DNA from: Streptomyces niveus
Lineage (GTDB): Bacteria; Actinomycetota; Actinomycetes; Streptomycetales; Streptomycetaceae
Length of the DNA stretch: 64,000 nt
Assembly: GCF_002009175.1 (NCBI RefSeq)
Contig: NZ_CP018047.1
Span: 868,001-932,000, forward strand
Direction of reading: 5' to 3'
Below the pieces are notes generated by a model, which was not told the DNA's origin, made no database searches, and was given only the letters and a program-made list of their open reading frames with translations. The position numbers were made by a program, and so were the translations under genes. Shown piece by piece: positions 1 through 64,000 of the stretch (its first letter is position 1; every line of letters begins with the position of its first letter).

Positions 1-452
1 AGCCGTCGCATCTGCGACTGCGCGGCTGGCGCGCCGAGTTGAAGGCGGCGGGGCTGCCGTCGCCGGACTCCCTGATCGCCCCGACGGGCGGCTGGGACCA
101 CGCGAACGGCGCCGACGCGATGAACCGGCTCCTCGACTCGGGCGTGACCCCGGACGCGGTCTTCGCGTACAACGACCTGATCGCCATCGGGGCGATGCGG
201 GTGCTGTCCGAGCGGGGGCTGCGGGTCCCCGAGGACGTGGCCGTCGTCGGCTTCGACGACATCACGGAGGGCCGCTACGGCGCTGTGACCCTCACCACGA
301 TCTCGCCGGACAAACAGACCATCGCCCGCCTCGCGGTGCGCTCCGTCGTCAACCGGCTGCTGGGCACCGGGGACCCGGTCGGCACCGGTCCCCGTGAACT
401 CCGCGCCGATTTCCGGCTGGTGGAGCGGGAGAGCACCCTGGGACGCGTCTGA
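1..452 (+). CDS. LacI-family transcriptional regulator, C-terminal part (5' end outside window)
   Basis: The reading frame is open from the window edge and encodes the effector-binding half of a LacI/GalR repressor. Diagnostic motifs are AYNDLIAIGAMRVLSERGL, VPEDVAVVGFDDI and the late TTISPDKQTIARLAV segment, all typical of the periplasmic-binding-protein-like C-terminal domain. The DNA-binding helix-turn-helix lies upstream of the window and cannot be seen. It is followed, 408 nt later and on the same strand, by a YtfQ-type sugar importer operon, so it probably represses that operon when the sugar is absent. This role is inferred from position only. Family assignment is firm; the ligand is unknown. 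Confidence 0.9.
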   Translation, partial: PSHLRLRGWRAELKAAGLPSPDSLIAPTGGWDHANGADAMNRLLDSGVTPDAVFAYNDLIAIGAMRVLSERGLRVPEDVAVVGFDDITEGRYGAVTLTTISPDKQTIARLAVRSVVNRLLGTGDPVGTGPRELRADFRLVERESTLGRV

Positions 453-481
453 CGCGTCCCGCCCGGCACGCGGTGCCCGGC
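441..481 (+). terminator. Hairpin pair at the end of the LacI fragment
   Basis: Two short inverted repeats lie back to back. GGACGCG/CGCGTCC (441-447 with 453-459) overlaps the stop codon, and GCCCGGCAC/GTGCCCGGC (461-469 with 473-481) has one mismatch. They could end the regulator transcript, but there is no U-tract, and in such GC-rich DNA chance hairpins are common. Confidence 0.3.
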
Positions 482-724
482 GCGGGCGCACTCGTATCGC
501 GTCGCGCCGCCGGAGCGTCCGAGTACGCCCGGACCCACCAGCACGCCGGTCATCCGCCCCGCGATCGCCCGCACCGACGGGTCGTCAGCGCTCCGTGACG
601 GGCGCGCGCCCCGCCTCGCGGGCGGGTCGGCGCGCCGTTCGCCGGACACCGTCGCGGCCGCCGCCGGGACGGCCGCCGAGGGCGTCATCGGCCCCCGCAC
701 GTAGGCCTGTTATCGCGCGAAGGC

Positions 725-751
725 TTTACAGCCTCCGTACAACGATGTAAA
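725..751. promoter_or_regulatory. Inverted repeat TTTACA-n15-TGTAAA upstream of the YtfQ-type operon
   Basis: An AT-rich island in otherwise very GC-rich DNA holds TTTACA (725-730) and its inverted copy TGTAAA (746-751), about 110 nt before the substrate-binding-protein start. This is the only obvious regulatory structure in the 408-nt gap after the LacI fragment and is a candidate promoter or operator. The rest of the gap (482-724) shows no gene or convincing signal. Confidence 0.35.
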
Positions 752-860
752 AACCGTTCCGAACGACTCCAGCACATCCACGCAGCAGTCCGTCAGTCCG
801 TACGAGCCGACCTCCCGCGAGCGTCCCGGTCGCCGGGGCCGCGCCGAGATGGGGACCACC

Positions 861-1949
861 ATGAAGCTTTCCGCCGTCCGCCGTTCCACCACCACTACCG
901 TCCTCGCCGCGAGCCTCGTCGGCGCTCTCGCACTCAGCGGCTGTGCCAAGTCCGAGGACGACGGCTCCGACAAGAGCTCGTCGGCCGGCGACAAGGACAG
1001 CGGCCAGATCGTCGCCACGCCCGGCGCCGACGACAAGACCTGTGACATCGCGCAGTTCGGGGGCGAGAAGATCGACCTGAAGACCGCCACGGTCGGCTTC
1101 TCGCAGTCCGAGAAAGAGGCCAACCCCTTCCGCATCGCGGAGACCGCGTCCATCAAGGCCGAGGCCGAGGAGCGCGGGATCAAGCTCCTGACCGCCAACG
1201 CCCAGACGCAGTTCTCCAAGCAGATCAGCGACGTGCAGGACCTGATAGCCAAGGGCGCCGACCTGCTGGTGATCGCGCCGCTGAACTCCGACGGCTGGGG
1301 CCCGGTGCTGCGCAGCGCCGCGGCGAAGAAGATCCCGATCGTCACCATCGACCGCAAGATCAACGCCACCGCCTGCAAGGACTATGTGAGCTTCATCGGC
1401 TCGGACTTCATCGAGCAGGGCAAGCGTGCGGCCGACCAGATGATCGAGGCGACCGGTGGCAAGGGCGAGGTCGCGATCCTGCTCGGCGCCGCGGGCAACA
1501 ACGTCACCACCGAGCGCACCAAGGGCTTCAAGGACCAGATCGCGGCCAAGGCCCCTGATCTGAAGGTGGTGTTCGAACAGACCGGTGAGTTCGCCCGCGA
1601 GAAGGGCCAGCAGGTCACCGAGCAGCTCATCCAGTCGAACCCCGGCATCAAGGGGATCTACGCCGAGAACGACGAGATGGGCCTCGGCGCGGTCAACGCC
1701 CTGAAGGGCGCGGGCAAGAAGGCCGGCGCCATCAAGATCGTGACGGTCGACGGCACGCGCAACGCCGTCCAGGGCATCGTCGACGGCTGGATCTCCGGGG
1801 TCGTGGAGTCCAACCCGCGCTTCGGTCCGCTCGCCTTCCAGACCCTCGACACCTTCACCAAGGGTGAGAAGGTCGCGCAGGACATCGTCATCCAGGACGG
1901 CGCGTACACCCCGGAGAACGCCAAGGCCGATCTGGGCAAGGCTTTCTGA
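861..1949 (+). CDS. ytfQ: Sugar ABC transporter substrate-binding lipoprotein, YtfQ-like (galactofuranose/arabinofuranose class)
   Basis: This lipid-anchored extracytoplasmic receptor captures a sugar for the importer encoded just downstream. The N-terminus has a basic region, a hydrophobic stretch and a lipobox ending at Cys28 (ALALSGC). The mature part is a class-B periplasmic-binding fold (TVGFSQSEKEANPFRIAETAS; GADLLVIAPLNSDGW; FIGSDFIEQGKRAADQM; YAENDEMGLGAVNALKGAG), matching the YtfQ branch of ribose-type receptors. I chose ATG 861 because GGGGACC sits just before it; an in-frame ATG at 849 would add four residues and lacks a ribosome-binding site. The 362-residue length is normal. The ATPase gene begins one base after the stop. 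Sugar specificity is inferred from family only. Confidence 0.93.
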   Translation: MKLSAVRRSTTTTVLAASLVGALALSGCAKSEDDGSDKSSSAGDKDSGQIVATPGADDKTCDIAQFGGEKIDLKTATVGFSQSEKEANPFRIAETASIKAEAEERGIKLLTANAQTQFSKQISDVQDLIAKGADLLVIAPLNSDGWGPVLRSAAAKKIPIVTIDRKINATACKDYVSFIGSDFIEQGKRAADQMIEATGGKGEVAILLGAAGNNVTTERTKGFKDQIAAKAPDLKVVFEQTGEFAREKGQQVTEQLIQSNPGIKGIYAENDEMGLGAVNALKGAGKKAGAIKIVTVDGTRNAVQGIVDGWISGVVESNPRFGPLAFQTLDTFTKGEKVAQDIVIQDGAYTPENAKADLGKAF

Positions 1950-1950
1950 C

Positions 1951-3606
1951 GTGCTGTCGGTCACCGGTCTGACCAAGACGTTCCCGGGCGCACGCGCGCT
2001 CGACGGCGTGGACTTCGCCGCCCTTCCGGGCGAGGTCCACGCGCTCATCGGCGAGAACGGCGCCGGGAAGTCCACCCTCATCAAGGTGCTCACCGGTGTG
2101 TACCAGCCCGACGAGGGCGAGATCGTCCACGCGGGCGCTCCCGTGCGCTTCCAGACCCCGCTGGAGGCGCAGCACGCCGGGATCTCCACGATCTATCAGG
2201 AGGTCAATCTCGTCCCGCTGATGAGCGTGGCGCGCAATCTGTTCCTGGGGCGCGAGCCCCGGAACAGGTTCGGTCTGATCGACTTCCGCCGGATGCACGG
2301 CGAGGCCGACGAGGCGCTGCGCTCGCTGGGGCTGCGGGTCGACGTCAGGCGTCCGCTGCGGACGCTCGGTGTCGGCGCGCAGCAGATGGTGGCGCTCGCC
2401 AGGGCGGTCTCCGTCGACGCGCGTGTGGTCATCATGGACGAGCCGACGTCGTCGCTCGAACCGCGCGAGGTGCGCACCCTGTTCGGCGTGATCAGGATGC
2501 TCAAGGAGCGCGACATCGCGGTGGTGTATGTGAGCCACCGGCTGGACGAGCTGTACGAGGTCTGCGACAAGGTGACGGTCCTGCGGGACGGCAAGCTCGT
2601 GCACACGGGCCCGATCGCGGAGCTCGACCGGCTGCGGCTGGTGTCGCTGATGCTCGGCCGGGAGATGGGCGAGGTGAGCAGCGAGGGGGTCACCAAGTTC
2701 ACCGGTGACCATCACACGGGCCGTGAACCGGTGCTCAGCGCACAGGAGTTGACGGTCCGTCATACGCTGCACCAGGTCTCGGTCGAGGTGCGGCCCGGTG
2801 AGGTCGTGGGCCTCGGCGGGCTCCTCGGCTCGGGCCGCAGCGAGACGGCGAAGGCCATCGCGGGCGCGCTGCCGCCGGACTCCGGGAAGGTGGTGGTGGC
2901 GGGCTCCGCCGTACGTACGGGCTCCACGCCCGCCGCCATCCGGGCCGGTATCAGCCTGCTGCCGGAGGACCGCAAGGCCGAGGGCATCGTCCCCGGCCTG
3001 TCGGTGCGGGAGAACATCGCCCTGGCGGCGCTGCCCGGCCTCTCCCGGTTCGGTCTGGTGGACGACACCAAGGTCGACAGAGTCGTGGACACCTTCATGA
3101 AGCGGCTGCGGATCAAGGCGTCGGGGCCGCACCAGAAGGTCGGCGAGCTGTCCGGCGGCAATCAGCAGAAGGTGCTGCTTGCGCGTTGGCTGGCGATGCA
3201 GCCGAAGGTGCTGCTGCTGGACGAACCGACCCGTGGCATCGATGTCGGTGCCAAGGCCGAGGTGCAGGGCCTGATCGACGAACTCGCCGACGAGGGGCTC
3301 GGGGTGCTGCTGATCTCCTCCGACATGGAGGAGCTGATCGAGGGGTCGGACCGGGTGGTGGTCCTCAAGGACGGCGCCGTCGTGGCCGAGTTGACCGGGG
3401 ACGACGTCACACAGGACCGGCTGCTGCAGGCGATCGCGGCGGCCCCCGAGTCGGACGCGGCGCTCAAGACGGTCGCACCCGACGCCGCCGCGATCGTGGC
3501 TCCGGGGTCCGCACCGGTGCCACCGGGGACCGTGCCCGAGGCACCCGGGTCCGCCCCCGTACCGGTCGACAAGACCTCCTCAGGAGGGGAGAGGGACCAT
3601 GACTGA
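1951..3606 (+). CDS. ytfR: Sugar ABC transporter ATPase with two nucleotide-binding domains, YtfR-like
   Basis: The cytoplasmic energy-coupling subunit of the importer is a tandem ATPase of the ribose/galactofuranose (CUT2) type. Domain 1 has Walker A GENGAGKST (residues 34-42), Q-loop IYQEVN and Walker B VVIMDEPTSSLEP. Domain 2 has a degenerate Walker A region (GSGRSETAK) but a complete signature LSGGNQQKVLLARWL and Walker B VLLLDEPTRGIDVG, the asymmetry usual for this family. The start is GTG 1951, immediately after the receptor stop; the open frame extends upstream but only as a shadow of the receptor gene. The 551-residue protein ends in an unusual Pro/Ala-rich tail of about 45 residues. 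Its 3' end overlaps the next gene by 8 nt. Confidence 0.93.
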   Translation: MLSVTGLTKTFPGARALDGVDFAALPGEVHALIGENGAGKSTLIKVLTGVYQPDEGEIVHAGAPVRFQTPLEAQHAGISTIYQEVNLVPLMSVARNLFLGREPRNRFGLIDFRRMHGEADEALRSLGLRVDVRRPLRTLGVGAQQMVALARAVSVDARVVIMDEPTSSLEPREVRTLFGVIRMLKERDIAVVYVSHRLDELYEVCDKVTVLRDGKLVHTGPIAELDRLRLVSLMLGREMGEVSSEGVTKFTGDHHTGREPVLSAQELTVRHTLHQVSVEVRPGEVVGLGGLLGSGRSETAKAIAGALPPDSGKVVVAGSAVRTGSTPAAIRAGISLLPEDRKAEGIVPGLSVRENIALAALPGLSRFGLVDDTKVDRVVDTFMKRLRIKASGPHQKVGELSGGNQQKVLLARWLAMQPKVLLLDEPTRGIDVGAKAEVQGLIDELADEGLGVLLISSDMEELIEGSDRVVVLKDGAVVAELTGDDVTQDRLLQAIAAAPESDAALKTVAPDAAAIVAPGSAPVPPGTVPEAPGSAPVPVDKTSSGGERDHD

Positions 3607-4561
3607 ACTCGCCCTGAAGGGCGCCCCCGTCGACCGCGCGCGGCTGCTGCGCCTGCTCCAGGACTACGGGGTGTACGCGGGCGTCGCCGTCCTGCTGCTG
3701 GTCAACATCGCGCTCACCCCGCACTTCCTGTCAACGGAGAACTTCCGTACCCAGGCCGTGCAGGTGGCGCCGGTGCTGATCGTCGCGCTGGGCATGGCGC
3801 TGGCCATCGGCAGCGAGGGCGTCGACCTGTCGGTGGGCTCCGTGATGGCTCTCTCGACCTCCTTGCTGTCGCTGTATCTCGGCTACGGACCATGGGTAGC
3901 GCTGATCGTCGCGATGCTCGGCGGCGCCGTCATCGGTCTGGCCAACGGCTCGCTCATCGCGTTCATCGGTGTCCAACCCATCGTCGCGACACTGGCGTTG
4001 ATGGTCGCGGGGCGCGGTATCGCCCTCGTACTGCTGCCGCAGCTCAAGGACGTACGGGACCCGGGCATGTCCTCGCTCGGCTCGGGCGATCTGTTCGGCG
4101 TCCCGTATCTCGTACTGATCGCGGCCGCCCTGGCGATCGCCGTCGGATTCACCGTGAAACGTACGACCTTCGGCCGGCAGCTCCTCGCGATCGGCGACAG
4201 CCGGCCCGCCGCGCAGCTCGCCGGGCTGCCGGTGCGCCGCGTGCTGATCCTCGTCTATGTCATCGCGGGCGTGCTCGCCGCGATCGCCGGTGTACTGGCC
4301 ACCGCGAGGCTCCAGGCCAGCGACCCGACCTCGCTCGGCACCCTGATGGAGCTGTCGGCGATCACCGCGGTCGTCGTCGGCGGCACCCCGCTCAGCGGCG
4401 GCCGGATCCGGATCGGGGGCACGGTGGCGGGCGCCGTACTGATCCAGCTGCTGACGGCGACGCTCATCAAGCACGATCTGCCGCCCTCCTGGACGCAGAT
4501 CGCCCAGGCCGTGGTGATCGTGCTCGCGGTCTACGCGGCTCGTGAACGGGGAAAGCGATGA
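3599..4561 (+). CDS. ytfT: Sugar ABC transporter permease, YtfT-like
   Basis: This integral membrane subunit of the CUT2 importer is 320 residues long. It is almost wholly hydrophobic, with the BPD_transp_2 signature GMALAIGSEGVDLSVGSVMAL and the conserved C-terminal loop ITAVVVGGTPLSGGRIRIGGTVAGA. The start ATG 3599 overlaps the ATPase stop and follows AGGAGGGGAGAGG, a strong ribosome-binding site. Its own stop overlaps the next permease start as ATGA, so the two are translationally coupled and very likely form a heterodimeric pore. Confidence 0.92.
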   Translation: MTELALKGAPVDRARLLRLLQDYGVYAGVAVLLLVNIALTPHFLSTENFRTQAVQVAPVLIVALGMALAIGSEGVDLSVGSVMALSTSLLSLYLGYGPWVALIVAMLGGAVIGLANGSLIAFIGVQPIVATLALMVAGRGIALVLLPQLKDVRDPGMSSLGSGDLFGVPYLVLIAAALAIAVGFTVKRTTFGRQLLAIGDSRPAAQLAGLPVRRVLILVYVIAGVLAAIAGVLATARLQASDPTSLGTLMELSAITAVVVGGTPLSGGRIRIGGTVAGAVLIQLLTATLIKHDLPPSWTQIAQAVVIVLAVYAARERGKR

Positions 4562-5607
4562 CCCACACCCATACGGAGCGTCCGGCCCGCGCCACGGGCA
4601 CCGGCCCCTCCCCCGGAAAGGACCCGTCCGACGAGGCACCGCTCGGCGCGAGCCGGGCCGAGCGGCTCAGCGCGCTCGCCCAGCAGCACGGCGCGCTCGT
4701 CACGCTGCTGCTCGTCGCCATCGGCGCGTCGATCGGCTTCGACACCTTCCTGACCGGTGACAACCTGGAGAACATGGCGGTCTCGTCGGCGTTCCTGGCG
4801 ATCGTCGCCCTGGGCATGACCTTCGTGATCATCACCGGCGGCATCGACCTGTCCGTCGGTTCTCTGTTCGCGCTCGGCGGGGTGCTCGGCGCCTGGGGTT
4901 CGCAGTACGGCACGCTCGTCGCGCTGCTCCTGCCGCTCGCCGTCTGCGGTCTGATCGGGCTGGTCAACGGCCTGCTGATCGCGAAGGCCCGGCTCGCGCC
5001 GTTCATCGTCACGCTCGCGGCGATGCTCGCCGCCCGCGGCATCCTGCTGGCGATCACCGACGAGGGCTCCAACACCTATCTGGTGGACGAGAAGTCGTTC
5101 TTCGCGAGCCTCGGCCAGGAGAAGCTGCTGGGCGTCGGGGTACCGGTGTGGATCACGGCGGCGCTGTTCGTCGCGGGCGCCGTGATGCTGCGGCGCAGCC
5201 GGTTCGGCCAGTACGTGTACGCGGTCGGCGGCAACGAGGACGCGGCGGCGCTGATGGGCGCCCCCGTGGCCCGTACGAAGATCGCCGTCTACACCGTCTC
5301 GGGCCTGTGCGCCGGGCTGGCCGGGGCGCTGAACGCGGCCTGGCTGGTCTCGGGCGTCACGATCCTCGGCACCGGCATGGAGCTGGAGGCGATCGCGGCC
5401 GTCGTCATCGGCGGCACGCTGCTGACCGGCGGCTTCGGTTTCATCAGCGGCTCACTGGTGGGCGTGCTGCTGCTGAAGGTCATCCAGAACGTCATCAACC
5501 AGATCGGTTCGCTCGACTCTGCGTACCAACAGGTCGTCAGCGGCGCGTTCCTGGCGGTGGTGGTGATCGCCCAGACATGGCTGGGGAGGCGGCGCCGGAT
5601 GATGTGA
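4558..5607 (+). CDS. yjfF: Sugar ABC transporter permease, YjfF-like
   Basis: This is the second membrane subunit of the importer, 349 residues. A hydrophilic N-terminal tail of about 45 residues precedes the membrane segments. The family signature is present as GMTFVIITGGIDLSVGSLFAL, followed by AAVVIGGTLLTGGFGFISGSLVG. The gene order receptor, ATPase, permease, permease is the same as E. coli ytfQ-ytfR-ytfT-yjfF. The start is set by the ATGA overlap with the upstream permease. It is the last gene of the operon, with a 15-bp perfect hairpin just after the stop. Confidence 0.92.
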   Translation: MTHTHTERPARATGTGPSPGKDPSDEAPLGASRAERLSALAQQHGALVTLLLVAIGASIGFDTFLTGDNLENMAVSSAFLAIVALGMTFVIITGGIDLSVGSLFALGGVLGAWGSQYGTLVALLLPLAVCGLIGLVNGLLIAKARLAPFIVTLAAMLAARGILLAITDEGSNTYLVDEKSFFASLGQEKLLGVGVPVWITAALFVAGAVMLRRSRFGQYVYAVGGNEDAAALMGAPVARTKIAVYTVSGLCAGLAGALNAAWLVSGVTILGTGMELEAIAAVVIGGTLLTGGFGFISGSLVGVLLLKVIQNVINQIGSLDSAYQQVVSGAFLAVVVIAQTWLGRRRRMM

Positions 5608-5620
5608 GGGGCGGGGCCGT

Positions 5621-5661
5621 TCACGTGCCGGACGGGACGGACAGGACCGTCCGGCACGTGA
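5621..5661. terminator. Perfect 15-bp bidirectional hairpin between yjfF-like gene and glgC
   Basis: TCACGTGCCGGACGG (5621-5635) pairs perfectly with its inverted copy at 5647-5661 across an 11-nt loop. It sits in the 68-nt gap between two convergent stop codons, so it most likely terminates transcription from both sides. Confidence 0.75.
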
Positions 5662-5675
5662 GGTGAAGACAGGCC

Positions 5676-6893
5676 CTAGAGGACCGGCTGGCCCTTCCCG
5701 AGGGCGATGACCCCGTTCTTCGAGACCGTGTACAGCTCCTCGTCCCGCCCGGGATTGACGCCGATCGTGGCGCCGGGCGGGACGTCCACGTTCTTGTCGA
5801 GTATGGAGCCGCGTACGACCGCGCCGCGGCCCACCCGTACGTTGTCGTGGAGCACCGACCCCTGCACCACGGCGCCCTCCTCGATCACGACGCCGGGAGA
5901 CAGGACGGAGCGGGTCACCTGCCCCCGTATGACACAGCCGGGGCCCACGATCGACTCGCTCGCGATGCCACCCGCGACGAACCGCGCGGGCGGCAGCTGG
6001 CCCGCGTGCGTGTAGATGGGCCAGCGTCTGTTGTCGAGGTTGAACTCCGGCTGGTGCGAGATCAGATCCATGTGCGCGTCGTAGTACGAGTCGAGCGTGC
6101 CCACGTCCCGCCAGTAGCCGTGCTCGCGCGGGGTCTCGCCCGGCACGTGGTTGTCGTCGAAGTCGTAGACCTGCGCCATGCCCTGCTCGGTGAGCATCGG
6201 CAGGATCGAGCCGCCCATGTCGTGGACCGAGGTCCGGTCCTCGGCGTCGCGGTGCAGCGCGTCCACCAGGATCTTGGTGGTGAAGAGGTAGTTGCCCATC
6301 GAGGCGAAGACATGCTCGGGGTCGCCCGGCAGTCCCGGCGCGTCGGACGGCTTCTCCTGGAAACGGTCGACACGGGTGCCGTCCGGTCCCGGCGTGATGA
6401 TCCCGAACGACGAGGCCTCGGCGCGCGGCACCCTGATGCCGGCGACGGTGACCCCGGCGCCGCTCTCGATGTGCCGCTTGAGCATCTGCCGGGGGTCCAT
6501 GCGGTACACATGGTCGGCGCCGAACACCGCGATGTAGTCCGGCTGTTCGTCATGGACGAGATTGAGGGACTGGAGAATCGCGTCCGCGCTGCCCAGATAC
6601 CAACGCGGTCCGAGCCGCTGCTGGGCGGGCACCGGCGTGACGTAGTTCCCCAGCAGACTGGACATCCGCCAGGTCGTGCTCACATGGCGGTCCAGCGAGT
6701 GCGACTTGTACTGCGTCAGCACACAGTTGCGCATGACGTCGCCGTTGACGAGATTCGACAGGACGAAATCCACCAGGCGGTACGTACCGCCGAAGGTCAC
6801 CGCCGGTTTGGCGCGGTCGGCCGTCAGCGGCATCAGCCGCTTGCCTTCCCCGCCCGCCAGCACGATCCCGAGCACCGAAGGTCCACCACGCAT
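5676..6893 (-). CDS. glgC: Glucose-1-phosphate adenylyltransferase (ADP-glucose pyrophosphorylase)
   Basis: GlgC makes ADP-glucose and pyrophosphate from ATP and glucose 1-phosphate, the committed step of bacterial glycogen synthesis, in the cytoplasm. The 405-residue protein begins with the nucleotidyl-transferase loop [20 protein letters not shown], continues with [12 protein letters not shown] and [10 protein letters not shown], and ends with left-handed beta-helix hexapeptide repeats ([35 protein letters not shown]). The length matches the family. The GlgA-like gene lies 54 nt upstream on the same strand, so the two are probably cotranscribed. Confidence 0.96.
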
Positions 6894-6947
6894 CGCCGCT
6901 CCTTCTGTCCGCGACCCACTACCGGTCGTCCCGATCCATCTACCCGG

Positions 6948-8129
6948 CTAGCGGGACTTGAGCAGCTCTTCGTACACCTCGTACGTACGCCGGGCCACCC
7001 GGTCCCAGCCGAACTCGCGCACCGCGCGGTCCCTCCCCGCCGCGCCCATCGCCGCCGCCGACTCCGGATCGTCCAGGACCCGGTTGAGGGTCTCGGTGAG
7101 GGCCGACTCGAAGTCCTCGGGGTGCCGCTCGTCGTACGGCACCAGCAGGCCCGTACTCCCGTCGTCGACGACCTCCGGGATGCCTCCGACGGCCGAGGCG
7201 ACGACCGCGGTGCCGCAGGCCATCGCCTCCAGATTGACGATGCCCAGCGGTTCGTACACCGAGGGGCAGACGAACGCGGCCGCGTGGCTGAGCAGTTGGA
7301 CCACGTCGGGGCGCGGCAGCATCTCCGGGATCCAGAACACCCCGTCGCGGCTGCCGCTCAGTTCGTCCACCAGCTCGCGGAACTCGGCCTCGATCTCCGG
7401 TGTGTCGGGCGCTCCCGCGCAGAGCACGAGCTGTGCCTCGGGATCGAGGGCGCGGGCAGCGCGCAGCAGGTGCGGGACGCCCTTCTGCCGGGTGATGCGG
7501 CCGACGAACAGGACGAAGGGGCGGTCCGGGTCGATACCGATACGCGCCAGCACGTCGGTGCCGCGGTCCGGGTGGTAGAGGCGGGTGTCGATGCCGTTGT
7601 GGATCACCCGCACACGGTCGGGGTCGAGCGAGGGGTAGCAGCCGAGGATGTCGGCGCGCATGCCGTGCGAGACGGCGACGACGGCGTCCGCGGCTTCTAT
7701 CGCGGAGCGTTCGGCCCAGCCCGACAGCGCGTATCCGCCGCCGAGTTGCTCGGCCTTCCAGGGGCGCAGCGGCTCCAGCGAGTGGGCGGTCATCACGTGC
7801 GGGATGCCGTAGAGCATCTTGGAGACATGGCCGGCCAGCGCGGCGTACCAGGTGTGCGAGTGCACCAGGTCGCTGCCTTTGACGGCGGCGGCCATCGCGA
7901 GATCGACGGAGAAGGTGCGCAGCGCGTCGTTGGCCCCTTCGAGTCCAGGCGCGGCCCGGTGCCGTACGACGCCGAGCGCGCGCTCCTCGTCGCTGCCGCC
8001 GTGCTCGCCCCAGCAGTGCACGCCGAGGTCGGTCAGCTCACGCAACTCGCGTGCCAGGAACTCCACATGGACGCCCGCGCCTCCGTACACGTCCGGCGGG
8101 TACTCCCGGGTCAGCAGCCCGACCTTCAC
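6948..8129 (-). CDS. glgA: Glycogen synthase / ADP-glucose-dependent glycosyltransferase, actinobacterial GlgA type (GT4-like)
   Basis: This enzyme transfers glucose from ADP-glucose. In actinobacteria such GlgA proteins may extend alpha-1,4-glucan or make maltose 1-phosphate for the GlgE pathway. The N-terminus VKVGLLTREYPPDVYGGAGV is the Rossmann glycine loop of the family; later motifs are FVLFVGRITRQKGVPHLL and the sugar-nucleotide EX7E motif in YEPLGIVNLEAMACGTAVV. GTG 8129 is chosen because GGGGG lies 5-7 nt ahead and homology starts there; a much longer open frame upstream runs through the neighbouring gene in another frame. The product is 393 residues. It is followed by glgC on the same strand. 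Whether it makes polymer or maltose 1-phosphate cannot be told here. Confidence 0.9.
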   Translation of the reverse strand: MKVGLLTREYPPDVYGGAGVHVEFLARELRELTDLGVHCWGEHGGSDEERALGVVRHRAAPGLEGANDALRTFSVDLAMAAAVKGSDLVHSHTWYAALAGHVSKMLYGIPHVMTAHSLEPLRPWKAEQLGGGYALSGWAERSAIEAADAVVAVSHGMRADILGCYPSLDPDRVRVIHNGIDTRLYHPDRGTDVLARIGIDPDRPFVLFVGRITRQKGVPHLLRAARALDPEAQLVLCAGAPDTPEIEAEFRELVDELSGSRDGVFWIPEMLPRPDVVQLLSHAAAFVCPSVYEPLGIVNLEAMACGTAVVASAVGGIPEVVDDGSTGLLVPYDERHPEDFESALTETLNRVLDDPESAAAMGAAGRDRAVREFGWDRVARRTYEVYEELLKSR

Positions 8130-8184
8130 GTCATACCCCCGTCGCCCGACGAACTCAGCAATGTCATGGTCACCCGGAAACCTC

Positions 8185-8940
8185 TCATGCGGAAGGGCGC
8201 TGCGGTGGCCGGTCGAAGACACAGTCCCCGCAGAGGCCGCCGGACGGGCAACGGTAGTAGAGGCAGCAGCTCCGGCGCCGGAAGGATCCGTTCCACGAGA
8301 CGCCGGTGGTGCGCAGGCCGGGGTGGGTGAACAGCGCGGCGCCGATGGCGGCGGCCCGCTCGCCCGTCTCGGGCCGTCCGGTCCGGCGGCTCCAGGCGCC
8401 GAGTTCACGTACGGCGCCGGCGAGCGCGGAGCCGGCGTTGCCCCACAGCAGTGCGGGAGAGATCCGGCCGTCGGCGCGCAGGGCCGCCGCCAGGGGGACG
8501 AGATGGCCGTGCTGGACCACGTCCCGCACCGCCGCCGCGAGATCGTCCACGGATGCGCCCGCGGCGCCCCCTGTGGTCGGGAAGGGGCGGGGACCCGGCA
8601 GCAGGAGGTCGTCGGGCGAGGAGCCGAGGGGATCCCAGAGCAGCCGCGCGGGGTCCAGGTCCGGGACCTCGCCGTGCAGCGCGGCCGAGCCCAGGGCGAT
8701 CGACCAGAGCCGGGCGGCGAGCCCCAGCTGCGCGACGGACGCGGCGATCCGGCGCTCGGGCGCGCCGAGCTTCGCCGCGACCTTGTCGACGCGCGCCGTC
8801 AGGGGTGCGGTGTCGCCCGCGTAGATCTGTGCGAACGGAACGTACGCGCCGGCGTGCGCTCCCGGCTCGGCTGGCCCGCCGACCGCTTCTGTCCGCAGGG
8901 CGAAGAACCCGCCCACCGATCCCACCTCCGCGAGATCCAC
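8185..8940 (-). CDS. (2Fe-2S)-binding protein, FhuF-like (possible ferric-siderophore reductase)
   Basis: The 251-residue protein ends with CCLYYRCPSGGLCGDC, the C-C-x10-C-x2-C motif that binds a [2Fe-2S] cluster in FhuF-type ferric-siderophore reductases, here with one extra cysteine inside. The preceding ~200 residues are Ala/Leu-rich helical sequence like the FhuF helical domain. GTG 8940 is preferred because AGGGGG lies 7 nt upstream; GTG 8946 is an in-frame alternative. It sits 55 nt upstream of the GlgA-like gene on the same strand, a chance arrangement or a transcriptional link; no siderophore genes are visible. Family is clear, substrate unproven. Confidence 0.8.
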   Translation of the reverse strand: MDLAEVGSVGGFFALRTEAVGGPAEPGAHAGAYVPFAQIYAGDTAPLTARVDKVAAKLGAPERRIAASVAQLGLAARLWSIALGSAALHGEVPDLDPARLLWDPLGSSPDDLLLPGPRPFPTTGGAAGASVDDLAAAVRDVVQHGHLVPLAAALRADGRISPALLWGNAGSALAGAVRELGAWSRRTGRPETGERAAAIGAALFTHPGLRTTGVSWNGSFRRRSCCLYYRCPSGGLCGDCVFDRPPQRPSA

Positions 8941-9163
8941 CCGCACACCCCCTGGTCGTCGCCGTATGTCACTTTCCGTAACGTCCGGTGGTCGCGCCGG
9001 GTGCCCGGATCGTGGCACCGATTCCACCCGGTGTCTCCACCCACGGGCGGGGGCCACCGCCGCGGGAATGACTGAGGTCCTCCCGGCGTACTACTACAGC
9101 AGTACTCCGTAATGCCGTCTTCAGGACGACGACTAATCGCGCCAGGCGAGAGATCGTGGATAT

Positions 9164-11620
<2,457 letters not shown>

Positions 11621-11677
11621 TCAAAGGCCGGCATTGACAGCTCCCGCACCCTCCGGAGAGTCTGGGGCGAGTCGATG

Positions 11678-11691
11678 GGAGAGCGCTCTCC
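11678..11691. promoter_or_regulatory. Palindromic operator GGAGAGCGCTCTCC, copy 1 (upstream of GH3 gene)
   Basis: A perfect 14-bp palindrome lies 22-35 nt before the GH3 start codon. It resembles LacI-family operators of actinobacterial glucan genes (the CebR/CelR box TGGGAGCGCTCCCA) but has an extra GA/TC step. The same 14-mer occurs at 14235, 30849 and 32130. The likely binder is the LacI protein encoded at 14270-15388. Confidence 0.75.
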
Positions 11692-11712
11692 AACAGCATT
11701 GAAGGGGGCAGC

Positions 11713-14253
11713 ATGGCCGAGGACGAGACCGGACGACTGCTGGAGAAGCTCGACATCGGGCAGAAGGTCCGTCTGCTGACGGGCGCCAGCAATTGGCGTA
11801 CGTACGCCGAACCGGCCGTCGGGCTGCGTCCTCTCACGATGTCCGACGGACCCTCCGGAGTACGCGGTGAGACGTGGGACGAGCGGCGGACCTCCCTCGT
11901 CCTGCCGTCACCGACCGCGCTCGCGGCCTCCTGGGACGAGGAGTTGGTGCGCGAGCTGGGCGGGCTGCTGGCCGCCGAGGCGCGCCGCAAGGGCGTCCAG
12001 GTGCTCCTCGCCCCGACGCTCAACCTGCACCGGTCGCCGCTCGGCGGACGGCACTTCGAGTGCTTCTCCGAGGATCCGCTGCTGACCGCGCGCACGGGCG
12101 TCGCGTTCGTCAAGGGCGTACAGCAGGGCGGTGTCGCGGCCACGGCCAAACACTTCGTGGCCAACGACGCGGAGACCGACCGGCTGCACGTCGACGTGCG
12201 GGTGACCGAGCGGGCGCTGCGCGAGCTGTATCTGGCGCCGTTCGAGGCGGCGGTGGAGGCCGGTGTCTGGGCGGTGATGTCCGCGTACAACAAGGTCAAC
12301 GGCGTGACCATGTCGGCGAGTCCACTCCTGGAGTGGCCGCTGAAGGGAGACAGGCCGCTGCCGGGGAACGGGCCGGTCCAGGGCGGCTGGGGCTTCGACG
12401 GGCTCGTCGTCTCCGACTGGGGGGCGGTTCGCTCGCTGCTGGGCAGCGCGCGCTCGGGCCAGGACCTCGCCATGCCGGGACCGGAGAGCCCGTGGGCGGC
12501 CGGGCTGCTCGCCGCCGTGACGGCGGGCCTGATCGACGAGGCGCGGATCGACGACAAGGTACGGCGGCTGCTGCGGCTCGCCCGGCACGTGGGGGCGCTG
12601 GGCGAACCGCCCCCGGTCCGGCGGCCGTTGACCCCGCCCACCGGTGAACGGGCGGTGCTGCGGCGGGCCGTCGCCGCCGGCACGGTCCTGCTGCGCAACG
12701 AGCGGGGCGCGCTGCCGCTGGATCCGGCCCGGCTGCGCCGCGTCGCTGTCATCGGCCCACGGGCGACGGCCGTACGGATCCAGGGGGGCGGCAGCGCGGA
12801 GGTGTTCCCGTCGTCCGTGGTCACGCCGCTGGAGGGGATCGAGGCGGCACTGCGCGAGGCGCCTCTCCGAGGTGCCGGCGACCGGGCCGAGGTGACGTAC
12901 ACACCTGGGGTGCCGCCGGACACCCACCCGCGGCCGCTCGACCCGGCCTGGACGCGGGATCCTCGCGATGGCGAACCGGGTGTCCTCGTACGGCTGCTGG
13001 ATGCCGACGGCGCCGAACTGCACGCCGAACACCGGCTGTCGGGCCGCATCGTGGAACCGGCCCGTGTCGCGGGCGCCGTCACCGTGGAGATCCGCGCGCT
13101 CGTCCGGCCCCCGGAGAGCGGGAGTTGGACGCTGGGTGTGGGGGGCTGGGGGCTCATCTCCCTGTCCGTGGACGGCCGGACACTGCTGTCGGGCGAGTTC
13201 CCGCTCGACAGCGACGACCCGACCCGCATCCATGTCTCCCCGCCCTACCGGTGTGTACGGGCCGAGTTGACCGAGGGCGTCGAGTCGGAGGTGGTCGCGC
13301 GGCGGCGGCTGGATTCCGGGACAGGTGTGGCGACGCTGCTGGCCGCCGCCCCGCCGCCGGGTGACGCGCCGTCGGCGCTCGCCGCCGCCGTGGCCGCCGC
13401 GCGGGCCGCCGATGTCGCGGTGGTCGTGGTGGGCACGACCGAGGAGAGCGAGTCCGAGGGCCGCGACCGCGAGTCGCTGGCGCTGCCCGGCGGGCAGGAC
13501 GCGCTCGTACGGGCGGTGGCCCGCGCCAACCCGCGCACGGTGGTGCTGGTGAACTCGGGCGGCCCGGTCGCGCTGCCCTGGCACCGCGAGGTGCCCGCGC
13601 TGCTCCTCACCTGGTTCCCGGGGCAGGAGGCCGGACACGGCCTGGCCGACGTGCTGTTCGGCCGCGCGGAGCCGGGCGGACGGCTGCCGACGACCTGGGC
13701 GCTGGCAGAGGAGGACGTCCCGGTGCTCGGCACCCGGCCGCGCGACGGACGCCTTCCTTACGAGGAGGGCGTCCACATCGGCCACCGTGCGTGGCTGCGC
13801 GCAGGGGCGGAGCCGGCGTACTGGTTCGGTCACGGGCTCGGCTACACGACGTGGGCGTACGAGGGGATGGAGGCGCCTCGTGCCGTAGCCGGGGACGGGG
13901 CCGGTGTCGACGTACGCATACGGCTGCGCAACACCGGCCCGCGCAGGGGGCGTGAGGTCGTCCAGGTCTATGTGGCCAGGGCGGACACGACGGTCGACCG
14001 GCCGGTGCGGGCGCTCGCGGGTTACGCCGCCGTGGAGGCGGGCCCCGGCGAGGAGGCCGTGGCGACCGTACGGCTCGCCGCGCGGGCCCTGGCGCACTGG
14101 TCGGCGGACGGCGGACGCTGGGAGACGGAACCGGGCGCGTTCACGCTCCTGGCGGGCTCCTCGGCGGGAGAGCTGCCGCTGAGCACGACGGTTACGGTGG
14201 TGGCGTCGGGGCCGCTCGCGCCGGACACGTCGATGGAGAGCGCTCTCCGCTGA
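11713..14253 (+). CDS. Glycoside hydrolase family 3 beta-glucosidase with inserted PA14-like domain
   Basis: This cytoplasmic (no signal peptide) beta-glucosidase has 846 residues. The GH3 N-terminal barrel contains KHFVANDAETDR and the nucleophile Asp235 in GFDGLVVSDWGAV. The C-terminal domain has VVVGTTEESESEGRDRESL, holding the acid/base Glu near 580-582. Between them, about residues 415-530, is a beta-rich segment (SWTLGVGGWGLISLSVDGR) typical of the PA14 insertion found in one GH3 subgroup, and the end is fibronectin-III-like. AAGGGGG sets the start. The gene is preceded by a GGAGAGCGCTCTCC operator and followed 16 nt later by a LacI regulator. It probably hydrolyses imported beta-linked gluco-oligosaccharides; the linkage is not known. 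Confidence 0.93.
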   Translation: MAEDETGRLLEKLDIGQKVRLLTGASNWRTYAEPAVGLRPLTMSDGPSGVRGETWDERRTSLVLPSPTALAASWDEELVRELGGLLAAEARRKGVQVLLAPTLNLHRSPLGGRHFECFSEDPLLTARTGVAFVKGVQQGGVAATAKHFVANDAETDRLHVDVRVTERALRELYLAPFEAAVEAGVWAVMSAYNKVNGVTMSASPLLEWPLKGDRPLPGNGPVQGGWGFDGLVVSDWGAVRSLLGSARSGQDLAMPGPESPWAAGLLAAVTAGLIDEARIDDKVRRLLRLARHVGALGEPPPVRRPLTPPTGERAVLRRAVAAGTVLLRNERGALPLDPARLRRVAVIGPRATAVRIQGGGSAEVFPSSVVTPLEGIEAALREAPLRGAGDRAEVTYTPGVPPDTHPRPLDPAWTRDPRDGEPGVLVRLLDADGAELHAEHRLSGRIVEPARVAGAVTVEIRALVRPPESGSWTLGVGGWGLISLSVDGRTLLSGEFPLDSDDPTRIHVSPPYRCVRAELTEGVESEVVARRRLDSGTGVATLLAAAPPPGDAPSALAAAVAAARAADVAVVVVGTTEESESEGRDRESLALPGGQDALVRAVARANPRTVVLVNSGGPVALPWHREVPALLLTWFPGQEAGHGLADVLFGRAEPGGRLPTTWALAEEDVPVLGTRPRDGRLPYEEGVHIGHRAWLRAGAEPAYWFGHGLGYTTWAYEGMEAPRAVAGDGAGVDVRIRLRNTGPRRGREVVQVYVARADTTVDRPVRALAGYAAVEAGPGEEAVATVRLAARALAHWSADGGRWETEPGAFTLLAGSSAGELPLSTTVTVVASGPLAPDTSMESALR
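14235..14248. promoter_or_regulatory. Palindromic operator GGAGAGCGCTCTCC, copy 2 (upstream of lacI-type gene)
   Basis: The perfect 14-bp palindrome sits inside the last codons of the GH3 gene and directly upstream of the probable -10 element of the LacI-type gene, the place where a bound repressor would block RNA polymerase. This implies autoregulation. Confidence 0.72.
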
Positions 14254-14256
14254 TGC

Positions 14257-14262
14257 TATAAA
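14257..14262 (+). promoter_or_regulatory. Probable -10 element TATAAA of the LacI-type gene (leaderless transcript)
   Basis: TATAAA stands out in GC-rich surroundings, and its last base is 8 nt before the ATG at 14270. A transcript would start at or next to the A of the start codon, and no ribosome-binding site is visible, so the mRNA is probably leaderless. Confidence 0.55.
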
Positions 14263-14269
14263 TGCGCTC

Positions 14270-15388
14270 ATGACGGAGGATTCACGAGCGGTCGGCGCGC
14301 CCACGCTGGAGGATGTCGCCAAGGCGGCCGGGGTCTCCCGCGCCACCGTCTCACGCGTCATCAACGGTGTACGCAACGTCGATCCGGTGATCCAGGCGGC
14401 CGTACGGGACGCGGTGGCCGTCACCGGGTACACCCCCAACCGCGCGGCCCGCTCACTCGTCACCCGCAAGGCCGACTCGATCGCCCTGGTGGTGTCGGGC
14501 GCCGGCGACGACCCGCCGCCGGTCGCCGCGACGGCGGGGGGCGGGAGCGGCGACGGCGGCCGAGAGGGTGCCGGATTCGACGGGGGCGTGGGCTCCTTCA
14601 TGACGGACGTCTTCGGCGACCCGTTCTTCGGGCGGGTGGTGACGGGGGTCGTCAACTTCCTTCGCCCGCGCGGGATTCATCCGGTGCTGATGTTCGCCGA
14701 GACCTCGCGTGCGCGGGACGAGGTGGTGTCGTACCTGCGCCAGGGCAGCGCCGACGGGGCGCTGGTCGTCTCGACACACGCCGAGGACCCGCTGCCCGCG
14801 CTCATCACCGACGCCGGTCTGCCCGCCGTGCTGTACGCGCGCCCCGCCCGTCCCGTACGGATCAGCTACGTCGACCTCGCCCACCAGGACGGCGCCCGGC
14901 TGGCCGCCGAGCATCTGCTCGCCCGTGGCTGCCGGCGGATCGTCACGATCGCCGGGCCGCTCGACATACCGGCGGGGCAGGACCGGCTGGCGGGCTTCCG
15001 GGACACGATGGCCCGGCAGGGACATCCGTACGTCCCCGTGACGGAGGGCCAGTTCACCGAGGAGAGCGGCGCGTCGGCGATGGAGCGGCTGCTCGCGGAA
15101 CAGCCGGACCTGGACGGGGTGTTCGCGGCCAACGACCTGATGGCCGTAGGCGCGTGCCGGGTGCTGCGTGAGCGCGGGCGGCGGGTGCCGGAGGATGTCG
15201 CGGTGATCGGCTTCGACGACAGCCGCGCGGCGGCGTCGTGCCGGCCGCCGCTGACGACGGTGCGGCAGCCGGTGGAGGACATGGCGGCGGAGATGGCGCG
15301 GCTGCTGCTGGATCGCCTGGCGCGGCCGGAACGTCCGGTGACGTCGGTGATCTTCGAACCCACCCTGATCCAACGCGCCTCGGCCTGA
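14270..15388 (+). CDS. LacI-family transcriptional regulator of the GGAGAGCGCTCTCC regulon
   Basis: This 372-residue repressor has the N-terminal helix-turn-helix LEDVAKAAGVSRATVSRVIN followed by the hinge region TPNRAARSLVTRKADSIALVV. The effector domain shows FAANDLMAVGACRVLRERG and VPEDVAVIGFDDSRAA. A Gly/Ala-rich insert of about 35 residues (near residues 78-112) separates the hinge from the conserved FGDPFFGRVV start of the effector core, which is unusual. The gene follows the GH3 beta-glucosidase by 16 nt and has its own operator and -10 box. It is the best candidate to bind the four GGAGAGCGCTCTCC sites in the window. The inducer is presumably a beta-glucan-derived sugar (inference). 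Confidence 0.93.
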   Translation: MTEDSRAVGAPTLEDVAKAAGVSRATVSRVINGVRNVDPVIQAAVRDAVAVTGYTPNRAARSLVTRKADSIALVVSGAGDDPPPVAATAGGGSGDGGREGAGFDGGVGSFMTDVFGDPFFGRVVTGVVNFLRPRGIHPVLMFAETSRARDEVVSYLRQGSADGALVVSTHAEDPLPALITDAGLPAVLYARPARPVRISYVDLAHQDGARLAAEHLLARGCRRIVTIAGPLDIPAGQDRLAGFRDTMARQGHPYVPVTEGQFTEESGASAMERLLAEQPDLDGVFAANDLMAVGACRVLRERGRRVPEDVAVIGFDDSRAAASCRPPLTTVRQPVEDMAAEMARLLLDRLARPERPVTSVIFEPTLIQRASA

Positions 15389-15398
15389 CCGGCGGGGT

Positions 15399-15793
15399 TG
15401 TGTCCTCAATCGCCGGACGGGCTGGGTTGGTGCTCCCCGTGCACGCGGGACCCAGGCCCCACGGCCACGGCCCCGGCTTTGTCCTCAATCGCCGGACGGG
15501 CTGGGGTTGGTGGGCCCGAGCCGAGTCGCATTACCCATGCACGCGGGAACGGGCCCTACGGCCCAAGGTTTGTCCTCAAACGCCGGACGGGCTGGGCATG
15601 CCCGCAAGCCCGGCCACTCCAGCCCGTCCGGCGATTGAGGACAAACCCGGGCCTCAACGAGCCCGCCGCGTTCGGGCAAGGCCGGCCAAAGCAAGCCCGT
15701 CCGGCGCTTGAGGACAAGACCCCGGCCCCGACGAGCCCGCCGCTCTCCGGGCGAGGCCGGCCAGAACAAGCCCGTCCGGCGATTGAGGACAGG
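15399..15793. repeat. Inverted array of six TGTCCTCAATCGCCGGACGG-type repeats
   Basis: The 411-nt gap between two convergent regulator genes holds three forward copies of a ~25-bp repeat (cores near 15401, 15480 and 15571) and three reverse copies (15620-15646, 15693-15718, 15768-15793). Spacer sequence is repeated too: forward copies share a GCACGCGGGA-containing spacer, reverse copies share GACGAGCCCGCCG and GGCCGGCCA blocks, giving units of about 73-91 nt. Forward and reverse sets can fold into long stems. No gene is visible. Position between two stop codons suggests a terminator role. The same repeat forms the hairpin after gnd (33820-33873). Confidence 0.85.
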
Positions 15794-15799
15794 AGGTGG

Positions 15800-17104
15800 C
15801 TACGTCGGCGACGGGGCCCATCGTGGGGGTGGCACGTTGCCCGGGGGCGGCGGCAGCGGACGCGTGCCGCCGCGGGCGAGGAAGTCCGTCAGGGGCAGCG
15901 TCGCCGCGCCGACAGTCACCGCGTCGGGCCCGAGCCGCCCCATCTCGACCGTCGCCCGCGCCCCCGTGTGCCGCAGCGCGTACTCGCGGGCGTAGCGGCG
16001 GATGTCCGGCAGCAGGTGCGGGCCGATCAGAAGGCCCGCCCACCCACCGAGCAGCACCCGTTCCGGCAGGAACAGGTTGATCAGGTCGGCCACCGCGGCC
16101 CCGAGGCACTCCGCGGTCTCGTCGAGCAGCGCCACCGCGACCGGGTCCGGCGCCGCCCCGCCCGGCGGCGGGAAGGCCGCGGCCAGCAGGGCCGCCAACG
16201 CCGTCTCGTCGTCCGCGTCGGCCGGCAGCGGGCCCCCCGCCTCCTGCCAGCGCTCGCGCATCGCCTCCGCGCCCGCGTACGCCTCCAGGCAGCCGATGGA
16301 GCCGCAACGGCAGCGCCGGCCCCGCATCTGCACAGTGGTGTGGCCCCATTCGAGCGCGCTGCTGCGCTGGTTCTCGTCGAGCGTGCCGCCTTCGCCACCG
16401 TGAATCACGCTGGCACCCACGCCGGAGCCGATGAGCGCGATCGCGGCCGTACCGGTGCCCCGCCCGCCGCCGAACCACATCTCCGCCTGGCCGAGCGTCT
16501 TGGCGCCGTTGTCGATGAAGAGCGGGACCTCGGCGGGTATGTCGACGGCGGCCCGCAGCAGTTTCTCGAAGGGCACCGCGCTCCAGCCCATGGTCTGGCC
16601 GTGGACGACCGCGCCCTCGGGGCCGTCGCGTTCGATGATGCCGGGGACGCCGATGCCGATGCCGAGAAGTTCGCGCGGGTCTGCACCGGCGTCCCGCAGG
16701 ACGTGGGCGACGCCGGTGCGCACGTGCGCGACGATGCGTTCGACGTCGTGACCGTGCTGCGCCAACAGCCTTTCGGTGCGGGCGAGTTCGGTCAGGGACA
16801 GATCGAAGAGTTCGACACGGACGCGAGTCTCCCCGATGTCGATGCCGATGAGCAGCGCGCCGCTCGGAGCCACGCGCAGCAGCGTGCGGGGCCTGCCGCC
16901 GTCGGAGTCGACCACACCGGCCTCCTCCAGGAGGCGTTCGGCGGCGAGTTCGGTGACGACGTTGCTGATGGAACCTGAACTCAGTCCGGTCGCGGGGCCG
17001 AGCTCCTGACGGCTCAGGGGCCCGTCGAAATACAACCGTTGCAACACCCTCGCCCGGTTGCCCCTGCGCAGGTCACGCACTGTTCTTCTGTCCCGCTCGG
17101 CCAT
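15800..17104 (-). CDS. ROK-family transcriptional regulator
   Basis: This 434-residue sugar-responsive repressor has an N-terminal winged helix (LRRGNRARVLQRLYFDGPLS; ELGPATGLSSGSISNVVTEL). It is followed by a ROK kinase-like domain with the ATP-loop LLIGIDIGETRVRVELFDL, the GIGIGVPGII segment and the zinc-binding signature CRCGSIGCLEAYAGAEA. It is divergent from the SBP-permease-GH1 operon starting at 17245, with a 140-nt gap holding an AT-rich inverted repeat, so it most likely controls that operon and itself. The ligand is unknown, presumably a beta-glucoside or its phosphate (inference). Confidence 0.93.
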   Translation of the reverse strand: MAERDRRTVRDLRRGNRARVLQRLYFDGPLSRQELGPATGLSSGSISNVVTELAAERLLEEAGVVDSDGGRPRTLLRVAPSGALLIGIDIGETRVRVELFDLSLTELARTERLLAQHGHDVERIVAHVRTGVAHVLRDAGADPRELLGIGIGVPGIIERDGPEGAVVHGQTMGWSAVPFEKLLRAAVDIPAEVPLFIDNGAKTLGQAEMWFGGGRGTGTAAIALIGSGVGASVIHGGEGGTLDENQRSSALEWGHTTVQMRGRRCRCGSIGCLEAYAGAEAMRERWQEAGGPLPADADDETALAALLAAAFPPPGGAAPDPVAVALLDETAECLGAAVADLINLFLPERVLLGGWAGLLIGPHLLPDIRRYAREYALRHTGARATVEMGRLGPDAVTVGAATLPLTDFLARGGTRPLPPPPGNVPPPRWAPSPT

Positions 17105-17167
17105 GGTGCTCCTTCCCAGCAGGCAACATACCCCGGTCCCAGACCTTGACGCGACCTTCCCTCACCT

Positions 17168-17190
17168 CTTAAATCACGACATAAATTAAG
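17168..17190. promoter_or_regulatory. AT-rich inverted repeat CTTAA-n13-TTAAG, candidate ROK operator
   Basis: CTTAA (17168-17172) and TTAAG (17186-17190) flank an AT-rich 13-nt centre in the divergent region between the ROK gene and the SBP gene. ROK/NagC-type regulators commonly bind such AT-rich palindromes. No CebR-type box is present here. Confidence 0.5.
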
Positions 17191-17244
17191 CCGTGAGGCA
17201 GCGTTCGACTCTCGAACACAGCCACCCCGGAAAGGGGCAGTCCC

Positions 17245-18561
17245 ATGCGCCGAATCAGAGCCGCAGCAGTCATCACCCTCACCACCGCCCTCGCCGCCAC
17301 CGTCACCGGTTGCGGCGGCGGAACGTCGACCGACGAGGGCGGCAGCAACGACTCACCGAAGACGCTCACCTACTGGGCGTCCAACCAGGGCCCCAACATC
17401 GAGGCCGACAAGAAGATCCTCACTCCCGAGCTGAAGAAGTTCGAGAAGGAGACGGGGATCAAGGTCAAGCTCGAAGTGGTGCCCTGGTCCGATCTGCTCA
17501 CCCGGATCCTGGCCGCCACCACGTCCGGGCAGGGCCCCGACGTACTGAACATCGGCAACACCTGGTCCGCCTCGCTCCAGGCGACCGGCGCGCTGCTGCC
17601 GTGGGACGACAAGAACTTCGAGGCGATAGGCGGCCGGGACCGCTTCGTCGACTCGGCGGTCGCCTCCGCAGGCGCCGAGGGCGAGCCGCCGGCGGCCGTA
17701 CCGCTGTACTCGCTCGCGTACGCGCTCTACTACAACAAGCAGATGTTCGCGGACGCCGGTATCGACGGTCCGCCCGCCACCTGGGACGAGCTGGTCGCCG
17801 ACGGCAAGAAGCTGTCCAAGGACGGCAAATGGGCGCTGGGCGCCGAGGGCGGCAACCTGTCGAACAACATCCACCAGGTCTTCGCGCTCGGCCAGCAGCA
17901 CGGCGCCGACTTCTTCGACGCGTCGGGCAAGCCGACCTTCACCGCCGACGGCAATGTCGCGGCGGTGAAGCAGTACATCGACTTCATGGCCAAGGACAAG
18001 ATCATCGCTCCGGGCAACGCGGAGTACGCCCAGAACCAGTCGCTGACCGACTTCGCCAAGGGCAGGACGGCGATGGTGCTCTGGCAGGCCGCGGCCTCCA
18101 CGTTCGCCTCCCAGGGCATGAAGCCCGAGGACTGGGGCGCGGCGCCCGTACCCGTGCCGTCCGGCGTGCCCGGCGCCGACAAGCAGGTCAACTCGATGGT
18201 CGCCGGCATCAACATCGCCGTCTTCAAGAACACCAAGAACGTCGACGGCGCCAGGAAGTTCGTCAAGTTCATGACGAGCGACGCCGAGCAGAAGCTCCTC
18301 AACAAGACCTACGGGTCGATCCCGCCCGTCGCCGCGGCCCAGGCCGACCCGGCGTTCGCCGCGCCCGACCTGAAGGTCCTGCGCGACACCCTCGCGAACA
18401 GCGCGGCGCCGCTCCCCCAGGTGCCGGAGGAGTCGCAGTTCGAGACCGCCGTCGGGACCGCGGTCAAGGACCTGTGGGCGGACGCCGCCTCAGGGACCCC
18501 CGTGACGACCGAGTCCGTCAAGAAGCGGCTGGACAAGGCCCAGCAGCAGATGCAGCAGTGA
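17245..18561 (+). CDS. Extracellular sugar-binding lipoprotein, CUT1 family
   Basis: This receptor for an oligosaccharide importer has 438 residues. The signal peptide ends in a lipobox at Cys23 (LAATVTGC), followed by a Gly/Ser linker and an extracellular solute-binding family 1 fold (LTYWASNQGPNIEADKKILTPE; DVLNIGNTWSASLQATGALLPWD; DFAKGRTAMVLWQAAASTFA). GGAAAGGGG before the ATG gives a strong ribosome-binding site. Two permease genes follow with a 10-nt gap and no ATPase is encoded, as usual for Streptomyces CUT1 systems that borrow a shared MsiK. The GH1 gene at the operon end suggests a beta-glucoside ligand (inference). Confidence 0.93.
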   Translation: MRRIRAAAVITLTTALAATVTGCGGGTSTDEGGSNDSPKTLTYWASNQGPNIEADKKILTPELKKFEKETGIKVKLEVVPWSDLLTRILAATTSGQGPDVLNIGNTWSASLQATGALLPWDDKNFEAIGGRDRFVDSAVASAGAEGEPPAAVPLYSLAYALYYNKQMFADAGIDGPPATWDELVADGKKLSKDGKWALGAEGGNLSNNIHQVFALGQQHGADFFDASGKPTFTADGNVAAVKQYIDFMAKDKIIAPGNAEYAQNQSLTDFAKGRTAMVLWQAAASTFASQGMKPEDWGAAPVPVPSGVPGADKQVNSMVAGINIAVFKNTKNVDGARKFVKFMTSDAEQKLLNKTYGSIPPVAAAQADPAFAAPDLKVLRDTLANSAAPLPQVPEESQFETAVGTAVKDLWADAASGTPVTTESVKKRLDKAQQQMQQ

Positions 18562-18571
18562 GGCACCGCCC

Positions 18572-19582
18572 ATGACGTCCACCGTGACTCCCCCCGTACG
18601 CAAGACGGGCAGCGGGGCGGACCGGGGCGACGGGGGTGCGCGGCGGCGACGTCTGCCGCGCCTCCCCGACCGGATCCGCCACGGCGGGCTGCCCTATCTG
18701 CTGCTGCTCCCCGCCGTCCTGCTCGAACTGCTCGTGCACATCGTCCCGATGGTGATCGGGATCGTCATGAGCTTCCGCGAACTGACGCAGTTCTACATCA
18801 ACAACTGGGACAAGGCTCCGTGGCGGGCGTTCGACAACTACAAGATCGTTGTCGACTTCGACGCCCCGCTCGGCGAGGCGCTGCTCCACTCCTTCTACGT
18901 CACCTGTCTCTTCACGGTCATCACGGTCGGCCTGTCCTGGCTGTTCGGCATGGCCGCGGCGATCATGCTCCAGGAGAACTTCCGCGGCCGGGGTCTGCTG
19001 CGGGCGGTCTTCCTCACGCCGTACGCGCTGCCCGTGTACGCCGCCGTCATCACCTGGGCGTTCATGTTCCAGCGCGACAACGGCATCATCAACCACGTCC
19101 TGCACGACCAGCTCGGCCTCACCGACGAGCCGTCCTTCTGGCTGATCGGTGACAACAGCTTCATCGCGCTCGTCGTCGTCGCGGTCTGGAAGTCCTGGCC
19201 GTTCGCCTTCCTCATGCTCATGGCCGGGCTCCAGAACATCCCGCGCGAGCTGTACGAGGCGGCGTCCATCGACGGCGCGGGCATCTGGCAGCAGATCCGC
19301 AAGATCACCCTGCCGTCCCTTCGGCCGGTCAACCAGGTGCTGGTGCTGGTGCTGTTCCTGTGGACGTTCAACGACTTCAACACGCCGTACGTACTGTTCG
19401 GCGACTCGGCGCCCGAGGCGGCCAACCTGATCTCGATCCATATCTACCAGTCGTCGTTCGTCACCTGGAACTTCGGTACGGGCTCCGCGATGTCCGTCCT
19501 GCTGCTGCTCTTCCTGCTGCTGGTGACGGCGGTCTATCTGGTGGCCACCTCGCGCGGAAGGAAGGGTTCCGGTGCCGTCTAA
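18572..19582 (+). CDS. Sugar ABC transporter permease, MalF-like
   Basis: This membrane subunit has 336 residues. A basic 30-residue cytoplasmic N-terminus precedes six hydrophobic segments, and the ATPase-docking EAA loop is ELYEAASIDGAGIWQQIRK. It lies between the receptor gene (10 nt upstream) and the second permease, whose GTG start overlaps its 3' end by 11 nt. Confidence 0.92.
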   Translation: MTSTVTPPVRKTGSGADRGDGGARRRRLPRLPDRIRHGGLPYLLLLPAVLLELLVHIVPMVIGIVMSFRELTQFYINNWDKAPWRAFDNYKIVVDFDAPLGEALLHSFYVTCLFTVITVGLSWLFGMAAAIMLQENFRGRGLLRAVFLTPYALPVYAAVITWAFMFQRDNGIINHVLHDQLGLTDEPSFWLIGDNSFIALVVVAVWKSWPFAFLMLMAGLQNIPRELYEAASIDGAGIWQQIRKITLPSLRPVNQVLVLVLFLWTFNDFNTPYVLFGDSAPEAANLISIHIYQSSFVTWNFGTGSAMSVLLLLFLLLVTAVYLVATSRGRKGSGAV

Positions 19583-20450
19583 GCCCCTGGCCGGCAAGGC
19601 CAGATCTCCCCTCGCTCCTCCGGCGTCCTTCCTCTGGACCCGCCGGATCATCCTGGCGTTCCTCACCGCCTTCGCCCTGCTGCCCGTCTATGTGATGGTC
19701 AGCAGTTCGCTGAAGCCGCTGGAGGACGTGACGGGCAAGTTCCAGTGGATCCCGTCCGAGATCACCATTCGTCCGTACTTCGACATCTGGGACACGGTTC
19801 CGCTCGCGCACTACTTCGTGAACTCGCTGATCGTGGCGGGCGCGGCGACGGTGCTGTCGGTGACGATCGCGGTGTTCTCCGCGTACGCCGTGAGCCGCTA
19901 CCGGTTCAGGGGCAAGCGCGTCTTCACCGTCACGGTGCTCTCCACACAGATGTTCCCGGGCATCCTCTTCCTGCTCCCGCTGTTCCTGATCTTCGTCAAC
20001 ATCGGCAACAGCACGGGCGTCGCCCTGTACGGGTCCCGGGGCGGGCTCATCCTCACCTATCTGACCTTCTCCCTGCCCTTCTCCATCTGGATGCTGATCG
20101 GGTACTTCGACTCCATCCCGAGGGATCTGGACGAGGCGGCGATGGTGGACGGCTGCGGTCCGTTCGGCGCACTGTTCCGGGTGGTCGTGCCGGCGGCGAT
20201 TCCCGGCATCGTGGCCGTGTCGGTCTACGCGTTCATGACGGCCTGGGGAGAAGTGCTCTTCGCGTCGGTGATGACGAACGACGAGACCCGCACGCTCGCC
20301 GTCGGCCTCCAGGGCTACGCGACCCAGAACGACGTGTACTGGAACCAGATCATGGCGGCGTCGCTCGTCGTCAGCGTGCCCGTCGTCGCCGGGTTCCTGC
20401 TTCTTCAGCGCTATCTCGTCGCCGGTCTGACGGCGGGGGCGGTCAAGTGA
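19572..20450 (+). CDS. Carbohydrate ABC transporter permease, MalG-like
   Basis: This is the second membrane subunit, 292 residues, with six predicted membrane segments and the EAA loop [19 protein letters not shown]. It starts at GTG 19572, overlapping the MalF-like gene, with GAAGG a few bases upstream. The end AVK is typical of MalG-type proteins. A GH1 beta-glucosidase follows after 62 nt. Confidence 0.92.
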
Positions 20451-20512
20451 CGTCACATCAGGTGATTCGCCGTCAATCCATTCCCCAAGTGGCCCCTGCG
20501 GAAAGGCAGTCA

Positions 20513-21859
20513 GTGAACGACCTCAACGCCCTCCCCCACGATTTCCTCTGGGGCGTGGCCACCGCCGCCTATCAGATCGAGGGCGCCGTCACCGAGGACG
20601 GCCGCTCGCCCTCGATCTGGGACACCTTCTCCCACACCGCCGGCAAGGTCGACAACGGCGACACCGGGGACATCGCCTGCGACCACTACCACCGGGTGCC
20701 CGAGGACATCGGCCTGATGAAGCGGCTCGGGGTCGGCGCGTACCGCTTCTCCCTCGCCTGGCCGCGCGTCGTGCCCGGCGGGGACGGGCCGGTGAACGAG
20801 GCCGGGATCGACTTCTACGACCGGCTGGTGGACAGCCTGCTGGAGGCGGGCATCACCCCCTTCGCCACGCTCTACCACTGGGACCTCCCGCAGACGCTCC
20901 AGGACCGGGGCGGCTGGCCGGCCCGCGAGACGGCCGAGCACTTCGCGGCCTACGCCGCGGTCGTCGCCGAGCGCCTGGGCGACCGGGTCAAGGACTGGGC
21001 GACCCTCAACGAGCCGCTGTGCTCCGCGTGGATCGGCCATCTGGAGGGCAAGATGGCGCCGGGGCTCACCGACATCAAGGCAGCGGTGCACGCCTCGTAC
21101 CATCTGCACCTCGGTCACGGTCTCGCCGTCCAGGCCATCCGCGCGGCGTCCTCCGACGCCCGTGTCGGCATCGTCAACAACCTCAGTCCTATCGAGGCGG
21201 CCACCGACCGCGAGGCGGACCGGGCGGCGGCCGTACGGGCCGACGGTCACATCAACCGCTGGTGGCTGGACCCGGTCCACGGGCGCGGCTACCCGCAGGA
21301 CATGCTCGACCTGTACGGGGTGGAGCTGCCGGAGCGCCCCGGCGATCTGGAGACCATCGCCGAGCCGCTGGACTGGCTGGGGCTGAACTACTACTTCCGC
21401 CAGGTCGTCGCCGACGACCCGGCCGGGCCCGCGCCGTACGCCAAGCAGGTCTATCTGCCGGGCGTGCGCCACACGGCGATGGACTGGGAGGTGCACGCGG
21501 ACGGCCTGGAGGAGCTGCTGGTGCGGCTGACCGAGGAGTACGGCGCGCAACGCGTGTACGTCACCGAGAACGGCTCGGCCTACCCGGACGTCCTGCGGGA
21601 CGACGGCACGGTCGACGACCCGGAGCGCACCACGTATCTGGAGGAGCATCTGGCGGCCTGCGCGCGTGCGGTACGCAAGGGGGTGCCGCTCGCCGGGTAC
21701 TTCGCGTGGTCGCTGCTGGACAACTTCGAGTGGGCGTACGGCTACGACAAGCGGTTCGGCCTGGTCCATGTCGACTACGCGTCGCAGCGCCGCACGATGA
21801 AGTCGAGCGGATACCGATACGCCGAGATCATCCGCGAGTCGGCGGCGCGGAAGCGGTAG
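20513..21859 (+). CDS. Glycoside hydrolase family 1 beta-glucosidase
   Basis: This cytoplasmic beta-glucosidase (no signal peptide) has 448 residues, the usual GH1 size. It begins [16 protein letters not shown], with acid/base Glu167 in TLNEP and nucleophile Glu352 in TENG; the [14 protein letters not shown] aglycone motif is present as [20 protein letters not shown] chose GTG 20513 (AAAGG 6 nt upstream); GTG 20448, overlapping the permease stop, would add 22 residues. It closes the ROK-controlled transporter operon and likely splits the imported beta-glucoside. The stop TAG coincides with the left end of a repeat element. Confidence 0.95.
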
Positions 21860-22072
21860 GGCGTCTTGTCGATCAGGCCGGATCAGTGAGCGCCCGTCGC
21901 GCAGCGACTGATGTCACGTTGGCGCGTGCGATCGCAAGACGGAGGAGGGAGGCATGGCGGAGCCATGCCGACCGACGACAACGCCGGGGGCACCTCCCGT
22001 GCCCCCTCGGGGGCTACGGGGGACGTGCGTGCCAGGGCACGCGAGCCCGGCAAGATCGACAAGACACCCCCT
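21857..22072. mobile_element. MITE-like non-coding element A with ~16-bp terminal inverted repeats
   Basis: The left end GGGCGTCTTGTCGATC (21859-21874) and right end GATCGACAAGACACCCC (22054-22070) are inverted copies with one mismatch. The interior has no gene and includes GCAAGACGGAGGA and GACAACGCC blocks shared with elements B and C. The left TAG is the stop codon of the GH1 gene. No transposase is present, so mobility would need a helper enzyme elsewhere. Confidence 0.65.
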
Positions 22073-22239
22073 GGGGCGTGTCCGGAACGTAGCGCCGTCC
22101 GCCCGCAGGGCAGGGCACGTGGCGGTTGGTGCGGTGCACCGTGAGGCGGAGGATCGGCGTTGTGGATGGATCAGCCGTACTCGGCCGCCTCCGACAACGC
22201 GGCAAGGCGCCACGCCAGGCGCTGTCCGGACGCGCCCCA
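22073..22239. mobile_element. MITE-like non-coding element B, immediately adjacent to element A
   Basis: The ends GGGGCGTGTCCGGA (22073-22086) and TCCGGACGCGCCCC (22225-22238) are inverted with one mismatch. The interior is closely similar to element C at 33879-34057 (shared GTCCGCCCGCAGGGC, AAGGCGGAGGATCGG-like and CTCCGACAACGCGGC blocks in the same order). No gene is seen here. The rest of the gap to 22325 holds nothing recognisable. Confidence 0.65.
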
Positions 22240-22325
22240 GGGGATTTTCTCCCTACGCGCCCGTCCCCGGCAGCGGTCGACGCCACTGGCGGGGACGGGG
22301 GTTGGGGCTCAGATCTGATGAGGCG

Positions 22326-23285
22326 TCAGACGTGGGCCTCCGGGAGTGAGGGCTCCGTGCCCGCCTGGGCGACCACGGAGGCCGCCACCCGTGAGGCGAA
22401 GCCCAGCATCTCCAGGGCCTGTGCGCGGGTGAACTCACCCGTGCCCGCGGCCGGGTGGACACCGCCCGAGACCATCCAGGTGATCATCGCCGCCATGAAG
22501 GCGTCACCCGCGCCGATGGTGTTGACCACCTCGACCGGCACGGCGGGCACGGACACCGGTTCGGCGGAGCCCGTGTAGGCCGTACTGCCCCGCGATCCCC
22601 TGGTCAGGACGACCAGCCGGCCGCCGGCGGCGAGCCTGCGGCACGTCTCCTCCGGCGCCCTGTCCGGCCACAGCCGCGCCAGGTCCTCGTCGCTGGCCTT
22701 GACGACCTGGCCCAGCTCGCACAGTTCGCGCAGCTTCGCCGCCCCGCCGTCCGCGTCGAGCGTGCGGTCCTCGCGCACGTTCGGGTCCACCACCAGCAGC
22801 GGTCCGCCGGCCGCCGCGGCGCGCGCCGTCGTCACCACGGCCGAGGCCGCGGGTTCGACGACGGCGGCGAGGCCGCCCACGTACACGGCGGCGAACCGCT
22901 CCACGTCCGTACGCTCGGGCAGTTGGAAGGTCGCCGTGCGCTGGAGGTGGAAGTGGTAGCCGGTGCCCTCGGGGCCGGGGTCCGCGACGGCCAGCGCCGT
23001 GGGGAGGTCCGGTCGGGCGCAGAGGCCGAGCTCGACTCCCGCCGAGACCAGCCGCCGCTCGATCGACCGGGCGAACCCGTCGTTTCCGAGGGCGCCGGCG
23101 AACCAGCTCGGCGTGGAGAGCCGGGCCAGTCCGGTGGCCACGTTCGCCGGGGCGCCGCCGGGCTGGGCCCGGTGCGCCTCCGCGTCGTCGGCCGTCGGCA
23201 CCAGGTCGATCAGCGCCTCGCCCATCACCAGGACGGCGCCGGAGCCCGCTTCGGGGCCCGGTGCCGCGCCGGGCGCTTCGGTCAC
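22326..23285 (-). CDS. PfkB-family carbohydrate kinase (fructokinase-like)
   Basis: This cytoplasmic ATP-dependent sugar kinase has 319 residues. It shows the PfkB N-terminal pattern VLVMGEALIDLVP, the sugar-binding GGAPANVATGLARL, and the C-terminal signature VVNTIGAGDAFMAAM with the catalytic Asp in GAGD. The start GTG 23285 overlaps the dehydrogenase stop as GTGA. It is the last gene of a DeoR-SBP-permease-permease-dehydrogenase-kinase operon, so it probably phosphorylates the ketose made by the dehydrogenase, by analogy with sorbitol/mannitol operons. Substrate unproven. Confidence 0.92.
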   Translation of the reverse strand: MTEAPGAAPGPEAGSGAVLVMGEALIDLVPTADDAEAHRAQPGGAPANVATGLARLSTPSWFAGALGNDGFARSIERRLVSAGVELGLCARPDLPTALAVADPGPEGTGYHFHLQRTATFQLPERTDVERFAAVYVGGLAAVVEPAASAVVTTARAAAAGGPLLVVDPNVREDRTLDADGGAAKLRELCELGQVVKASDEDLARLWPDRAPEETCRRLAAGGRLVVLTRGSRGSTAYTGSAEPVSVPAVPVEVVNTIGAGDAFMAAMITWMVSGGVHPAAGTGEFTRAQALEMLGFASRVAASVVAQAGTEPSLPEAHV

Positions 23286-24271
23286 GGCTCCACCACGATC
23301 TTGCGGCCCTGACCCGCCTTGAACCGCTCGATGGCCTGCGGGTACTGCTCCAGCGGCAGCCGGTCGCTGATGAACACCGCGGGGTCCAGGACCCCGGTGG
23401 CGAACAGCGCGGCGGCCCGCTCGTAGCTGTGCAGCACCGCCATCGAGCCGGTGATGGTGATCTCCTGGTTGTAGATCTTGTACGGCTCGATGACCGCCGT
23501 CGTCGCGTAGTCCGAGACACCGAACTGAAGGAACGTTCCTCCCTTGGCCACCCGGCCGAGGCCGTCCTGGATGGCGCCCGCGTTGCCGGTCGCGTCGATG
23601 ACGACGTCCCAGCCGCCGGGCCGCTCGAACTCCTCCGCCGAGGCGGCGGCCCGGGAACAGCCCAGCTTGGACGCGGTGGCCAGCCGCTCGGGGTTGACGT
23701 CCAGCATGTCGACACCCGCGGCGCCGGTGCGCTTGGCCAGCTCCAGCATCATCAGCCCCATCGTGCCCGAACCGTAGATCAGCACGTCGGCACCGAGCGT
23801 GCTGCTCAGCACGTCGTAGCCTCGTACGGCGCACGACAGCGGCTCGATGAGCGCCGCGTCCCGCACGTCGACGTGGTCGGGGAGCTTGACGCAGTTGGCC
23901 ACGGGCGCGACGGCGAACTCGGCGGCGCCGCCGGGCACGGAGACCCCGATCGCGTTCCACCGGTCGCAGAGGTTGCCCCGGCCCGCCCGGCAGTAACGGC
24001 ACTCGTGGCAGTACAGGGACGGGTCGACGGCGACCTTGTCGCCCACCACCAGCTCCGTGACCTCGCCGCCGACGCCCACGACCTCACCGGCGAACTCATG
24101 GCCCGGCAGGATCGGCAGGGTCGGCGCGAACTCGCCCTGGAGGATGTGCAGATCGGTGCCACAGATGCCGCACGCGGCGACGGACACGACGACGTCGCGC
24201 GGGCCCGGGGTCGGATCGGGGACCGTGGTGACGGACACCTTGCCGACACCTTCGACGATCGCTGCCCTCAT
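23282..24271 (-). CDS. Zinc-dependent alcohol/polyol dehydrogenase (MDR family)
   Basis: This is a 329-residue medium-chain dehydrogenase. It has the catalytic zinc region ACGICGTDLHILQGEF and GHEFAGEVVGVGGEV, and a structural zinc lobe with four cysteines, CHECRYCRAGRGNLC. A Rossmann segment follows (VLIYGSGTMGLMMLELAKRTGA). The end IVVEP is typical of sorbitol/threonine dehydrogenase-like members. The start ATG 24271 overlaps the permease stop (ATGA). Its place between an importer and a PfkB kinase suggests oxidation of an imported polyol to a ketose with NAD(P). Confidence 0.93.
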   Translation of the reverse strand: MRAAIVEGVGKVSVTTVPDPTPGPRDVVVSVAACGICGTDLHILQGEFAPTLPILPGHEFAGEVVGVGGEVTELVVGDKVAVDPSLYCHECRYCRAGRGNLCDRWNAIGVSVPGGAAEFAVAPVANCVKLPDHVDVRDAALIEPLSCAVRGYDVLSSTLGADVLIYGSGTMGLMMLELAKRTGAAGVDMLDVNPERLATASKLGCSRAAASAEEFERPGGWDVVIDATGNAGAIQDGLGRVAKGGTFLQFGVSDYATTAVIEPYKIYNQEITITGSMAVLHSYERAAALFATGVLDPAVFISDRLPLEQYPQAIERFKAGQGRKIVVEP

Positions 24272-25185
24272 TTGACGGCTCCAAGAGAAAGGCCCTGGAC
24301 GAGCTTGTCCTGGGCGGCGAAGCCGGCGGCGAGCACCGGCAGAGACACGACGACGGAAGCGGCGCACAGCTGGGCGAGGAAGAGGCCCTGGCTGGTGACG
24401 AATCCGGTCAGGAAGACGGGCGCTGTCTGAGCTGTGACGCCGGTCAGGACCCGGGCGAAGAGCAGTTCGTTCCAGCTGAAGATGAAGCAGATCAGCGCGG
24501 TGGCCGCGATACCGGGGGCGGCGACGGGCGCCACGACCCGCATCAGGACGGTGGGCAGCCGGGCGCCGTCCACCTGGGCGGCCTCGATGATGGAGACCGG
24601 CACGTCCGCGAGGAAGGACTGCATCATCCAGACCGCGATCGGCAGGTTCATCGAGGTGTAGAGGATGACGAGCAGCCAGATGTTGTCCAGCATCCCCACG
24701 TTCTTGGCGAAGAGATAGACCGGCAGCAGTCCGGCGACCACCGGCAGCATCTTCGTGGAGAGGAAGAAGAACATCACGTCCGTCCATTTGCGGACGGGCT
24801 TGATGGACAGCGCGTACGCCGCCGGCAGCGCCAGCACGAGGACGAACAGGGTCGAGAACACGGACGCCGTCACCGAGTTGATGAGCGGCGGCCAGGGACT
24901 CGCCCCGCCCTCGGCGCCGAAGAACGAGCTGAAGTTGTCGAAGGTCAGCGGCGCGGTGAGGGACGGCGGGTTGGTCGCCGCGTCCGACTCCGAGTGCAGG
25001 GACGTCAGAAGCATCCACAGCGCGGGGAAGCAGAAGACGACGCCGATCACCCAGGCCAGCAGACCCAGCGCGGTGGAGCGCCGCTTGGCGCGCCGGGCCG
25101 CGGGGCCGTACTTGTCCTGGTGCTGCTTGGGGGCGGACGCCTTACCGGGGGCGTCCGCGGTCTTCGGTGCGGAGAGTGTGCTCAT
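24268..25185 (-). CDS. Carbohydrate ABC transporter permease, MalG-like (polyol operon)
   Basis: This 305-residue membrane subunit has a hydrophilic N-terminal tail of ~35 residues, then six hydrophobic segments with the EAA loop IIEAAQVDGARLPTVLMR. It starts at ATG 25185 in an ATGA overlap with the preceding permease and ends in an ATGA overlap with the dehydrogenase, indicating tight translational coupling. Confidence 0.92.
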   Translation of the reverse strand: MSTLSAPKTADAPGKASAPKQHQDKYGPAARRAKRRSTALGLLAWVIGVVFCFPALWMLLTSLHSESDAATNPPSLTAPLTFDNFSSFFGAEGGASPWPPLINSVTASVFSTLFVLVLALPAAYALSIKPVRKWTDVMFFFLSTKMLPVVAGLLPVYLFAKNVGMLDNIWLLVILYTSMNLPIAVWMMQSFLADVPVSIIEAAQVDGARLPTVLMRVVAPVAAPGIAATALICFIFSWNELLFARVLTGVTAQTAPVFLTGFVTSQGLFLAQLCAASVVVSLPVLAAGFAAQDKLVQGLSLGAVK

Positions 25186-26168
25186 GCGCGCTTCGCCTCC
25201 TCACTGAAGAGGGACGAGACGACGCGCAGGGCGAAGGTCGCGATCACGATGGTGCCGATCACGACGACCACGCCTGCCGCGGAGGCCAGTCCGTACTCGT
25301 GAGCCTGGTAGAAGGTCTGGTAGATGGTGTAGGGGAGGTTGGCCGTGCCGAGTCCGCCCGCGGTGATGGTGAACACGGCGTCGAAGTTCTGCACGATGTA
25401 GATCGAGCCGAGCAGGACGCCGAGTTCGAGGTAGCGGCGCAGATGCGGCAGGGTCAGGAAGGCGAACATCTGCCAGGCGTTCGCGCCGTCGAGGCGCGCT
25501 GCCTCCATCATGTCGATGGGCCTGCTCTGGAGCCCGGCCAGCAGGATGAGCATCATGAACGGCGTCCACTGCCAGACGAGGGACGCCTCGACGGCGAGCA
25601 GCGGCATGTCCGAGATCCAGTCGGGCTGCGACGGGTTCTCGACGCCGAACAGTCCGGTGAACCAGGCCCAACCACCGTTCAGCAGGCCGTACTCGGGGTT
25701 GTAGAGCACGTGCTTCCACAGCAGCGCCGCCGAGACGGGCACCAGCAGGAACGGCGTGATGAGCAGCGTACGGACGAAGCCCCGGCCCCTGAACTCACGG
25801 TCGAGCAGCAGGGCGAGCAGCAGTCCGAGCACCACGCTGGCGATCACGACGGTCGCGGTGAGCAGCATCGTCGTGAAGACCGAGTCACGCAGGTCCGCGT
25901 CGCTGAACACGGAGCCGTAGTTGGACAGTCCGGAGAAGCTGCGGGCGTCCGGGTTGAGCGAGTTCCAGTCGAAAAGAGAGATGAACAGCGTTGCCACGAA
26001 GGGCAGTTGGGTGACGGCGATCAGGAAGATCAGGGCCGGCAGGAGGGGGGCACGGGTGGCCCAGGCGCGGGCCCGTCCGGACCGGGGCCCCGCCGGGGGG
26101 CGGGACTTGGCCGGCGGGGACGGGTCCGGCGGGGCGGGCGGCGGCGCCGCGCTGACGGAAGTGCTCAC
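25182..26168 (-). CDS. Sugar ABC transporter permease, MalF-like (polyol operon)
   Basis: This 328-residue membrane subunit has a Pro/Ala-rich 30-residue cytoplasmic N-terminus followed by six membrane segments. The EAA loop is MMEAARLDGANAWQMFAFL. The start GTG 26168 overlaps the receptor stop. It pairs with the MalG-like permease encoded next. The operon carries no ATPase gene. Confidence 0.92.
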   Translation of the reverse strand: MSTSVSAAPPPAPPDPSPPAKSRPPAGPRSGRARAWATRAPLLPALIFLIAVTQLPFVATLFISLFDWNSLNPDARSFSGLSNYGSVFSDADLRDSVFTTMLLTATVVIASVVLGLLLALLLDREFRGRGFVRTLLITPFLLVPVSAALLWKHVLYNPEYGLLNGGWAWFTGLFGVENPSQPDWISDMPLLAVEASLVWQWTPFMMLILLAGLQSRPIDMMEAARLDGANAWQMFAFLTLPHLRRYLELGVLLGSIYIVQNFDAVFTITAGGLGTANLPYTIYQTFYQAHEYGLASAAGVVVVIGTIVIATFALRVVSSLFSEEAKRA

Positions 26169-27523
26169 CGGTACTCCTCGGCTACCTTCTCGGCCAGCTT
26201 CTGCGAAGCCTCCAGGGCCTCGTCGACGGACTGGCGTCCGGCGATGGCCTCGCTGATCTCCTGGGAGACCTTCGTGCCGAGGTCGGTGAACTCGGGGATG
26301 CCGACGAACTGGATACCGACGGTCGGGCGGGGCTGGGTGCCCGGGTCACGCGGGTTGGCGCTGGAGATCGCCTCCGACGTCACATCGGCGAACGCGGCGG
26401 CCTCCTTGCGGTAGTCCGGGTTGATGTAGGTCGAGGCGCGCTTGCCGGCGGGGACGTTGGACCAGCCGATCTTCTCGCCGACGAGCTTCTCGTACTCCTT
26501 GCCGGACGCCCAGGAGATGAACTTCCAGGCGTTGTCGGTGTTGTTGGACGCCTTCTGCATGCCCCAGGCCCAGGTGTAGAGCCAGCCGGAGCTGTCCGTC
26601 TTGTCGACGGGCGCCGGCACGTAGCCGATCTTGCCCTTGACCGGGGAGTCCTTGGCCTCCAGCGAGCCGGCGCCCGCCGTGGCGTCGTACCACATGGACG
26701 TCTTGCCCTGCGTCATGTTGTTGAGGCACTCGGCGTAGCCGGCCTGCGGCGCGCCCGCCTCGCCGTGCTCGCGTACGAGGTCGACGTAGAACTTGGTGGC
26801 CTTCTTGAACTCGGGCGAGGTCAGCTGCGCCTCCCAGTCCTCGGTGAACCAGGTGCCGCCCATCGTGTTGACGACGGTCGTCAGCGGGGCGATGACCTCG
26901 CCCCAGCCCGGCAGACCGCGCAGACAGATGCCCTTCATGCCCTTCTCGGCGCCGTCGGTCTTGGCCGCGAGGTCGGCGACCTCCTGCCAGGTGGGGTTGG
27001 CCGGCATCTTCAGGTTCTTCTCGGCGAAGACGTCCTTGCGGTACATGAGGAAGGACGACTCGCCGTAGAACGGCTGGCCGTAGAGCTTGCCGTCCTCGGC
27101 CGTCAGCGACTCCTGGAGCGGCTTGAGGATGTCGCCCTGGTCGAACTCCTTGTCGTTCTGGGCGTACTCGTCGAGCGTGTGCAGCCAGCCGTTCTTCGCG
27201 AAGAAGGGCACCTCGAAGTTGCTGATGGTCGCGACGTCGTACTGGCCGGCCTGGTTGGAGAAGTCCTGGCTGATCTTGTCGCGTACGTCGTTCTCCGGGA
27301 GCACCGTGAAGTTGACCTTGATGCCGGTGTCCTTGGTGAAGTTGGCGGCGGTCAGCTTCTGGAGCTCGACCATCTGCGGGTTGTTCACCATCAGCACGTT
27401 GAGCGTGTCACCGCCGTCCGAGCCGGTGCCGCCGGCGCCGCTGCACCCGGCGAGGAGTGCCGTCAAGGCCGCTCCCGCGCCCACACGTACGCCTATTCCA
27501 CGTCGTCGCTGCTGGAGGGGCAT
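26165..27523 (-). CDS. Extracellular polyol/sugar-binding lipoprotein
   Basis: This receptor has 452 residues. It carries a basic N-terminus (QQRRRGIGVRVG), a hydrophobic core and a lipobox at Cys27 (ALLAGC). The mature domain is a family 1 solute-binding fold (LNVLMVNNPQMVELQKLTAANF; YDVATISNFEVPFFAKNGWL; MTQGKTSMWYDATAGAGSLE) resembling receptors of sorbitol/mannitol-type importers. ATG 27523 is chosen for the AGGAG 6-8 nt upstream; the open frame extends further but without homology. It heads the transporter part of the operon, 145 nt downstream of the DeoR gene. Confidence 0.92.
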   Translation of the reverse strand: MPLQQRRRGIGVRVGAGAALTALLAGCSGAGGTGSDGGDTLNVLMVNNPQMVELQKLTAANFTKDTGIKVNFTVLPENDVRDKISQDFSNQAGQYDVATISNFEVPFFAKNGWLHTLDEYAQNDKEFDQGDILKPLQESLTAEDGKLYGQPFYGESSFLMYRKDVFAEKNLKMPANPTWQEVADLAAKTDGAEKGMKGICLRGLPGWGEVIAPLTTVVNTMGGTWFTEDWEAQLTSPEFKKATKFYVDLVREHGEAGAPQAGYAECLNNMTQGKTSMWYDATAGAGSLEAKDSPVKGKIGYVPAPVDKTDSSGWLYTWAWGMQKASNNTDNAWKFISWASGKEYEKLVGEKIGWSNVPAGKRASTYINPDYRKEAAAFADVTSEAISSANPRDPGTQPRPTVGIQFVGIPEFTDLGTKVSQEISEAIAGRQSVDEALEASQKLAEKVAEEYR

Positions 27524-27668
27524 GAGTTTCTCCTGATCATTCGGTTGAAGTACTGCTGATGGCTGAGGAGTTGAAAGGGTGGGGGGTGAAAATCCGGGGG
27601 CGTCGTCGGGCAGTACCGGTCCCGCCCCCTGGCCGGTGCGGCGGGGGTCCGGGAGCGGGTGCGGCGGG

Positions 27669-28439
27669 TCAGACGCGGATGACCTGAGGGCCCAGCAGCG
27701 AGTAGCGCTGCGCCTCCGCCGACGGGAGTCCGACGTCGGTGACGATCGTCTCGAAGTCGCCGACATCGGCGAACCGGCAGAAGCTGACGGCGCCGAACTT
27801 GGTGTGGATCCCGGCGAACACCTTGCGGCGCGAGCTGCGCATGGCCTGGGCCTTCACCTCGCTGACGGCCGGGTCGGGGGTGGTCAGCCCGTACTCGCGC
27901 GAGATGCCGTTCGCGCCGACGAACGCCAGGTCGATGACGAAGTCGGCGAGCATCCGGGTCGCCCAGTGGTCGACCGTCGCGAAGGTGCCGCCGCGCACCC
28001 TGCCGCCGAGCAGCAGGACGGCGATCTTGTCGGCGTCGGCCAGTCCGTTGGCGACCGCCAGGGACGCGGTGACGACGGTCAGTGGGCGGTCCCTGGGCAG
28101 GGCCTCGGCGACGAGCTGCGGGGTGAAGCCCTCGTCGATGAAGACCGTCTCGGCGTCGCCGATGAGATCGGCGGCGGCCGCCGCGATCCGTGACTTCTGC
28201 GGTACGAGGCGGGTGGTCCGCACCGCGAGGGTCGTCTCGTAGCCGGCGCTCTCGACGGGGTAGGCGCCGCCGTGGGTGCGCCGTACCAGGCCGTGCTCCT
28301 CCAGGGCGTGCAGGTCACGCCGGACGGTCTCCTTGGCCACGCTCAACTTCGTGGCCAGCGCGGTGACTTCCACCGACCCGTCACGTCGGGCGATCTCAAG
28401 AATTTCTCGTCGGCGTTCGTCCGTGTCCACGACACACAC
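27669..28439 (-). CDS. DeoR-family transcriptional regulator
   Basis: This 256-residue sugar-phosphate-responsive regulator has an N-terminal helix-turn-helix, RRREILEIARRDGSVEVTAL and KETVRRDLHALEEHGLVRR, the classic DeoR motif. The C-terminal DeoRC sensor contains IDEGFTPQLVAEAL and GANGISREYGLTTPDPAVSEVK. The start GTG 28439 is close behind AGGGAA; GTG 28430 is equally possible. It precedes the polyol transporter operon on the same strand and likely represses it until a phosphorylated intermediate, perhaps the PfkB product, binds. Confidence 0.92.
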   Translation of the reverse strand: MCVVDTDERRREILEIARRDGSVEVTALATKLSVAKETVRRDLHALEEHGLVRRTHGGAYPVESAGYETTLAVRTTRLVPQKSRIAAAAADLIGDAETVFIDEGFTPQLVAEALPRDRPLTVVTASLAVANGLADADKIAVLLLGGRVRGGTFATVDHWATRMLADFVIDLAFVGANGISREYGLTTPDPAVSEVKAQAMRSSRRKVFAGIHTKFGAVSFCRFADVGDFETIVTDVGLPSAEAQRYSLLGPQVIRV

Positions 28440-28479
28440 TTCCCTGCTCTGCTGCGGCTCAGCACCCGTTCGGGCTCAT

Positions 28480-28505
28480 GGGTCGTTTTTACAAGCAAGG
28501 GACCC
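28480..28505. promoter_or_regulatory. Inverted repeat GGGTC-n16-GACCC around a T-rich core upstream of deoR-type gene
   Basis: GGGTC (28480) and GACCC (ending 28505) flank GTTTTTACAAGC, an AT-rich stretch about 50 nt before the DeoR start. It is a weak candidate promoter or operator. The rest of the 566-nt gap 28440-29005 holds no gene I can support and two long hairpins (28870-28908 and 28955-29000). Confidence 0.3.
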
Positions 28506-28869
28506 GGCTCGACCAGGCTCTTCGCGGCTTTGAGTGTGACCGTTCATGCCCGTTTCCCCATCAGCGTATGTGCAGGTGGTACGGGGGGTAACCCCCTCTC
28601 ACGCCCGGTTCGGTGCCCGATTGGCGCTGATCACTGCCCGAACGGCGCCCGAAGCGGTGGGCGGACTTCCGTGCGCGGGTCGTCTAAACGTGAGCTGCGT
28701 CCCGTCCGACCCCCCAAAACGGTCAGCGAAACGGGCACGGAAACATGTACGGACCACGTACGAATCACGACCGACACGTGCCCGACATGCGGGCAGCGGC
28801 GGCGCGCAAACGGGCGGGCTCGGGCGGGGTCGGGCTCGGCTGTCGCCGGGCGCCGGGCGCGCGGAAATG

Positions 28870-28908
28870 CCCGCGGCGGGCCACGGATCTTCCGTGACCC
28901 GCCGCGGG
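28870..28908. terminator. Long hairpin, 18-bp arms with one mismatch
   Basis: CCCGCGGCGGGCCACGGA (28870-28887) and TCCGTGACCCGCCGCGGG (28891-28908) are inverted around a 3-nt loop. It lies about 45 nt beyond a second large hairpin downstream of the minus-strand glycosidase gene. Either a second terminator or a structured RNA element. Confidence 0.5.
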
Positions 28909-28954
28909 ACCACCGCGCCGCCGGCGGGGAGAGCGCGGCGCGGCAGGAGTGGTC

Positions 28955-29000
28955 GGCCGCGGGTGTCCGGCCGGAGAAGGCCGGCCGGGCACCCGCGGCC
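28955..29000 (-). terminator. Long hairpin terminator of the secreted glycosidase gene
   Basis: A 20-nt arm at 28955-28974 (starting GGCCGCGGGTG) pairs with 28981-29000 with a single mismatch across a 6-nt loop. It begins 5 nt past the stop codon of the minus-strand gene at 29006, the expected place for intrinsic termination. Confidence 0.7.
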
Positions 29001-29005
29001 GTCGG

Positions 29006-30775
29006 TCAGCGGTAGACGCCGAACTCGTAGAGCGAGTAGCCCCACGGGGTGCCACGTTCGGTGGCGTTCACCCTCACGTAGCGGCCCTCGCCGTTGACCG
29101 CGATGTCGTCGATTCCTCCGTCGCCACCGGTGACGGTCCTGATCGTGCTCCAGTCCTGCCCGTTGTCGGACGTCTGGACGGTGTAGCTCTTGCCGTACGC
29201 GGCCTCCCAGGCGAGCTGTACGTGCTTGAACGCGGTTCGCGCGCCAAGGTCCACCTGGATCCACTGCGGGTCGGCCCAGTCGCTGGCCCACCGGCTGCCG
29301 AAGTCGCCGTCGACGGCGTTGGCCGCCGGGCAGGGGCAGCCGACGCTGTCGGGCTGGAAGGACGACGCGGTGGCCGGCCTGCCCTTGGCCACATTCGTGC
29401 CGTCGACGGGCGGCGGCACGACCTTGAAGGACTTGGTCTCGATCCCCACGTTGCCCTTGCCGTCGGACGCCTTGATGTACACCTTCCACACGCCGAGCTT
29501 GTCGGGCGCGGTCACGGTGAAGTCCCCGTTGCCCTCGGCGGTGAACCGGGCCGGCGTCAACTGCCCGCTGTTGTCTATGTACTTGCTGTTGACCAGCACC
29601 TCGTAGCTCAGGGCGTCACCGTTCGGGTCGGTCACGTCCGACGTGACCTTGAACGGGCGTCCGGCCGGTACGGACGTGGCGCCGTCGACGGCCATGTTCG
29701 AGATCACCGGCGGCTTGTTGTCGCCGGCGGTGCTCCTGCCGTACGCCTCCTTCACCGCGTAGTACGACAGGCGCTTCTGGCCCGCGGGCAGCAGGTTGAA
29801 CCAGACGCCGCCGAAGTCGTACTCGGTGCCGTAGTGGAAAAGCGTGGCGCCGAGGGCGACGCCCCGGTGGCCGGTGACGCAGTTCCACGCGTCCTTGTAC
29901 CCCTGGGCCTTGGCGACGTCGGTGGGCTCGGACGCGACGCCGTTGACGTCGTCGTCCACCTCCCACTCGCCGGCGGGGCCGCCCTCGGTGACGATGTAGG
30001 GCTTGGTGTAACCCCCGGCGTTCCAGGCGTCGTCGATGTTGCACACGTCGGCGTAGGAGTTCACCGAGTACAGGTCGAGATCGGGCGCGTTGCGCTTGTA
30101 GTACGGCCAGGCCCCGGTCCAGGCGTCGGTGGAGGTCACCGGGTGGTTCGGGTCGACGGAGTGGATCTTCTTGGCGATGTCGTTGACGAAGGTGGTGTAC
30201 GCGTTGCGCTGCTGCTCCAGCGCGTCGCCGCTGTAGCAGTTCTGGAGGCCGAGTACGGACTCGTTCCCGACGTTCCACATCAGCACGCCCGCGTGGTCCT
30301 TGTAGGTCTCCACCCACTTGGGGAACTCGGCGAGCATGTCGTTCTTGTATTGCGTGTCGGTGAGGTAGTTGACGCAGCCACCGCTGCCGGGGCCGCCGCC
30401 GGGCTGGAGCCAGAAACCGGCGATGACCTTGATGCCGTTGGCGGCGGCCGAGTCGAGGAGGGGCTTGGTGGTGCCGTCGGTGCCCCAGGTCCGGATGGTG
30501 TTGACACCCATGGAGGCAACGTCGGGCATGTACTTGCCGGCGTCGGCGACGGCCGGGCCCCAGGTCAGGCCCTTGACCTGGTACGGCGCTCCGTCGACGG
30601 TCAGCTGCCAGGCGCCCTGTGATCCGGTGACCTTGACGACGCTGCCCGCGGCGTGCGCGGGCTGGGCGGCCGGGAGGGTCACGGCGAAGGCGGCGAGAAG
30701 TGTGGTGGCGGCGACCGATGCCATGGTGCGCAGCCGGCCGGGCGCGGATCTCGGGAAGAGTCGTGAATCGCTCAT
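29006..30775 (-). CDS. Secreted glycoside hydrolase (clan GH-A, GH2/GH5-like barrel) with C-terminal F5/8-type carbohydrate-binding domain
   Basis: This is a 589-residue exported protein. The signal peptide spans residues 1-42 (ending PAAQPAHA). The catalytic barrel (about 45-350) begins VDGAPYQVKGLTWGP and has the clan GH-A acid/base Glu172 in WNVGNES and a nucleophile candidate Glu264 in IVTEGG. A beta-sandwich follows (360-455, starting PPVISNMAVDGA), then a discoidin/CBM32-like domain (about 460-589: GRPATASSFQPDS; GSRWASDWADPQWIQVDLG). A GGGAGAGCGCTCTCCC operator lies 72 nt upstream, linking it to the LacI/GH3 pair at 11.7-15.4 kb. Substrate is likely an extracellular beta-glucan, which is inference; the exact GH family needs a profile search. 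Confidence 0.85.
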   Translation of the reverse strand: MSDSRLFPRSAPGRLRTMASVAATTLLAAFAVTLPAAQPAHAAGSVVKVTGSQGAWQLTVDGAPYQVKGLTWGPAVADAGKYMPDVASMGVNTIRTWGTDGTTKPLLDSAAANGIKVIAGFWLQPGGGPGSGGCVNYLTDTQYKNDMLAEFPKWVETYKDHAGVLMWNVGNESVLGLQNCYSGDALEQQRNAYTTFVNDIAKKIHSVDPNHPVTSTDAWTGAWPYYKRNAPDLDLYSVNSYADVCNIDDAWNAGGYTKPYIVTEGGPAGEWEVDDDVNGVASEPTDVAKAQGYKDAWNCVTGHRGVALGATLFHYGTEYDFGGVWFNLLPAGQKRLSYYAVKEAYGRSTAGDNKPPVISNMAVDGATSVPAGRPFKVTSDVTDPNGDALSYEVLVNSKYIDNSGQLTPARFTAEGNGDFTVTAPDKLGVWKVYIKASDGKGNVGIETKSFKVVPPPVDGTNVAKGRPATASSFQPDSVGCPCPAANAVDGDFGSRWASDWADPQWIQVDLGARTAFKHVQLAWEAAYGKSYTVQTSDNGQDWSTIRTVTGGDGGIDDIAVNGEGRYVRVNATERGTPWGYSLYEFGVYR

Positions 30776-30846
30776 GAGTCACCTGTGGGGAGAGTGCGGG
30801 CGGGGATACGGGAAGCGCGTGCGGAGAGCAGATGGCGGAAGAGGAA

Positions 30847-30864
30847 TGGGAGAGCGCTCTCCCA
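30847..30864. promoter_or_regulatory. Palindromic operator TGGGAGAGCGCTCTCCCA, copy 3 (perfect 18 bp)
   Basis: This is the longest copy of the GGAGAGCGCTCTCC site. It lies in the 127-nt gap between the DUF1996 gene and the secreted glycosidase, 72 nt before the latter's start codon. Confidence 0.8.
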
Positions 30865-30902
30865 CCAGGGCGGAGTGCACCCCGGCGGGAGAGCGGTCCC
30901 GG

Positions 30903-32000
30903 TCACGGCAGTTGGTAATCCTCGTTCAGGGCCGCACCGGCCTGTGGATTGTTCTGGTCGTAGCCGCGCGCGTCGCACTGGAGGCCGCCGACGACGCAGT
31001 GGTTGACCATGGCGGCCAGGGTGGCGTTGTCCCAGGCGTTGAAGAAGTCGTAGTGGAACGAGTGTCCCGTCCCACTGGCGAGTCTCACCTTGGACATGTC
31101 TCCGTTCACCGGCCATGCCATCTTGAACTCGACCATCGGGAGCGCCACCGGGTGCGACGTCGGGCAGACGTCCTGGTTGGCGCCCTGGACGAGCGGATAG
31201 GCCATGTGACTCTTGTGGTCCGGGGTGTCCAGATACTTTCCGTCCCAGCAACTGGGTGCCTGGAAGCGGAGGTTGAGCTGGACATCACGGGTGGCCGGGC
31301 AACTGGCCGGGATCTCGGTGTTGTTGAACGAATTACCGCACTCCCAGCCCTCCACCCAGCCCGGATGGTTACGGAACTGCTCGGCCGTCTGGGTCGGGCT
31401 GCCGACGACGAACCGCAGGCCCTTCGGGAACGGCCGGACGGTCCGGTAGTCGGTGACTCCCGCCTTGTAGTAGATGACCTGCGGGCCGATGGGCCGTACC
31501 GGCTGGTTGTCATTCAGCAGGGTCGGCATCCAGTACGCGGACCGGTCGCCCGGCGCCTTGCACGCGGTGGTGCCGGCGTCCAGCGAGGCCGTGGTGCTGT
31601 TGGCGTCGGTGGTCCGGTTGCCCATGAAGGTGTGGTCGTGCGACGCGCCCGGCTGTCCCGGGTAGACGATCGGGTCGTCCGGCCTGGTGTGGGTGACGTC
31701 GCAGTTCGCCTGGAACTCGTGGAAGTAGCGGTGCGGCGGGATCTCGTCCGACGGCACGACGCCGGTGACCGGCGGGTTCGCCGGTATGTAGCCGTCGCCG
31801 TCCGGATCGTCACCCGACGGGACGGGGACGGCCGGTGGCATCTTGTGTCCCGCGTGGGAAGCGGCCGTGGTGCCGCGGTCGCTCCTGGGATCGGCGGTCG
31901 CGGTGTCCGTGATCGCGGTCAGCCCCATGGCCACCAGGGCCAGGGCGGTGAACACGAGCAACGCGGACACCAGGGTGGATCTGCGAAGTCTTTCGGCCAT
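30903..32000 (-). CDS. Secreted DUF1996-domain protein
   Basis: This is a 365-residue exported protein of unknown function. A signal peptide/anchor (residues 1-36, LVSALLVFTALALVAMGL) is followed by a short linker and one DUF1996 domain. The domain is marked by FHEFQANCDVTHTRPDDPIVYP, the His-rich GASHDHTFMGN, WMPTLL, NHPGWVEGWECGNSF, CPATRDVQLNLRFQAPSCWDG and HFDF-like SGTGHSFHYDFFNAWD. ATG 32000 is chosen because GGAGG lies 5 nt before it; ATG 32012 and 32030 are in frame but lack a ribosome-binding site. DUF1996 is known mainly from fungal and actinobacterial secreted proteins, often with carbohydrate-binding modules. A GGAGAGCGCTCTCC site 130 nt upstream ties it to the glucan-type regulon. 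Confidence 0.9.
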   Translation of the reverse strand: MAERLRRSTLVSALLVFTALALVAMGLTAITDTATADPRSDRGTTAASHAGHKMPPAVPVPSGDDPDGDGYIPANPPVTGVVPSDEIPPHRYFHEFQANCDVTHTRPDDPIVYPGQPGASHDHTFMGNRTTDANSTTASLDAGTTACKAPGDRSAYWMPTLLNDNQPVRPIGPQVIYYKAGVTDYRTVRPFPKGLRFVVGSPTQTAEQFRNHPGWVEGWECGNSFNNTEIPASCPATRDVQLNLRFQAPSCWDGKYLDTPDHKSHMAYPLVQGANQDVCPTSHPVALPMVEFKMAWPVNGDMSKVRLASGTGHSFHYDFFNAWDNATLAAMVNHCVVGGLQCDARGYDQNNPQAGAALNEDYQLP

Positions 32001-32129
32001 GCGGACCTCCATGCCGCTCTTCGTCCGCATACGCGCCGTATGCGGTGGGGGGAGAGAGTGGTACTGGACGGTGCACCGCGGACAGCGGCTCTCCGGTCCG
32101 GGAATGTCAGGAACACCGGAATCACTGTG

Positions 32130-32143
32130 GGAGAGCGCTCTCC
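32130..32143. promoter_or_regulatory. Palindromic operator GGAGAGCGCTCTCC, copy 4 (upstream of DUF1996 gene)
   Basis: This is a perfect 14-bp copy within the 366-nt divergent region between the DUF1996 gene and gnd, 130 nt from the DUF1996 start and 224 nt from gnd. It more likely serves the DUF1996 gene. The rest of the gap holds the gnd promoter region, without an element I can define. Confidence 0.72.
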
Positions 32144-32366
32144 AAAGCCAGGCCAGTGTTACGCCGCCGCTGAGAGAGTGTCAAGAGTTGGTGAACGATG
32201 GACCGCATCGACGCCCTTTCCGCCCAAGAGGTGAACGCTCACGACGCGTCCGACCCGGAATGCGACAGAATGCGGGCGGCTTGAAGATCGATGAACAGCC
32301 TCGTCCGGCGGTACGTACACCTACGGCCCGACGAGGTACATCCGACGGAGACCCAGGAGCACACGC

Positions 32367-33806
32367 ATGAGTGGTACTGCCCAGATCGGTGTCACCGGGC
32401 TCGCGGTGATGGGCCGCAATCTCGCCCGGAACTTCGCCCGCAACGGTTTCACCGTCGCCCTGCACAACCGCACGGCGTCGAAGACCCACGCCCTGGTCGA
32501 CGAGTTCGGCGAGGAGGGCGTCTTCGTGCCCGCGGACTCCGCCGAGGAGTTCGTCGCCGCGCTGGAGCGCCCGCGCCGTCTCGTCATCATGGTCAAGGCC
32601 GGCGACGCGACCGACGCCGTGATCCAGGAGTTCGCTCCGCTGCTCGAAGAGGGCGACGTCATCATCGACGGCGGCAACGCGCACTTCGCCGACACCCGCC
32701 GCCGCGAGAAGGAGCTGCGCGAGCGCGGTATCCACTTCGTCGGCGTCGGCATCTCGGGCGGCGAGGAGGGCGCGCTGCACGGACCGAGCATCATGCCCGG
32801 CGGCTCGAAGGAGAGTTACGAGTCACTCGGCCCGCTCCTGGAGCGCATCGCGGCGAAGGCGCCGGACGACACCCCGACGGTGGCCCACATCGGCCCCGAC
32901 GGCGCCGGACACTTCGTCAAGATGGTGCACAACGGCATCGAGTACGCCGACATGCAGCTCATCGCGGAGGCGTACCACCTGCTGCGCGCGGTCGCCGGCT
33001 ACTCCCCCGAGAAGATCGCCGAGACGTTCCGGACCTGGAACACCGGGCGGCTCGACTCGTATCTGATCGAGATCACCGCCGAGGTGCTGGCCCACCGGGA
33101 CGCCGCGACCGGGAAGCCGTTCGTGGACGTCGTCGTCGACCAGGCCGAGCAGAAGGGCACCGGACGCTGGACGGTGCAGATCGCCCTCGATCTCGGTGTG
33201 CCGGTCTCCGGCATCGCCGAGGCGGTCTTCGCGCGCTCGCTCTCCGGGCACGCGGCGCTGCGGGACGTCTCGCAGACGCTGCCGGGCCCGACGGCGACCG
33301 CGCTGAGCGAGGACGAGGCGGCGCGCTTCGCGGACCGGGTGGAGCAGGCGCTGTACGCGTCGAAGATCGTGTCGTACACCCAGGGCTTCCACCAGATCCA
33401 GGCGGGCAGCGAGGAGTACGGCTGGAACATCGACCTCGGTTCCGTCGCCGCGATCTGGCGTGCGGGCTGCATCATCCGGGCGGCGTTCCTGGACCGGATC
33501 CGGGGCGCGTACGACGCGCAGCGCGATCTGCCGAGCCTGCTGGCCGACAAGCAGTTCGCCGAGGAGATCGGCGCGGCGCAGGACGACTGGCGCGAGGTGA
33601 TCGCGACGGCGGTACGGCAGGGTGTGCCGACGCCGGGCTTCGCGGCGGCGCTCTCGTACTACGACGCGCTGCGCGCGGAGCGGCTGCCGGCCGCGCTCAC
33701 GCAGGGCCAGCGGGACTTCTTCGGCGCGCACACCTACCGGCGTACGGACCGCGAGGGCTCGTTCCACACGCTGTGGGGCGGGGACCGCTCCGAGGTCTCG
33801 GGCTGA
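32367..33806 (+). CDS. gnd: 6-phosphogluconate dehydrogenase, decarboxylating
   Basis: Gnd oxidises 6-phosphogluconate to ribulose 5-phosphate and CO2 with NADP+ in the oxidative pentose phosphate pathway. The 479-residue protein begins with the dinucleotide loop IGVTGLAVMGRNLARN, has the family signature GISGGEEGALHGPSIMPGG and the active-site helix KMVHNGIEYADMQLI, and ends with the long all-helical domain (DQAEQKGTGRWTVQIALDLG). Length equals the long E. coli-type enzymes. AGGAG sets the ATG. It is a housekeeping gene standing alone, with a perfect 21-bp hairpin after the stop. Confidence 0.97.
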   Translation: MSGTAQIGVTGLAVMGRNLARNFARNGFTVALHNRTASKTHALVDEFGEEGVFVPADSAEEFVAALERPRRLVIMVKAGDATDAVIQEFAPLLEEGDVIIDGGNAHFADTRRREKELRERGIHFVGVGISGGEEGALHGPSIMPGGSKESYESLGPLLERIAAKAPDDTPTVAHIGPDGAGHFVKMVHNGIEYADMQLIAEAYHLLRAVAGYSPEKIAETFRTWNTGRLDSYLIEITAEVLAHRDAATGKPFVDVVVDQAEQKGTGRWTVQIALDLGVPVSGIAEAVFARSLSGHAALRDVSQTLPGPTATALSEDEAARFADRVEQALYASKIVSYTQGFHQIQAGSEEYGWNIDLGSVAAIWRAGCIIRAAFLDRIRGAYDAQRDLPSLLADKQFAEEIGAAQDDWREVIATAVRQGVPTPGFAAALSYYDALRAERLPAALTQGQRDFFGAHTYRRTDREGSFHTLWGGDRSEVSG

Positions 33807-33819
33807 CCCGGGCCGCGCC

Positions 33820-33873
33820 TGTCCTCAATCGCCGGACGGGCTCTGAATGGGGCCCGTCCGGCGATTGAGGACA
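33820..33873 (+). terminator. Perfect 21-bp hairpin after gnd built from the dispersed repeat
   Basis: The arms 33820-33840 and 33853-33873 are perfect inverted copies of the TGTCCTCAATCGCCGGACGG repeat, separated by 12 nt, starting 13 nt after the gnd stop. It is the clearest single case in the window of this repeat acting as a terminator-like stem. Confidence 0.75.
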
Positions 33874-33878
33874 CCGAC

Positions 33879-34057
33879 TAGGGCGTGTCCGGAAAGTAGC
33901 GTCGTCCGCCCGCAGGGCGGGGCCTGCGGCGTCTGGTGCGGTGCATCGCAAGGCGGAGGATCGGTCTCGTACTGGACGTACTTGGCCGACTCCGACAACG
34001 CGGCGAGGCGCCGTGCCAGGCGTCGCGGGCCAGGCGCGACTTTGCGGACACGCCCTA
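33879..34057. mobile_element. MITE-like non-coding element C with 19-bp terminal inverted repeats
   Basis: The ends TAGGGCGTGTCCGGAAAGT (33879-33897) and ACTTTGCGGACACGCCCTA (34039-34057) match as inverted repeats at 18 of 19 positions, and both termini lie in CTAG. The 179-bp body has no gene and is closely similar to element B. The right-hand CTA supplies the stop codon of the Pro-rich mini-gene on the minus strand. Confidence 0.75.
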
Positions 34058-34270
34058 GCCGAGCGGTCCCGGTGCCGGTTCGGGGTCCGGGACCGGGTCG
34101 GGGCCCGGGGGGCTGGGGATCGGGTCCGGGGACGGGCCGGGCGGCGGCCCGGGGACGGGTGCAGGGCCCGGCACCGGTCCGGGCGCGGGGCCGGGCTCGG
34201 GTCCGGGTCCGGGCGGGCCCGGCGGCGGGGTGGGCGAGGGCGGTACGGGGTCGGGGTACGGATGGGTCAT
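34055..34270 (-). CDS. Proline/glycine-rich 71-residue hypothetical protein
   Basis: I do not recognise this protein. ATG 34270 is preceded by GGAGG with ideal spacing, so translation is plausible. After MTHPYPDPVPPSPTPPP the sequence is almost entirely Pro, Gly, Asp, Glu, Ala and Val in PGP/PDP repeats, without cysteine, Lys or Arg, and strongly acidic. Such a chain would be disordered or polyproline-II-like. There is no signal peptide. The stop codon lies in the terminal repeat of element C, so the original C-terminus may have been cut by insertion. It could also be a chance frame; the ribosome-binding site is the main support. Confidence 0.5.
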   Translation of the reverse strand: MTHPYPDPVPPSPTPPPGPPGPGPEPGPAPGPVPGPAPVPGPPPGPSPDPIPSPPGPDPVPDPEPAPGPLG

Positions 34271-34399
34271 GCCAGTCCTCCAAAAGTACGGACTCGTGCC
34301 TTCCCAATGTCTCCCGATGCGCGTGCCCACGCGCGCCGGGTCCACTCATGATCGCCCCGGCGTACCGGCATCCGGCGGGCCGTCGATGGCCCGCCGGCC

Positions 34400-34753
34400 T
34401 CACCAGCGCCCGGAGTCCGCCTTGAGCTGGGCCTGCGCCGCGCGCACCGTCTCCTCGGACGCGGCCGGAGCCACCGCCGCCTCGTCCGGGTGCCGCTGCG
34501 TCCACCTGGCCGCGTACGGGCACAGCGGTACGACGGGCACGCCCTCGCGGGCCGCCGTCACGTAGAACTCCTTCACCAGCGCGCCCGCGATGCCCTTGCC
34601 CTCGTGGCCCTGCTCCACGACGGTGTGCACGGCCACGAGCGCGGCAGGCGCACCGGCCATCACGAAGTAGCCGATGACGCCGACGAGCTCCTCGCCCTCG
34701 TACGCCTCGAACCTGCCCCGCGCCCGGTCGTCACGGATGTCGGTCTCTGTCAT
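34400..34753 (-). CDS. GNAT-family N-acetyltransferase (YhbJ/YidJ-like small type)
   Basis: This 117-residue protein begins MTETDIRDDRARGRFEAYEG and shows the short GNAT_YjdJ-like pattern: FEAYEGEELVGVIGYFV, then VHTVVEQGHEGKGIAGALV, which includes the acetyl-CoA-binding Q/HxGKGIA loop, and VPLCPYAARWTQRHPD. ATG 34753 follows AGGGAGA. Such proteins acetylate unknown amines or may protect against reactive acyl groups. It stands alone. The family is clear, the substrate unknown. Confidence 0.88.
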   Translation of the reverse strand: MTETDIRDDRARGRFEAYEGEELVGVIGYFVMAGAPAALVAVHTVVEQGHEGKGIAGALVKEFYVTAAREGVPVVPLCPYAARWTQRHPDEAAVAPAASEETVRAAQAQLKADSGRW

Positions 34754-34830
34754 GGCGGGTGTCTCCCTGGTCGTGGGGTCGTCGGGCGAGCGCTCCCCAG
34801 GGGCTCTCCAGGGCGCTCTCCGCACGGGAG

Positions 34831-34862
34831 AGGGCCCGCCGAAATCATCCGGCGGGTCCCTC
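34831..34862 (-). terminator. Hairpin downstream of the secreted GH3 gene
   Basis: GGGCCCGCCG and CGGCGGGTCCC pair around a 7-8 nt loop with one bulge, about 80 nt past the minus-strand GH3 stop. Shorter stems lie at 34863-34879 and 34880-34899 between it and the gene. Together they probably end the GH3 transcript. Confidence 0.5.
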
Positions 34863-34939
34863 CGTGAGGCAAGCTCACGCCGTGGGAGTGTGCCCACGGC
34901 CTCCGGGCGGCACTCCCGCGCCCCTGGGGCGACGTGCCC

Positions 34940-37357
34940 TCAGACGATCGTCAGCGTGGCCTTCGCGGTGGCCGTCGAATCGGCGCCGACGACGATGTCG
35001 ACCGCGCCCTCCTCCACGACGAACCGGCCGTCCGGGTCATTCGTCCAGAAGCCGAAGTCCTCCGCGCCGAGACTCAGGCGCACGGTCGTGGACTGCCCGG
35101 CCGCGACACTCACCCGGCTGAATCCGCGCAGCCGCCGGACCGGCTGGACGATGCTCGCGACGGGGTCGTGGAGGTAGAGCTGCACGACTTCGTCCCCGTC
35201 GCGCTCGCCCGTGTTGCGTACGGTGACGGTGACCTCCACCGTGTCGCCCTCGCGCAGGGCCCCCGCGCCGATGGAACCGCGGCTGAGCTCGGGCTCGGAG
35301 ATGGTGAAGGTCGTGTAGCTCAGACCGTGGCCGAACGGGTAGCGCGGGCCGTCCGGCACGTCCAGGTACCGGGAGACGTAGCGCTGGTCCGGATCGGCCG
35401 GGTCGTAGGGGCGGCCGGTCCGCTCGTGGTTGTAGTTGACCGGGATCTGGCCGACCGTCCGGGGGAAGGACGACGGGAGCCGTCCGCCGGGGTCGACGTC
35501 ACCGAACAGCACGTCGGCGATCGCGTTCCCGGCCTCCATACCGGGGTGCCACGCCTCCAGTACGGCCGGGGCGTCGTCGGCCCAGTCGCCGAGGGTGAGC
35601 GGACGGCCGTTGACCAGGACGACCACGTACGGCTTGCCCGTGGCCGCGACGGCGGCGATCAACTCCTCCTGCCTGCCCGGCAGTCCGATGTCGCTGCGCG
35701 AGTTCGCCTCGCCGCTGATGGCGGGGCTCTCCCCCACGACCACGACCGTGACGTCGGCGGCCCGCGCCGCCTCGACGGCGTCCGGGAGCGTGCCGGTGTC
35801 CTGCCCGGCGGCGTCGATGCCGAGGGCGTGGGTGACGGTGGCGTCCGGGAGGGCGGCCCGTACGGCGTCGAGCACCGTGACCGACGGGAACTTCTCCGCG
35901 CCCGGCCCCGCCCAGGTGCCCTGGAGATCGTCGGAGTCGGCGAACGGCCCGACGACGGCGAGGGAGCGGACCGTCTTCGCGAGGGGCAGCGCGCCGCCCT
36001 CGTTCCTGAGCAGCACCATGGAGCGCGCGGCGGCGGTACGGGCCGCCGACCGGGCCTCGGCCGTCGGCCCGGCGATCTCGGCCTGCTCGGGGACGTACGG
36101 CTCGTCGAAGAGTCCGAGCCGGAACTTGACGCGCAGGACACGGGTGACGGCGTCGTCGAGCCGTCCGGCGTCGATCCGCCCCTCGCTCAGCAACTTCCGT
36201 CCGTGGTCCACGACATGGGTGCTGACCATCTCCATGTCGACACCGGCGCCCAGGGCGAGCCGGGCCGCGTCCTCGCCGTCGGCGGCGAATCCGTGCGGGA
36301 TCAGCTCCTGGACACCGGACCAGTCGCTGACGACGAAGCCGTCGAATCCCCAGTCCTCCTTGAGGATCCGGGTGAGCGTGTGCTCGTTGCCGTGTGCGGG
36401 GACGCCGCTGATGGTGTTGAACGCGGCCATGACCGTGGCCACTTGGGCGTCCACGGCCACCTTGAACGGTGGCAGGTAGTGGTTGCGCAGCCGTGCCTCG
36501 GACACGTCGACCGTGTTGTAGTCCCGGCCGCCCTCGGCGCCGCCGTACGCGACGTAGTGCTTGGCGCAGGCGGCGATGCGGTCCTTCGCCTTCAGGTCGG
36601 CGCCCTGGTAGCCGCGCACCTTGGCGGCCGCCAACACGCCGTTCAGATAGGGGTCTTCACCGCCGGACTCGGCGATACGGCCCCAGCGGGGCTCGCTGGT
36701 GACATCCATCATCGGCGCGAACGTCCAGTGCACGCCGTTGGAGCGCGCCTCGGCCGCCGACACCGACGCGTCCAGCTCGGACACGGCGGGATCGAAGCTC
36801 GCCGCCTGCGCGAGAGGGATCGGGAAGGTGGTCCAGAAGCCGTGGATGATGTCGAGGCCGAAGATCAGCGGGATGCCGAGCCGGGACTCCTCGACCGCGA
36901 TCCGCTGGAGGGCGTTGCTCTCCTTGGCTCCGTGGATGTTCAGCACGGAGCCCAGCAGGCCCGCGCGGGCCGCCTCTTCGGCCTCCCGGGTCTGGGTGCC
37001 GCCGGGGCCGGTGGCGCCCGCCCAGGCGAGCTGCTGGAGCTGGCCGAGCTTCTCCTCGTCGGTCATCCGGGCGAGCAGTTCGGCGACGGGACGGTCGTAC
37101 GGGTCGTTCCTGGCCGGCGGGCTGTCCGGGGAGCTGACCGGGGTGGCGGCTTGCACGACTGGGGTCCTTTCGGTGGCGGGCGCGGGGCCGCCGGGGGCGG
37201 CGGACGCGCGTGCCGGCGCGGCGGTCGCGACGGCGGTCGCACCGATCGTAGTAAGGAGGGTGCGCCCCCTCGTCCGGTGAGCTCGCGGCAACGGTCCGGG
37301 CGCGGTTCGGCCGCGGTTTCCGGCTCCCTCTCGCGGCCCGCGCCCCGTGCGATACAT
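34940..37357 (-). CDS. Glycoside hydrolase family 3 beta-glucosidase, BglX-like, probably exported
   Basis: This is an 805-residue GH3 enzyme. The N-terminus has basic residues (RAHRTRGRTLL) and a modest hydrophobic Ala-rich stretch to about residue 55, which could be a signal peptide; it is not a clear twin-arginine motif. The barrel domain runs from ~90 (MTDEEKLGQLQQLAW) and contains KHYVAYGGAEGGRDYNTVDV and nucleophile Asp345 in GFDGFVVSDWSGVQ. The alpha/beta sandwich and a C-terminal fibronectin-III-like domain follow. It is a close paralog of the enzyme at 48837-51008 but carries this extra N-terminal region. It likely trims extracellular beta-glucosides. Confidence 0.93.
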   Translation of the reverse strand: MYRTGRGPREGAGNRGRTAPGPLPRAHRTRGRTLLTTIGATAVATAAPARASAAPGGPAPATERTPVVQAATPVSSPDSPPARNDPYDRPVAELLARMTDEEKLGQLQQLAWAGATGPGGTQTREAEEAARAGLLGSVLNIHGAKESNALQRIAVEESRLGIPLIFGLDIIHGFWTTFPIPLAQAASFDPAVSELDASVSAAEARSNGVHWTFAPMMDVTSEPRWGRIAESGGEDPYLNGVLAAAKVRGYQGADLKAKDRIAACAKHYVAYGGAEGGRDYNTVDVSEARLRNHYLPPFKVAVDAQVATVMAAFNTISGVPAHGNEHTLTRILKEDWGFDGFVVSDWSGVQELIPHGFAADGEDAARLALGAGVDMEMVSTHVVDHGRKLLSEGRIDAGRLDDAVTRVLRVKFRLGLFDEPYVPEQAEIAGPTAEARSAARTAAARSMVLLRNEGGALPLAKTVRSLAVVGPFADSDDLQGTWAGPGAEKFPSVTVLDAVRAALPDATVTHALGIDAAGQDTGTLPDAVEAARAADVTVVVVGESPAISGEANSRSDIGLPGRQEELIAAVAATGKPYVVVLVNGRPLTLGDWADDAPAVLEAWHPGMEAGNAIADVLFGDVDPGGRLPSSFPRTVGQIPVNYNHERTGRPYDPADPDQRYVSRYLDVPDGPRYPFGHGLSYTTFTISEPELSRGSIGAGALREGDTVEVTVTVRNTGERDGDEVVQLYLHDPVASIVQPVRRLRGFSRVSVAAGQSTTVRLSLGAEDFGFWTNDPDGRFVVEEGAVDIVVGADSTATAKATLTIV

Positions 37358-37408
37358 TTTGCGACGCCTTTGCCACGATCATCTTCAGCAGCGGAGACGG
37401 GCTTCTCA

Positions 37409-37831
37409 ATGAACGACATAGTCAACGGACTTGGCCGGGCCGGCGCCTACGGCGCGCTCGGTGTGGTCCTTCTGATCCTCGGTATCGTCCTGATCGACGT
37501 ACTGACACCGGGGAAGCTCGGGAAGCAGATCTGGGAGGACCGGAACCGCAACGCCGCACTCCTGCTCAGCTCGGCGCTCCTGGGTATCGGCGGCATCGTC
37601 TTCACGTCCATCTGGACGACGTACGACGACTTCGGCAAGGGCCTGGCGTCCACGGCCGCGTTCGGATTGCTCGGCCTCGTGATGATGGCGGTGGCGTTCC
37701 TGGTCGTGGACCTGGTGACCCCGGGCAAGCTCGGCGCGACGCTGGTCGAGGTGGAGCCGCACCCCGCGGTGTGGGTGACCGCGTCGTGCAACATCGCGGT
37801 GTCGGCGATCGTGTCGGCGTCGATCGCCTGA
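37409..37831 (+). CDS. DUF350-family small membrane protein
   Basis: This 140-residue protein has four hydrophobic segments and the repeated DUF350 motif: VLIDVLTPGKLGKQIWEDRNRNA in the first half and VVDLVTPGKLGATLVEVEPHPA in the second, showing internal duplication. Function is unknown; relatives occur widely in bacterial inner membranes. ATG 37409 follows GGAGACGG with long spacing. It is divergent from the exported GH3 gene and convergent with the PPTase gene. Confidence 0.85.
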   Translation: MNDIVNGLGRAGAYGALGVVLLILGIVLIDVLTPGKLGKQIWEDRNRNAALLLSSALLGIGGIVFTSIWTTYDDFGKGLASTAAFGLLGLVMMAVAFLVVDLVTPGKLGATLVEVEPHPAVWVTASCNIAVSAIVSASIA

Positions 37832-37896
37832 GCGCGGCAAGTGCGGCGCGGGCGCCGAGCGCGCCGAGTGCGCTGCTCGCGCCAAGTCCGAGTGTC

Positions 37897-37940
37897 CGGA
37901 GGGCCGGACGGGCCGCCTGTGCGGACCGTCCGGCCCTCCG
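37897..37940. terminator. Perfect 15-bp bidirectional hairpin
   Basis: CGGAGGGCCGGACGG (37897-37911) pairs perfectly with 37926-37940 over a 14-nt loop, between the convergent stops of the DUF350 and PPTase genes. Confidence 0.75.
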
Positions 37941-37948
37941 TGCCGCGC

Positions 37949-38605
37949 CTACGCCGGGACCGTGACGGACGTCAGCACGATGCCGTCGTCCGAGAGCCAG
38001 CGTCCGTCGAACGTGTGCAAGGTACGGCCCCCGGCCCGCGCCGGCCCGGCAAGCAGTTGCGCCGTGAACGTCCCTCCCGCCGGGTCGAAGACGAGCCGGG
38101 CCTCCTCGAACTCCAGGAAGCGCCGCGTCAGCGGAAACCACGCCTTGTAGACCGACTCCTTGGCGCTGAACAGCAGCCGGTCCCAGGCGACGCCCGGGAC
38201 GGTCACCAGGAGTTCCTTCACGGCGATCTGCTCGTCGGGCAGGGCCACCGCCTCCAGGACGCCTTCGGGCAGCGGCAGCGCGGGCTCCGCGTCGACACCG
38301 ATCGCGGCCACGTGCGCGGGGCGGGCCACCACGGCCGCGCGGTAGCCCACGCAGTGCGTGATGCTGCCGACCACACCCTCCGGCCACATCGGCGCGCCGC
38401 GCTCGCCGGTGAGGATCGCCCCCGCCGGGGCGCCCAGCCGCGTCAGGGCCTGCCGCGCGCAGTGCCGCGCGGTGGTGAACTCGCCGCGGCGCTGCGCCAC
38501 CGCGGACTTCACCAACAGCGCCTCCTCCGGGAAGAGGGTGGCCTCGGGAAGGTCTCCGTACGCCTCGGCCGTCTCCGCCTCGGCGGGCACGATGCGCTCG
38601 ATCAT
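37949..38605 (-). CDS. 4'-phosphopantetheinyl transferase, Sfp/EntD type
   Basis: This enzyme transfers the phosphopantetheine arm of coenzyme A to carrier proteins of polyketide, peptide or fatty-acid synthases, converting apo to holo forms. The 218-residue protein has the EntD-like MWPEGVVGSITHCVGYRAAV, the magnesium-binding IGVDAEPALPLP and the signature FSAKESVYKAWFPLT (Lys-Glu-x3-Lys). ATG 38605 overlaps the metallophosphoesterase stop as ATGA, so the two are cotranslated. No secondary-metabolite cluster is next to it, so it probably serves clusters elsewhere in the genome. Confidence 0.94.
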   Translation of the reverse strand: MIERIVPAEAETAEAYGDLPEATLFPEEALLVKSAVAQRRGEFTTARHCARQALTRLGAPAGAILTGERGAPMWPEGVVGSITHCVGYRAAVVARPAHVAAIGVDAEPALPLPEGVLEAVALPDEQIAVKELLVTVPGVAWDRLLFSAKESVYKAWFPLTRRFLEFEEARLVFDPAGGTFTAQLLAGPARAGGRTLHTFDGRWLSDDGIVLTSVTVPA

Positions 38606-39540
38606 CGCGCCACCCCCGCTTCGCCGCGGACCGGCAGCGGCAGTATCTGCACGGGCCGGCCGGCCTCCCGCGGGCGCCGTGCCCACTCCCTCGGGTAGCC
38701 GAGCGAGACCTCCTGATGAGGCACGCCGTCGCACCACATGAGCCGGGGGATGTGCAGATGCCCGTACACGACCGAGGCGGCCCGGAATCTGCGCGGCCAG
38801 TCGGCCGAGCCCTCCGTACCGCACCACAGCGCGAACTCCGGCCGCCAGAGCACGTTCGTGGGTTCGCGCACGATCGGCCAGTGGTTGATCAGGACGGTGG
38901 GCAGCTCGGGCGGGATCTCCATGAGCCGGCTCTCGGTGGCCGCGAGCCGGGCGCGGCACCACGCCTCCCTGCTGGGGTACGGGTCGGGGTGGAGCAGGAA
39001 CTCGTCGGTGCAGACGACACCGGCGGCCTCGGCCACGGCGAGGGCCGACTCCTTGGAGTACGTTCCGGCGGGCCGGAAGGAGTAGTCGTACAGGAGGAAC
39101 AGCGGCGCGATCACCGCAGGGCCGCCCTCGCCCTCCCAGACGGGGTAGGGGTCCTCCGGGGTGACGACGCCCATCTCCCGGCAGAGCTCGACGAGATGAC
39201 GGTATTTCGCGTCGCCCCTGAGTTTCACCGGGTCGTCGGGAGCGGTCCACAGTTCGTGGTTGCCCGGCACCCAGATGACCTTCGCGAACCGCTCGCTCAG
39301 TGTGCGCAGGGTCCATTCGATGTCGGACACCAGCTCGCCGATGTCACCGGCCACCAGCAGCCAGTCGTGCTCCGACTCGGGCCACAGGGAGTCGGCGATC
39401 TTCCGGTTCTCGGGGTACCGGATGTGCAGATCGCTCGTCGCGACGAGCCGTCCGGGCCTCGCCGGGGAGGGGCCGGGCTCCGTCGGCGGGGGAACGGCGC
39501 CGGACGTGGCCGGGGACGCGCCACGTATCTCATAGGTCAT
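38602..39540 (-). CDS. Metallophosphoesterase
   Basis: This is a 312-residue calcineurin-like phosphoesterase. All metal-binding motifs are present: ATSDLHIRYPEN, AGDIGELVSD, PGNHELWT, LINHWPI and YGHLHIPR. A Pro/Ala-rich leader of ~25 residues precedes the domain without a signal peptide, so it should be cytoplasmic. The start at ATG 39540 is best supported by the gene's placement. It is coupled by ATGA to the downstream PPTase; this gene pair is a recurring arrangement in Streptomyces as I recall, but the phosphoesterase substrate is unknown. Confidence 0.93.
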   Translation of the reverse strand: MTYEIRGASPATSGAVPPPTEPGPSPARPGRLVATSDLHIRYPENRKIADSLWPESEHDWLLVAGDIGELVSDIEWTLRTLSERFAKVIWVPGNHELWTAPDDPVKLRGDAKYRHLVELCREMGVVTPEDPYPVWEGEGGPAVIAPLFLLYDYSFRPAGTYSKESALAVAEAAGVVCTDEFLLHPDPYPSREAWCRARLAATESRLMEIPPELPTVLINHWPIVREPTNVLWRPEFALWCGTEGSADWPRRFRAASVVYGHLHIPRLMWCDGVPHQEVSLGYPREWARRPREAGRPVQILPLPVRGEAGVAR

Positions 39541-39618
39541 CGGCAAGGCTCCGGGCTCGGCAGGCACGCAAGTAACGCATTCGACAAGAATTGGGTATGC
39601 GCCCACGCCGATCAACCC

Positions 39619-40488
39619 CTACTCCCCCTGCCCTACCCCCTGGTGCGGTTGGGACGGCGATCGGCCCTGCGGGCGCAGCGGGTCGATGTCGGCGCCCCAG
39701 GAGTCGAGGACAGAGCCGTGGCCGGCCCGCCGGGCGGCGTGTTCGACGGTCGCGAAGAGGGCGCGCTGTGTGTCGAGGTCGCCGTCGGCGAGGATGCGCC
39801 GGATCCGCGGGACCAGCACGTCGGCGGCCCATTGGGGCGCGCCCAGCGGATGGTTCCGGAGTTCCCACAGCAGGTATTTGTTGTACGGCCTGACCCGCTG
39901 GTGCAGGGCGAACACGACCGTCAGGAGGTACGGGACGCTCTCCGCCGCGTCGAGGTGCGCGACGGCGGGGCGGCCGTCGCAGTGGCTCTTCAGCGACCGG
40001 TACACGGAGTTGATGTAGGCGTCCAGTTCGGAGCGCGCCAGACGGTGCGCCTCCAGACCTTCGAGGGTGGCCTTCTCCTGGACGAGTTGCGTGATGGTGC
40101 CGTCGAGCCGGTCGAGGAGCACCGTGCAGTGGGCGAAGGCGTAGCGGTCCCAGGCGTGGGCGTCGCCAGGCAGTCCGTGGGCGCGGAACGCCGACAGGGA
40201 GAGCGGCATGACGTCGAGCGCGGGCGAGCGCCGGCCCTCGACGACCGCGGGTGGGGCGGCGGGTGAGGTGGTGGGTGTGGTCGTGGTTGATGCGGTGGTC
40301 GATGCGGTGGCGCGGTCGGCGGTGATCACGTAGACGTCGTGGTCGGAGCGGGCGGTCGCCATGCCCTGCCGGGCCCGTGAGCCGCTGAGGACCAGGCCCA
40401 CCACGTCCGGGGACGCGGACGCCCGGGCGACGAAGTCGGTGAACTCGGCGCTCGCGGGCGGCGTGGACGACTGAGCGGGGTGCTGCAT
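39619..40488 (-). CDS. Nucleotidyltransferase-domain protein
   Basis: This 289-residue protein has the Pol-beta-type nucleotidyltransferase signature near the N-terminus, LVLSGSRARQGMATARSDHDVYV (Gly-Ser and Asp-x-Asp). A Thr/Pro-rich low-complexity insert of about 25 residues follows, then LDVMPLSLSAF, which supplies the third acidic residue. The C-terminal half is helical (SVYRSLKSHCDGRP; YNKYLLWELRNHPLG), as in small aminoglycoside-nucleotidyltransferase-like proteins. GAGGAGAG lies before ATG 40488. Substrate unknown; a resistance role is possible but not shown. Confidence 0.85.
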   Translation of the reverse strand: MQHPAQSSTPPASAEFTDFVARASASPDVVGLVLSGSRARQGMATARSDHDVYVITADRATASTTASTTTTPTTSPAAPPAVVEGRRSPALDVMPLSLSAFRAHGLPGDAHAWDRYAFAHCTVLLDRLDGTITQLVQEKATLEGLEAHRLARSELDAYINSVYRSLKSHCDGRPAVAHLDAAESVPYLLTVVFALHQRVRPYNKYLLWELRNHPLGAPQWAADVLVPRIRRILADGDLDTQRALFATVEHAARRAGHGSVLDSWGADIDPLRPQGRSPSQPHQGVGQGE

Positions 40489-40721
40489 GGTGATCTCTCT
40501 CCTCGCGAAAACACCCGCGGTCGCGGTCGTGGCGACGGCGGGTACCGGTTCACATCGGTGCGTGTGCCGGGGCGGGGTGCCACCGGCCGGGAGATCACTT
40601 CACGGGCCGGAGGCTATCGGGCGGGGCGAGCGGTACGGAAATGCTTTTCCGGGGGTGGAGCCCGGCGCGCCGGGCACTGTCAGTGGCGCCCGCTACGGTT
40701 CGTACACACGACCGAGGAGGC

Positions 40722-41162
40722 ATGGTGGCCACCAAGTGGACTCTGACGATCGACTGCGCGCACCCCGCGGAACTGGCGGAGTTCTGGGCGCTCGCCCTGG
40801 GGTACGCGGAGAAGCCGCCACCCGCCGGATTCGCCACCTGGGAGGCGTGGTTCGCCCACCACGGGGTTCCCGAGGAGGAGTGGGACGACGGCGCGTACCT
40901 GGCGGATCCGGACGGGGTGGGCCCGAGTCTGTCCTTCCTCAAGGTCCCTGAGTCGAAGGTCGTGAAGAACCGGCTGCATCTGGACATCCAGGTCGGTGGC
41001 GGCCGGGACACTCCTTGGGAGACACGGTGGCCGCGGGTCGTCGCCGCGGTCGAGCGGCTGACGGCGGCGGGGGCGAGCGTGATCCGGGAGCACGAGTCGC
41101 AGGGCAGACCGGATCATGTGGAGATGGCCGATCCGGAGGGGCACGAGTTCTGTCTCGTCTGA
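40722..41162 (+). CDS. VOC-family (glyoxalase/bleomycin-resistance-like) protein
   Basis: This 146-residue protein has the VOC beta-alpha-beta fold: WTLTIDCAHPAELAEFWALALGY at the N-terminus, SLSFLKVPESKVVKNRLHLDIQV in the middle and MADPEGHEFCLV at the end. This is the pattern of the large actinobacterial Glyoxalase_6 group. ATG 40722 is very close to GGAGG, and GTG 40725 is possible. Its 3' end overlaps the convergent methyltransferase gene by 49 nt. Substrate unknown. Confidence 0.88.
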   Translation: MVATKWTLTIDCAHPAELAEFWALALGYAEKPPPAGFATWEAWFAHHGVPEEEWDDGAYLADPDGVGPSLSFLKVPESKVVKNRLHLDIQVGGGRDTPWETRWPRVVAAVERLTAAGASVIREHESQGRPDHVEMADPEGHEFCLV

Positions 41163-41905
41163 GGCCGACGCCCGGCCGGCTTCCGGAAGAGGGCCGTCCA
41201 GAGGAAGGGTTCGCCGAAGCGGGCGGACTCGGGGGGTTCCTCGCGCATGCGGCGCAGTTCGATCTCCGTCAGGTCGGCGAAGATCCGGCGCAGGGCGTCC
41301 GGTGTGTAGGCGAGACCGCCGTGCAGCCCGGAGCGCCGATAGAACTCGCGGTCGGGCAGTTCGGATCCCATCGCGCCGGACGCGAAGCAGGTGAGGGCGA
41401 GATGTCCGCCTGGCGCGAGAGCTCGTTCGACCAGGGCGAGATAGCTGATACGGCGGTGGGGCGGCAGATGGTGGAAGCAGCCCGAGTCGTGGATGAGGTC
41501 GTACGGTCCCTCCGGTCCCGGGCCTTCGGGATCGAAGGCGTCGCCCTGGCGGAACCGTATGTCGACTCCGGCTTCGCGGGCTCGTTCCTCGGCCCATGCG
41601 ACGGCGGTCGGGGAGAGGTCGATCGCGTCCACCTCGAATCCGGCGGCGGCCAGTCGGATGGCGTTTCGTCCCGGCCCACAGCCCAGGTCGAGCGCCCGGC
41701 CCGGCGGAGCGACCAGGCCCCGGTCGAGATACGAGACCAGATTCTCGTCCGGCTTCCCGACGAAGAACGGGACCTCCCGCGAGCGGTCGGCGTAGAAGGC
41801 GTCCCACCAGTCGGAGGCCCCGCTTGTCCACCGGTCGGCCTCCGGCGCGAACAGGCCGTCCAGCAGCTTCAGCACATCGTCGACAGTGCGTATGTTCCGG
41901 TCCAT
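41114..41905 (-). CDS. Class I SAM-dependent methyltransferase
   Basis: This 263-residue cytoplasmic methyltransferase has motif I RALDLGCGPGRNAIRLAAAG, the acidic VDAIDLSPTAV and PYDLIHDSGCFHHLPPHRR, typical of the Methyltransf_25/11 families. The long N-terminal lead WWDAFYADRSREVPFFVGKPDENLV is like thiopurine/tellurite-resistance-type methyltransferases. ATG 41905 follows AAGGGG at good spacing. The substrate is not known. Confidence 0.9.
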   Translation of the reverse strand: MDRNIRTVDDVLKLLDGLFAPEADRWTSGASDWWDAFYADRSREVPFFVGKPDENLVSYLDRGLVAPPGRALDLGCGPGRNAIRLAAAGFEVDAIDLSPTAVAWAEERAREAGVDIRFRQGDAFDPEGPGPEGPYDLIHDSGCFHHLPPHRRISYLALVERALAPGGHLALTCFASGAMGSELPDREFYRRSGLHGGLAYTPDALRRIFADLTEIELRRMREEPPESARFGEPFLWTALFRKPAGRRPQTRQNSCPSGSAIST

Positions 41906-42188
41906 CAGATCCCCTTCCCGATCCGACGACAGTACGGCCCGACACAACAAAAGACCAGGTCAGACGGGGTGAGACAGAAGGCGTGGCGGGGGCTCGACGG
42001 GCCGCCCACGCGCGGGGCGGACCCACGCTCGGGGTCGTACGCACGCGCCCGCCGATGCCCCCACCGAGGTCGCTGCGGCGGCAACCCCGCCGGCACTCCA
42101 CGGGTGGAATTTCATGGCAGTCGACCCTCCCCACGGCGTGGACGTTTCGTCCATGGTTAGACTTGACGTCTATCTCTGGGAGGGGACC

Positions 42189-43298
42189 ATGGACGTCTAT
42201 CTCGACCCGCGCTCCGGCCGGACCTACCCGCTCGACGCCCGGCGCTGGCAGGGCGACGACGGCGCGCCCCTCACCGTCCGGCCACGGCCGGGCATCGGAC
42301 CGCGGAGCGTGCAGAAGTCCACCCGCTCCCTGTGGCGCTACCGCGCCGCCCTGCCCGGCGACATCGCCCGGCCGGTCTCGCTCGGCGAGGGCTGCACGCC
42401 ACTGATCGAGGGGCGTTGGGGGGACCACGACGTGCGCTTCAAGCTCGAATGGTTCAATCCGAGCGGGAGCTTCAAGGACCGCGGAACCAGCGTGATGGTG
42501 TCGCTGCTCGCTCAGGCCGGAGTGGAGTCGGTGGTCGAGGACAGCTCCGGCAACGGCGGCTCCTCGGTCGCGGCCTACTGCGCCGCCGCCGGCATCGGTG
42601 CCCGGATCCTGGCCCCGGAGGGGACGTCGCCCGCGAAGGTCCTGCAAGCGCGGGCCTACGGCGCCGAGGTGGCGCTGGTGCCGGGCGACCGGACCGCCAC
42701 CTCCGAGCAGGCGGTGCGTGAGGCGCGGACCACGGCCTACGCCAGCCACAACTGGCATCCGTTCTTCCTCCAGGGCACCAAGACCCTGGCCTACGAACTC
42801 TGGGAGGACCTGGGCTTCGTGGCACCGGACGCGGTCGTCACGGTGGCGGGGGCGGGCAGTATCGTCCTCGGCTGCGACCTCGGGTTCGGCGAACTGCTCG
42901 CCGCCGGCCATATCGAGCGGCTTCCCCGGCTGCTGGTCGCCCAGCCCGAACGGTGCGCGCCCATTCACGCGGCCTTCCAGGGCGGCCGGGCCGCGGACTT
43001 CGGGCCGACCGTCGCGGAAGGCACGGCGATCAGGTCGCCCGTCCGGCTGCCCGAGGTCGTCGACGCCATCCGCCGGTCGGGCGGGGATACCGTGGCGATC
43101 CCGGAGGACGACATCATCGCCGCGACCCGCCGTCTGGCGGGGATCGGACTGTACGCGGAACCGACCTCCGCGTCGGCCGCCGCCGCGATCGACACCTTCG
43201 TCGCCCGGGGAACGATCCGCCCCGGCGAGAGGACAGTTGTCGTGCTGACCGGGTCCGGTCTCAAGGCCGCCTCGGCGATGGGAAGGATCGTCACATGA
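42189..43298 (+). CDS. PLP-dependent fold-type II enzyme, threonine synthase/diaminopropionate-lyase-like
   Basis: This 369-residue enzyme has the PLP-lysine motif NPSGSFKDRGTSVMV (Lys96), the phosphate-binding loop DSSGNGGSSVAAYC and the C-terminal LTGSGLKAA typical of threonine synthase and cysteine synthase relatives. An N-terminal cap (residues 1-60) resembles that of threonine synthase-like proteins. AGGGG before ATG 42189 sets the start; an open frame continues upstream without signal. It is coupled by ATGA to a YheO/DauR-like regulator, which suggests a catabolic role, possibly on a D- or unusual amino acid (inference), rather than threonine synthesis. Confidence 0.88.
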   Translation: MDVYLDPRSGRTYPLDARRWQGDDGAPLTVRPRPGIGPRSVQKSTRSLWRYRAALPGDIARPVSLGEGCTPLIEGRWGDHDVRFKLEWFNPSGSFKDRGTSVMVSLLAQAGVESVVEDSSGNGGSSVAAYCAAAGIGARILAPEGTSPAKVLQARAYGAEVALVPGDRTATSEQAVREARTTAYASHNWHPFFLQGTKTLAYELWEDLGFVAPDAVVTVAGAGSIVLGCDLGFGELLAAGHIERLPRLLVAQPERCAPIHAAFQGGRAADFGPTVAEGTAIRSPVRLPEVVDAIRRSGGDTVAIPEDDIIAATRRLAGIGLYAEPTSASAAAAIDTFVARGTIRPGERTVVVLTGSGLKAASAMGRIVT

Positions 43299-43915
43299 CC
43301 GAGGACGAGCTGCTGCTCCGCGAGGCCGAGACGATCGTGACCGCCATCGGCCGGATGTTCCCGGGTCTGTGCGAAGTCGTCCTGCACGACCTGCGGAATC
43401 CGGAGCACGCGATCCGCGCGATCGAGAACAACGAGTCCGGCCGCTCCATCGGCGATCCGGCCACCGAACTCGGTATCGCCCGCATCCGGGACCCCGACTA
43501 CCCCAGCGTCATCCAGAACTACCCCAACACGTTTCCCGACGGCCGCCCGGCGAAGAGCACATCCATCGGAATCAGGAACAGCGCGGGCGAGTACGTCGCC
43601 GCGATCTGTCTGAACCTCGACGTCTCGCTGTTCGCCACCGTCGCCCGCAGCCTGCACAACCTGGTCCGCACCGACGAGCGGGAGCAGTCCTTCACCGAAA
43701 CGCTGCGGGCCCGTACGACCACCGAACTCCGCGCGCTGGCCGAGGAGTTCGCGGCCGAGCGTTGCCGGACGCCGCACGCCCTGGACTCCACGGAGAAGCG
43801 GGAAATGGTCCGCTTCCTGCGGGACGAGGGCTTCCTGGATGTGAAGAACGCGGTTCGGACGCTCACCGACATCCTGGGCGTCTCCCGCGCCACCGTCTAC
43901 AACTACCTGAAATAA
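43295..43915 (+). CDS. YheO/DauR-like PAS-HTH transcriptional regulator
   Basis: This 206-residue protein has an N-terminal YheO-like PAS domain (MFPGLCEVVLHDLRNPEHAI; IENNESGRSIGDPATELG; SIGIRNSAGEYVAAICLNLD). It is followed by the C-terminal DauR-type HTH (EKREMVRFLRDEGFLDVKNA; DILGVSRATVYNYLK). DauR in Pseudomonas represses D-arginine utilisation. Translational coupling to the PLP enzyme suggests it controls that gene in response to the substrate amino acid. Family firm, ligand inferred. Confidence 0.92.
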   Translation: MTEDELLLREAETIVTAIGRMFPGLCEVVLHDLRNPEHAIRAIENNESGRSIGDPATELGIARIRDPDYPSVIQNYPNTFPDGRPAKSTSIGIRNSAGEYVAAICLNLDVSLFATVARSLHNLVRTDEREQSFTETLRARTTTELRALAEEFAAERCRTPHALDSTEKREMVRFLRDEGFLDVKNAVRTLTDILGVSRATVYNYLK

Positions 43916-43937
43916 CCGCCGTGTCGAACCCCCGGAC

Positions 43938-44546
43938 CTACTCGGCCGCCGGTCCGCCCGCGCCTCCGCCCGCGCCCGCGCCTCCGGGGGTGTAGTACAT
44001 CCTGAGGAATTCCTCCATGGCCGCGTCGGCGCCCGCGCGGTCACCGGTGGCCAGCAGGTCCAGCAACAGCCCCCGTACGACGGCGAGTCCCAGCCGGGCC
44101 CGGGCGCGGGCGGTGCCGGGGTCGCCCCCGGCGGCGATGTCGGCGACCACGAGCGGGTCCAGCCAGTTCGTGACAAGGCCGTCCAGGACGGGGACGGCCT
44201 CGGGGCGACCGCGCAGGGCCTGCCCGCAGATCTCGAAGAAGAGCCGCTCCTGGCCGGCCAGCCGTGGATGCGTCAGTTGCCGCCACATGCGCCGCGCGGC
44301 GTCGAGGGGCGCGAGGCCGGGTTCGGACATGAGCCGGGAGAGCAGTTCACGCTGATGCAGCTCGGACATCCGGACGATCTCGACGAACAGCTCCTCCTTG
44401 GAGCCGAAGTGGTGGATCAGCATGCGGTGACTGGTACCGATCGCCGCACCGAGGCGGCGCAGGCTCAGCTCCGCGATGCCGTGCTCGGCGACGTAATCGA
44501 CGGCCGCGTCGAGCAGTTGGGCGCGCCGGTCCCCGGTGTTGTCCAC
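43938..44546 (-). CDS. TetR/AcrR-family transcriptional regulator
   Basis: This 202-residue repressor has the N-terminal HTH QLLDAAVDYVAEHGIAELS and LGAAIGTSHRMLIHHFGSKE, and a ligand-binding C-terminal domain ending in a Gly/Ala-rich tail. GTG 44546 is chosen because upstream extension would run into the operators. Two near-identical palindromes built from TGTACC/GGTACA lie in the divergent gap to the SRPBCC gene, the classic TetR arrangement, so it likely represses itself and its neighbour. Confidence 0.92.
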   Translation of the reverse strand: MDNTGDRRAQLLDAAVDYVAEHGIAELSLRRLGAAIGTSHRMLIHHFGSKEELFVEIVRMSELHQRELLSRLMSEPGLAPLDAARRMWRQLTHPRLAGQERLFFEICGQALRGRPEAVPVLDGLVTNWLDPLVVADIAAGGDPGTARARARLGLAVVRGLLLDLLATGDRAGADAAMEEFLRMYYTPGGAGAGGGAGGPAAE

Positions 44547-44553
44547 GCGGCGA

Positions 44554-44571
44554 GTGTACCAATCGGTACAC
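44554..44571. promoter_or_regulatory. TetR operator candidate 1: GTGTACC-AATC-GGTACAC
   Basis: A perfect inverted repeat with 7-nt arms and a 4-nt spacer lies 8 nt upstream of the TetR start codon. Confidence 0.7.
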
Positions 44572-44577
44572 GGGCTC

Positions 44578-44593
44578 TGTACCATGTGGTACA
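44578..44593. promoter_or_regulatory. TetR operator candidate 2: TGTACC-ATGT-GGTACA
   Basis: A perfect inverted repeat with 6-nt arms identical to those of candidate 1 and the same 4-nt spacing, centred 23 bp away. It ends on the first base of the SRPBCC start codon, so repressor bound here would cover the start of that transcript. Confidence 0.7.
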
Positions 44594-45048
44594 TGAGGTC
44601 TGTCACCGTGTCGATCGACGTACCGCAAACCCCCGAGCAGGTCTACGACTTCCTCGATGTCATGGCCCACCACGAGCGATTCACCGACCACTATCTGACC
44701 AACTGGCGCTACAGCGGCCCCGCTCGCGGCATCGGCTCGGGCGCCACCGTCACCGCCGCGCTGGGCGGTACGGAGGCCGACGTCACCATCGAGGTCGTCG
44801 AGGCGGAGCCGCCCCGGCGGATCGTCGAGCGGAACATCGGCGCGGCGGGCCGGCGGCGGGCGCACGGCACCTACGACATCGAACCGCTGCCGTCCGGCGA
44901 CGGGAGCCGGGTCTCGTTCACCTACGCGTGGGTGCGCGCCCCGCTCACCGACCGTCTGCTGGCACCCGCCGTCCGGGCCATGATGCGCCGCGCGAACCGG
45001 ACGGTCATGCGCCGCCTGGCGGCCGAACTGGCCGGGTCCGGCTCCTGA
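44593..45048 (+). CDS. SRPBCC-family (START-like) protein
   Basis: This 151-residue protein has the polyketide_cyc2/SRPBCC fold: VTVSIDVPQTPEQVYDFLDVM at the start, a central WRYSGPARGIGSGATVTAAL and VEAEPPRRIVERNI, and a long C-terminal helix RANRTVMRRLAAELAGS. These proteins bind small hydrophobic ligands. ATG 44593 (or 44584) has no ribosome-binding site, so translation may be leaderless. It is divergent from and probably repressed by the TetR gene; the ligand is unknown. Confidence 0.85.
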   Translation: MRSVTVSIDVPQTPEQVYDFLDVMAHHERFTDHYLTNWRYSGPARGIGSGATVTAALGGTEADVTIEVVEAEPPRRIVERNIGAAGRRRAHGTYDIEPLPSGDGSRVSFTYAWVRAPLTDRLLAPAVRAMMRRANRTVMRRLAAELAGSGS

Positions 45049-45087
45049 CGCCGGCAGGCTCCGTGAGGTGTCCGGCCCGGTCCCGCG

Positions 45088-46734
45088 TCAGGAACCCGCC
45101 CGTACGAAGGACCTGTGCGCCTCGATGAAGTGGCGTTCGCCCTCCGCCGCCCGGCCGGCCGGGGCTGAGACCCACAGGTCGTACATCCTGCCGCCCTCGT
45201 CCCAGCTCAGGTCGTAGGTGTGGCGCGGGCCGCCGTCGCCGGCGCCGCCGTCCCAGGTGAACTCCCAGACGGCGGCGGGGAATCCGTTGTGCGTGGTCTC
45301 GCGCACCGAGCCGTTCCGGTAGCCGGGGTAGTCCGACGGGCCGCTCTCGTGCGCCGCCCGCATCACCGCGACCGGGCCGTTCGGGTCCAGCGGCTGGGGG
45401 TGGACACCGATACGGAAGGCGTTGTCCGGGGAGTTGTAGAACACGCGGGGCGGTTCGTTGGAGCGCACGAAACCGGTGGGCGCCGCCATCGTGAAGCCGG
45501 CCGGGTCGGAGACCGTCCGATAGCCCTTGGGGGCCGTTCCGGCGGGGGGCTCGGCGTCCTTGGAGGCCTTGTTGGAGGGCGCGGGGGTGGCCTTGCCGGT
45601 GTCGTCGGCGAGCGGTTCGGGCTTGTCGGAAGCCTTCTCCGTCGCCTCCTCGGACTGCTTCTCCCGCACCTTGTCCGCGGGACCGCCGCCCTCCGTCACC
45701 TCCGTCCCCGAGGCGGAGTCGTCCCTCGTCATGACCCACGCGCCGGTGCCGCCCACCGCCAGGACGGTGACCAGGGCGCCGGCGAGCAGCGCCGTACGGA
45801 CCCGGGGACGCGCCGGCGGCGCGGCGGTGGCGCCGAACACGACCGGGTCGCCGGAAGGCCGCGGCGCACCGGACTCGCGGGCGACCGGCGTGTGGGCCAC
45901 GGTGGGCAGCCGCTCCTCCGCGAGGAAGCCGCGCAGCGCCCGCTCCGCCTCGTCCGTACCGAGCCGCCGCCCGGGATCCCGCTCAAGGAGTCCGTTCAGC
46001 ACGGGAAGCAGCGGACCGGCCGATTCGGGGACCTTGATCTCGTCGATCACCACGGCGTGCAGCACCCCCGCCACCGAGTCGCGGCGGAACGGCGACGCGC
46101 CCTCGACGGCGGCGCAGAGCAGCACCCCGAGCGACCACAGATCGGACTCCGGACCGGTTCGCTTCCCGGACATCCGCTCCGGGGCGGTGTACTCGGGGGA
46201 GCCGACGAACGCGCCCGTCTCCGTCAGTGTCGCCTGCCCGTCGACCTGCGCGATCCCGAAGTCGGAGAGGACCACACGCCCGGTGGCCGCCTCCAGGAGT
46301 ACGTTCGCGGGCTTGATGTCACGGTGCAGCACTCCGGCCGTGTGCGCGGCACGCAGCGCGGCCAGCAGGGCGAGTCCGATCCGGGCGGCCTCGGCGGGCG
46401 GGACCGGGCCCTCCTCCGTGATCCGGTCGGCGAGCGAGCAGCCGTCGATCAGCTCCATCACGAGCCAGGGCTGCTCGTCGTGCTGGACGATGTCGTGCAG
46501 GACGAGAACGCCCGGATGTTTCACCTGCGCGACCGAGCGCGCCTCGCGCAGCGTACGTCCGCGCCGGTTCTCCGCTTCGGCGGCCGAGAGCCCGGCGGCG
46601 ATGTGCAGCTCCTTCACCGCGACGGCCCGGCCGAGCAGTTCGTCGTCCGCCCGCCAGACCGTGCCCATGCCGCCGCGTCCGAGCGGTGTCGTGATGCGGT
46701 AGCGCCCCGCTATGAGATCCCCGTGACTTGCCAT
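45088..46734 (-). CDS. Membrane-anchored Ser/Thr protein kinase, PknB-like
   Basis: This 548-residue Hanks-type kinase has its cytoplasmic domain at 1-270. Motifs are the Gly loop LGRGGMGTVWRA, catalytic Lys41 in AVAVKELH, LHRDIKPANVLL, SDFGIAQVDG and SPEYTAPERMSGKRTGPESDLWSLGVLL. A single membrane segment (TALLAGALVTVLAVGGTGAWV) follows a Pro/Ala juxtamembrane region. The external part is a Lys/Glu-rich linker plus a ~130-residue globular domain (FTMAAPTGFVRSNEPPRVFY) without PASTA repeats, seen in many Streptomyces kinases. It is convergent with the SRPBCC gene. Confidence 0.94.
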   Translation of the reverse strand: MASHGDLIAGRYRITTPLGRGGMGTVWRADDELLGRAVAVKELHIAAGLSAAEAENRRGRTLREARSVAQVKHPGVLVLHDIVQHDEQPWLVMELIDGCSLADRITEEGPVPPAEAARIGLALLAALRAAHTAGVLHRDIKPANVLLEAATGRVVLSDFGIAQVDGQATLTETGAFVGSPEYTAPERMSGKRTGPESDLWSLGVLLCAAVEGASPFRRDSVAGVLHAVVIDEIKVPESAGPLLPVLNGLLERDPGRRLGTDEAERALRGFLAEERLPTVAHTPVARESGAPRPSGDPVVFGATAAPPARPRVRTALLAGALVTVLAVGGTGAWVMTRDDSASGTEVTEGGGPADKVREKQSEEATEKASDKPEPLADDTGKATPAPSNKASKDAEPPAGTAPKGYRTVSDPAGFTMAAPTGFVRSNEPPRVFYNSPDNAFRIGVHPQPLDPNGPVAVMRAAHESGPSDYPGYRNGSVRETTHNGFPAAVWEFTWDGGAGDGGPRHTYDLSWDEGGRMYDLWVSAPAGRAAEGERHFIEAHRSFVRAGS

Positions 46735-46860
46735 TGCGGCATCATACGAACTCCCAATGACATAGCCGCAGTTGGGCGCGGTTCATGGCCGTCGCGCGTC
46801 GGGTGCGTGACCGAGTGGTGAAGGATCGGACGGGGCCGTAACAGCACACGTCCGCACCGC

Positions 46861-46909
46861 GGTCGACATCGGCCCTTGGCGCCGTGGGCGTCGCGGGCCG
46901 ATGCCGACC
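46861..46909 (-). terminator. 15-bp-arm hairpin downstream of the beta-helix gene
   Basis: GGTCGACATCGGCCC (46861-46875) pairs with 46895-46909 with one mismatch across 19 nt. It starts 24 nt past the minus-strand beta-helix stop, in the gap before the kinase gene. Confidence 0.65.
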
Positions 46910-46932
46910 GCCGGTCGAGCTGCGGTCAGTGT

Positions 46933-48639
46933 CTATCCGGCGTCGGCCCCGATGTTCGGGACGCTCGGGATGGCCGTCCCGTAGTAGTCCACCCCGCCGT
47001 TGCCGGACACTGCTGCGCCCGCTTTGAGCGCCGGTGAACCGGACTTGAGGACGTAGGCCCCCGGGCAGGGCTGCGGCCCGGTGCCCGAGGTCGGCGACCA
47101 CGTGCAGACGCCACCCGCGCCGGGCGAGGTGAACAGGGGGTCACCCCACACCGAGCCCGACTCCAGCCCGGCCGCCTTCCACGCGGCGAAGTCGGCGTGG
47201 GTCGTACCGCCCCAGCGCCAACCACCGGTGTTCGTCCCGTAGTACAGGTTGTTCGACAGCGTCATACCGGTCTGCCCGTACGGGTTGTAGTAGAGCTGGC
47301 CGGTCTTGCCGTACGTCCCCTTGTTGGCCATGTAGCAGATGTTGTCCTTGATCTGCGAACCGCTGGCCCAGGTCCCGGAGGTGTAGCCGAACATGAAGCA
47401 CGCGCTGGCGCCCGTCTTCTTGTTCGCGCTCTGGTCCTTGTTGGTGAAGAAGGTGTTGCCGTAGATCGACAGCGCGTTCTTCGGCGCGTTGGGCACCACG
47501 TCGAAGAGTCCGCCCTGGGCGTTGGCCCAGTCGTCGTTCTCCGAGACGTTGTAGCGGTAGGTGTTCGGTCCCCACACTCGCGAGGCGGCGGTGGAGGTGT
47601 AGGCGAGCAGGCCGCTGCCCGCGTTGTCGTGCGTGTAGTTGTACTCCACCACCGAGTTCGTGGTGCCGCCGTCGAGGTCGATTCCGTCCCAGTCGCATCC
47701 GGCTGTGAAGGCCGGGACCGGCTGCACCTTGTACACCTCGTTGTGACGGATCTTCACGTTGTTCGAGGTGTACGTCATGATGCCGCTGGCGCCGCCGCAC
47801 GAGGTCACGTTGGCGCCGATGTCATGGACCAGGTTGCGCTGGATAACCGCGCCGTCCCAGCCGTTCGCGGTCAGCGCGGCTCCGGTGCTCTGGGCCGCCA
47901 TGCCGAGGTTGTGGACGGTGTTGCCCTCGACCCTGACGTTGGTGATGTTGACCCCCGAGCCCCAGCCGTAGACACCCGGTCCGGCGTTCGAGGTCACACT
48001 GGCACCGTGCAGTTTGTTGTTGAGGATCTGCACGTCGTCCAGCGGTCCGCTGTTGCCGTTCACCGCGTACCCGAGCACCATGATCTGCCCGCCGAAGGTA
48101 CTGCCGCTGCCGCTCGGTGTGGCGAAGCCGGAGATGTCGGAGCCGGTGACCTTCATGCTCTTGGTGGCCGTCGACGACTTCTGGTTGTGCAGCAGCACAC
48201 CGGCCGCGGTCGTACCGCCGTTGACCAGCTTCATGTTGTTCAGCTGGAAGCCGCTGACGTTGTCCGCCGCGACCGCCGCCGAGTAGTCCCCCGTGCAGTT
48301 GGACTTGATGGTGGCCTGCCCGGTGCCGTAGGAGGTGACCTTGAAGGGTGTCGTCGCCGACGACCCGGGCACCTTGTCCCCGTTGATGGCCAGACAGCCG
48401 GTGAAGGTCTGCCCGCCCTGGAACGAGACGGTCGCGCCGCCCTGCGGGAACGTGAAGCCGTTGACCTTCGTGGTCGACTTCCAGGCCTGGTCCGGCGACA
48501 GGCCGCTGTTGCTGTCGCTGCCGCCGGGTGACACGTAGTAAGTGGCCGCGGCGGCGTGCGCGGTGCCCGTGGCGGCACCCGCGAGCAGCAGACCCAGCAT
48601 TGTCTGGGCCACCACCGCCGCACATATCCTTGCTTTCAT
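46933..48639 (-). CDS. Secreted right-handed parallel beta-helix protein (pectate-lyase-like fold)
   Basis: This is a 568-residue exported protein. The signal peptide spans residues 1-29 (MLGLLLAGAATGTAHA). The mature N-terminus ATYYVSPGGSDSNSGLSPDQ is the typical start of DUF1565/beta-helix glycan-active proteins. Repeating Asn-rich turns follow: VSGFQLNNMKLVNGG, VQILNNKLHGASV, VRVEGNTVHNLGM, VKIRHNEVYKV, VVEYNYTHDNAG. ATG 48639 is preceded by GGGGAG; the longer frame to 48741 has no ribosome-binding site. It lies 197 nt downstream of the GH3 gene on the same strand and may extend that locus. Whether it is a lyase, hydrolase or only a binding protein is not visible. Confidence 0.88.
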   Translation of the reverse strand: MKARICAAVVAQTMLGLLLAGAATGTAHAAAATYYVSPGGSDSNSGLSPDQAWKSTTKVNGFTFPQGGATVSFQGGQTFTGCLAINGDKVPGSSATTPFKVTSYGTGQATIKSNCTGDYSAAVAADNVSGFQLNNMKLVNGGTTAAGVLLHNQKSSTATKSMKVTGSDISGFATPSGSGSTFGGQIMVLGYAVNGNSGPLDDVQILNNKLHGASVTSNAGPGVYGWGSGVNITNVRVEGNTVHNLGMAAQSTGAALTANGWDGAVIQRNLVHDIGANVTSCGGASGIMTYTSNNVKIRHNEVYKVQPVPAFTAGCDWDGIDLDGGTTNSVVEYNYTHDNAGSGLLAYTSTAASRVWGPNTYRYNVSENDDWANAQGGLFDVVPNAPKNALSIYGNTFFTNKDQSANKKTGASACFMFGYTSGTWASGSQIKDNICYMANKGTYGKTGQLYYNPYGQTGMTLSNNLYYGTNTGGWRWGGTTHADFAAWKAAGLESGSVWGDPLFTSPGAGGVCTWSPTSGTGPQPCPGAYVLKSGSPALKAGAAVSGNGGVDYYGTAIPSVPNIGADAG

Positions 48640-48836
48640 GCTTCTCCCCACTGCGGGACCGTGACGACGCACGGACCCGCAGGTGACGACTCGTGTTGAG
48701 GCATGGTCCGAAGAACGGTTGAGGGAATCTCCTCGGCGCATCGCTCCCTTCGGCGGACGGCTTCGTTCGGCCGGGTGGAGACGGTCCTTCCGGTACCGGC
48801 CTGTTCGGGTGGCCAGGTGGTCGTGTGGTCAGCTGG

Positions 48837-51008
48837 TCAGGTGATCTGGAGCGTGCGCCGCGCCCCGGTCCGCGAGCTGTCGCCGGTGTGGATGTGGATC
48901 TCGCCCGGCTCCACGGTGAAGGTCCCGGCGGGGTCGTTGGTCCAGTAGCCGAAGTCGTCGGCCCCGAGAGTGAAGCGGACCTCCCGCTCCTCCCCCGCCG
49001 CCAGCCGCACCCGTTGGAAACCGCGCAGCCGGCGGACCGGCTGGGTGATCGCCGCGGCCGGGTCCTGGACGTAGAGCTGGATCACGCTGTCGCCCTCGCG
49101 GTCGCCGGTGTTGCGCACCGCGACCGTCGCCTCCACCGTCGCGCCCTCCCGCAACTCCCGCGCCCCGATCCACTCCCGGCTCAGCAGCGGGTCGCCCAGC
49201 GTGAAGGTGGTGTAGCTCAGGCCGTGGCCGAAGGCGAACTCCGGTCCGTCCGCGATGTCGAGATACTTCGACACGTACTTGACCTCGGGGGCGGCCGGAT
49301 CGTAGGGGCGGCCGGTCCGCTCGTGGTTGTAGTAGAGCGGGATCTGGCCGACGGCGCGGGGGAAGGTCACCGGGAGCTTGCCGCCCGGGTTGACCGCCCC
49401 GGTCAGTACGTCCGCCACGGCGGGGCCGGCCTCGATGCCCGGGTGCCAGGCCATCAGGATCGCCGACACGCTCCGCGCCCAGGCGCCGATCGTGAGCGGG
49501 CGTCCGCCGACCAGCACCACCACGCAGGGCCTGCCCGTCGCGGTGACCGCGTCGATCAACCGCTCCTGGGCGCCGGGCAGTCCGAGCTCGGAGCGTACCG
49601 CCGCCTCGCCGCTGAGCGCGGGCGGTTCGCCCACCACGAGTACGACGGCGTCGGCGGCCACGGCGGCGACCACGGCCTCCGGGACGCCGCTGGTGTCGAA
49701 CCCTTCCGGGGCCACTCCGACGGCATGGGTGATGGAGGTGTACGGCAGTGCCTCGCGCAGGGCGCGCAGGACGGGGGCCGACGCGGGCGCGCCGGGCAGG
49801 GTCCAAGTGCCCAGCAGATCGCCGGAGTCGGCGAACGGGCCGACGACGGCGAGCGAACGCAGAGCCGGCACGTCGAGGGGCAGGACGCGGTCGTCGTTCT
49901 TCAGCAGGACCATGCAGCGCCCCGCGGCGTCGCGCGCCGCCGCACGTGTGTCGGGGGTCGGGCCGGTGAGGGCCGCTGATTCGTCGACGTACGGGCGTTC
50001 GAACAGGCCGAGTCGCAGCTTGAGACGCAGCACCCTGGCCACGGCGTCGTCCAGCCGCTCCGCGCTCAGCGTCCCGGCGGCGAGCAGTTCACGGCCGTGG
50101 TCGACGAAGGTGGTGGACACCATCTCCATGTCCACCCCGGCGGTCAGTGCCCGTCGTGCCGCCTCGGCCTCGTTCGCCGCGCCGCCGTGCGCGACGAGTT
50201 CCTGAACGCCGGTCCAGTCGCTGACGACGACGCCGTCGAAGCCCCACGCCTCCTTGAGGATGCCGGTCAGGGTGTGCGGGTTGGCGTGTGCCGGGACGCC
50301 GCTGACGGTGTTGAAGCCGGCCATCACGGTGGCGGCGCCGGCCTCGACGGCGGCCCGGAACGGTGGCAGGTAGAGATTGCGCAGCCGCTGCTCGGACACG
50401 TCGACGGTGTTGTAGTCGCGCCCGCCCTCCGCGCCGCCGTAGGCCACGAAGTGCTTGGCGCAGGCGGCGATCCGGTCGGGCGCGGTCAGGTCGGCGCCCT
50501 GGTAGCCGCGGATCTTGGCCACCGCGTAACACGTGGTCAGATACGGGTCCTCACCGGTGCTCTCGGCGATCCGGCCCCACCGCGGCTCGCGGGTGACGTC
50601 CATCATCGGGGAGAACGTCCAGTGGATGCCGTTGGAACGGGCCTCACGGGCGGAGACCTCGGCGTCCTTCTCCGTCACCGCCGGGTCGAACGCGGCGGCC
50701 TGGGCGAGCGGGATGGGAAAGGTGGTTTGGAAGCCGTGGATCACGTCCAGTCCGAACACCAGGGGGATGCCCAGGCGCGACTCCTCGACGGCTATGCGCT
50801 GGAGCGCGTTGCTCGCCCCGGCGCCGACAACGTTGAGTACGGAGCCGAGCAGGCCCTCGCGGGCGGCGGTCTCGGCCGACTCGGTGTCACCGCCGCCGGG
50901 TCCGGTGTCCCAGGCCCAGGCGAGCTGCTGGAGCTGGCCGAACTTCTCGTCGACGGTCATCCGGTCCAGGAGTTCCTTGATACGGGACTCGTGGGCGTGG
51001 CCGCTCAT
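48837..51008 (-). CDS. Glycoside hydrolase family 3 beta-glucosidase, cytoplasmic, in the dipeptide-type importer operon
   Basis: This 723-residue GH3 enzyme has no signal peptide: it starts directly at ESRIKELLDRMTVDEKFGQL. Motifs are KHFVAYGGAEGGRDYNTVDV, nucleophile Asp264 in GFDGVVVSDWTGVQ, and the C-terminal FnIII-like domain (ATVAVRNTGDREGDSVIQLYV). It is a close paralog of the 34940-37357 enzyme minus its N-terminal export-like region. The gene follows the FAD oxidoreductase by 15 nt, last in an operon of SBP, two permeases, two ATPases and LacI, so it should cleave a glycoside imported by that system. Linkage specificity is unknown. Confidence 0.94.
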   Translation of the reverse strand: MSGHAHESRIKELLDRMTVDEKFGQLQQLAWAWDTGPGGGDTESAETAAREGLLGSVLNVVGAGASNALQRIAVEESRLGIPLVFGLDVIHGFQTTFPIPLAQAAAFDPAVTEKDAEVSAREARSNGIHWTFSPMMDVTREPRWGRIAESTGEDPYLTTCYAVAKIRGYQGADLTAPDRIAACAKHFVAYGGAEGGRDYNTVDVSEQRLRNLYLPPFRAAVEAGAATVMAGFNTVSGVPAHANPHTLTGILKEAWGFDGVVVSDWTGVQELVAHGGAANEAEAARRALTAGVDMEMVSTTFVDHGRELLAAGTLSAERLDDAVARVLRLKLRLGLFERPYVDESAALTGPTPDTRAAARDAAGRCMVLLKNDDRVLPLDVPALRSLAVVGPFADSGDLLGTWTLPGAPASAPVLRALREALPYTSITHAVGVAPEGFDTSGVPEAVVAAVAADAVVLVVGEPPALSGEAAVRSELGLPGAQERLIDAVTATGRPCVVVLVGGRPLTIGAWARSVSAILMAWHPGIEAGPAVADVLTGAVNPGGKLPVTFPRAVGQIPLYYNHERTGRPYDPAAPEVKYVSKYLDIADGPEFAFGHGLSYTTFTLGDPLLSREWIGARELREGATVEATVAVRNTGDREGDSVIQLYVQDPAAAITQPVRRLRGFQRVRLAAGEEREVRFTLGADDFGYWTNDPAGTFTVEPGEIHIHTGDSSRTGARRTLQIT

Positions 51009-51023
51009 GGCGGGTTCCTCTCG

Positions 51024-52625
51024 TCAGTAGTGGTGCGGCCGGTTGCGGATCTCCTCCGGCCAGGCCAGCCGAATGCCCAGGGACTCGCTGAGCAGCCGCT
51101 GGTAGTCGGCCAGTTGGGCCTGGTCGGAGCGGACCTTGCGGGGCGGCAGGGCCCGTTCGAGGCAGAACCCGGCGAGGGCGCCCACGGCCTCGCCGATGGC
51201 CCACTCCACCGGGTGCAGCCGGTAACACCCGTTGGTGATGTGCGTGGTACCGATGTTCTTGTTGGCCGGCAGGAGGTTGTCGACGCGTACGGGGATCAGG
51301 GCGCCCAGCGGGATCTGGAAGGGGTAGGACTCGATGTCGATGTAGGTACGGCCGCCGGTGCTGGGGTGCAGGTCGATGCGGTAGCTGCCGAGGCCGACGC
51401 TGTCGTGGAACACCTCGCTTCCCGCGCCCGGCGGGCGTGCCTCGACACCCACGTGCTGTTCGACGACGGTCAACTCGGCCTTGATACGGCGCGATTCGCG
51501 GATGTACGGCGCCTTGGCCAGGCCGTCCGCGGTGCCGGTGACATCGGGCCGCAGGCGCAGGCCCGGCCAGCCGGTGCCCCCGTCGGGGCGGGGTGCCTCG
51601 GTCTGCAGCCAGTGCAGGAAGGAGAGCGACAGCTCCCGGCCCTCCGCGAGCGCCGCCTCTCGCGCCGCCGCGTCGACACCGAGCAGCGGCGCCTCCCAGT
51701 AGTCGATCTGCGGCCAGTTGACGACGGTGACGTCGGAGGCGAAGGCACCGGGCGTGAACGTCTCGCGGGCCAGCACCCGGCGGAACTGCCACAGGTCGAA
51801 GTGCTCCCCGGCCTCCCGGTCGGCCCCCATCAGCGCCCAGGTGCGCTGTTCGAGGGTGATCGGGACGATGTCGGTGAAGGAGAGCTGCGGGCCGGGCCAG
51901 AACGGGGCGACGGTCGTGCGCCAGTGGTCGTAGGAGTCCGGCCGGTCGATCACATGGTTCTCACCGGGGCGGTGGTCCAGGGCGAAGCACCAGGACACGG
52001 CCTGCTGATCGAGGGGATCGGCGGTCTCGGGCGCGTGGGGTTCCCCGGTCTCGTCGCGGCCCTCGGCGCCGATGACGTGCTCCACACCGGCCAGTTCCAG
52101 CAGGTCGCCCAGCTCGGTGGCGTCGGCGACGTAGGAGGCGTGGACGGTGACCTCGCGTCCGTCGTGTCCGCCTGCCAGCGTGACGGCCTCGATGCGGTCG
52201 CCGTCGGTGTGCGCGGCGACGGGTTCGTAGCCCGTGAGGACGGTGATCGCGCCGGACGAGCGCCACGGGGCGAGCATCTCCTCGATGACGGCGACGGCCA
52301 CGCGCGGCTCGTGGCACATCCGGCTCACGACGCCGCGCCCGGGATCGAGCAGCGGGTCCCGCGCGGCCTCGGGTCCGAGGGGATAGTTGCGGCGGTAGTA
52401 GTCGCGTACGCGCCGGCGCAGTTCGGCGTAGCCGGGCGGGCAGGCGGAGCCCTCGATCCAGGGATGCTCGTCGGGTGGCACGGCCTGGGTGGTGAGCTGG
52501 CCGCCGAGCCAGTCGGTGGCCTCGGTGAGCACCACGGTCCGGCCGAGCCGGGCGGCGGTGAGCGCTGCGGCCACGCCACCCAGTCCACCGCCGACGACCA
52601 GGATCTCGGTACGTATCTCTGTCAT
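51024..52625 (-). CDS. FAD-dependent oxidoreductase (FAD_oxidored, PF12831-like)
   Basis: This 533-residue flavoprotein has the N-terminal FAD-binding loop EILVVGGGLGGVAAALTAAR followed by VVLTEATDWLGGQLTTQAVP, the hallmark of the FAD_oxidored family. Later segments YVADATELGDLL and NLLPANKNIGTTHITNGCYRLHPVEW complete the FAD-binding domain. ATG 52625 follows AAGGAG. There is no signal peptide. Members often sit in carbohydrate-utilisation loci, but their reaction is poorly defined. Here it lies between a LacI regulator (214 nt upstream) and a GH3 enzyme (15 nt downstream), suggesting oxidation of an imported saccharide or aglycone. Confidence 0.9.
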   Translation of the reverse strand: MTEIRTEILVVGGGLGGVAAALTAARLGRTVVLTEATDWLGGQLTTQAVPPDEHPWIEGSACPPGYAELRRRVRDYYRRNYPLGPEAARDPLLDPGRGVVSRMCHEPRVAVAVIEEMLAPWRSSGAITVLTGYEPVAAHTDGDRIEAVTLAGGHDGREVTVHASYVADATELGDLLELAGVEHVIGAEGRDETGEPHAPETADPLDQQAVSWCFALDHRPGENHVIDRPDSYDHWRTTVAPFWPGPQLSFTDIVPITLEQRTWALMGADREAGEHFDLWQFRRVLARETFTPGAFASDVTVVNWPQIDYWEAPLLGVDAAAREAALAEGRELSLSFLHWLQTEAPRPDGGTGWPGLRLRPDVTGTADGLAKAPYIRESRRIKAELTVVEQHVGVEARPPGAGSEVFHDSVGLGSYRIDLHPSTGGRTYIDIESYPFQIPLGALIPVRVDNLLPANKNIGTTHITNGCYRLHPVEWAIGEAVGALAGFCLERALPPRKVRSDQAQLADYQRLLSESLGIRLAWPEEIRNRPHHY

Positions 52626-52839
52626 GGCCGGGGCTCCTTCTGCCGGTTCCACCGGCGGGAGTGGTCGGTACAGGGGCACGTTCTGCTCAAGTGGTTTGCG
52701 TTCGGGCGGTGTTGGGGACGGGCATCGGTGGCGCCGATCGTCCGTCCCGGGGCAGCCGGAACCGGCGGACGGCGCCGCCCGATCCACGGCACGTCCCGCG
52801 TCGACGGGTGACCGGACCCGCCGTTCGTAAGGAGCGGGC

Positions 52840-53883
52840 CTACTCGCTCACGGTGGCGACAGTGGTGCCGAGAACCAGCGGGCAGGGCACCAGCAGGCTC
52901 CCGGTCCGCTGCTCGGGGTCGGCGAGCATGTCCTGGAGCCGGTCGACGGCCATACGGCCGATCTCGACGCGGGGAATCACGAGGGAGTCCCACTGTCCGG
53001 AGAGATCGGCCGGCGCCGCCTCCAGTACGGCGACGGACACGTCGTCGGGGATCTTCCGTCCACGGGCGGCCAGTTGCTCACGCAGGCTCTCCGCGAGTCG
53101 CACGCTCTCCACCACGATCGCGGTGACCGCGCCGCGCGCCACCTCGTCCAGCCACGGCTCCTCGATGCCGACGCGGCCGAGCACACCCGGGGAGGTGTCG
53201 GTCAGCCCGAGCCGTACGACGGTCTCCGCGTAGCCGACGCGGCGGTCCGCGTACGGCTCCATCTCCATCCACTCGCGTACATAGCCGAGCCGCCGGTGAC
53301 CGTGCTCCGCGAGCCGTTGAACGATCTGTTCGCTCGCCGACCGGTAGTCGGGGACGATCTGCGGGATCTCCGCGCCGGGCACCTCGCGACGGCCGATGTG
53401 AACGAAGGGATATCCCTCGTACCAGAGGCGGGCCAGCTCACCGCGGTCGGTGGAGACGCCGAGCAGGATGCTGCCGTCGGCCAGGTTGAGCCGGTTGGTG
53501 CCGTTCCGGTAGATCTTGCGCTCGCCACCGCCGCCGGAGCCGGTCGAGGTGAACAGCACCAGGTCGAAGCCGGTCTCCTCGGCCCGCTCCTCGATCCCGA
53601 GCAGGAACTCGAAGTAGAAGTCCTCGCTCGCACGCGGGAAGACGCGCTCGAAGGTGTGCACGCCCAGCAGGTCGTTGCGCTGGTTACGCATGGCACGGGC
53701 GGCCGGGTTGGCGACGTACCCCAGCTCGCGCACCGCCTCGAAGACCCGCTGCCTGGTCTCCTCGGGGATCCGCGCGGTCGCCGCGTTCCCGCTGATCACA
53801 CGGGACACCGCGGACTGGGACACCCCGGCCAGCCGTGCCACGTCCGCCTGGCTGGGTGCCTTGGCGCGCCGTCGCGCTGTCAT
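52840..53883 (-). CDS. LacI-family transcriptional regulator of the dipeptide-type importer operon
   Basis: This 347-residue repressor has the HTH SQADVARLAGVSQSAVSRVIS and hinge YVANPAARAMRNQRNDLLGV, with an effector domain (EFLLGIEERAEETGFDLVLF; GHRRLGYVREWME; VTAIVVESVRLAESL). Start ATG 53883 overlaps the upstream ATPase stop (ATGA), so it is made from the same mRNA. It probably binds the perfect TGCTCATACGTATGAGCA palindrome before the first gene of the operon, giving feedback control. A half-site TGCTCA lies at 52684 in the 214-nt gap before the FAD gene, which otherwise shows no gene. The inducer is unknown. Confidence 0.93.
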   Translation of the reverse strand: MTARRRAKAPSQADVARLAGVSQSAVSRVISGNAATARIPEETRQRVFEAVRELGYVANPAARAMRNQRNDLLGVHTFERVFPRASEDFYFEFLLGIEERAEETGFDLVLFTSTGSGGGGERKIYRNGTNRLNLADGSILLGVSTDRGELARLWYEGYPFVHIGRREVPGAEIPQIVPDYRSASEQIVQRLAEHGHRRLGYVREWMEMEPYADRRVGYAETVVRLGLTDTSPGVLGRVGIEEPWLDEVARGAVTAIVVESVRLAESLREQLAARGRKIPDDVSVAVLEAAPADLSGQWDSLVIPRVEIGRMAVDRLQDMLADPEQRTGSLLVPCPLVLGTTVATVSE

Positions 53884-54992
53884 GATGCCCCCTGGAGCGT
53901 CTCCCGCCGGGCGGCGGTCGCCGCGGCATGTGTCGTCTCGGCGAGTTCCCCGGCCCTGCCCTTGGCGTGCAGCCAGCACTTCGCCCAGTGTCCGTCGCCC
54001 AACTCCGTGCGCGGCGGGGCCTCGACGGCGCACTCCCGCATCGCGAACGGGCAGCGGGGGTGGAACCGGCAGCCCGTCGGCGGATCGATCAGACTGGGCG
54101 GCTCACCCAGTTCACCGGCTCCGGCGAAGAGCTCGTCGCGGTCCCCCACGCCGCGCTCGGGGTCCGGCGAGGACTCTATGAGCAGTTTGGTGTACGGGTG
54201 TTGGGGCGCCGCGATCACCTCCTCCTTCGGACCGGACTCCACCATCTGACCCGCGTACATCACGGCGATCTCGTCACAGAGATACCGGGCGCCCGCGATG
54301 TCGTGCGTGATGTAGAGCAGGGCCATTCCGTCTTCGGTGCGCAGTCGCTGGAGCAGGTTGAGCATCTCCAGGCGTATCGACACGTCCAGCATGGAGATCG
54401 GTTCGTCGCCGAGCAGGACCTTGGGCTCCACGGCGAGCGCACGGGCGATCACGACGCGCTGGCGCTGCCCGCCGGAGAGCTCGTGCGGGAACTTCGCCGC
54501 GATCTCCGCGGCCGGGGTGAGGCTGACCCGCTCCAGCAGCTCCGTCATCCGCTGCTCGCGCCCGGCGGCGGTGAGTCCCGGCTGGTGCAGTCTCAGCGCG
54601 CGGTCGAGGTTGTAGCGGACGCGGTGCAGCGGGTTCAGGGACCCGAAGGGGTCCTGGAAGATCAGCTGGACCTCGGAGTGATAGGCGCGCCGGGCCCGCC
54701 GGCTGCCGCCGATGGGCTCGCCGCGCAGCAGGATCTCTCCCCGTGTCGGTTCGTGGAAGCGGGCCAGCATCCGGGCGAGGGTGGTCTTGCCGCTGCCGCT
54801 CTCCCCGACCAGCGCCAGGATCTGACCGGGTTTCAGGGACACGGTCGCGTCCTCGACGGCGCGTACGACGGAGGTACGGCCGAGCGGGCCCCGGACGGTG
54901 AAGTGCTTGGAGACGTTACGCGCCTCCAGGACGTACCCCGGTTCCGCGACGGCCACGGCGACCGTCTCTTCCGCGTGCGGGATCTCACTCAT
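53880..54992 (-). CDS. ABC transporter ATPase, DppF/OppF-like
   Basis: This 370-residue ATPase has Walker [11 protein letters not shown]-loop LIFQDPFGSLNP, signature LSGGQRQRVVIARAL and Walker B VLLGDEPISMLDVS, with Gly where Ala is usual in LLADEP. The C-terminal oligopeptide-transporter extension DPPTGCRFHPRCPFAMREC has the conserved cysteines. It is coupled by ATGA overlaps to genes on both sides. It partners with the DppD-like ATPase at 54989-56047. Confidence 0.93.
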   Translation of the reverse strand: MSEIPHAEETVAVAVAEPGYVLEARNVSKHFTVRGPLGRTSVVRAVEDATVSLKPGQILALVGESGSGKTTLARMLARFHEPTRGEILLRGEPIGGSRRARRAYHSEVQLIFQDPFGSLNPLHRVRYNLDRALRLHQPGLTAAGREQRMTELLERVSLTPAAEIAAKFPHELSGGQRQRVVIARALAVEPKVLLGDEPISMLDVSIRLEMLNLLQRLRTEDGMALLYITHDIAGARYLCDEIAVMYAGQMVESGPKEEVIAAPQHPYTKLLIESSPDPERGVGDRDELFAGAGELGEPPSLIDPPTGCRFHPRCPFAMRECAVEAPPRTELGDGHWAKCWLHAKGRAGELAETTHAAATAARRETLQGAS

Positions 54993-56047
54993 CGGGTCTC
55001 GCCTCCTGTCCGGTCGTCGGTCTCGTTGAGCAGGCACGCCGCCTCGTGGCCGGGCCGGGGTCCCACCGGCAGGAGTGCCGGCAGCCGCTCGTCGCAGCCT
55101 TCCGTCCGCCGTGCGCACCGCGGGTGGAAGGGGCAGCCGGGGGGTGGACGGCGCAGGTCGGGCGGGGTTCCCGGGATGCCGTTCAGGGTGCGCAGCGGGG
55201 AGCGCAGCGGCGGGAAGGAGTCCCGCAGCCCCTTGGTGTACGGGTGCTTCGGGTCGCTGTACAGAGCCGCCGACTCACCCACTTCGACGACGCGGCCGGC
55301 GTACATGATGGCGATACGGTCGGCCAGTTCGAGCAGCAACGACAGGTCATGGGTGACGAAGATGACCGCGAATCCCAACTCCTCTCGCAGTCGCAGGACT
55401 TGGGCCAGGATCTGACGCTGCATCACCACGTCGACGGCCGTCGTCGGCTCGTCCATGACCACCAGTTCGGGACCGCAGGCCAGAGCCAGGGCGATGGCGG
55501 CGCGCTGCCGCATCCCGCCGGAGAGCTGGTGCGGGTAGTCACGCACCCGGTCGGCGGAGATGCCGACCAGGGCGAGCAGTCCCGCCGCTCGTGTCCAGGC
55601 GTCCCGCTTGCTCATCGAGCGGTCGCGGGCGCGCAGGACGTCGGCGAACTGGGCGCCGATCCGCATCACCGGGTTCAGCGCGTCCATCGCGGACTGCAGC
55701 ACGATGGACAGTGCCGTCCACCGGTAGCGGCGCATTTTCCTGCTGTCGAGCGTGACGAGGTCGACGGGCGCGGCGCCGTCCCGTCCGTGGAAGAGGATCT
55801 GCCCCGCGGTGGTGACGGCGGGAGGCCGCTGCAACCGGGTCAGAGCGGTGATCAGAGTGGACTTCCCCGAGCCCGACTCGCCCGCGACACCGAGGATTTC
55901 ACCCCGGTGCAGGGTGAAGGAGACGTCGACACAGGCGCGTACGGGGTCGCTGCCGGTGACGTACTCGACGGTCAGGTCCCGGACCTCCAGAACGGCCTGC
56001 CCCACGGGTGCCACGGACGGCCTCTGCTGCTCGGCCTGTACGGTCAT
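54989..56047 (-). CDS. ABC transporter ATPase, DppD/OppD-like
   Basis: This 352-residue ATPase has Walker [15 protein letters not shown], signature [15 protein letters not shown], Walker [15 protein letters not shown] and the Cys-containing oligopeptide extension [17 protein letters not shown]. Together with the DppF-like subunit it powers the two permeases upstream. Although the family is named for peptides, close relatives import oligosaccharides, which fits the GH3 and GH42 neighbours. Its stop overlaps the next start. Confidence 0.93.
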
Positions 56048-56111
56048 CAGGATTCACCTCCGTGCTGGACGGTCACTGAAGTCGGAGACATCGGAGACGC
56101 GGAACACATGT

Positions 56112-57014
56112 TCACCGGGCCCGGCCTCCCGCTCGCGCCGGACGCCTGGCCTTGCGCACCCGCACCGGACGGGCGGCCCTCAGTTTGGGGTTGGCGAGTT
56201 CGTCGACACCGAAGTTGACCAGTGCCGCCGCCGTACCGATCAGGGCGATGCACAGACCGGGCGGTACGAACCACCACCACAGGCCGCGCAGTACGGCGCT
56301 CTGCTGCTGCGCCGACTGGATCATCGTTCCCCAACTGATCGCCGAGGAGTCGGAGATGCCGAGGAACGCGAGTCCCGCCTCGGCCATCACCGCACCGATC
56401 ATCGCGTGCAGGAACATCGAGGCGATGAGGCCGGTGAGATGGGGCAGCACTTCGGCGAAGACCAGCCTGCGGCCACGTTCACCCAGCATCCGCATGGCCC
56501 GGACGAAATCGCGGTTCGCGATGCTGAGCGCCTGGGCGCGCAGCGTACGGGCCCCGCCGGACCATCCGAAGAAGCCGATGATCAGGGCGATGGTGGTGAG
56601 GCCGGTGCCCTGGAGGTAGCCGGTCACGATCAGGATGAGCGGCAGCGCGGGCAGGACGAGGAAGAGATTGGTCAGGAAGTTCAGGGCGCCGTCGACGCGG
56701 CCGCCGTAGTATCCGGCCGGTACTCCGATCAGGATCGCCATGGCTGTGCCGACCACCGCGCCGAGCACCCCGACATACATCGAGCCGCGGGCACCGGCGA
56801 TGACCTGGGCGAGGACGTCCTGCCCGAACTGGTTGGTGCCCAGCAGGTGCTCACCGCTCGGCGGCTGGGCGATGAGGCTGGTGTCGTTGGCGCGCGGGTC
56901 GAGCCCCAGCAGGCTCTGTGCCAGCCAGGGGCCGAACACGGCCAGCAGACAGAACAGGGCGAGGATGCCGAGCCCGATGCGGACCTTCCAACTGGAGAGG
57001 AATGCGGTACTCAA
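56112..57014 (-). CDS. ABC transporter permease, DppC-like
   Basis: This 300-residue membrane subunit has the OppC-type N-terminus (SSWKVRIGLGILALFCLLAVFGPWLA) and HLLGTNQFGQDVLAQVIAGAR, the EAA loop region RAMRMLGERGRRLVFAEVLP, and a basic tail. No ATG or GTG is found near the expected N-terminus. The start is probably TTG 57014, six bases past the DppB-like stop and behind GGCGGGTGACGG. A gap of 64 nt separates it from the DppD-like gene. Confidence 0.9.
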   Translation of the reverse strand: MSTAFLSSWKVRIGLGILALFCLLAVFGPWLAQSLLGLDPRANDTSLIAQPPSGEHLLGTNQFGQDVLAQVIAGARGSMYVGVLGAVVGTAMAILIGVPAGYYGGRVDGALNFLTNLFLVLPALPLILIVTGYLQGTGLTTIALIIGFFGWSGGARTLRAQALSIANRDFVRAMRMLGERGRRLVFAEVLPHLTGLIASMFLHAMIGAVMAEAGLAFLGISDSSAISWGTMIQSAQQQSAVLRGLWWWFVPPGLCIALIGTAAALVNFGVDELANPKLRAARPVRVRKARRPARAGGRAR

Positions 57015-57020
57015 CGCCCG

Positions 57021-58100
57021 TCACCCGCCTTCTCTGATACGCGGGTCGACCAGGGCGTACACGGAGTCGGCCAGCAGGTTCGCCAGCAGGACGGTCAGCA
57101 TGATGAGGAAGAAGACCCCTTGCATCACGGGGTAGTCGCGCTGCTGGAGCGAGGTGAAGAGCAGATAGCCGACGCCCGGATAGTTGAAGACCACCTCGGT
57201 GAGCAGGGCGCCGCCGACGACATGGCCGAGGGCGAGCGCGAAGCCCGTGAAGTTCGGCAGGACGGCGTTGCGGGCGGCGTAACGGAGCAGCACCCGGCGC
57301 CCGGACAGTCCCTTGGCCTGGGCGAGCAGCACATAGTCCTCGCGGACGGTGGTCACCGTCATGTTGCGCATGCCGAGCAGCCAGCCGCCGAAGGCCGAGA
57401 AGACGATGGTGGCGGCGGGCAGCACGCCGTAATGCAGCACGCTCAGCAGGAACGACGGGGACAGGCCGATCGGCAGGTCGGCGTCGTATCCGCCGGACAG
57501 CGGGAACCAGCCCAGCAGGAAGCCGAAGAGCCACAGCCCCACGAGCGCCATCCAGAAGTACGGGATCGCCGAGACGAAGGTGGTGAGCGGGCTGATCACG
57601 GTGTCAAAGCGGCCGCCCGCCTTCCAGCCGGCCACCGCGCCGATGCCGGTGCCCAGTACGAACGCGACCACCGTGGTCGTACCGACCAGCAGCAGGGTCC
57701 AGGGCAGGCCCTGCCACAGCAGATCGCTCACGGGAGTGGGGTAGTTGCTGATCGAGGTACCGAGATCGAGGTGTGCCAACTGGACCAGGTAGTCGAGGTA
57801 CTGGCGGCCGAGATTGGCGTCCGGGTTGCCGAAGACCTTCTGGATCGACTCCAGGGCGCTCGGCGCCAGTTGCTGGCCGCTGACGCGCTGGAGCTTGTCG
57901 ACGATCGCGGCGGACGGGTCGCCCGGCATCAGCCGGGGCAGAAAGAAGTTCAGGGTGATCGCGGACCAGGCGGCGGCCAGGTAGAAGCCCAGCCGACGGC
58001 CGAGGAAGCCCCAGCGGCGGGGAGCCCCGGCACGGCGCGTGGTGGGTGGGGCGGGCTCGGTGGGCGGGGCGGGAGGAGCGGACGGGGCCACTGCGGTCAC
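57021..58100 (-). CDS. ABC transporter permease, DppB-like
   Basis: This 359-residue membrane subunit has a Pro/Ala-rich N-terminal tail, then FYLAAAWSAITLNFFLPRLMPGDP, the typical DppB start. The EAA loop is VREDYVLLAQAKGLSGRRVLLRYAARNA and the end SVYALVDPRIREGG is diagnostic. The start GTG 58100 overlaps the receptor stop as GTGA. It pairs with the DppC-like subunit. Confidence 0.92.
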   Translation of the reverse strand: MTAVAPSAPPAPPTEPAPPTTRRAGAPRRWGFLGRRLGFYLAAAWSAITLNFFLPRLMPGDPSAAIVDKLQRVSGQQLAPSALESIQKVFGNPDANLGRQYLDYLVQLAHLDLGTSISNYPTPVSDLLWQGLPWTLLLVGTTTVVAFVLGTGIGAVAGWKAGGRFDTVISPLTTFVSAIPYFWMALVGLWLFGFLLGWFPLSGGYDADLPIGLSPSFLLSVLHYGVLPAATIVFSAFGGWLLGMRNMTVTTVREDYVLLAQAKGLSGRRVLLRYAARNAVLPNFTGFALALGHVVGGALLTEVVFNYPGVGYLLFTSLQQRDYPVMQGVFFLIMLTVLLANLLADSVYALVDPRIREGG

Positions 58101-59764
58101 TTGCCGGCCTGCTTCAGCTTCAGCAGGGTGAGCGTGGTGTCGGGGCCGAGACCGGGGAACGGCACGTAGGAGAAGTTCTCGGGGGTCGGCCAGCCGGACC
58201 AGTTCCGGGCGTTGATCGCCATGAACCAGTAGCTGTTGTAGATCGGGCTGTACGGCACCTGCTCGGCGACGATCTTCTGGAGCTCGTGCCCGGCGCTCGT
58301 CGTCACGGCGGGGTCCTGGGTCCCCAGCAGCCGGCCGATCGCGGCGTCGGTGGCGTCGTCCTTCCAGCGGCCGATGTTGGCGGCGGCCTTCTCACCGAGC
58401 GGGCGGTAGGCACGGCCGCTCAGGAAGCTGAAGATACCGGCGACGCCCGCGCCGCCCGTGGCGTAGATGGTGAGGTCGAAGTCGCCGGTCTGCTGCTGGT
58501 CGAAGAGGTTGGCACCGGGGGCGCCGGCCGACTTCACCTTGATCCCGAGATGCTTCTCCCAGCTGCGGACCATGATGTTGGCGTACGGGTCCCAGCCGAA
58601 GTCCTGGTTGAACGACAGTCTGGGGCTGTGGGACTTGCCGTCCTTCACCAGCTTGCCGCCCCTGACCTCGAAGCCGCTGAGCGCCAGTTCCCTCCGCGCC
58701 CCCTCGACGTCGATCTTCTGCACCTTGCCCCGGTACTCGGGGAGGATCAGATCCGCGTAGATCTCGTCGACCAGACCGGTGGGTCCGGCTTCCGTACCGG
58801 GACGCTGGAGCGTGGTGACGATGTCCTCGCGCGGAAGGGTCATCGCCAGCGCCCGCCGCAGATGGACGTTGTCGAAGGGGGCGCGAGCGGCGTTGAAGAA
58901 GAGGGAGTACGCGCCGCCGGTGGCGTACTTCTGGTACAGGTGGTGCTTCGGGTTCTTGGCGACGTACTCCTGCTCGGCGCCGTTCCAGGCCACGAGGGCC
59001 CACTCGACGTCGTCACGCAGGAGTTGCGCCTTCACCGAGTCGCCGCTGGTCGGGATGATCTTGAAGGTCTTCAGGGCGAACCGGCCGCCCCAGTAGTCGG
59101 TCCGGGCGCCGAGGGTGACCTGCTGGGGCGCGAACCGCGTCAGGGTGAAGGGGCCGGTGCCCACCGGGTCGGGGTTGGTCCACCGCTTGAGGTTCTTGCC
59201 GTCCCAGATGTGCTTCGGCACGACCGGGAGTTGAGGGGACGCCAGCTGCCCGAGTTCGCTGAAGGCGGGGCTCGGCCAGTGCACGGTGACGGTGGAGGCG
59301 TCCTTCTTGGCGACGCTGTCGTAGGTGGTTCCGCCGGTGTTGAAGGTGGGGTCCCCCAGCGGGATGCCCAGTGAGAAGACGACGTCGTCGGCGGTCATGG
59401 GCTTGCCGTCGGAGAACGTCACGTCACCACGCAGCTTCATGGTGAGGGTGGTCCCGGCCTCGTCGAACTCCATGCTCTCGGCCAGCCAGGGCTTGACCTT
59501 TCCGCCGTCGCTGTAGTCGATGCGCACCAGCGGCTCGTAGATCAGCTCACCGTTGGGCGACTTCTGGGTGGCGGGCCCGAACATGTTGTAGTTGCGGACG
59601 AACGTCGTCCCGCCGTCGGTCTTGCCGAACACGAGCGTGTCCCCGCCCCCGCCGCCCGCCCCTCCTCCACCGGCGCCCGTACCCGCGGTGCACGCGCTCG
59701 TTCCGAGCGGGACGGCGACGGCCGCCGCGGCGGCGCGCACTATGAAGGCTCTTCTGGTGGGCAT
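58097..59764 (-). CDS. ABC transporter substrate-binding lipoprotein, family 5 (dipeptide/oligosaccharide type)
   Basis: This 555-residue receptor has an N-terminus with MPTRRAFIVRAAAAAV, a possible twin-arginine-like region, and a lipobox at Cys25 (PLGTSAC), then a Gly-rich linker. The SBP_bac_5 fold is shown by ELIYEPLVRIDYSDGGKVKP, MKLRGDVTFSDGKPMTADDV, VGTGPFTLTRFAPQQ and NVHLRRALAMTLPREDI. ATG 59764 follows AGGAG. It is the first gene of an eight-gene operon with glycosidase and FAD genes, so the ligand is more likely an oligosaccharide or glycoconjugate than a peptide (inference). Confidence 0.92.
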   Translation of the reverse strand: MPTRRAFIVRAAAAAVAVPLGTSACTAGTGAGGGGAGGGGGDTLVFGKTDGGTTFVRNYNMFGPATQKSPNGELIYEPLVRIDYSDGGKVKPWLAESMEFDEAGTTLTMKLRGDVTFSDGKPMTADDVVFSLGIPLGDPTFNTGGTTYDSVAKKDASTVTVHWPSPAFSELGQLASPQLPVVPKHIWDGKNLKRWTNPDPVGTGPFTLTRFAPQQVTLGARTDYWGGRFALKTFKIIPTSGDSVKAQLLRDDVEWALVAWNGAEQEYVAKNPKHHLYQKYATGGAYSLFFNAARAPFDNVHLRRALAMTLPREDIVTTLQRPGTEAGPTGLVDEIYADLILPEYRGKVQKIDVEGARRELALSGFEVRGGKLVKDGKSHSPRLSFNQDFGWDPYANIMVRSWEKHLGIKVKSAGAPGANLFDQQQTGDFDLTIYATGGAGVAGIFSFLSGRAYRPLGEKAAANIGRWKDDATDAAIGRLLGTQDPAVTTSAGHELQKIVAEQVPYSPIYNSYWFMAINARNWSGWPTPENFSYVPFPGLGPDTTLTLLKLKQAGK

Positions 59765-59811
59765 GGCTGACTCCTGGCTCCTCGTGATGGCGGTGCGGGA
59801 CGCTATCGCAA

Positions 59812-59829
59812 TGCTCATACGTATGAGCA
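59812..59829. promoter_or_regulatory. Perfect 18-bp palindrome TGCTCATACGTATGAGCA, LacI operator candidate
   Basis: It lies 48 nt upstream of the receptor start in the 455-nt divergent gap to the GH42 gene. An imperfect second copy around TACGTA (59858-59871) follows 45 bp away, which would allow two dimers to bind. The LacI protein encoded in the operon (52840-53883) is the natural candidate binder. The remainder of the gap, 59872-60219, shows nothing I can define. Confidence 0.7.
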
Positions 59830-60219
59830 GCTGCGTGAGAAGTGAATGGATCGTTGCTTCTACGTATGACCGGGAAACGTACGGACGTTGCAGGGGTGCG
59901 TCAAGGGTGTGAAGACAAGGTTTTCCGGCCATCGCCGCCCGGTGATGGGCCCAACAGGGCTTCACCCTGCGGCGACTTGCCGTTTCCCTCGGCCGAACTC
60001 GGCCACCCACGCCTTCACTTGAGTCGGCAGGCACCAACTCGGCCTGATGGAGGGCGCGTTGACACTCCGCCATGGCATGCCTACGTTGAGCGCGTTCCGC
60101 CGACGTGCGTCACCACGTCGTGCGGCCCCCTCCCCCAGTACGTTCCGCCGCAGCCCGAACCGGGCGACACGGCGCGCCCTTCGACGTCCACGGCCCGCCC
60201 GAAGTCAGGACTCCGCAGC

Positions 60220-62250
60220 ATGCCCACACCCATGCCACGCCCCGACGAGCCACACCCCGCCTGGGGCCGTGTCCCGCGTCCCGCCTTCGGCGCCGACTAC
60301 AACCCCGAGCAGTGGGACAGGGCGACATGGCACGACGATGTCCGTCTGATGCGCGAGGCCGAAGTCAACCTGGTCTCGCTCGGCATCTTCGCCTGGTCCT
60401 GGGTCGAACCGAGGCCGGACACCTTCGACTTCACCGGACTCGACGAGGTCGTCGCCCTGCTGCACGGAGCGGGCGTCGCCGTCGACCTGGCCACGCCCAC
60501 CGCCGCGCCGCCGCTGTGGTTCTCCCACGCCCACCCCGAGTCACTGCCCGTGACCGCCGACGGACGGAGGCTCGCGCCCGGGTCCCGTCAGGCGTACTGC
60601 CCGTCCTCGCCCGCCTATCGGGCACGGGCCGCGCTCATCACCCGCCGCCTCGCCGAACGCTACGGCGACCATCCGGCCGTGGTGATGTGGCACATCAACA
60701 ACGAGTACGCGAACGGCAACGCACATTGCTGGTGCGAAACCTCCGCCGGCGCGTTCCGCGGCTGGCTGCGCACCGAGTACGGCGACGATCTGGACGCCCT
60801 CAACGACCGCTGGGGCAGGAGCGTCTGGGGCATGCGCTACAGCGACTGGGAGCAGGTGACCGTGCCGCGTACCAGCACCAGCAGCCTCTCGCCCGGTCTG
60901 TGGATGGACTTCTACCGCTTCAGCGACGCCGAGCACCTGGCCTGCTTCCGCGCCGAACGCGACATCGTGCGCGGCCACTCCCCCGGCCGACCGGTCACCA
61001 CCAACTTCATGACCGGCAAACTCGGTTGGACCGACTACTGGCGCTGGGCACGCGAGGTCGACATCGTCTCGAACGACCACTACCTCATGTCCGAGGACCC
61101 GGACCGCGGCGCCGATCTCGCCCTCGCCGCCGATCTGACCCGCGGTCTGGCGGGCGGCCGTCCCTGGATGATCATGGAGCACTCCACCTCCGCGGTGCAG
61201 TGGCAGCCGCGCAACGTCGCCAAGGCGCCGGGAGAGATGGCCCGCAACACCCTGACCCATCTCGCCCGGGGCGCCGACGGCGCGCTGTTCTTCCAGTGGC
61301 GCCAGTCCGCCCACGGCCCGGAGAAGTGGCACTCGGCGATGGTCCCCCACGGCGGCGAGGAGACCAGGATCTGGCGGGAGGCCAAGGCTCTCGGCAACAC
61401 GGTGGCCGCTCTCGCCGACATCGCCGGCAGCATCTGTCCGCCGGCCGAGATCGCGCTGCTGCTGGACTACGAGGCCATGTGGGCCCTGGAACTGCCCCAC
61501 CGCCCCAGCACCGACCTTACGTACTCCGGCGTGCTCCGCGACTGGCACCGCGCCCTGTGGACCCTCGGCCTGTTCTGCGACCTGGTCCCCACCCCCGGCG
61601 AGCAACGCCTGCTGCTCGTCCCCTCGCTGTACGCGCTGTCCACCGACACGGCCCGCGCGCTGGAGGAGTACGCCGCACGCGGTGGCCATCTGGTCGTCGG
61701 TCCCTTCAGCGGGCTGACCGACCCGGACGACCGCGTCCACCCCGGCCCGTACCCCGGGGCCCTGCGTGACCTGCTCGGTCTTCGCGTGGACGAGTATCTG
61801 CCGCTCGCGGCCGGGGAGGCCGTCCACCTGGACGACGGGTCGACCGGCCATCTGTGGGCCGAGCGTGTCGTACCCGCCCCGGACACCGAGGTGGAGGCCC
61901 GCTTCACCGACGGCCCGGCCGCGGACGGCCCGGCCACGGTCCGGCACGGAAACGTCCGTTATCTCGCCACTCGCCCCGACGCCTCGTCCCTCCTCCGGCT
62001 TCTCCCCCTGTGGGCCGCGCAGGCCGGGTGTGCGCCCGCGCCTGAGGAAGCCGGCCAGGGCGTGGAGGTCGTCCGCCGGACCGCTCCCGGAGACAGGACC
62101 TGGCTCTTCGCCGTCAACCACACCCGGCACCCGGTGCGCGTGGCCGCGACAGGAGTCGACCTCCTGACGGGCGTCCGCTCATCCGGCACGATCACCCTTC
62201 CGGCGGGCGAAGTGGCGGTGGTGGCCGAGGATTCCCCGGTGACTCCTTGA
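60220..62250 (+). CDS. Glycoside hydrolase family 42 beta-galactosidase
   Basis: This 676-residue cytoplasmic enzyme, GH42 length, starts with FGADYNPEQWDRATWHDDVRL, the family hallmark. The acid/base Glu162 is in WHINNEYANGNAHCWC and the nucleophile Glu320 in WMIMEHSTSAVQW. A trimerisation domain (EIALLLDYEAMWALELPHRP; RGGHLVVGPFSGLTDP) and a small C-terminal beta domain follow. ATG 60220 has AGGA 9 nt upstream; ATG 60232 is an alternative. It is divergent from the LacI-controlled importer operon, sharing its operator region, so it may act on the same imported galactoside. The TetR gene downstream is convergent. Confidence 0.94.
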   Translation: MPTPMPRPDEPHPAWGRVPRPAFGADYNPEQWDRATWHDDVRLMREAEVNLVSLGIFAWSWVEPRPDTFDFTGLDEVVALLHGAGVAVDLATPTAAPPLWFSHAHPESLPVTADGRRLAPGSRQAYCPSSPAYRARAALITRRLAERYGDHPAVVMWHINNEYANGNAHCWCETSAGAFRGWLRTEYGDDLDALNDRWGRSVWGMRYSDWEQVTVPRTSTSSLSPGLWMDFYRFSDAEHLACFRAERDIVRGHSPGRPVTTNFMTGKLGWTDYWRWAREVDIVSNDHYLMSEDPDRGADLALAADLTRGLAGGRPWMIMEHSTSAVQWQPRNVAKAPGEMARNTLTHLARGADGALFFQWRQSAHGPEKWHSAMVPHGGEETRIWREAKALGNTVAALADIAGSICPPAEIALLLDYEAMWALELPHRPSTDLTYSGVLRDWHRALWTLGLFCDLVPTPGEQRLLLVPSLYALSTDTARALEEYAARGGHLVVGPFSGLTDPDDRVHPGPYPGALRDLLGLRVDEYLPLAAGEAVHLDDGSTGHLWAERVVPAPDTEVEARFTDGPAADGPATVRHGNVRYLATRPDASSLLRLLPLWAAQAGCAPAPEEAGQGVEVVRRTAPGDRTWLFAVNHTRHPVRVAATGVDLLTGVRSSGTITLPAGEVAVVAEDSPVTP

Positions 62251-62268
62251 GCGCCCGAAGGCCCCGCG

Positions 62269-63015
62269 TCATGTGCGCCGTCCGGGGCGGGCCTTGGCGG
62301 CCCGGCGGCGGTGGGTGGTGGTCGGGAGCTGGGCCGCCGCCGCGTCCAGCAGGGTGTCCAGGACCACCGGATAGGCGCTGTGGGTCATGCGGCCGGCCAG
62401 CAGTCGTGCGGTGGCGGCGATGTGGGGGTGGGTGTCGGCGGGGAGCCGGGCGTATGTGGAGTTCCACATCTCTTCGTCCGTCTCGCGGGCCTCGTCGGTG
62501 AGGGCCAGCGATCCCGCGTCGAGGGCTGCGAAGGCCAGACTCGAGTCGATGAAGGCGTGGTAGACGCGGACAGCCGTGGCGTCGGGGAAGCCCGCGCTGC
62601 GCAGCACGCCGAGGATCGCTTCGTCCACCGCGATCTCCCGGGGCCGGCCGGTGACCCGGCTGGCGGTGAGTACGGCGGCCTGCGGATGCGCGAGGTAGGA
62701 GGAGTGGATGGCCAGCCCGAGGGCGCGCAGGTCGGCCTGCCAGTGCCCCGTGGCCGTCCAGTCGTCCAGCGCCCGTCCCATGAGTTCCTCGCCGATGGCC
62801 CGGGTCAGATCGTCCATGCCCGCGAAGTAGCGGTAGAGGGTGCTCGGGTCGGCACCGAGGGCGGCGCCCAGCCGGCGGGCGGTCAGCCCGGTGGCGCCGT
62901 GCTCCTTCAGCACCCGTAGCGCGGTGTGCACGATCAGCGTCTCGGACAGCACGGAGCCCTGCCGGGTCGGACGGCGCCTGCGCCGCGCCCCTTCCGGCAC
63001 CACCTGTTTCGGCAT
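62269..63015 (-). CDS. TetR-family transcriptional regulator
   Basis: This 248-residue repressor starts with a basic Arg-rich arm (PEGARRRRRPTRQG), then the HTH VHTALRVLKEHGATGLTARR and LGAALGADPSTLYRYFAGMDD. The C-terminal domain is typical TetR_C. ATG 63015 follows GAGGAGG. It is divergent from the saccharopine-dehydrogenase-like gene at 63167, whose promoter region (151 nt) it probably controls. Confidence 0.92.
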   Translation of the reverse strand: MPKQVVPEGARRRRRPTRQGSVLSETLIVHTALRVLKEHGATGLTARRLGAALGADPSTLYRYFAGMDDLTRAIGEELMGRALDDWTATGHWQADLRALGLAIHSSYLAHPQAAVLTASRVTGRPREIAVDEAILGVLRSAGFPDATAVRVYHAFIDSSLAFAALDAGSLALTDEARETDEEMWNSTYARLPADTHPHIAATARLLAGRMTHSAYPVVLDTLLDAAAAQLPTTTHRRRAAKARPGRRT

Positions 63016-63166
63016 CGCGTTCCTCCTCGGTTCCGCGCCGGCCCCCCGCCGTCCCGTCGGCGCCCGGTGGTCCTTATGCCAACACAGTTGACCGTAGCCG
63101 GTGCGATCCCGTTGCATCGGGGCACCCCCGGCAGGCGCCCGCCTGCGGGAACGAAAGGAGTGCGAC

Positions 63167-64000
63167 ATGCGTGTACTGCTCGTGGGCGCGGGCGGCGTAG
63201 GAACCGCCGTCACCCGGATCGCGGCCCGCCGGGACTTCCTCACCCATATGATCGTGGCCGACTACGACCTCTCCCGCGCCGAGGCGGCCGTCGCCGCGCT
63301 CGGGGAGCACGAGGGGCGCTTCAGCGCACGGCGCCTGGACGCCTCCGACGAGGCGGCGGTCCGCCGCGCACTCGTCGAGGAGAGCTGCGACGTCCTGCTC
63401 AACGCCACCGATCCGCGGTTCGTCATGCCGCTGTTCCAGGCCGCCCTCGCGGCGGGCACGCACTATCTGGACATGGCGATGTCCCTCTCCTCGCCGCACG
63501 GCACCCACCCCTACGAGCGCTGCGGTGTGAAACTCGGCGACGGGCAGTTCGAGCTGGCCGCCGAGTGGGAGCGGTCGGACCGCCTGGCTCTCGTCGGCAT
63601 CGGCGTGGAGCCCGGTCTGTCGGACGTCTTCGCACGGTACGCGGCCGACGAACTCTTCGACGAGATCGAGGAGATCGGCATCCGGGACGGCGCCAACCTG
63701 ACCGTCGAGGGCTACGACTTCGCCCCGTCCTTCAGCATCTGGACCACCATCGAGGAGTGCCTCAATCCGCCGGTGGTCTACGAGAAGGAGCGCGGCTGGT
63801 TCACCACCGCGCCGTTCAGCGAGCCGGAGGTCTTCGACTTCCCCGAGGGGATCGGCCCGGTGGAGTGCGTCAACGTGGAGCACGAGGAGGTGCTGCTGAT
63901 CCCTCGCTGGGTCGACGCGCGGCGGGTGACGTTCAAGTACGGCCTCGGCGACGACTTCATCGCCAAGCTCAAGGTCCTCCACGAGCTGGGCCTGGACTCC
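63167..64000 (+). CDS. Saccharopine dehydrogenase/carboxynorspermidine synthase-like NAD(P)-binding protein, 3' end outside window
   Basis: The open frame runs off the right edge after 278 codons. It starts MRVLLVGAGGVGTAVTRIAA, a Rossmann loop, continues with IVADYDLSRAEAAVAAL and VLLNATDPRFVMPLFQAALA, and has GIGVEPGLSDVFARYAADEL, the pattern of the LYS9-like saccharopine dehydrogenase family. AAAGGAG precedes the ATG. Members reduce imines in lysine or polyamine metabolism; the exact reaction cannot be decided from the visible part. It is divergent from a TetR gene that may regulate it. Confidence 0.9.
   Translation, partial: MRVLLVGAGGVGTAVTRIAARRDFLTHMIVADYDLSRAEAAVAALGEHEGRFSARRLDASDEAAVRRALVEESCDVLLNATDPRFVMPLFQAALAAGTHYLDMAMSLSSPHGTHPYERCGVKLGDGQFELAAEWERSDRLALVGIGVEPGLSDVFARYAADELFDEIEEIGIRDGANLTVEGYDFAPSFSIWTTIEECLNPPVVYEKERGWFTTAPFSEPEVFDFPEGIGPVECVNVEHEEVLLIPRWVDARRVTFKYGLGDDFIAKLKVLHELGLDS

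What the first reader, a model, noticed from the sequence alone, without database searches (positions are those of the whole stretch)
11678..32143. Dispersed GGAGAGCGCTCTCC regulon linking a cytoplasmic GH3, its LacI regulator, a secreted clan-A glycosidase and a DUF1996 protein
The same perfect palindrome occurs at 11678, 14235, 30847 (extended to 18 bp) and 32130. Each copy lies upstream of, or next to the promoter of, a gene plausibly used in beta-glucan breakdown or its control, though the sites are spread over 20 kb and three transcription units. It is close to the CebR/CelR box but not identical, pointing to a sister LacI regulator with its own regulon. This would put a DUF1996 protein of unknown function inside a polysaccharide pathway.
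Basis: partly seen in the sequence, partly recalled or inferred. Interest (0 to 1): 0.72.

Follow-up and report, generated by a model that had tools for sequence, protein, structure and literature searches.

The report
A repressor's beta-1,3-glucan gene set
A soil Streptomyces carries four copies of one DNA switch that very probably let a single sugar-sensing repressor control enzymes for eating beta-1,3-glucan (a fungal-wall and algal sugar polymer), and a protein family of unknown function, DUF1996, belongs to that gene set in many related species.

Summary
GGAGAGCGCTCTCC occurs exactly four times in the 7.99 Mb genome, all in this window, each before a gene: GH3, a LacI regulator, a secreted GH158-CBM32 protein and a secreted DUF1996 protein. 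In 71 of 78 named relatives the core precedes DUF1996; 59 other palindromes of the same composition occur in none. In 36 of 63 loci DUF1996, GH158 and LacI lie in order on one strand; the window holds a dispersed version. The box follows a conserved -35/-10 promoter (69 of 73), where a repressor would block transcription. Elsewhere in the genome the core lies before GH55, GH81, GH64 and GH16 beta-1,3-glucanase genes and a second DUF1996. The regulator is a CebR relative (42% identical) with another recognition helix and box. Most likely: a LacI repressor regulon for beta-1,3-glucan that includes DUF1996, probably an extracellular enzyme with five invariant histidines. Outside the genus the box was near DUF1996 in only 1 of 13 loci. 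The box was printed for Streptosporangium roseum in 2012. Binding, inducer and DUF1996 activity are untested.

The parts
11678..11691 (.). operator-like palindrome GGAGAGCGCTCTCC, 21 bp before the GH3 start codon
11713..14253 (+). GH3 beta-glucosidase-type enzyme; no signal peptide seen by eye, so probably cytoplasmic
   Evidence: Pfam GH3 N, C and Fn3-like domains; NCBIfam beta-d-glucosidase model at 762 bits, below its curated cut-off of 1300; PDB 7pjj Beta-glucosidase E=3.5e-193
14235..14248 (.). operator-like palindrome at the end of the GH3 frame, 21 bp before the lacI start; a TATAAA -10-like stretch follows at 14257-14262 (read by eye)
14270..15388 (+). LacI-family regulator, CebR relative with recognition helix AGVSRATVSR
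   Evidence: PF00356 and PF13377; helix comparison; 42% identical to the CebR-type L206
29006..30775 (-). secreted GH158-like glycosidase with C-terminal CBM32 (F5/8 C) domain; probable catalytic Glu172 and Glu264; signal peptide by eye
   Evidence: PDB 9oro GH158 E=2.1e-30, 6pal E=1.2e-23, CBM32 2rv9 E=4.9e-30
30847..30864 (.). 18-bp operator-like palindrome TGGGAGAGCGCTCTCCCA before the GH158 gene
30903..32030 (-). secreted DUF1996 protein (signal peptide by eye); invariant H131 H133 D162 S164 H272 H275 H326 D328 (full-length numbering)
   Evidence: PF09362 E=2.7e-49; conservation in 50 distinct sequences; AF2 model pLDDT 94.4
32130..32143 (.). operator-like palindrome before the DUF1996 gene
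32155..32160 (-). -10 hexamer AACACT of the conserved DUF1996 promoter
   Evidence: present with the -35 in 69 of 73 relatives, one mismatch allowed in each; position read
32179..32184 (-). -35 hexamer TTGACA of the conserved DUF1996 promoter, 18-bp spacer
   Evidence: position read
15800..17104 (-). ROK-family regulator (NagC/Mlc-like, below those models' cut-offs) next to the uptake genes; frequent neighbour in relatives, no box of its own
17245..20450 (+). sugar ABC transporter (binding protein and two permeases), followed by a GH1-like frame inside 19745-21859; probable uptake route (inferred)
   Evidence: the GH1 assignment of the window frame is by eye, its homologue in L107 is Pfam GH1

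Best explanation
The palindromes are operators of the LacI-family repressor encoded at 14270-15388. Without inducer the repressor sits on the box just downstream of the -10 element of the DUF1996 promoter, and on the sites before the GH158 gene, the GH3 gene and its own gene, and blocks transcription. A short beta-1,3-glucan oligosaccharide made outside the cell and taken up (laminaribiose is the best guess) releases it. GH158-CBM32 and DUF1996 are then secreted and act on beta-1,3-glucan such as laminarin or fungal wall; the oligosaccharides are imported and the intracellular GH3 (and the neighbouring GH1) cuts them to glucose. The same box family also serves GH55 exo-beta-1,3-glucanases and a second DUF1996 elsewhere in the genome. 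Many relatives keep the genes in one operon; the window's lineage has them dispersed, each piece with its own box, most simply by break-up of the operon (direction of change not tested). Shown here: box positions, conservation, promoter geometry, gene families and co-inheritance. Inferred: protein-DNA binding, the inducer, and the activity of DUF1996 and GH158.
For: Four exact copies in 7.99 Mb, all before these genes. Core before DUF1996 in 71 of 78 named relatives; 0 of 78 for each of 59 other palindromes of the same composition (the best 80 of 363 relatives were held). In 42 non-redundant upstream regions mean information outside the box is 0.30 bit per column (the core is fixed by the selection, but the bases next to it, 1.72 bit each, are not). 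Promoter TTGACA-N17/18-AACACT (one mismatch allowed in each hexamer) stands before the core in 69 of 73 loci and ends 8-13 bp before it in 67; the same search in the sequences read backwards gave 0. Across 121 genomes of the genus the exact box and a DUF1996 ortholog go together: 45 of 47 with, 3 of 74 without, Fisher p=5e-27. A LacI hit at E <= 1e-80 is in 46 of these 47; in 2 of the 46 (G004, G015) the best hit is only 56% identical and may be a paralog. DUF1996-GH158-LacI in order on one strand in 36 of 63 loci with 8 kb on both sides, 20 of them with GH3 between. Of 16 core copies in the genome, 12 lie at this set or at genes for GH55, GH81 with ABC-GH1, GH64, GH16 or the second DUF1996. 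Recognition helix VSRAT in the 30 best orthologs, none with the CebR core in its locus; VGRGT in 29 of 30 CebR-type loci (one not readable), none with this core.
Against: No binding or expression data. Only 13 of 30 LacI ortholog loci show the core within about 1.5 kb of the LacI gene, as expected if LacI closes an operon but not proof. 7 of 78 DUF1996 genes lack the core directly upstream; 6 of these have GH158 upstream of DUF1996. In a class-wide sample only 5 of 30 DUF1996 loci show the core within about 1.5 kb; of the 22 higher-scoring ones 17 do not, and outside the genus it is 1 of 13, so the link is mainly a Streptomyces one. Two further VSRAT regulators (2911654, 55% identical, and 1090773, 42%) share the genome and could bind the same sites. 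Beside the latter lies a hybrid site TGGGAGCGCTCTCT, which blurs the helix-box rule. 4 of 16 core copies lie by genes not obviously for glucan: GH43-like, GNAT, a protease, one unclear. For GH81, one GH55, the second DUF1996, GH43-like and GNAT the longest frame begins before or at the box, and a later start is my reading. A 1-mismatch copy at 6250043 is inside a called gene. LacI without the exact box occurs in 6 of 51 genomes, the box without LacI in 3 of 48. Relatives are not independent samples.
Confidence: 0.85

Rival explanations
1. The box is a degenerate CebR site, and these genes belong to the cellobiose/cellulose regulon controlled by CebR.
For: Same palindrome family: the CebR box is TGGGAGCGCTCCCA (PMC4898821, passages). 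The CebR-type regulator L206 is 42% identical to this LacI. Anderson et al. treat the S. roseum copy as related to the CelR site (PMC3377646, passages).
Against: The 30 best orthologs of this LacI carry VSRAT and none has the CebR core in its locus; 29 of 30 CebR-type loci carry VGRGT and none has this core (these loci were called CebR-type from the box beside L206, not from function). The sites differ by one inner and one outer base per half-site. The genes found are beta-1,3-glucanases rather than cellulases.
Confidence: 0.05
2. Several VSRAT-type LacI relatives in the genome (14270-15388, 2911654, 1090773) bind one overlapping set of N-GAGAGCGCTCTC-N sites, so the four sites are not a private regulon but part of a shared beta-1,3-glucan network.
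For: All three carry the VSRAT helix. Sites A..C, A..T, G..T and G..C mix within the set. None of the 32 LacI genes of the genome lies within 60 kb of either GH55 gene.
Against: Before DUF1996 the G..C form is kept in 70 of 73 relatives; T..A forms sit by GH81/ABC, GH64 and GH16, suggesting discrimination at the edge base.
Confidence: 0.35
3. DUF1996 is co-regulated but not an enzyme: a glucan-binding or wall/metal-stress protein, as proposed for fungal relatives.
For: Fungal DUF1996 proteins are reported as vacuolar, with roles in stress and metal-ion responses (PMC4738358, abstract and passages). The DUF1996-WSC protein Wsc1I is described as a stress sensor (PMC9148135, passages).
Against: The bacterial protein looks secreted, lies next to GH158 on one strand in 54 of 63 loci, and relatives of the second copy are fused to CBM32-type domains in 45 of 120 listed. 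Five invariant His and two Asp in 50 distinct sequences look catalytic or metal-binding. PMC7679414 notes frequent CBM and WSC partners (passage).
Confidence: 0.35
4. The palindromes are not operators but another element, such as hairpins or a mobile repeat.
For: They are perfect inverted repeats.
Against: Fixed place just after a -10 element, flanks not conserved, tied to one gene set across the genus.
Confidence: 0.02

Closest known systems
CebR/CelR cellobiose repressors and their box TGGGAGCGCTCCCA
   Same: LacI family, 14-bp GCGC-centred palindrome, local repressor of a hydrolysis and uptake gene set
   Different: Box GGAGAGCGCTCTCC, recognition helix VSRAT instead of VGRGT, 42% identity to the CebR-type protein L206, beta-1,3-glucan genes instead of cellulases
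Sros_3721-3725 and Sros_7173 sites in Streptosporangium roseum (Anderson et al. 2012, PMC3377646)
   Same: The identical palindrome upstream of a LacI gene, a GH3 and two CBM32 proteins (passages); a DUF1996-CBM32 protein is listed for S. roseum (P0158), whether one of those two was not checked
   Different: The passages seen name no DUF1996, no GH158 and no substrate for these genes, and say the targets are few and include no cellulose-degrading enzymes
TGAGAGCGCTCTCA sites of Catenulispora acidiphila (same paper)
   Same: Same core, upstream of a LacI and adjacent GH5, and of two GH16 that may be endo-1,3-beta-glucanases (passages)
   Different: T..A edge bases; in this genome that form lies by GH81/ABC, GH64 and GH16 genes, probably under another LacI
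GH158 family (PDB 9oro, 6pal)
   Same: Catalytic domain aligns over about 400 residues with both catalytic Glu
   Different: C-terminal CBM32 like that of a Paenibacillus glucanase/chitosanase (source organism recalled); activity untested
Fungal DUF1996 (vacuolar proteins of Beauveria, PMC4738358)
   Same: Pfam PF09362, DPIXXP head, HXD of the tail signature
   Different: Bacterial protein looks secreted, tail ends AW not GW, sits in a polysaccharide operon

Membership tests
LacI/GalR family regulators | N-terminal LacI HTH plus periplasmic-binding-protein-like effector domain | tested here: met
   PF00356 50.1 bits over cut-off 27; PF13377 136.4 bits over 26.5
CebR/CelR subgroup | box TGGGAGCGCTCCCA near the regulator gene | tested here: not met
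   0 of the 30 best ortholog loci hold GGGAGCGCTCCC; 13 of 30 hold GAGAGCGCTCTC
CebR/CelR subgroup | recognition helix VGRGT as in this genome's CebR-type regulators | tested here: not met
   VSRAT in 30 of 30
LacI-type operator | palindrome overlapping or just downstream of a promoter | tested here: met
   69 of 73 loci have the promoter; in 67 it ends 8-13 bp before the core
LacI-type operator | specific binding by the regulator, released by a sugar | not testable with these tools
   needs gel shift or DAP-seq
GH158 | sequence similarity to solved GH158 with the two catalytic Glu in place | tested here: met
   E=2.1e-30 to 9oro; E172 in WNVGNES and E264 in VTEGGPAGEWE aligned; their roles follow from clan A, recalled
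GH158 | endo-beta-1,3-glucanase activity | not testable with these tools
   no assay
DUF1996 (PF09362) | Pfam score over the curated cut-off | tested here: met
   168.8 bits, cut-off 27
DUF1996 (PF09362) | head DPIXXP and tail HXDXXXGW described for fungi | tested here: inconclusive
   head DPIVYP present; tail HYDFFNAW keeps HXD and W but has A for G
GH55 (genes outside the window with the same core) | similarity to a solved GH55 laminarinase | tested here: met
   1073.7 bits to PDB 4pew for L110; that 4pew/4tyv are the GH55 enzyme SacteLam55A is recalled; the L108 and L110 proteins are 83% identical over 549 residues

The most novel reading that the evidence does not exclude
Secreted DUF1996 is the founding member of a new carbohydrate-active enzyme family that cleaves or oxidises beta-1,3-glucan with a histidine-rich, probably metal-binding centre (H131, H133, H272, H275, H326 with D162 and D328), in a fold without a solved relative. 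The same chemistry would then explain the many fungal DUF1996 proteins, and the bacterial regulon supplies the substrate.
Probability: 0.35. Interest if true: 0.78.

Novelty: new member of a known kind. Interest (0 to 1): 0.52.

Why it matters
DUF1996 occurs in fungi and actinobacteria; 19 papers of the library name it, and the four I opened by passages give it no biochemical function. Its place in one promoter-operator unit with a GH158 enzyme across Streptomyces names a substrate to test. The VSRAT/VGRGT contrast also suggests a simple, testable rule for how related LacI repressors tell near-identical boxes apart, which would help to read beta-1,3-glucan (antifungal, laminarin) gene sets from sequence.
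Full report
OBSERVATION. The palindrome GGAGAGCGCTCTCC stands at 11678, 14235, 30849 and 32130; at 30847-30864 it extends to 18 bp. A scan of the whole 7.99 Mb genome finds these four exact copies and no other, with none for the reversed control pattern. Each copy is placed before a gene: GH3 (11713-14253), LacI (14270-15388), and on the minus strand the GH158-like gene (29006-30775) and the DUF1996 gene (30903-32030).

WHAT THE GENES ARE. The clan-A glycosidase matches solved GH158 proteins (9oro, E=2.1e-30; 6pal, E=1.2e-23; only 9oro is labelled GH158 in the table, 6pal as a GH158 enzyme is recalled) with both catalytic glutamates aligned, and ends in a CBM32 domain like that of a solved glucanase/chitosanase. 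GH158 as an endo-beta-1,3-glucanase family is recalled; the search listing shows it named in beta-glucan papers, none of which I opened. The GH3 belongs to the beta-glucosidase kind. The DUF1996 and GH158 proteins begin with signal-peptide-like stretches (read by eye).

CONSERVATION. A scan of species genomes found 363 relatives of the DUF1996 gene, of which the best 80 named contigs were held (64-96% identity; all Streptomyces in name but for one Actinomadura and two Kitasatospora). 78 have at least 350 bp upstream, and 71 of these hold the 12-bp core from 400 bp upstream to 60 bp downstream of the projected start. None of the 59 other arrangements of the same half-site letters occurs there even once. 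Aligned on the core, 42 non-redundant regions have a mean information of 0.30 bit per column outside the box, while the box itself extends towards TGGGAGAGCGCTCTCCCA. Before the core stands TTGACA-N17/18-AACACT (one mismatch allowed in each) in 69 of 73 loci, ending 8-13 bp before it in 67; the sequences read backwards gave 0. The operator would thus cover the transcription start, as expected for steric repression (inference). The window's own DUF1996 promoter has the same elements (-35 at 32179-32184, -10 at 32155-32160). In the unnamed genus sample the core lies in 27 of the 30 best DUF1996 loci.

LIMITS OF CONSERVATION. In a sample of 296 genomes of the class, 45 have DUF1996. Of the 30 loci taken, 5 show the core within about 1.5 kb: 5 of the 22 higher-scoring and 0 of the 8 lower-scoring ones; outside the genus it is 1 of 13. 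The link is therefore best shown for Streptomyces and one branch of DUF1996.

ORDER OF GENES. In 36 of 63 loci with 8 kb on both sides, DUF1996, GH158 and LacI follow one another on one strand, 20 of them with the GH3 between; DUF1996 and GH158 are adjacent on one strand in 54 of 63. In the window and in relatives such as S. griseus (L131) the parts are further apart and a second box precedes GH158. The dispersed regulon is most simply a broken-up operon, though the direction of change was not tested. Of the 7 loci without an adjacent core, 6 have GH158 upstream of DUF1996.

CO-INHERITANCE. In 121 genomes of the genus, 48 hold the exact box, 47 a DUF1996 ortholog (best E at most 1e-100) and 51 a LacI hit (E at most 1e-80). 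Box and DUF1996 ortholog coincide in 45 genomes, box alone in 3 (one of them, G054, with a partial DUF1996), DUF1996 alone in 2, neither in 71 (Fisher p=5e-27). A LacI hit is present in 46 of the 47; in four of the 51 genomes (G004, G015, G029, G103; two of them among the 46) the best hit is only 52-57% identical and may be a paralog.

THE WIDER REGULON. The 12-bp core occurs 16 times in the genome. Beyond the four here: two at a second DUF1996, with a second LacI about 0.7 kb further on; one each at two GH55 genes, 83% identical to each other, one with CBM32; two between a GH81 gene and an ABC-GH1 operon, one before GH64 and one before a GH16 endo-1,3-beta-glucanase. That makes 12 of 16. The remaining four lie by a GH43-like gene, a GNAT gene, a secreted protease and in one unclear place. 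At GH81, one GH55, the second DUF1996, GH43-like and GNAT genes the longest frame begins before or at the box, and I take a later start (by eye). All eight sites edged by G or A on the left and C or T on the right go with this set, the second DUF1996 or GH55; the eight edged otherwise go with the GH81/GH64/GH16 set and those four.

WHICH REGULATOR. The LacI is 42% identical to the own genome's CebR-type L206, 55% to the paralog beside the second DUF1996 and 42% to the LacI beside GH81. The 30 best ortholog loci of this LacI all carry the helix VSRAT, and 13 hold the core; none holds the CebR core. Of 30 CebR-type loci, 29 carry VGRGT (one not readable), 25 hold GGGAGCGCTCCC, and none holds GAGAGCGCTCTC. 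Both other LacI named above carry VSRAT too, so cross-talk is possible; a hybrid site TGGGAGCGCTCTCT lies beside the GH81 one.

DUF1996. A 100-sequence alignment gave an AlphaFold2 model with mean pLDDT 94.4 and pTM 0.90. Across 50 distinct sequences from three classes, H131, H133, D162, S164, H272, H275, H326 and D328 are invariant. 45 of the 120 listed relatives of the second copy are fused to F5/8 C domains (counted by eye); the CBM32 of one from S. roseum is 50% identical over 129 residues to that of the window's GH158. The PDB comparison was empty but is of doubtful worth, as told in Tried and rejected. I take DUF1996 to be an extracellular beta-1,3-glucan-active protein, more likely than not an enzyme; this is inference.

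PRIOR WORK. The palindrome is in print: Anderson et al. 2012 (PMC3377646, passages) found it in S. roseum before Sros_3721-3725 (a LacI regulator, two CBM32 proteins, a GH3 among them) and before a putative cellobiose ABC operon. It is one of two papers in the library that hold the 12-mer as one word; the other, on sugarcane leaf scald, was not opened. Book et al. 2016 give the CebR box (PMC4898821, passages). A possible link of fungal DUF1996 to polysaccharide breakdown is suggested in PMC7679414 (passage). In searches I saw no paper joining DUF1996, this box and beta-1,3-glucan; the library is open-licence only, and one search listed 5 of 45,943.

VERDICT. A real, conserved LacI-type regulon; kind known, this member and its DUF1996 part largely undescribed as far as these searches show.

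Noticed in passing
L105:10764-10888 (own genome 2909764-2909888): A second DUF1996 gene has two boxes (AGAGAGCGCTCTCC, AGAGAGCGCTCTCT) and a paralogous LacI about 0.7 kb downstream; DUF1996, LacI paralog and box recur together in other genomes of the genus (for example G005, G056, G115).
   Followed up: partly
L107:4533-13348 (own genome about 1.09 Mb): GH81, LacI, ABC transporter and GH1 set with CGAGAGCGCTCTCA and TGAGAGCGCTCTCA near the divergent starts; looks like a related laminarin regulon.
   Followed up: partly
window 15800-21859: ROK regulator, ABC sugar transporter and GH1 set lies between the separate pieces of the regulon, is a frequent neighbour in relatives, and has no box of its own.
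   Followed up: partly
window 34940-37357: Secreted GH3 (over the BglX model cut-off) near the DUF1996 gene without a box.
   Followed up: no
L249:1501 (own genome 6229920): TGAGAGCGCTCTCA about 60 bp before a secreted S1-type protease gene (named by eye); unexpected for a glucan regulon, possibly for attack on fungal walls.
   Followed up: no
L263 (genome G173, outside Streptomyces): Three exact boxes around a DUF1996 gene in another family of the class.
   Followed up: no
L147, L148, L160, L184, L202: Extra CBM32 proteins beside the operon with box variants (AGAGAGCGCTCTCT, AGAGAGCGCTCTCA, AGAGAGCGCTCTCG, AGAGAGCGCTCTCC).
   Followed up: no
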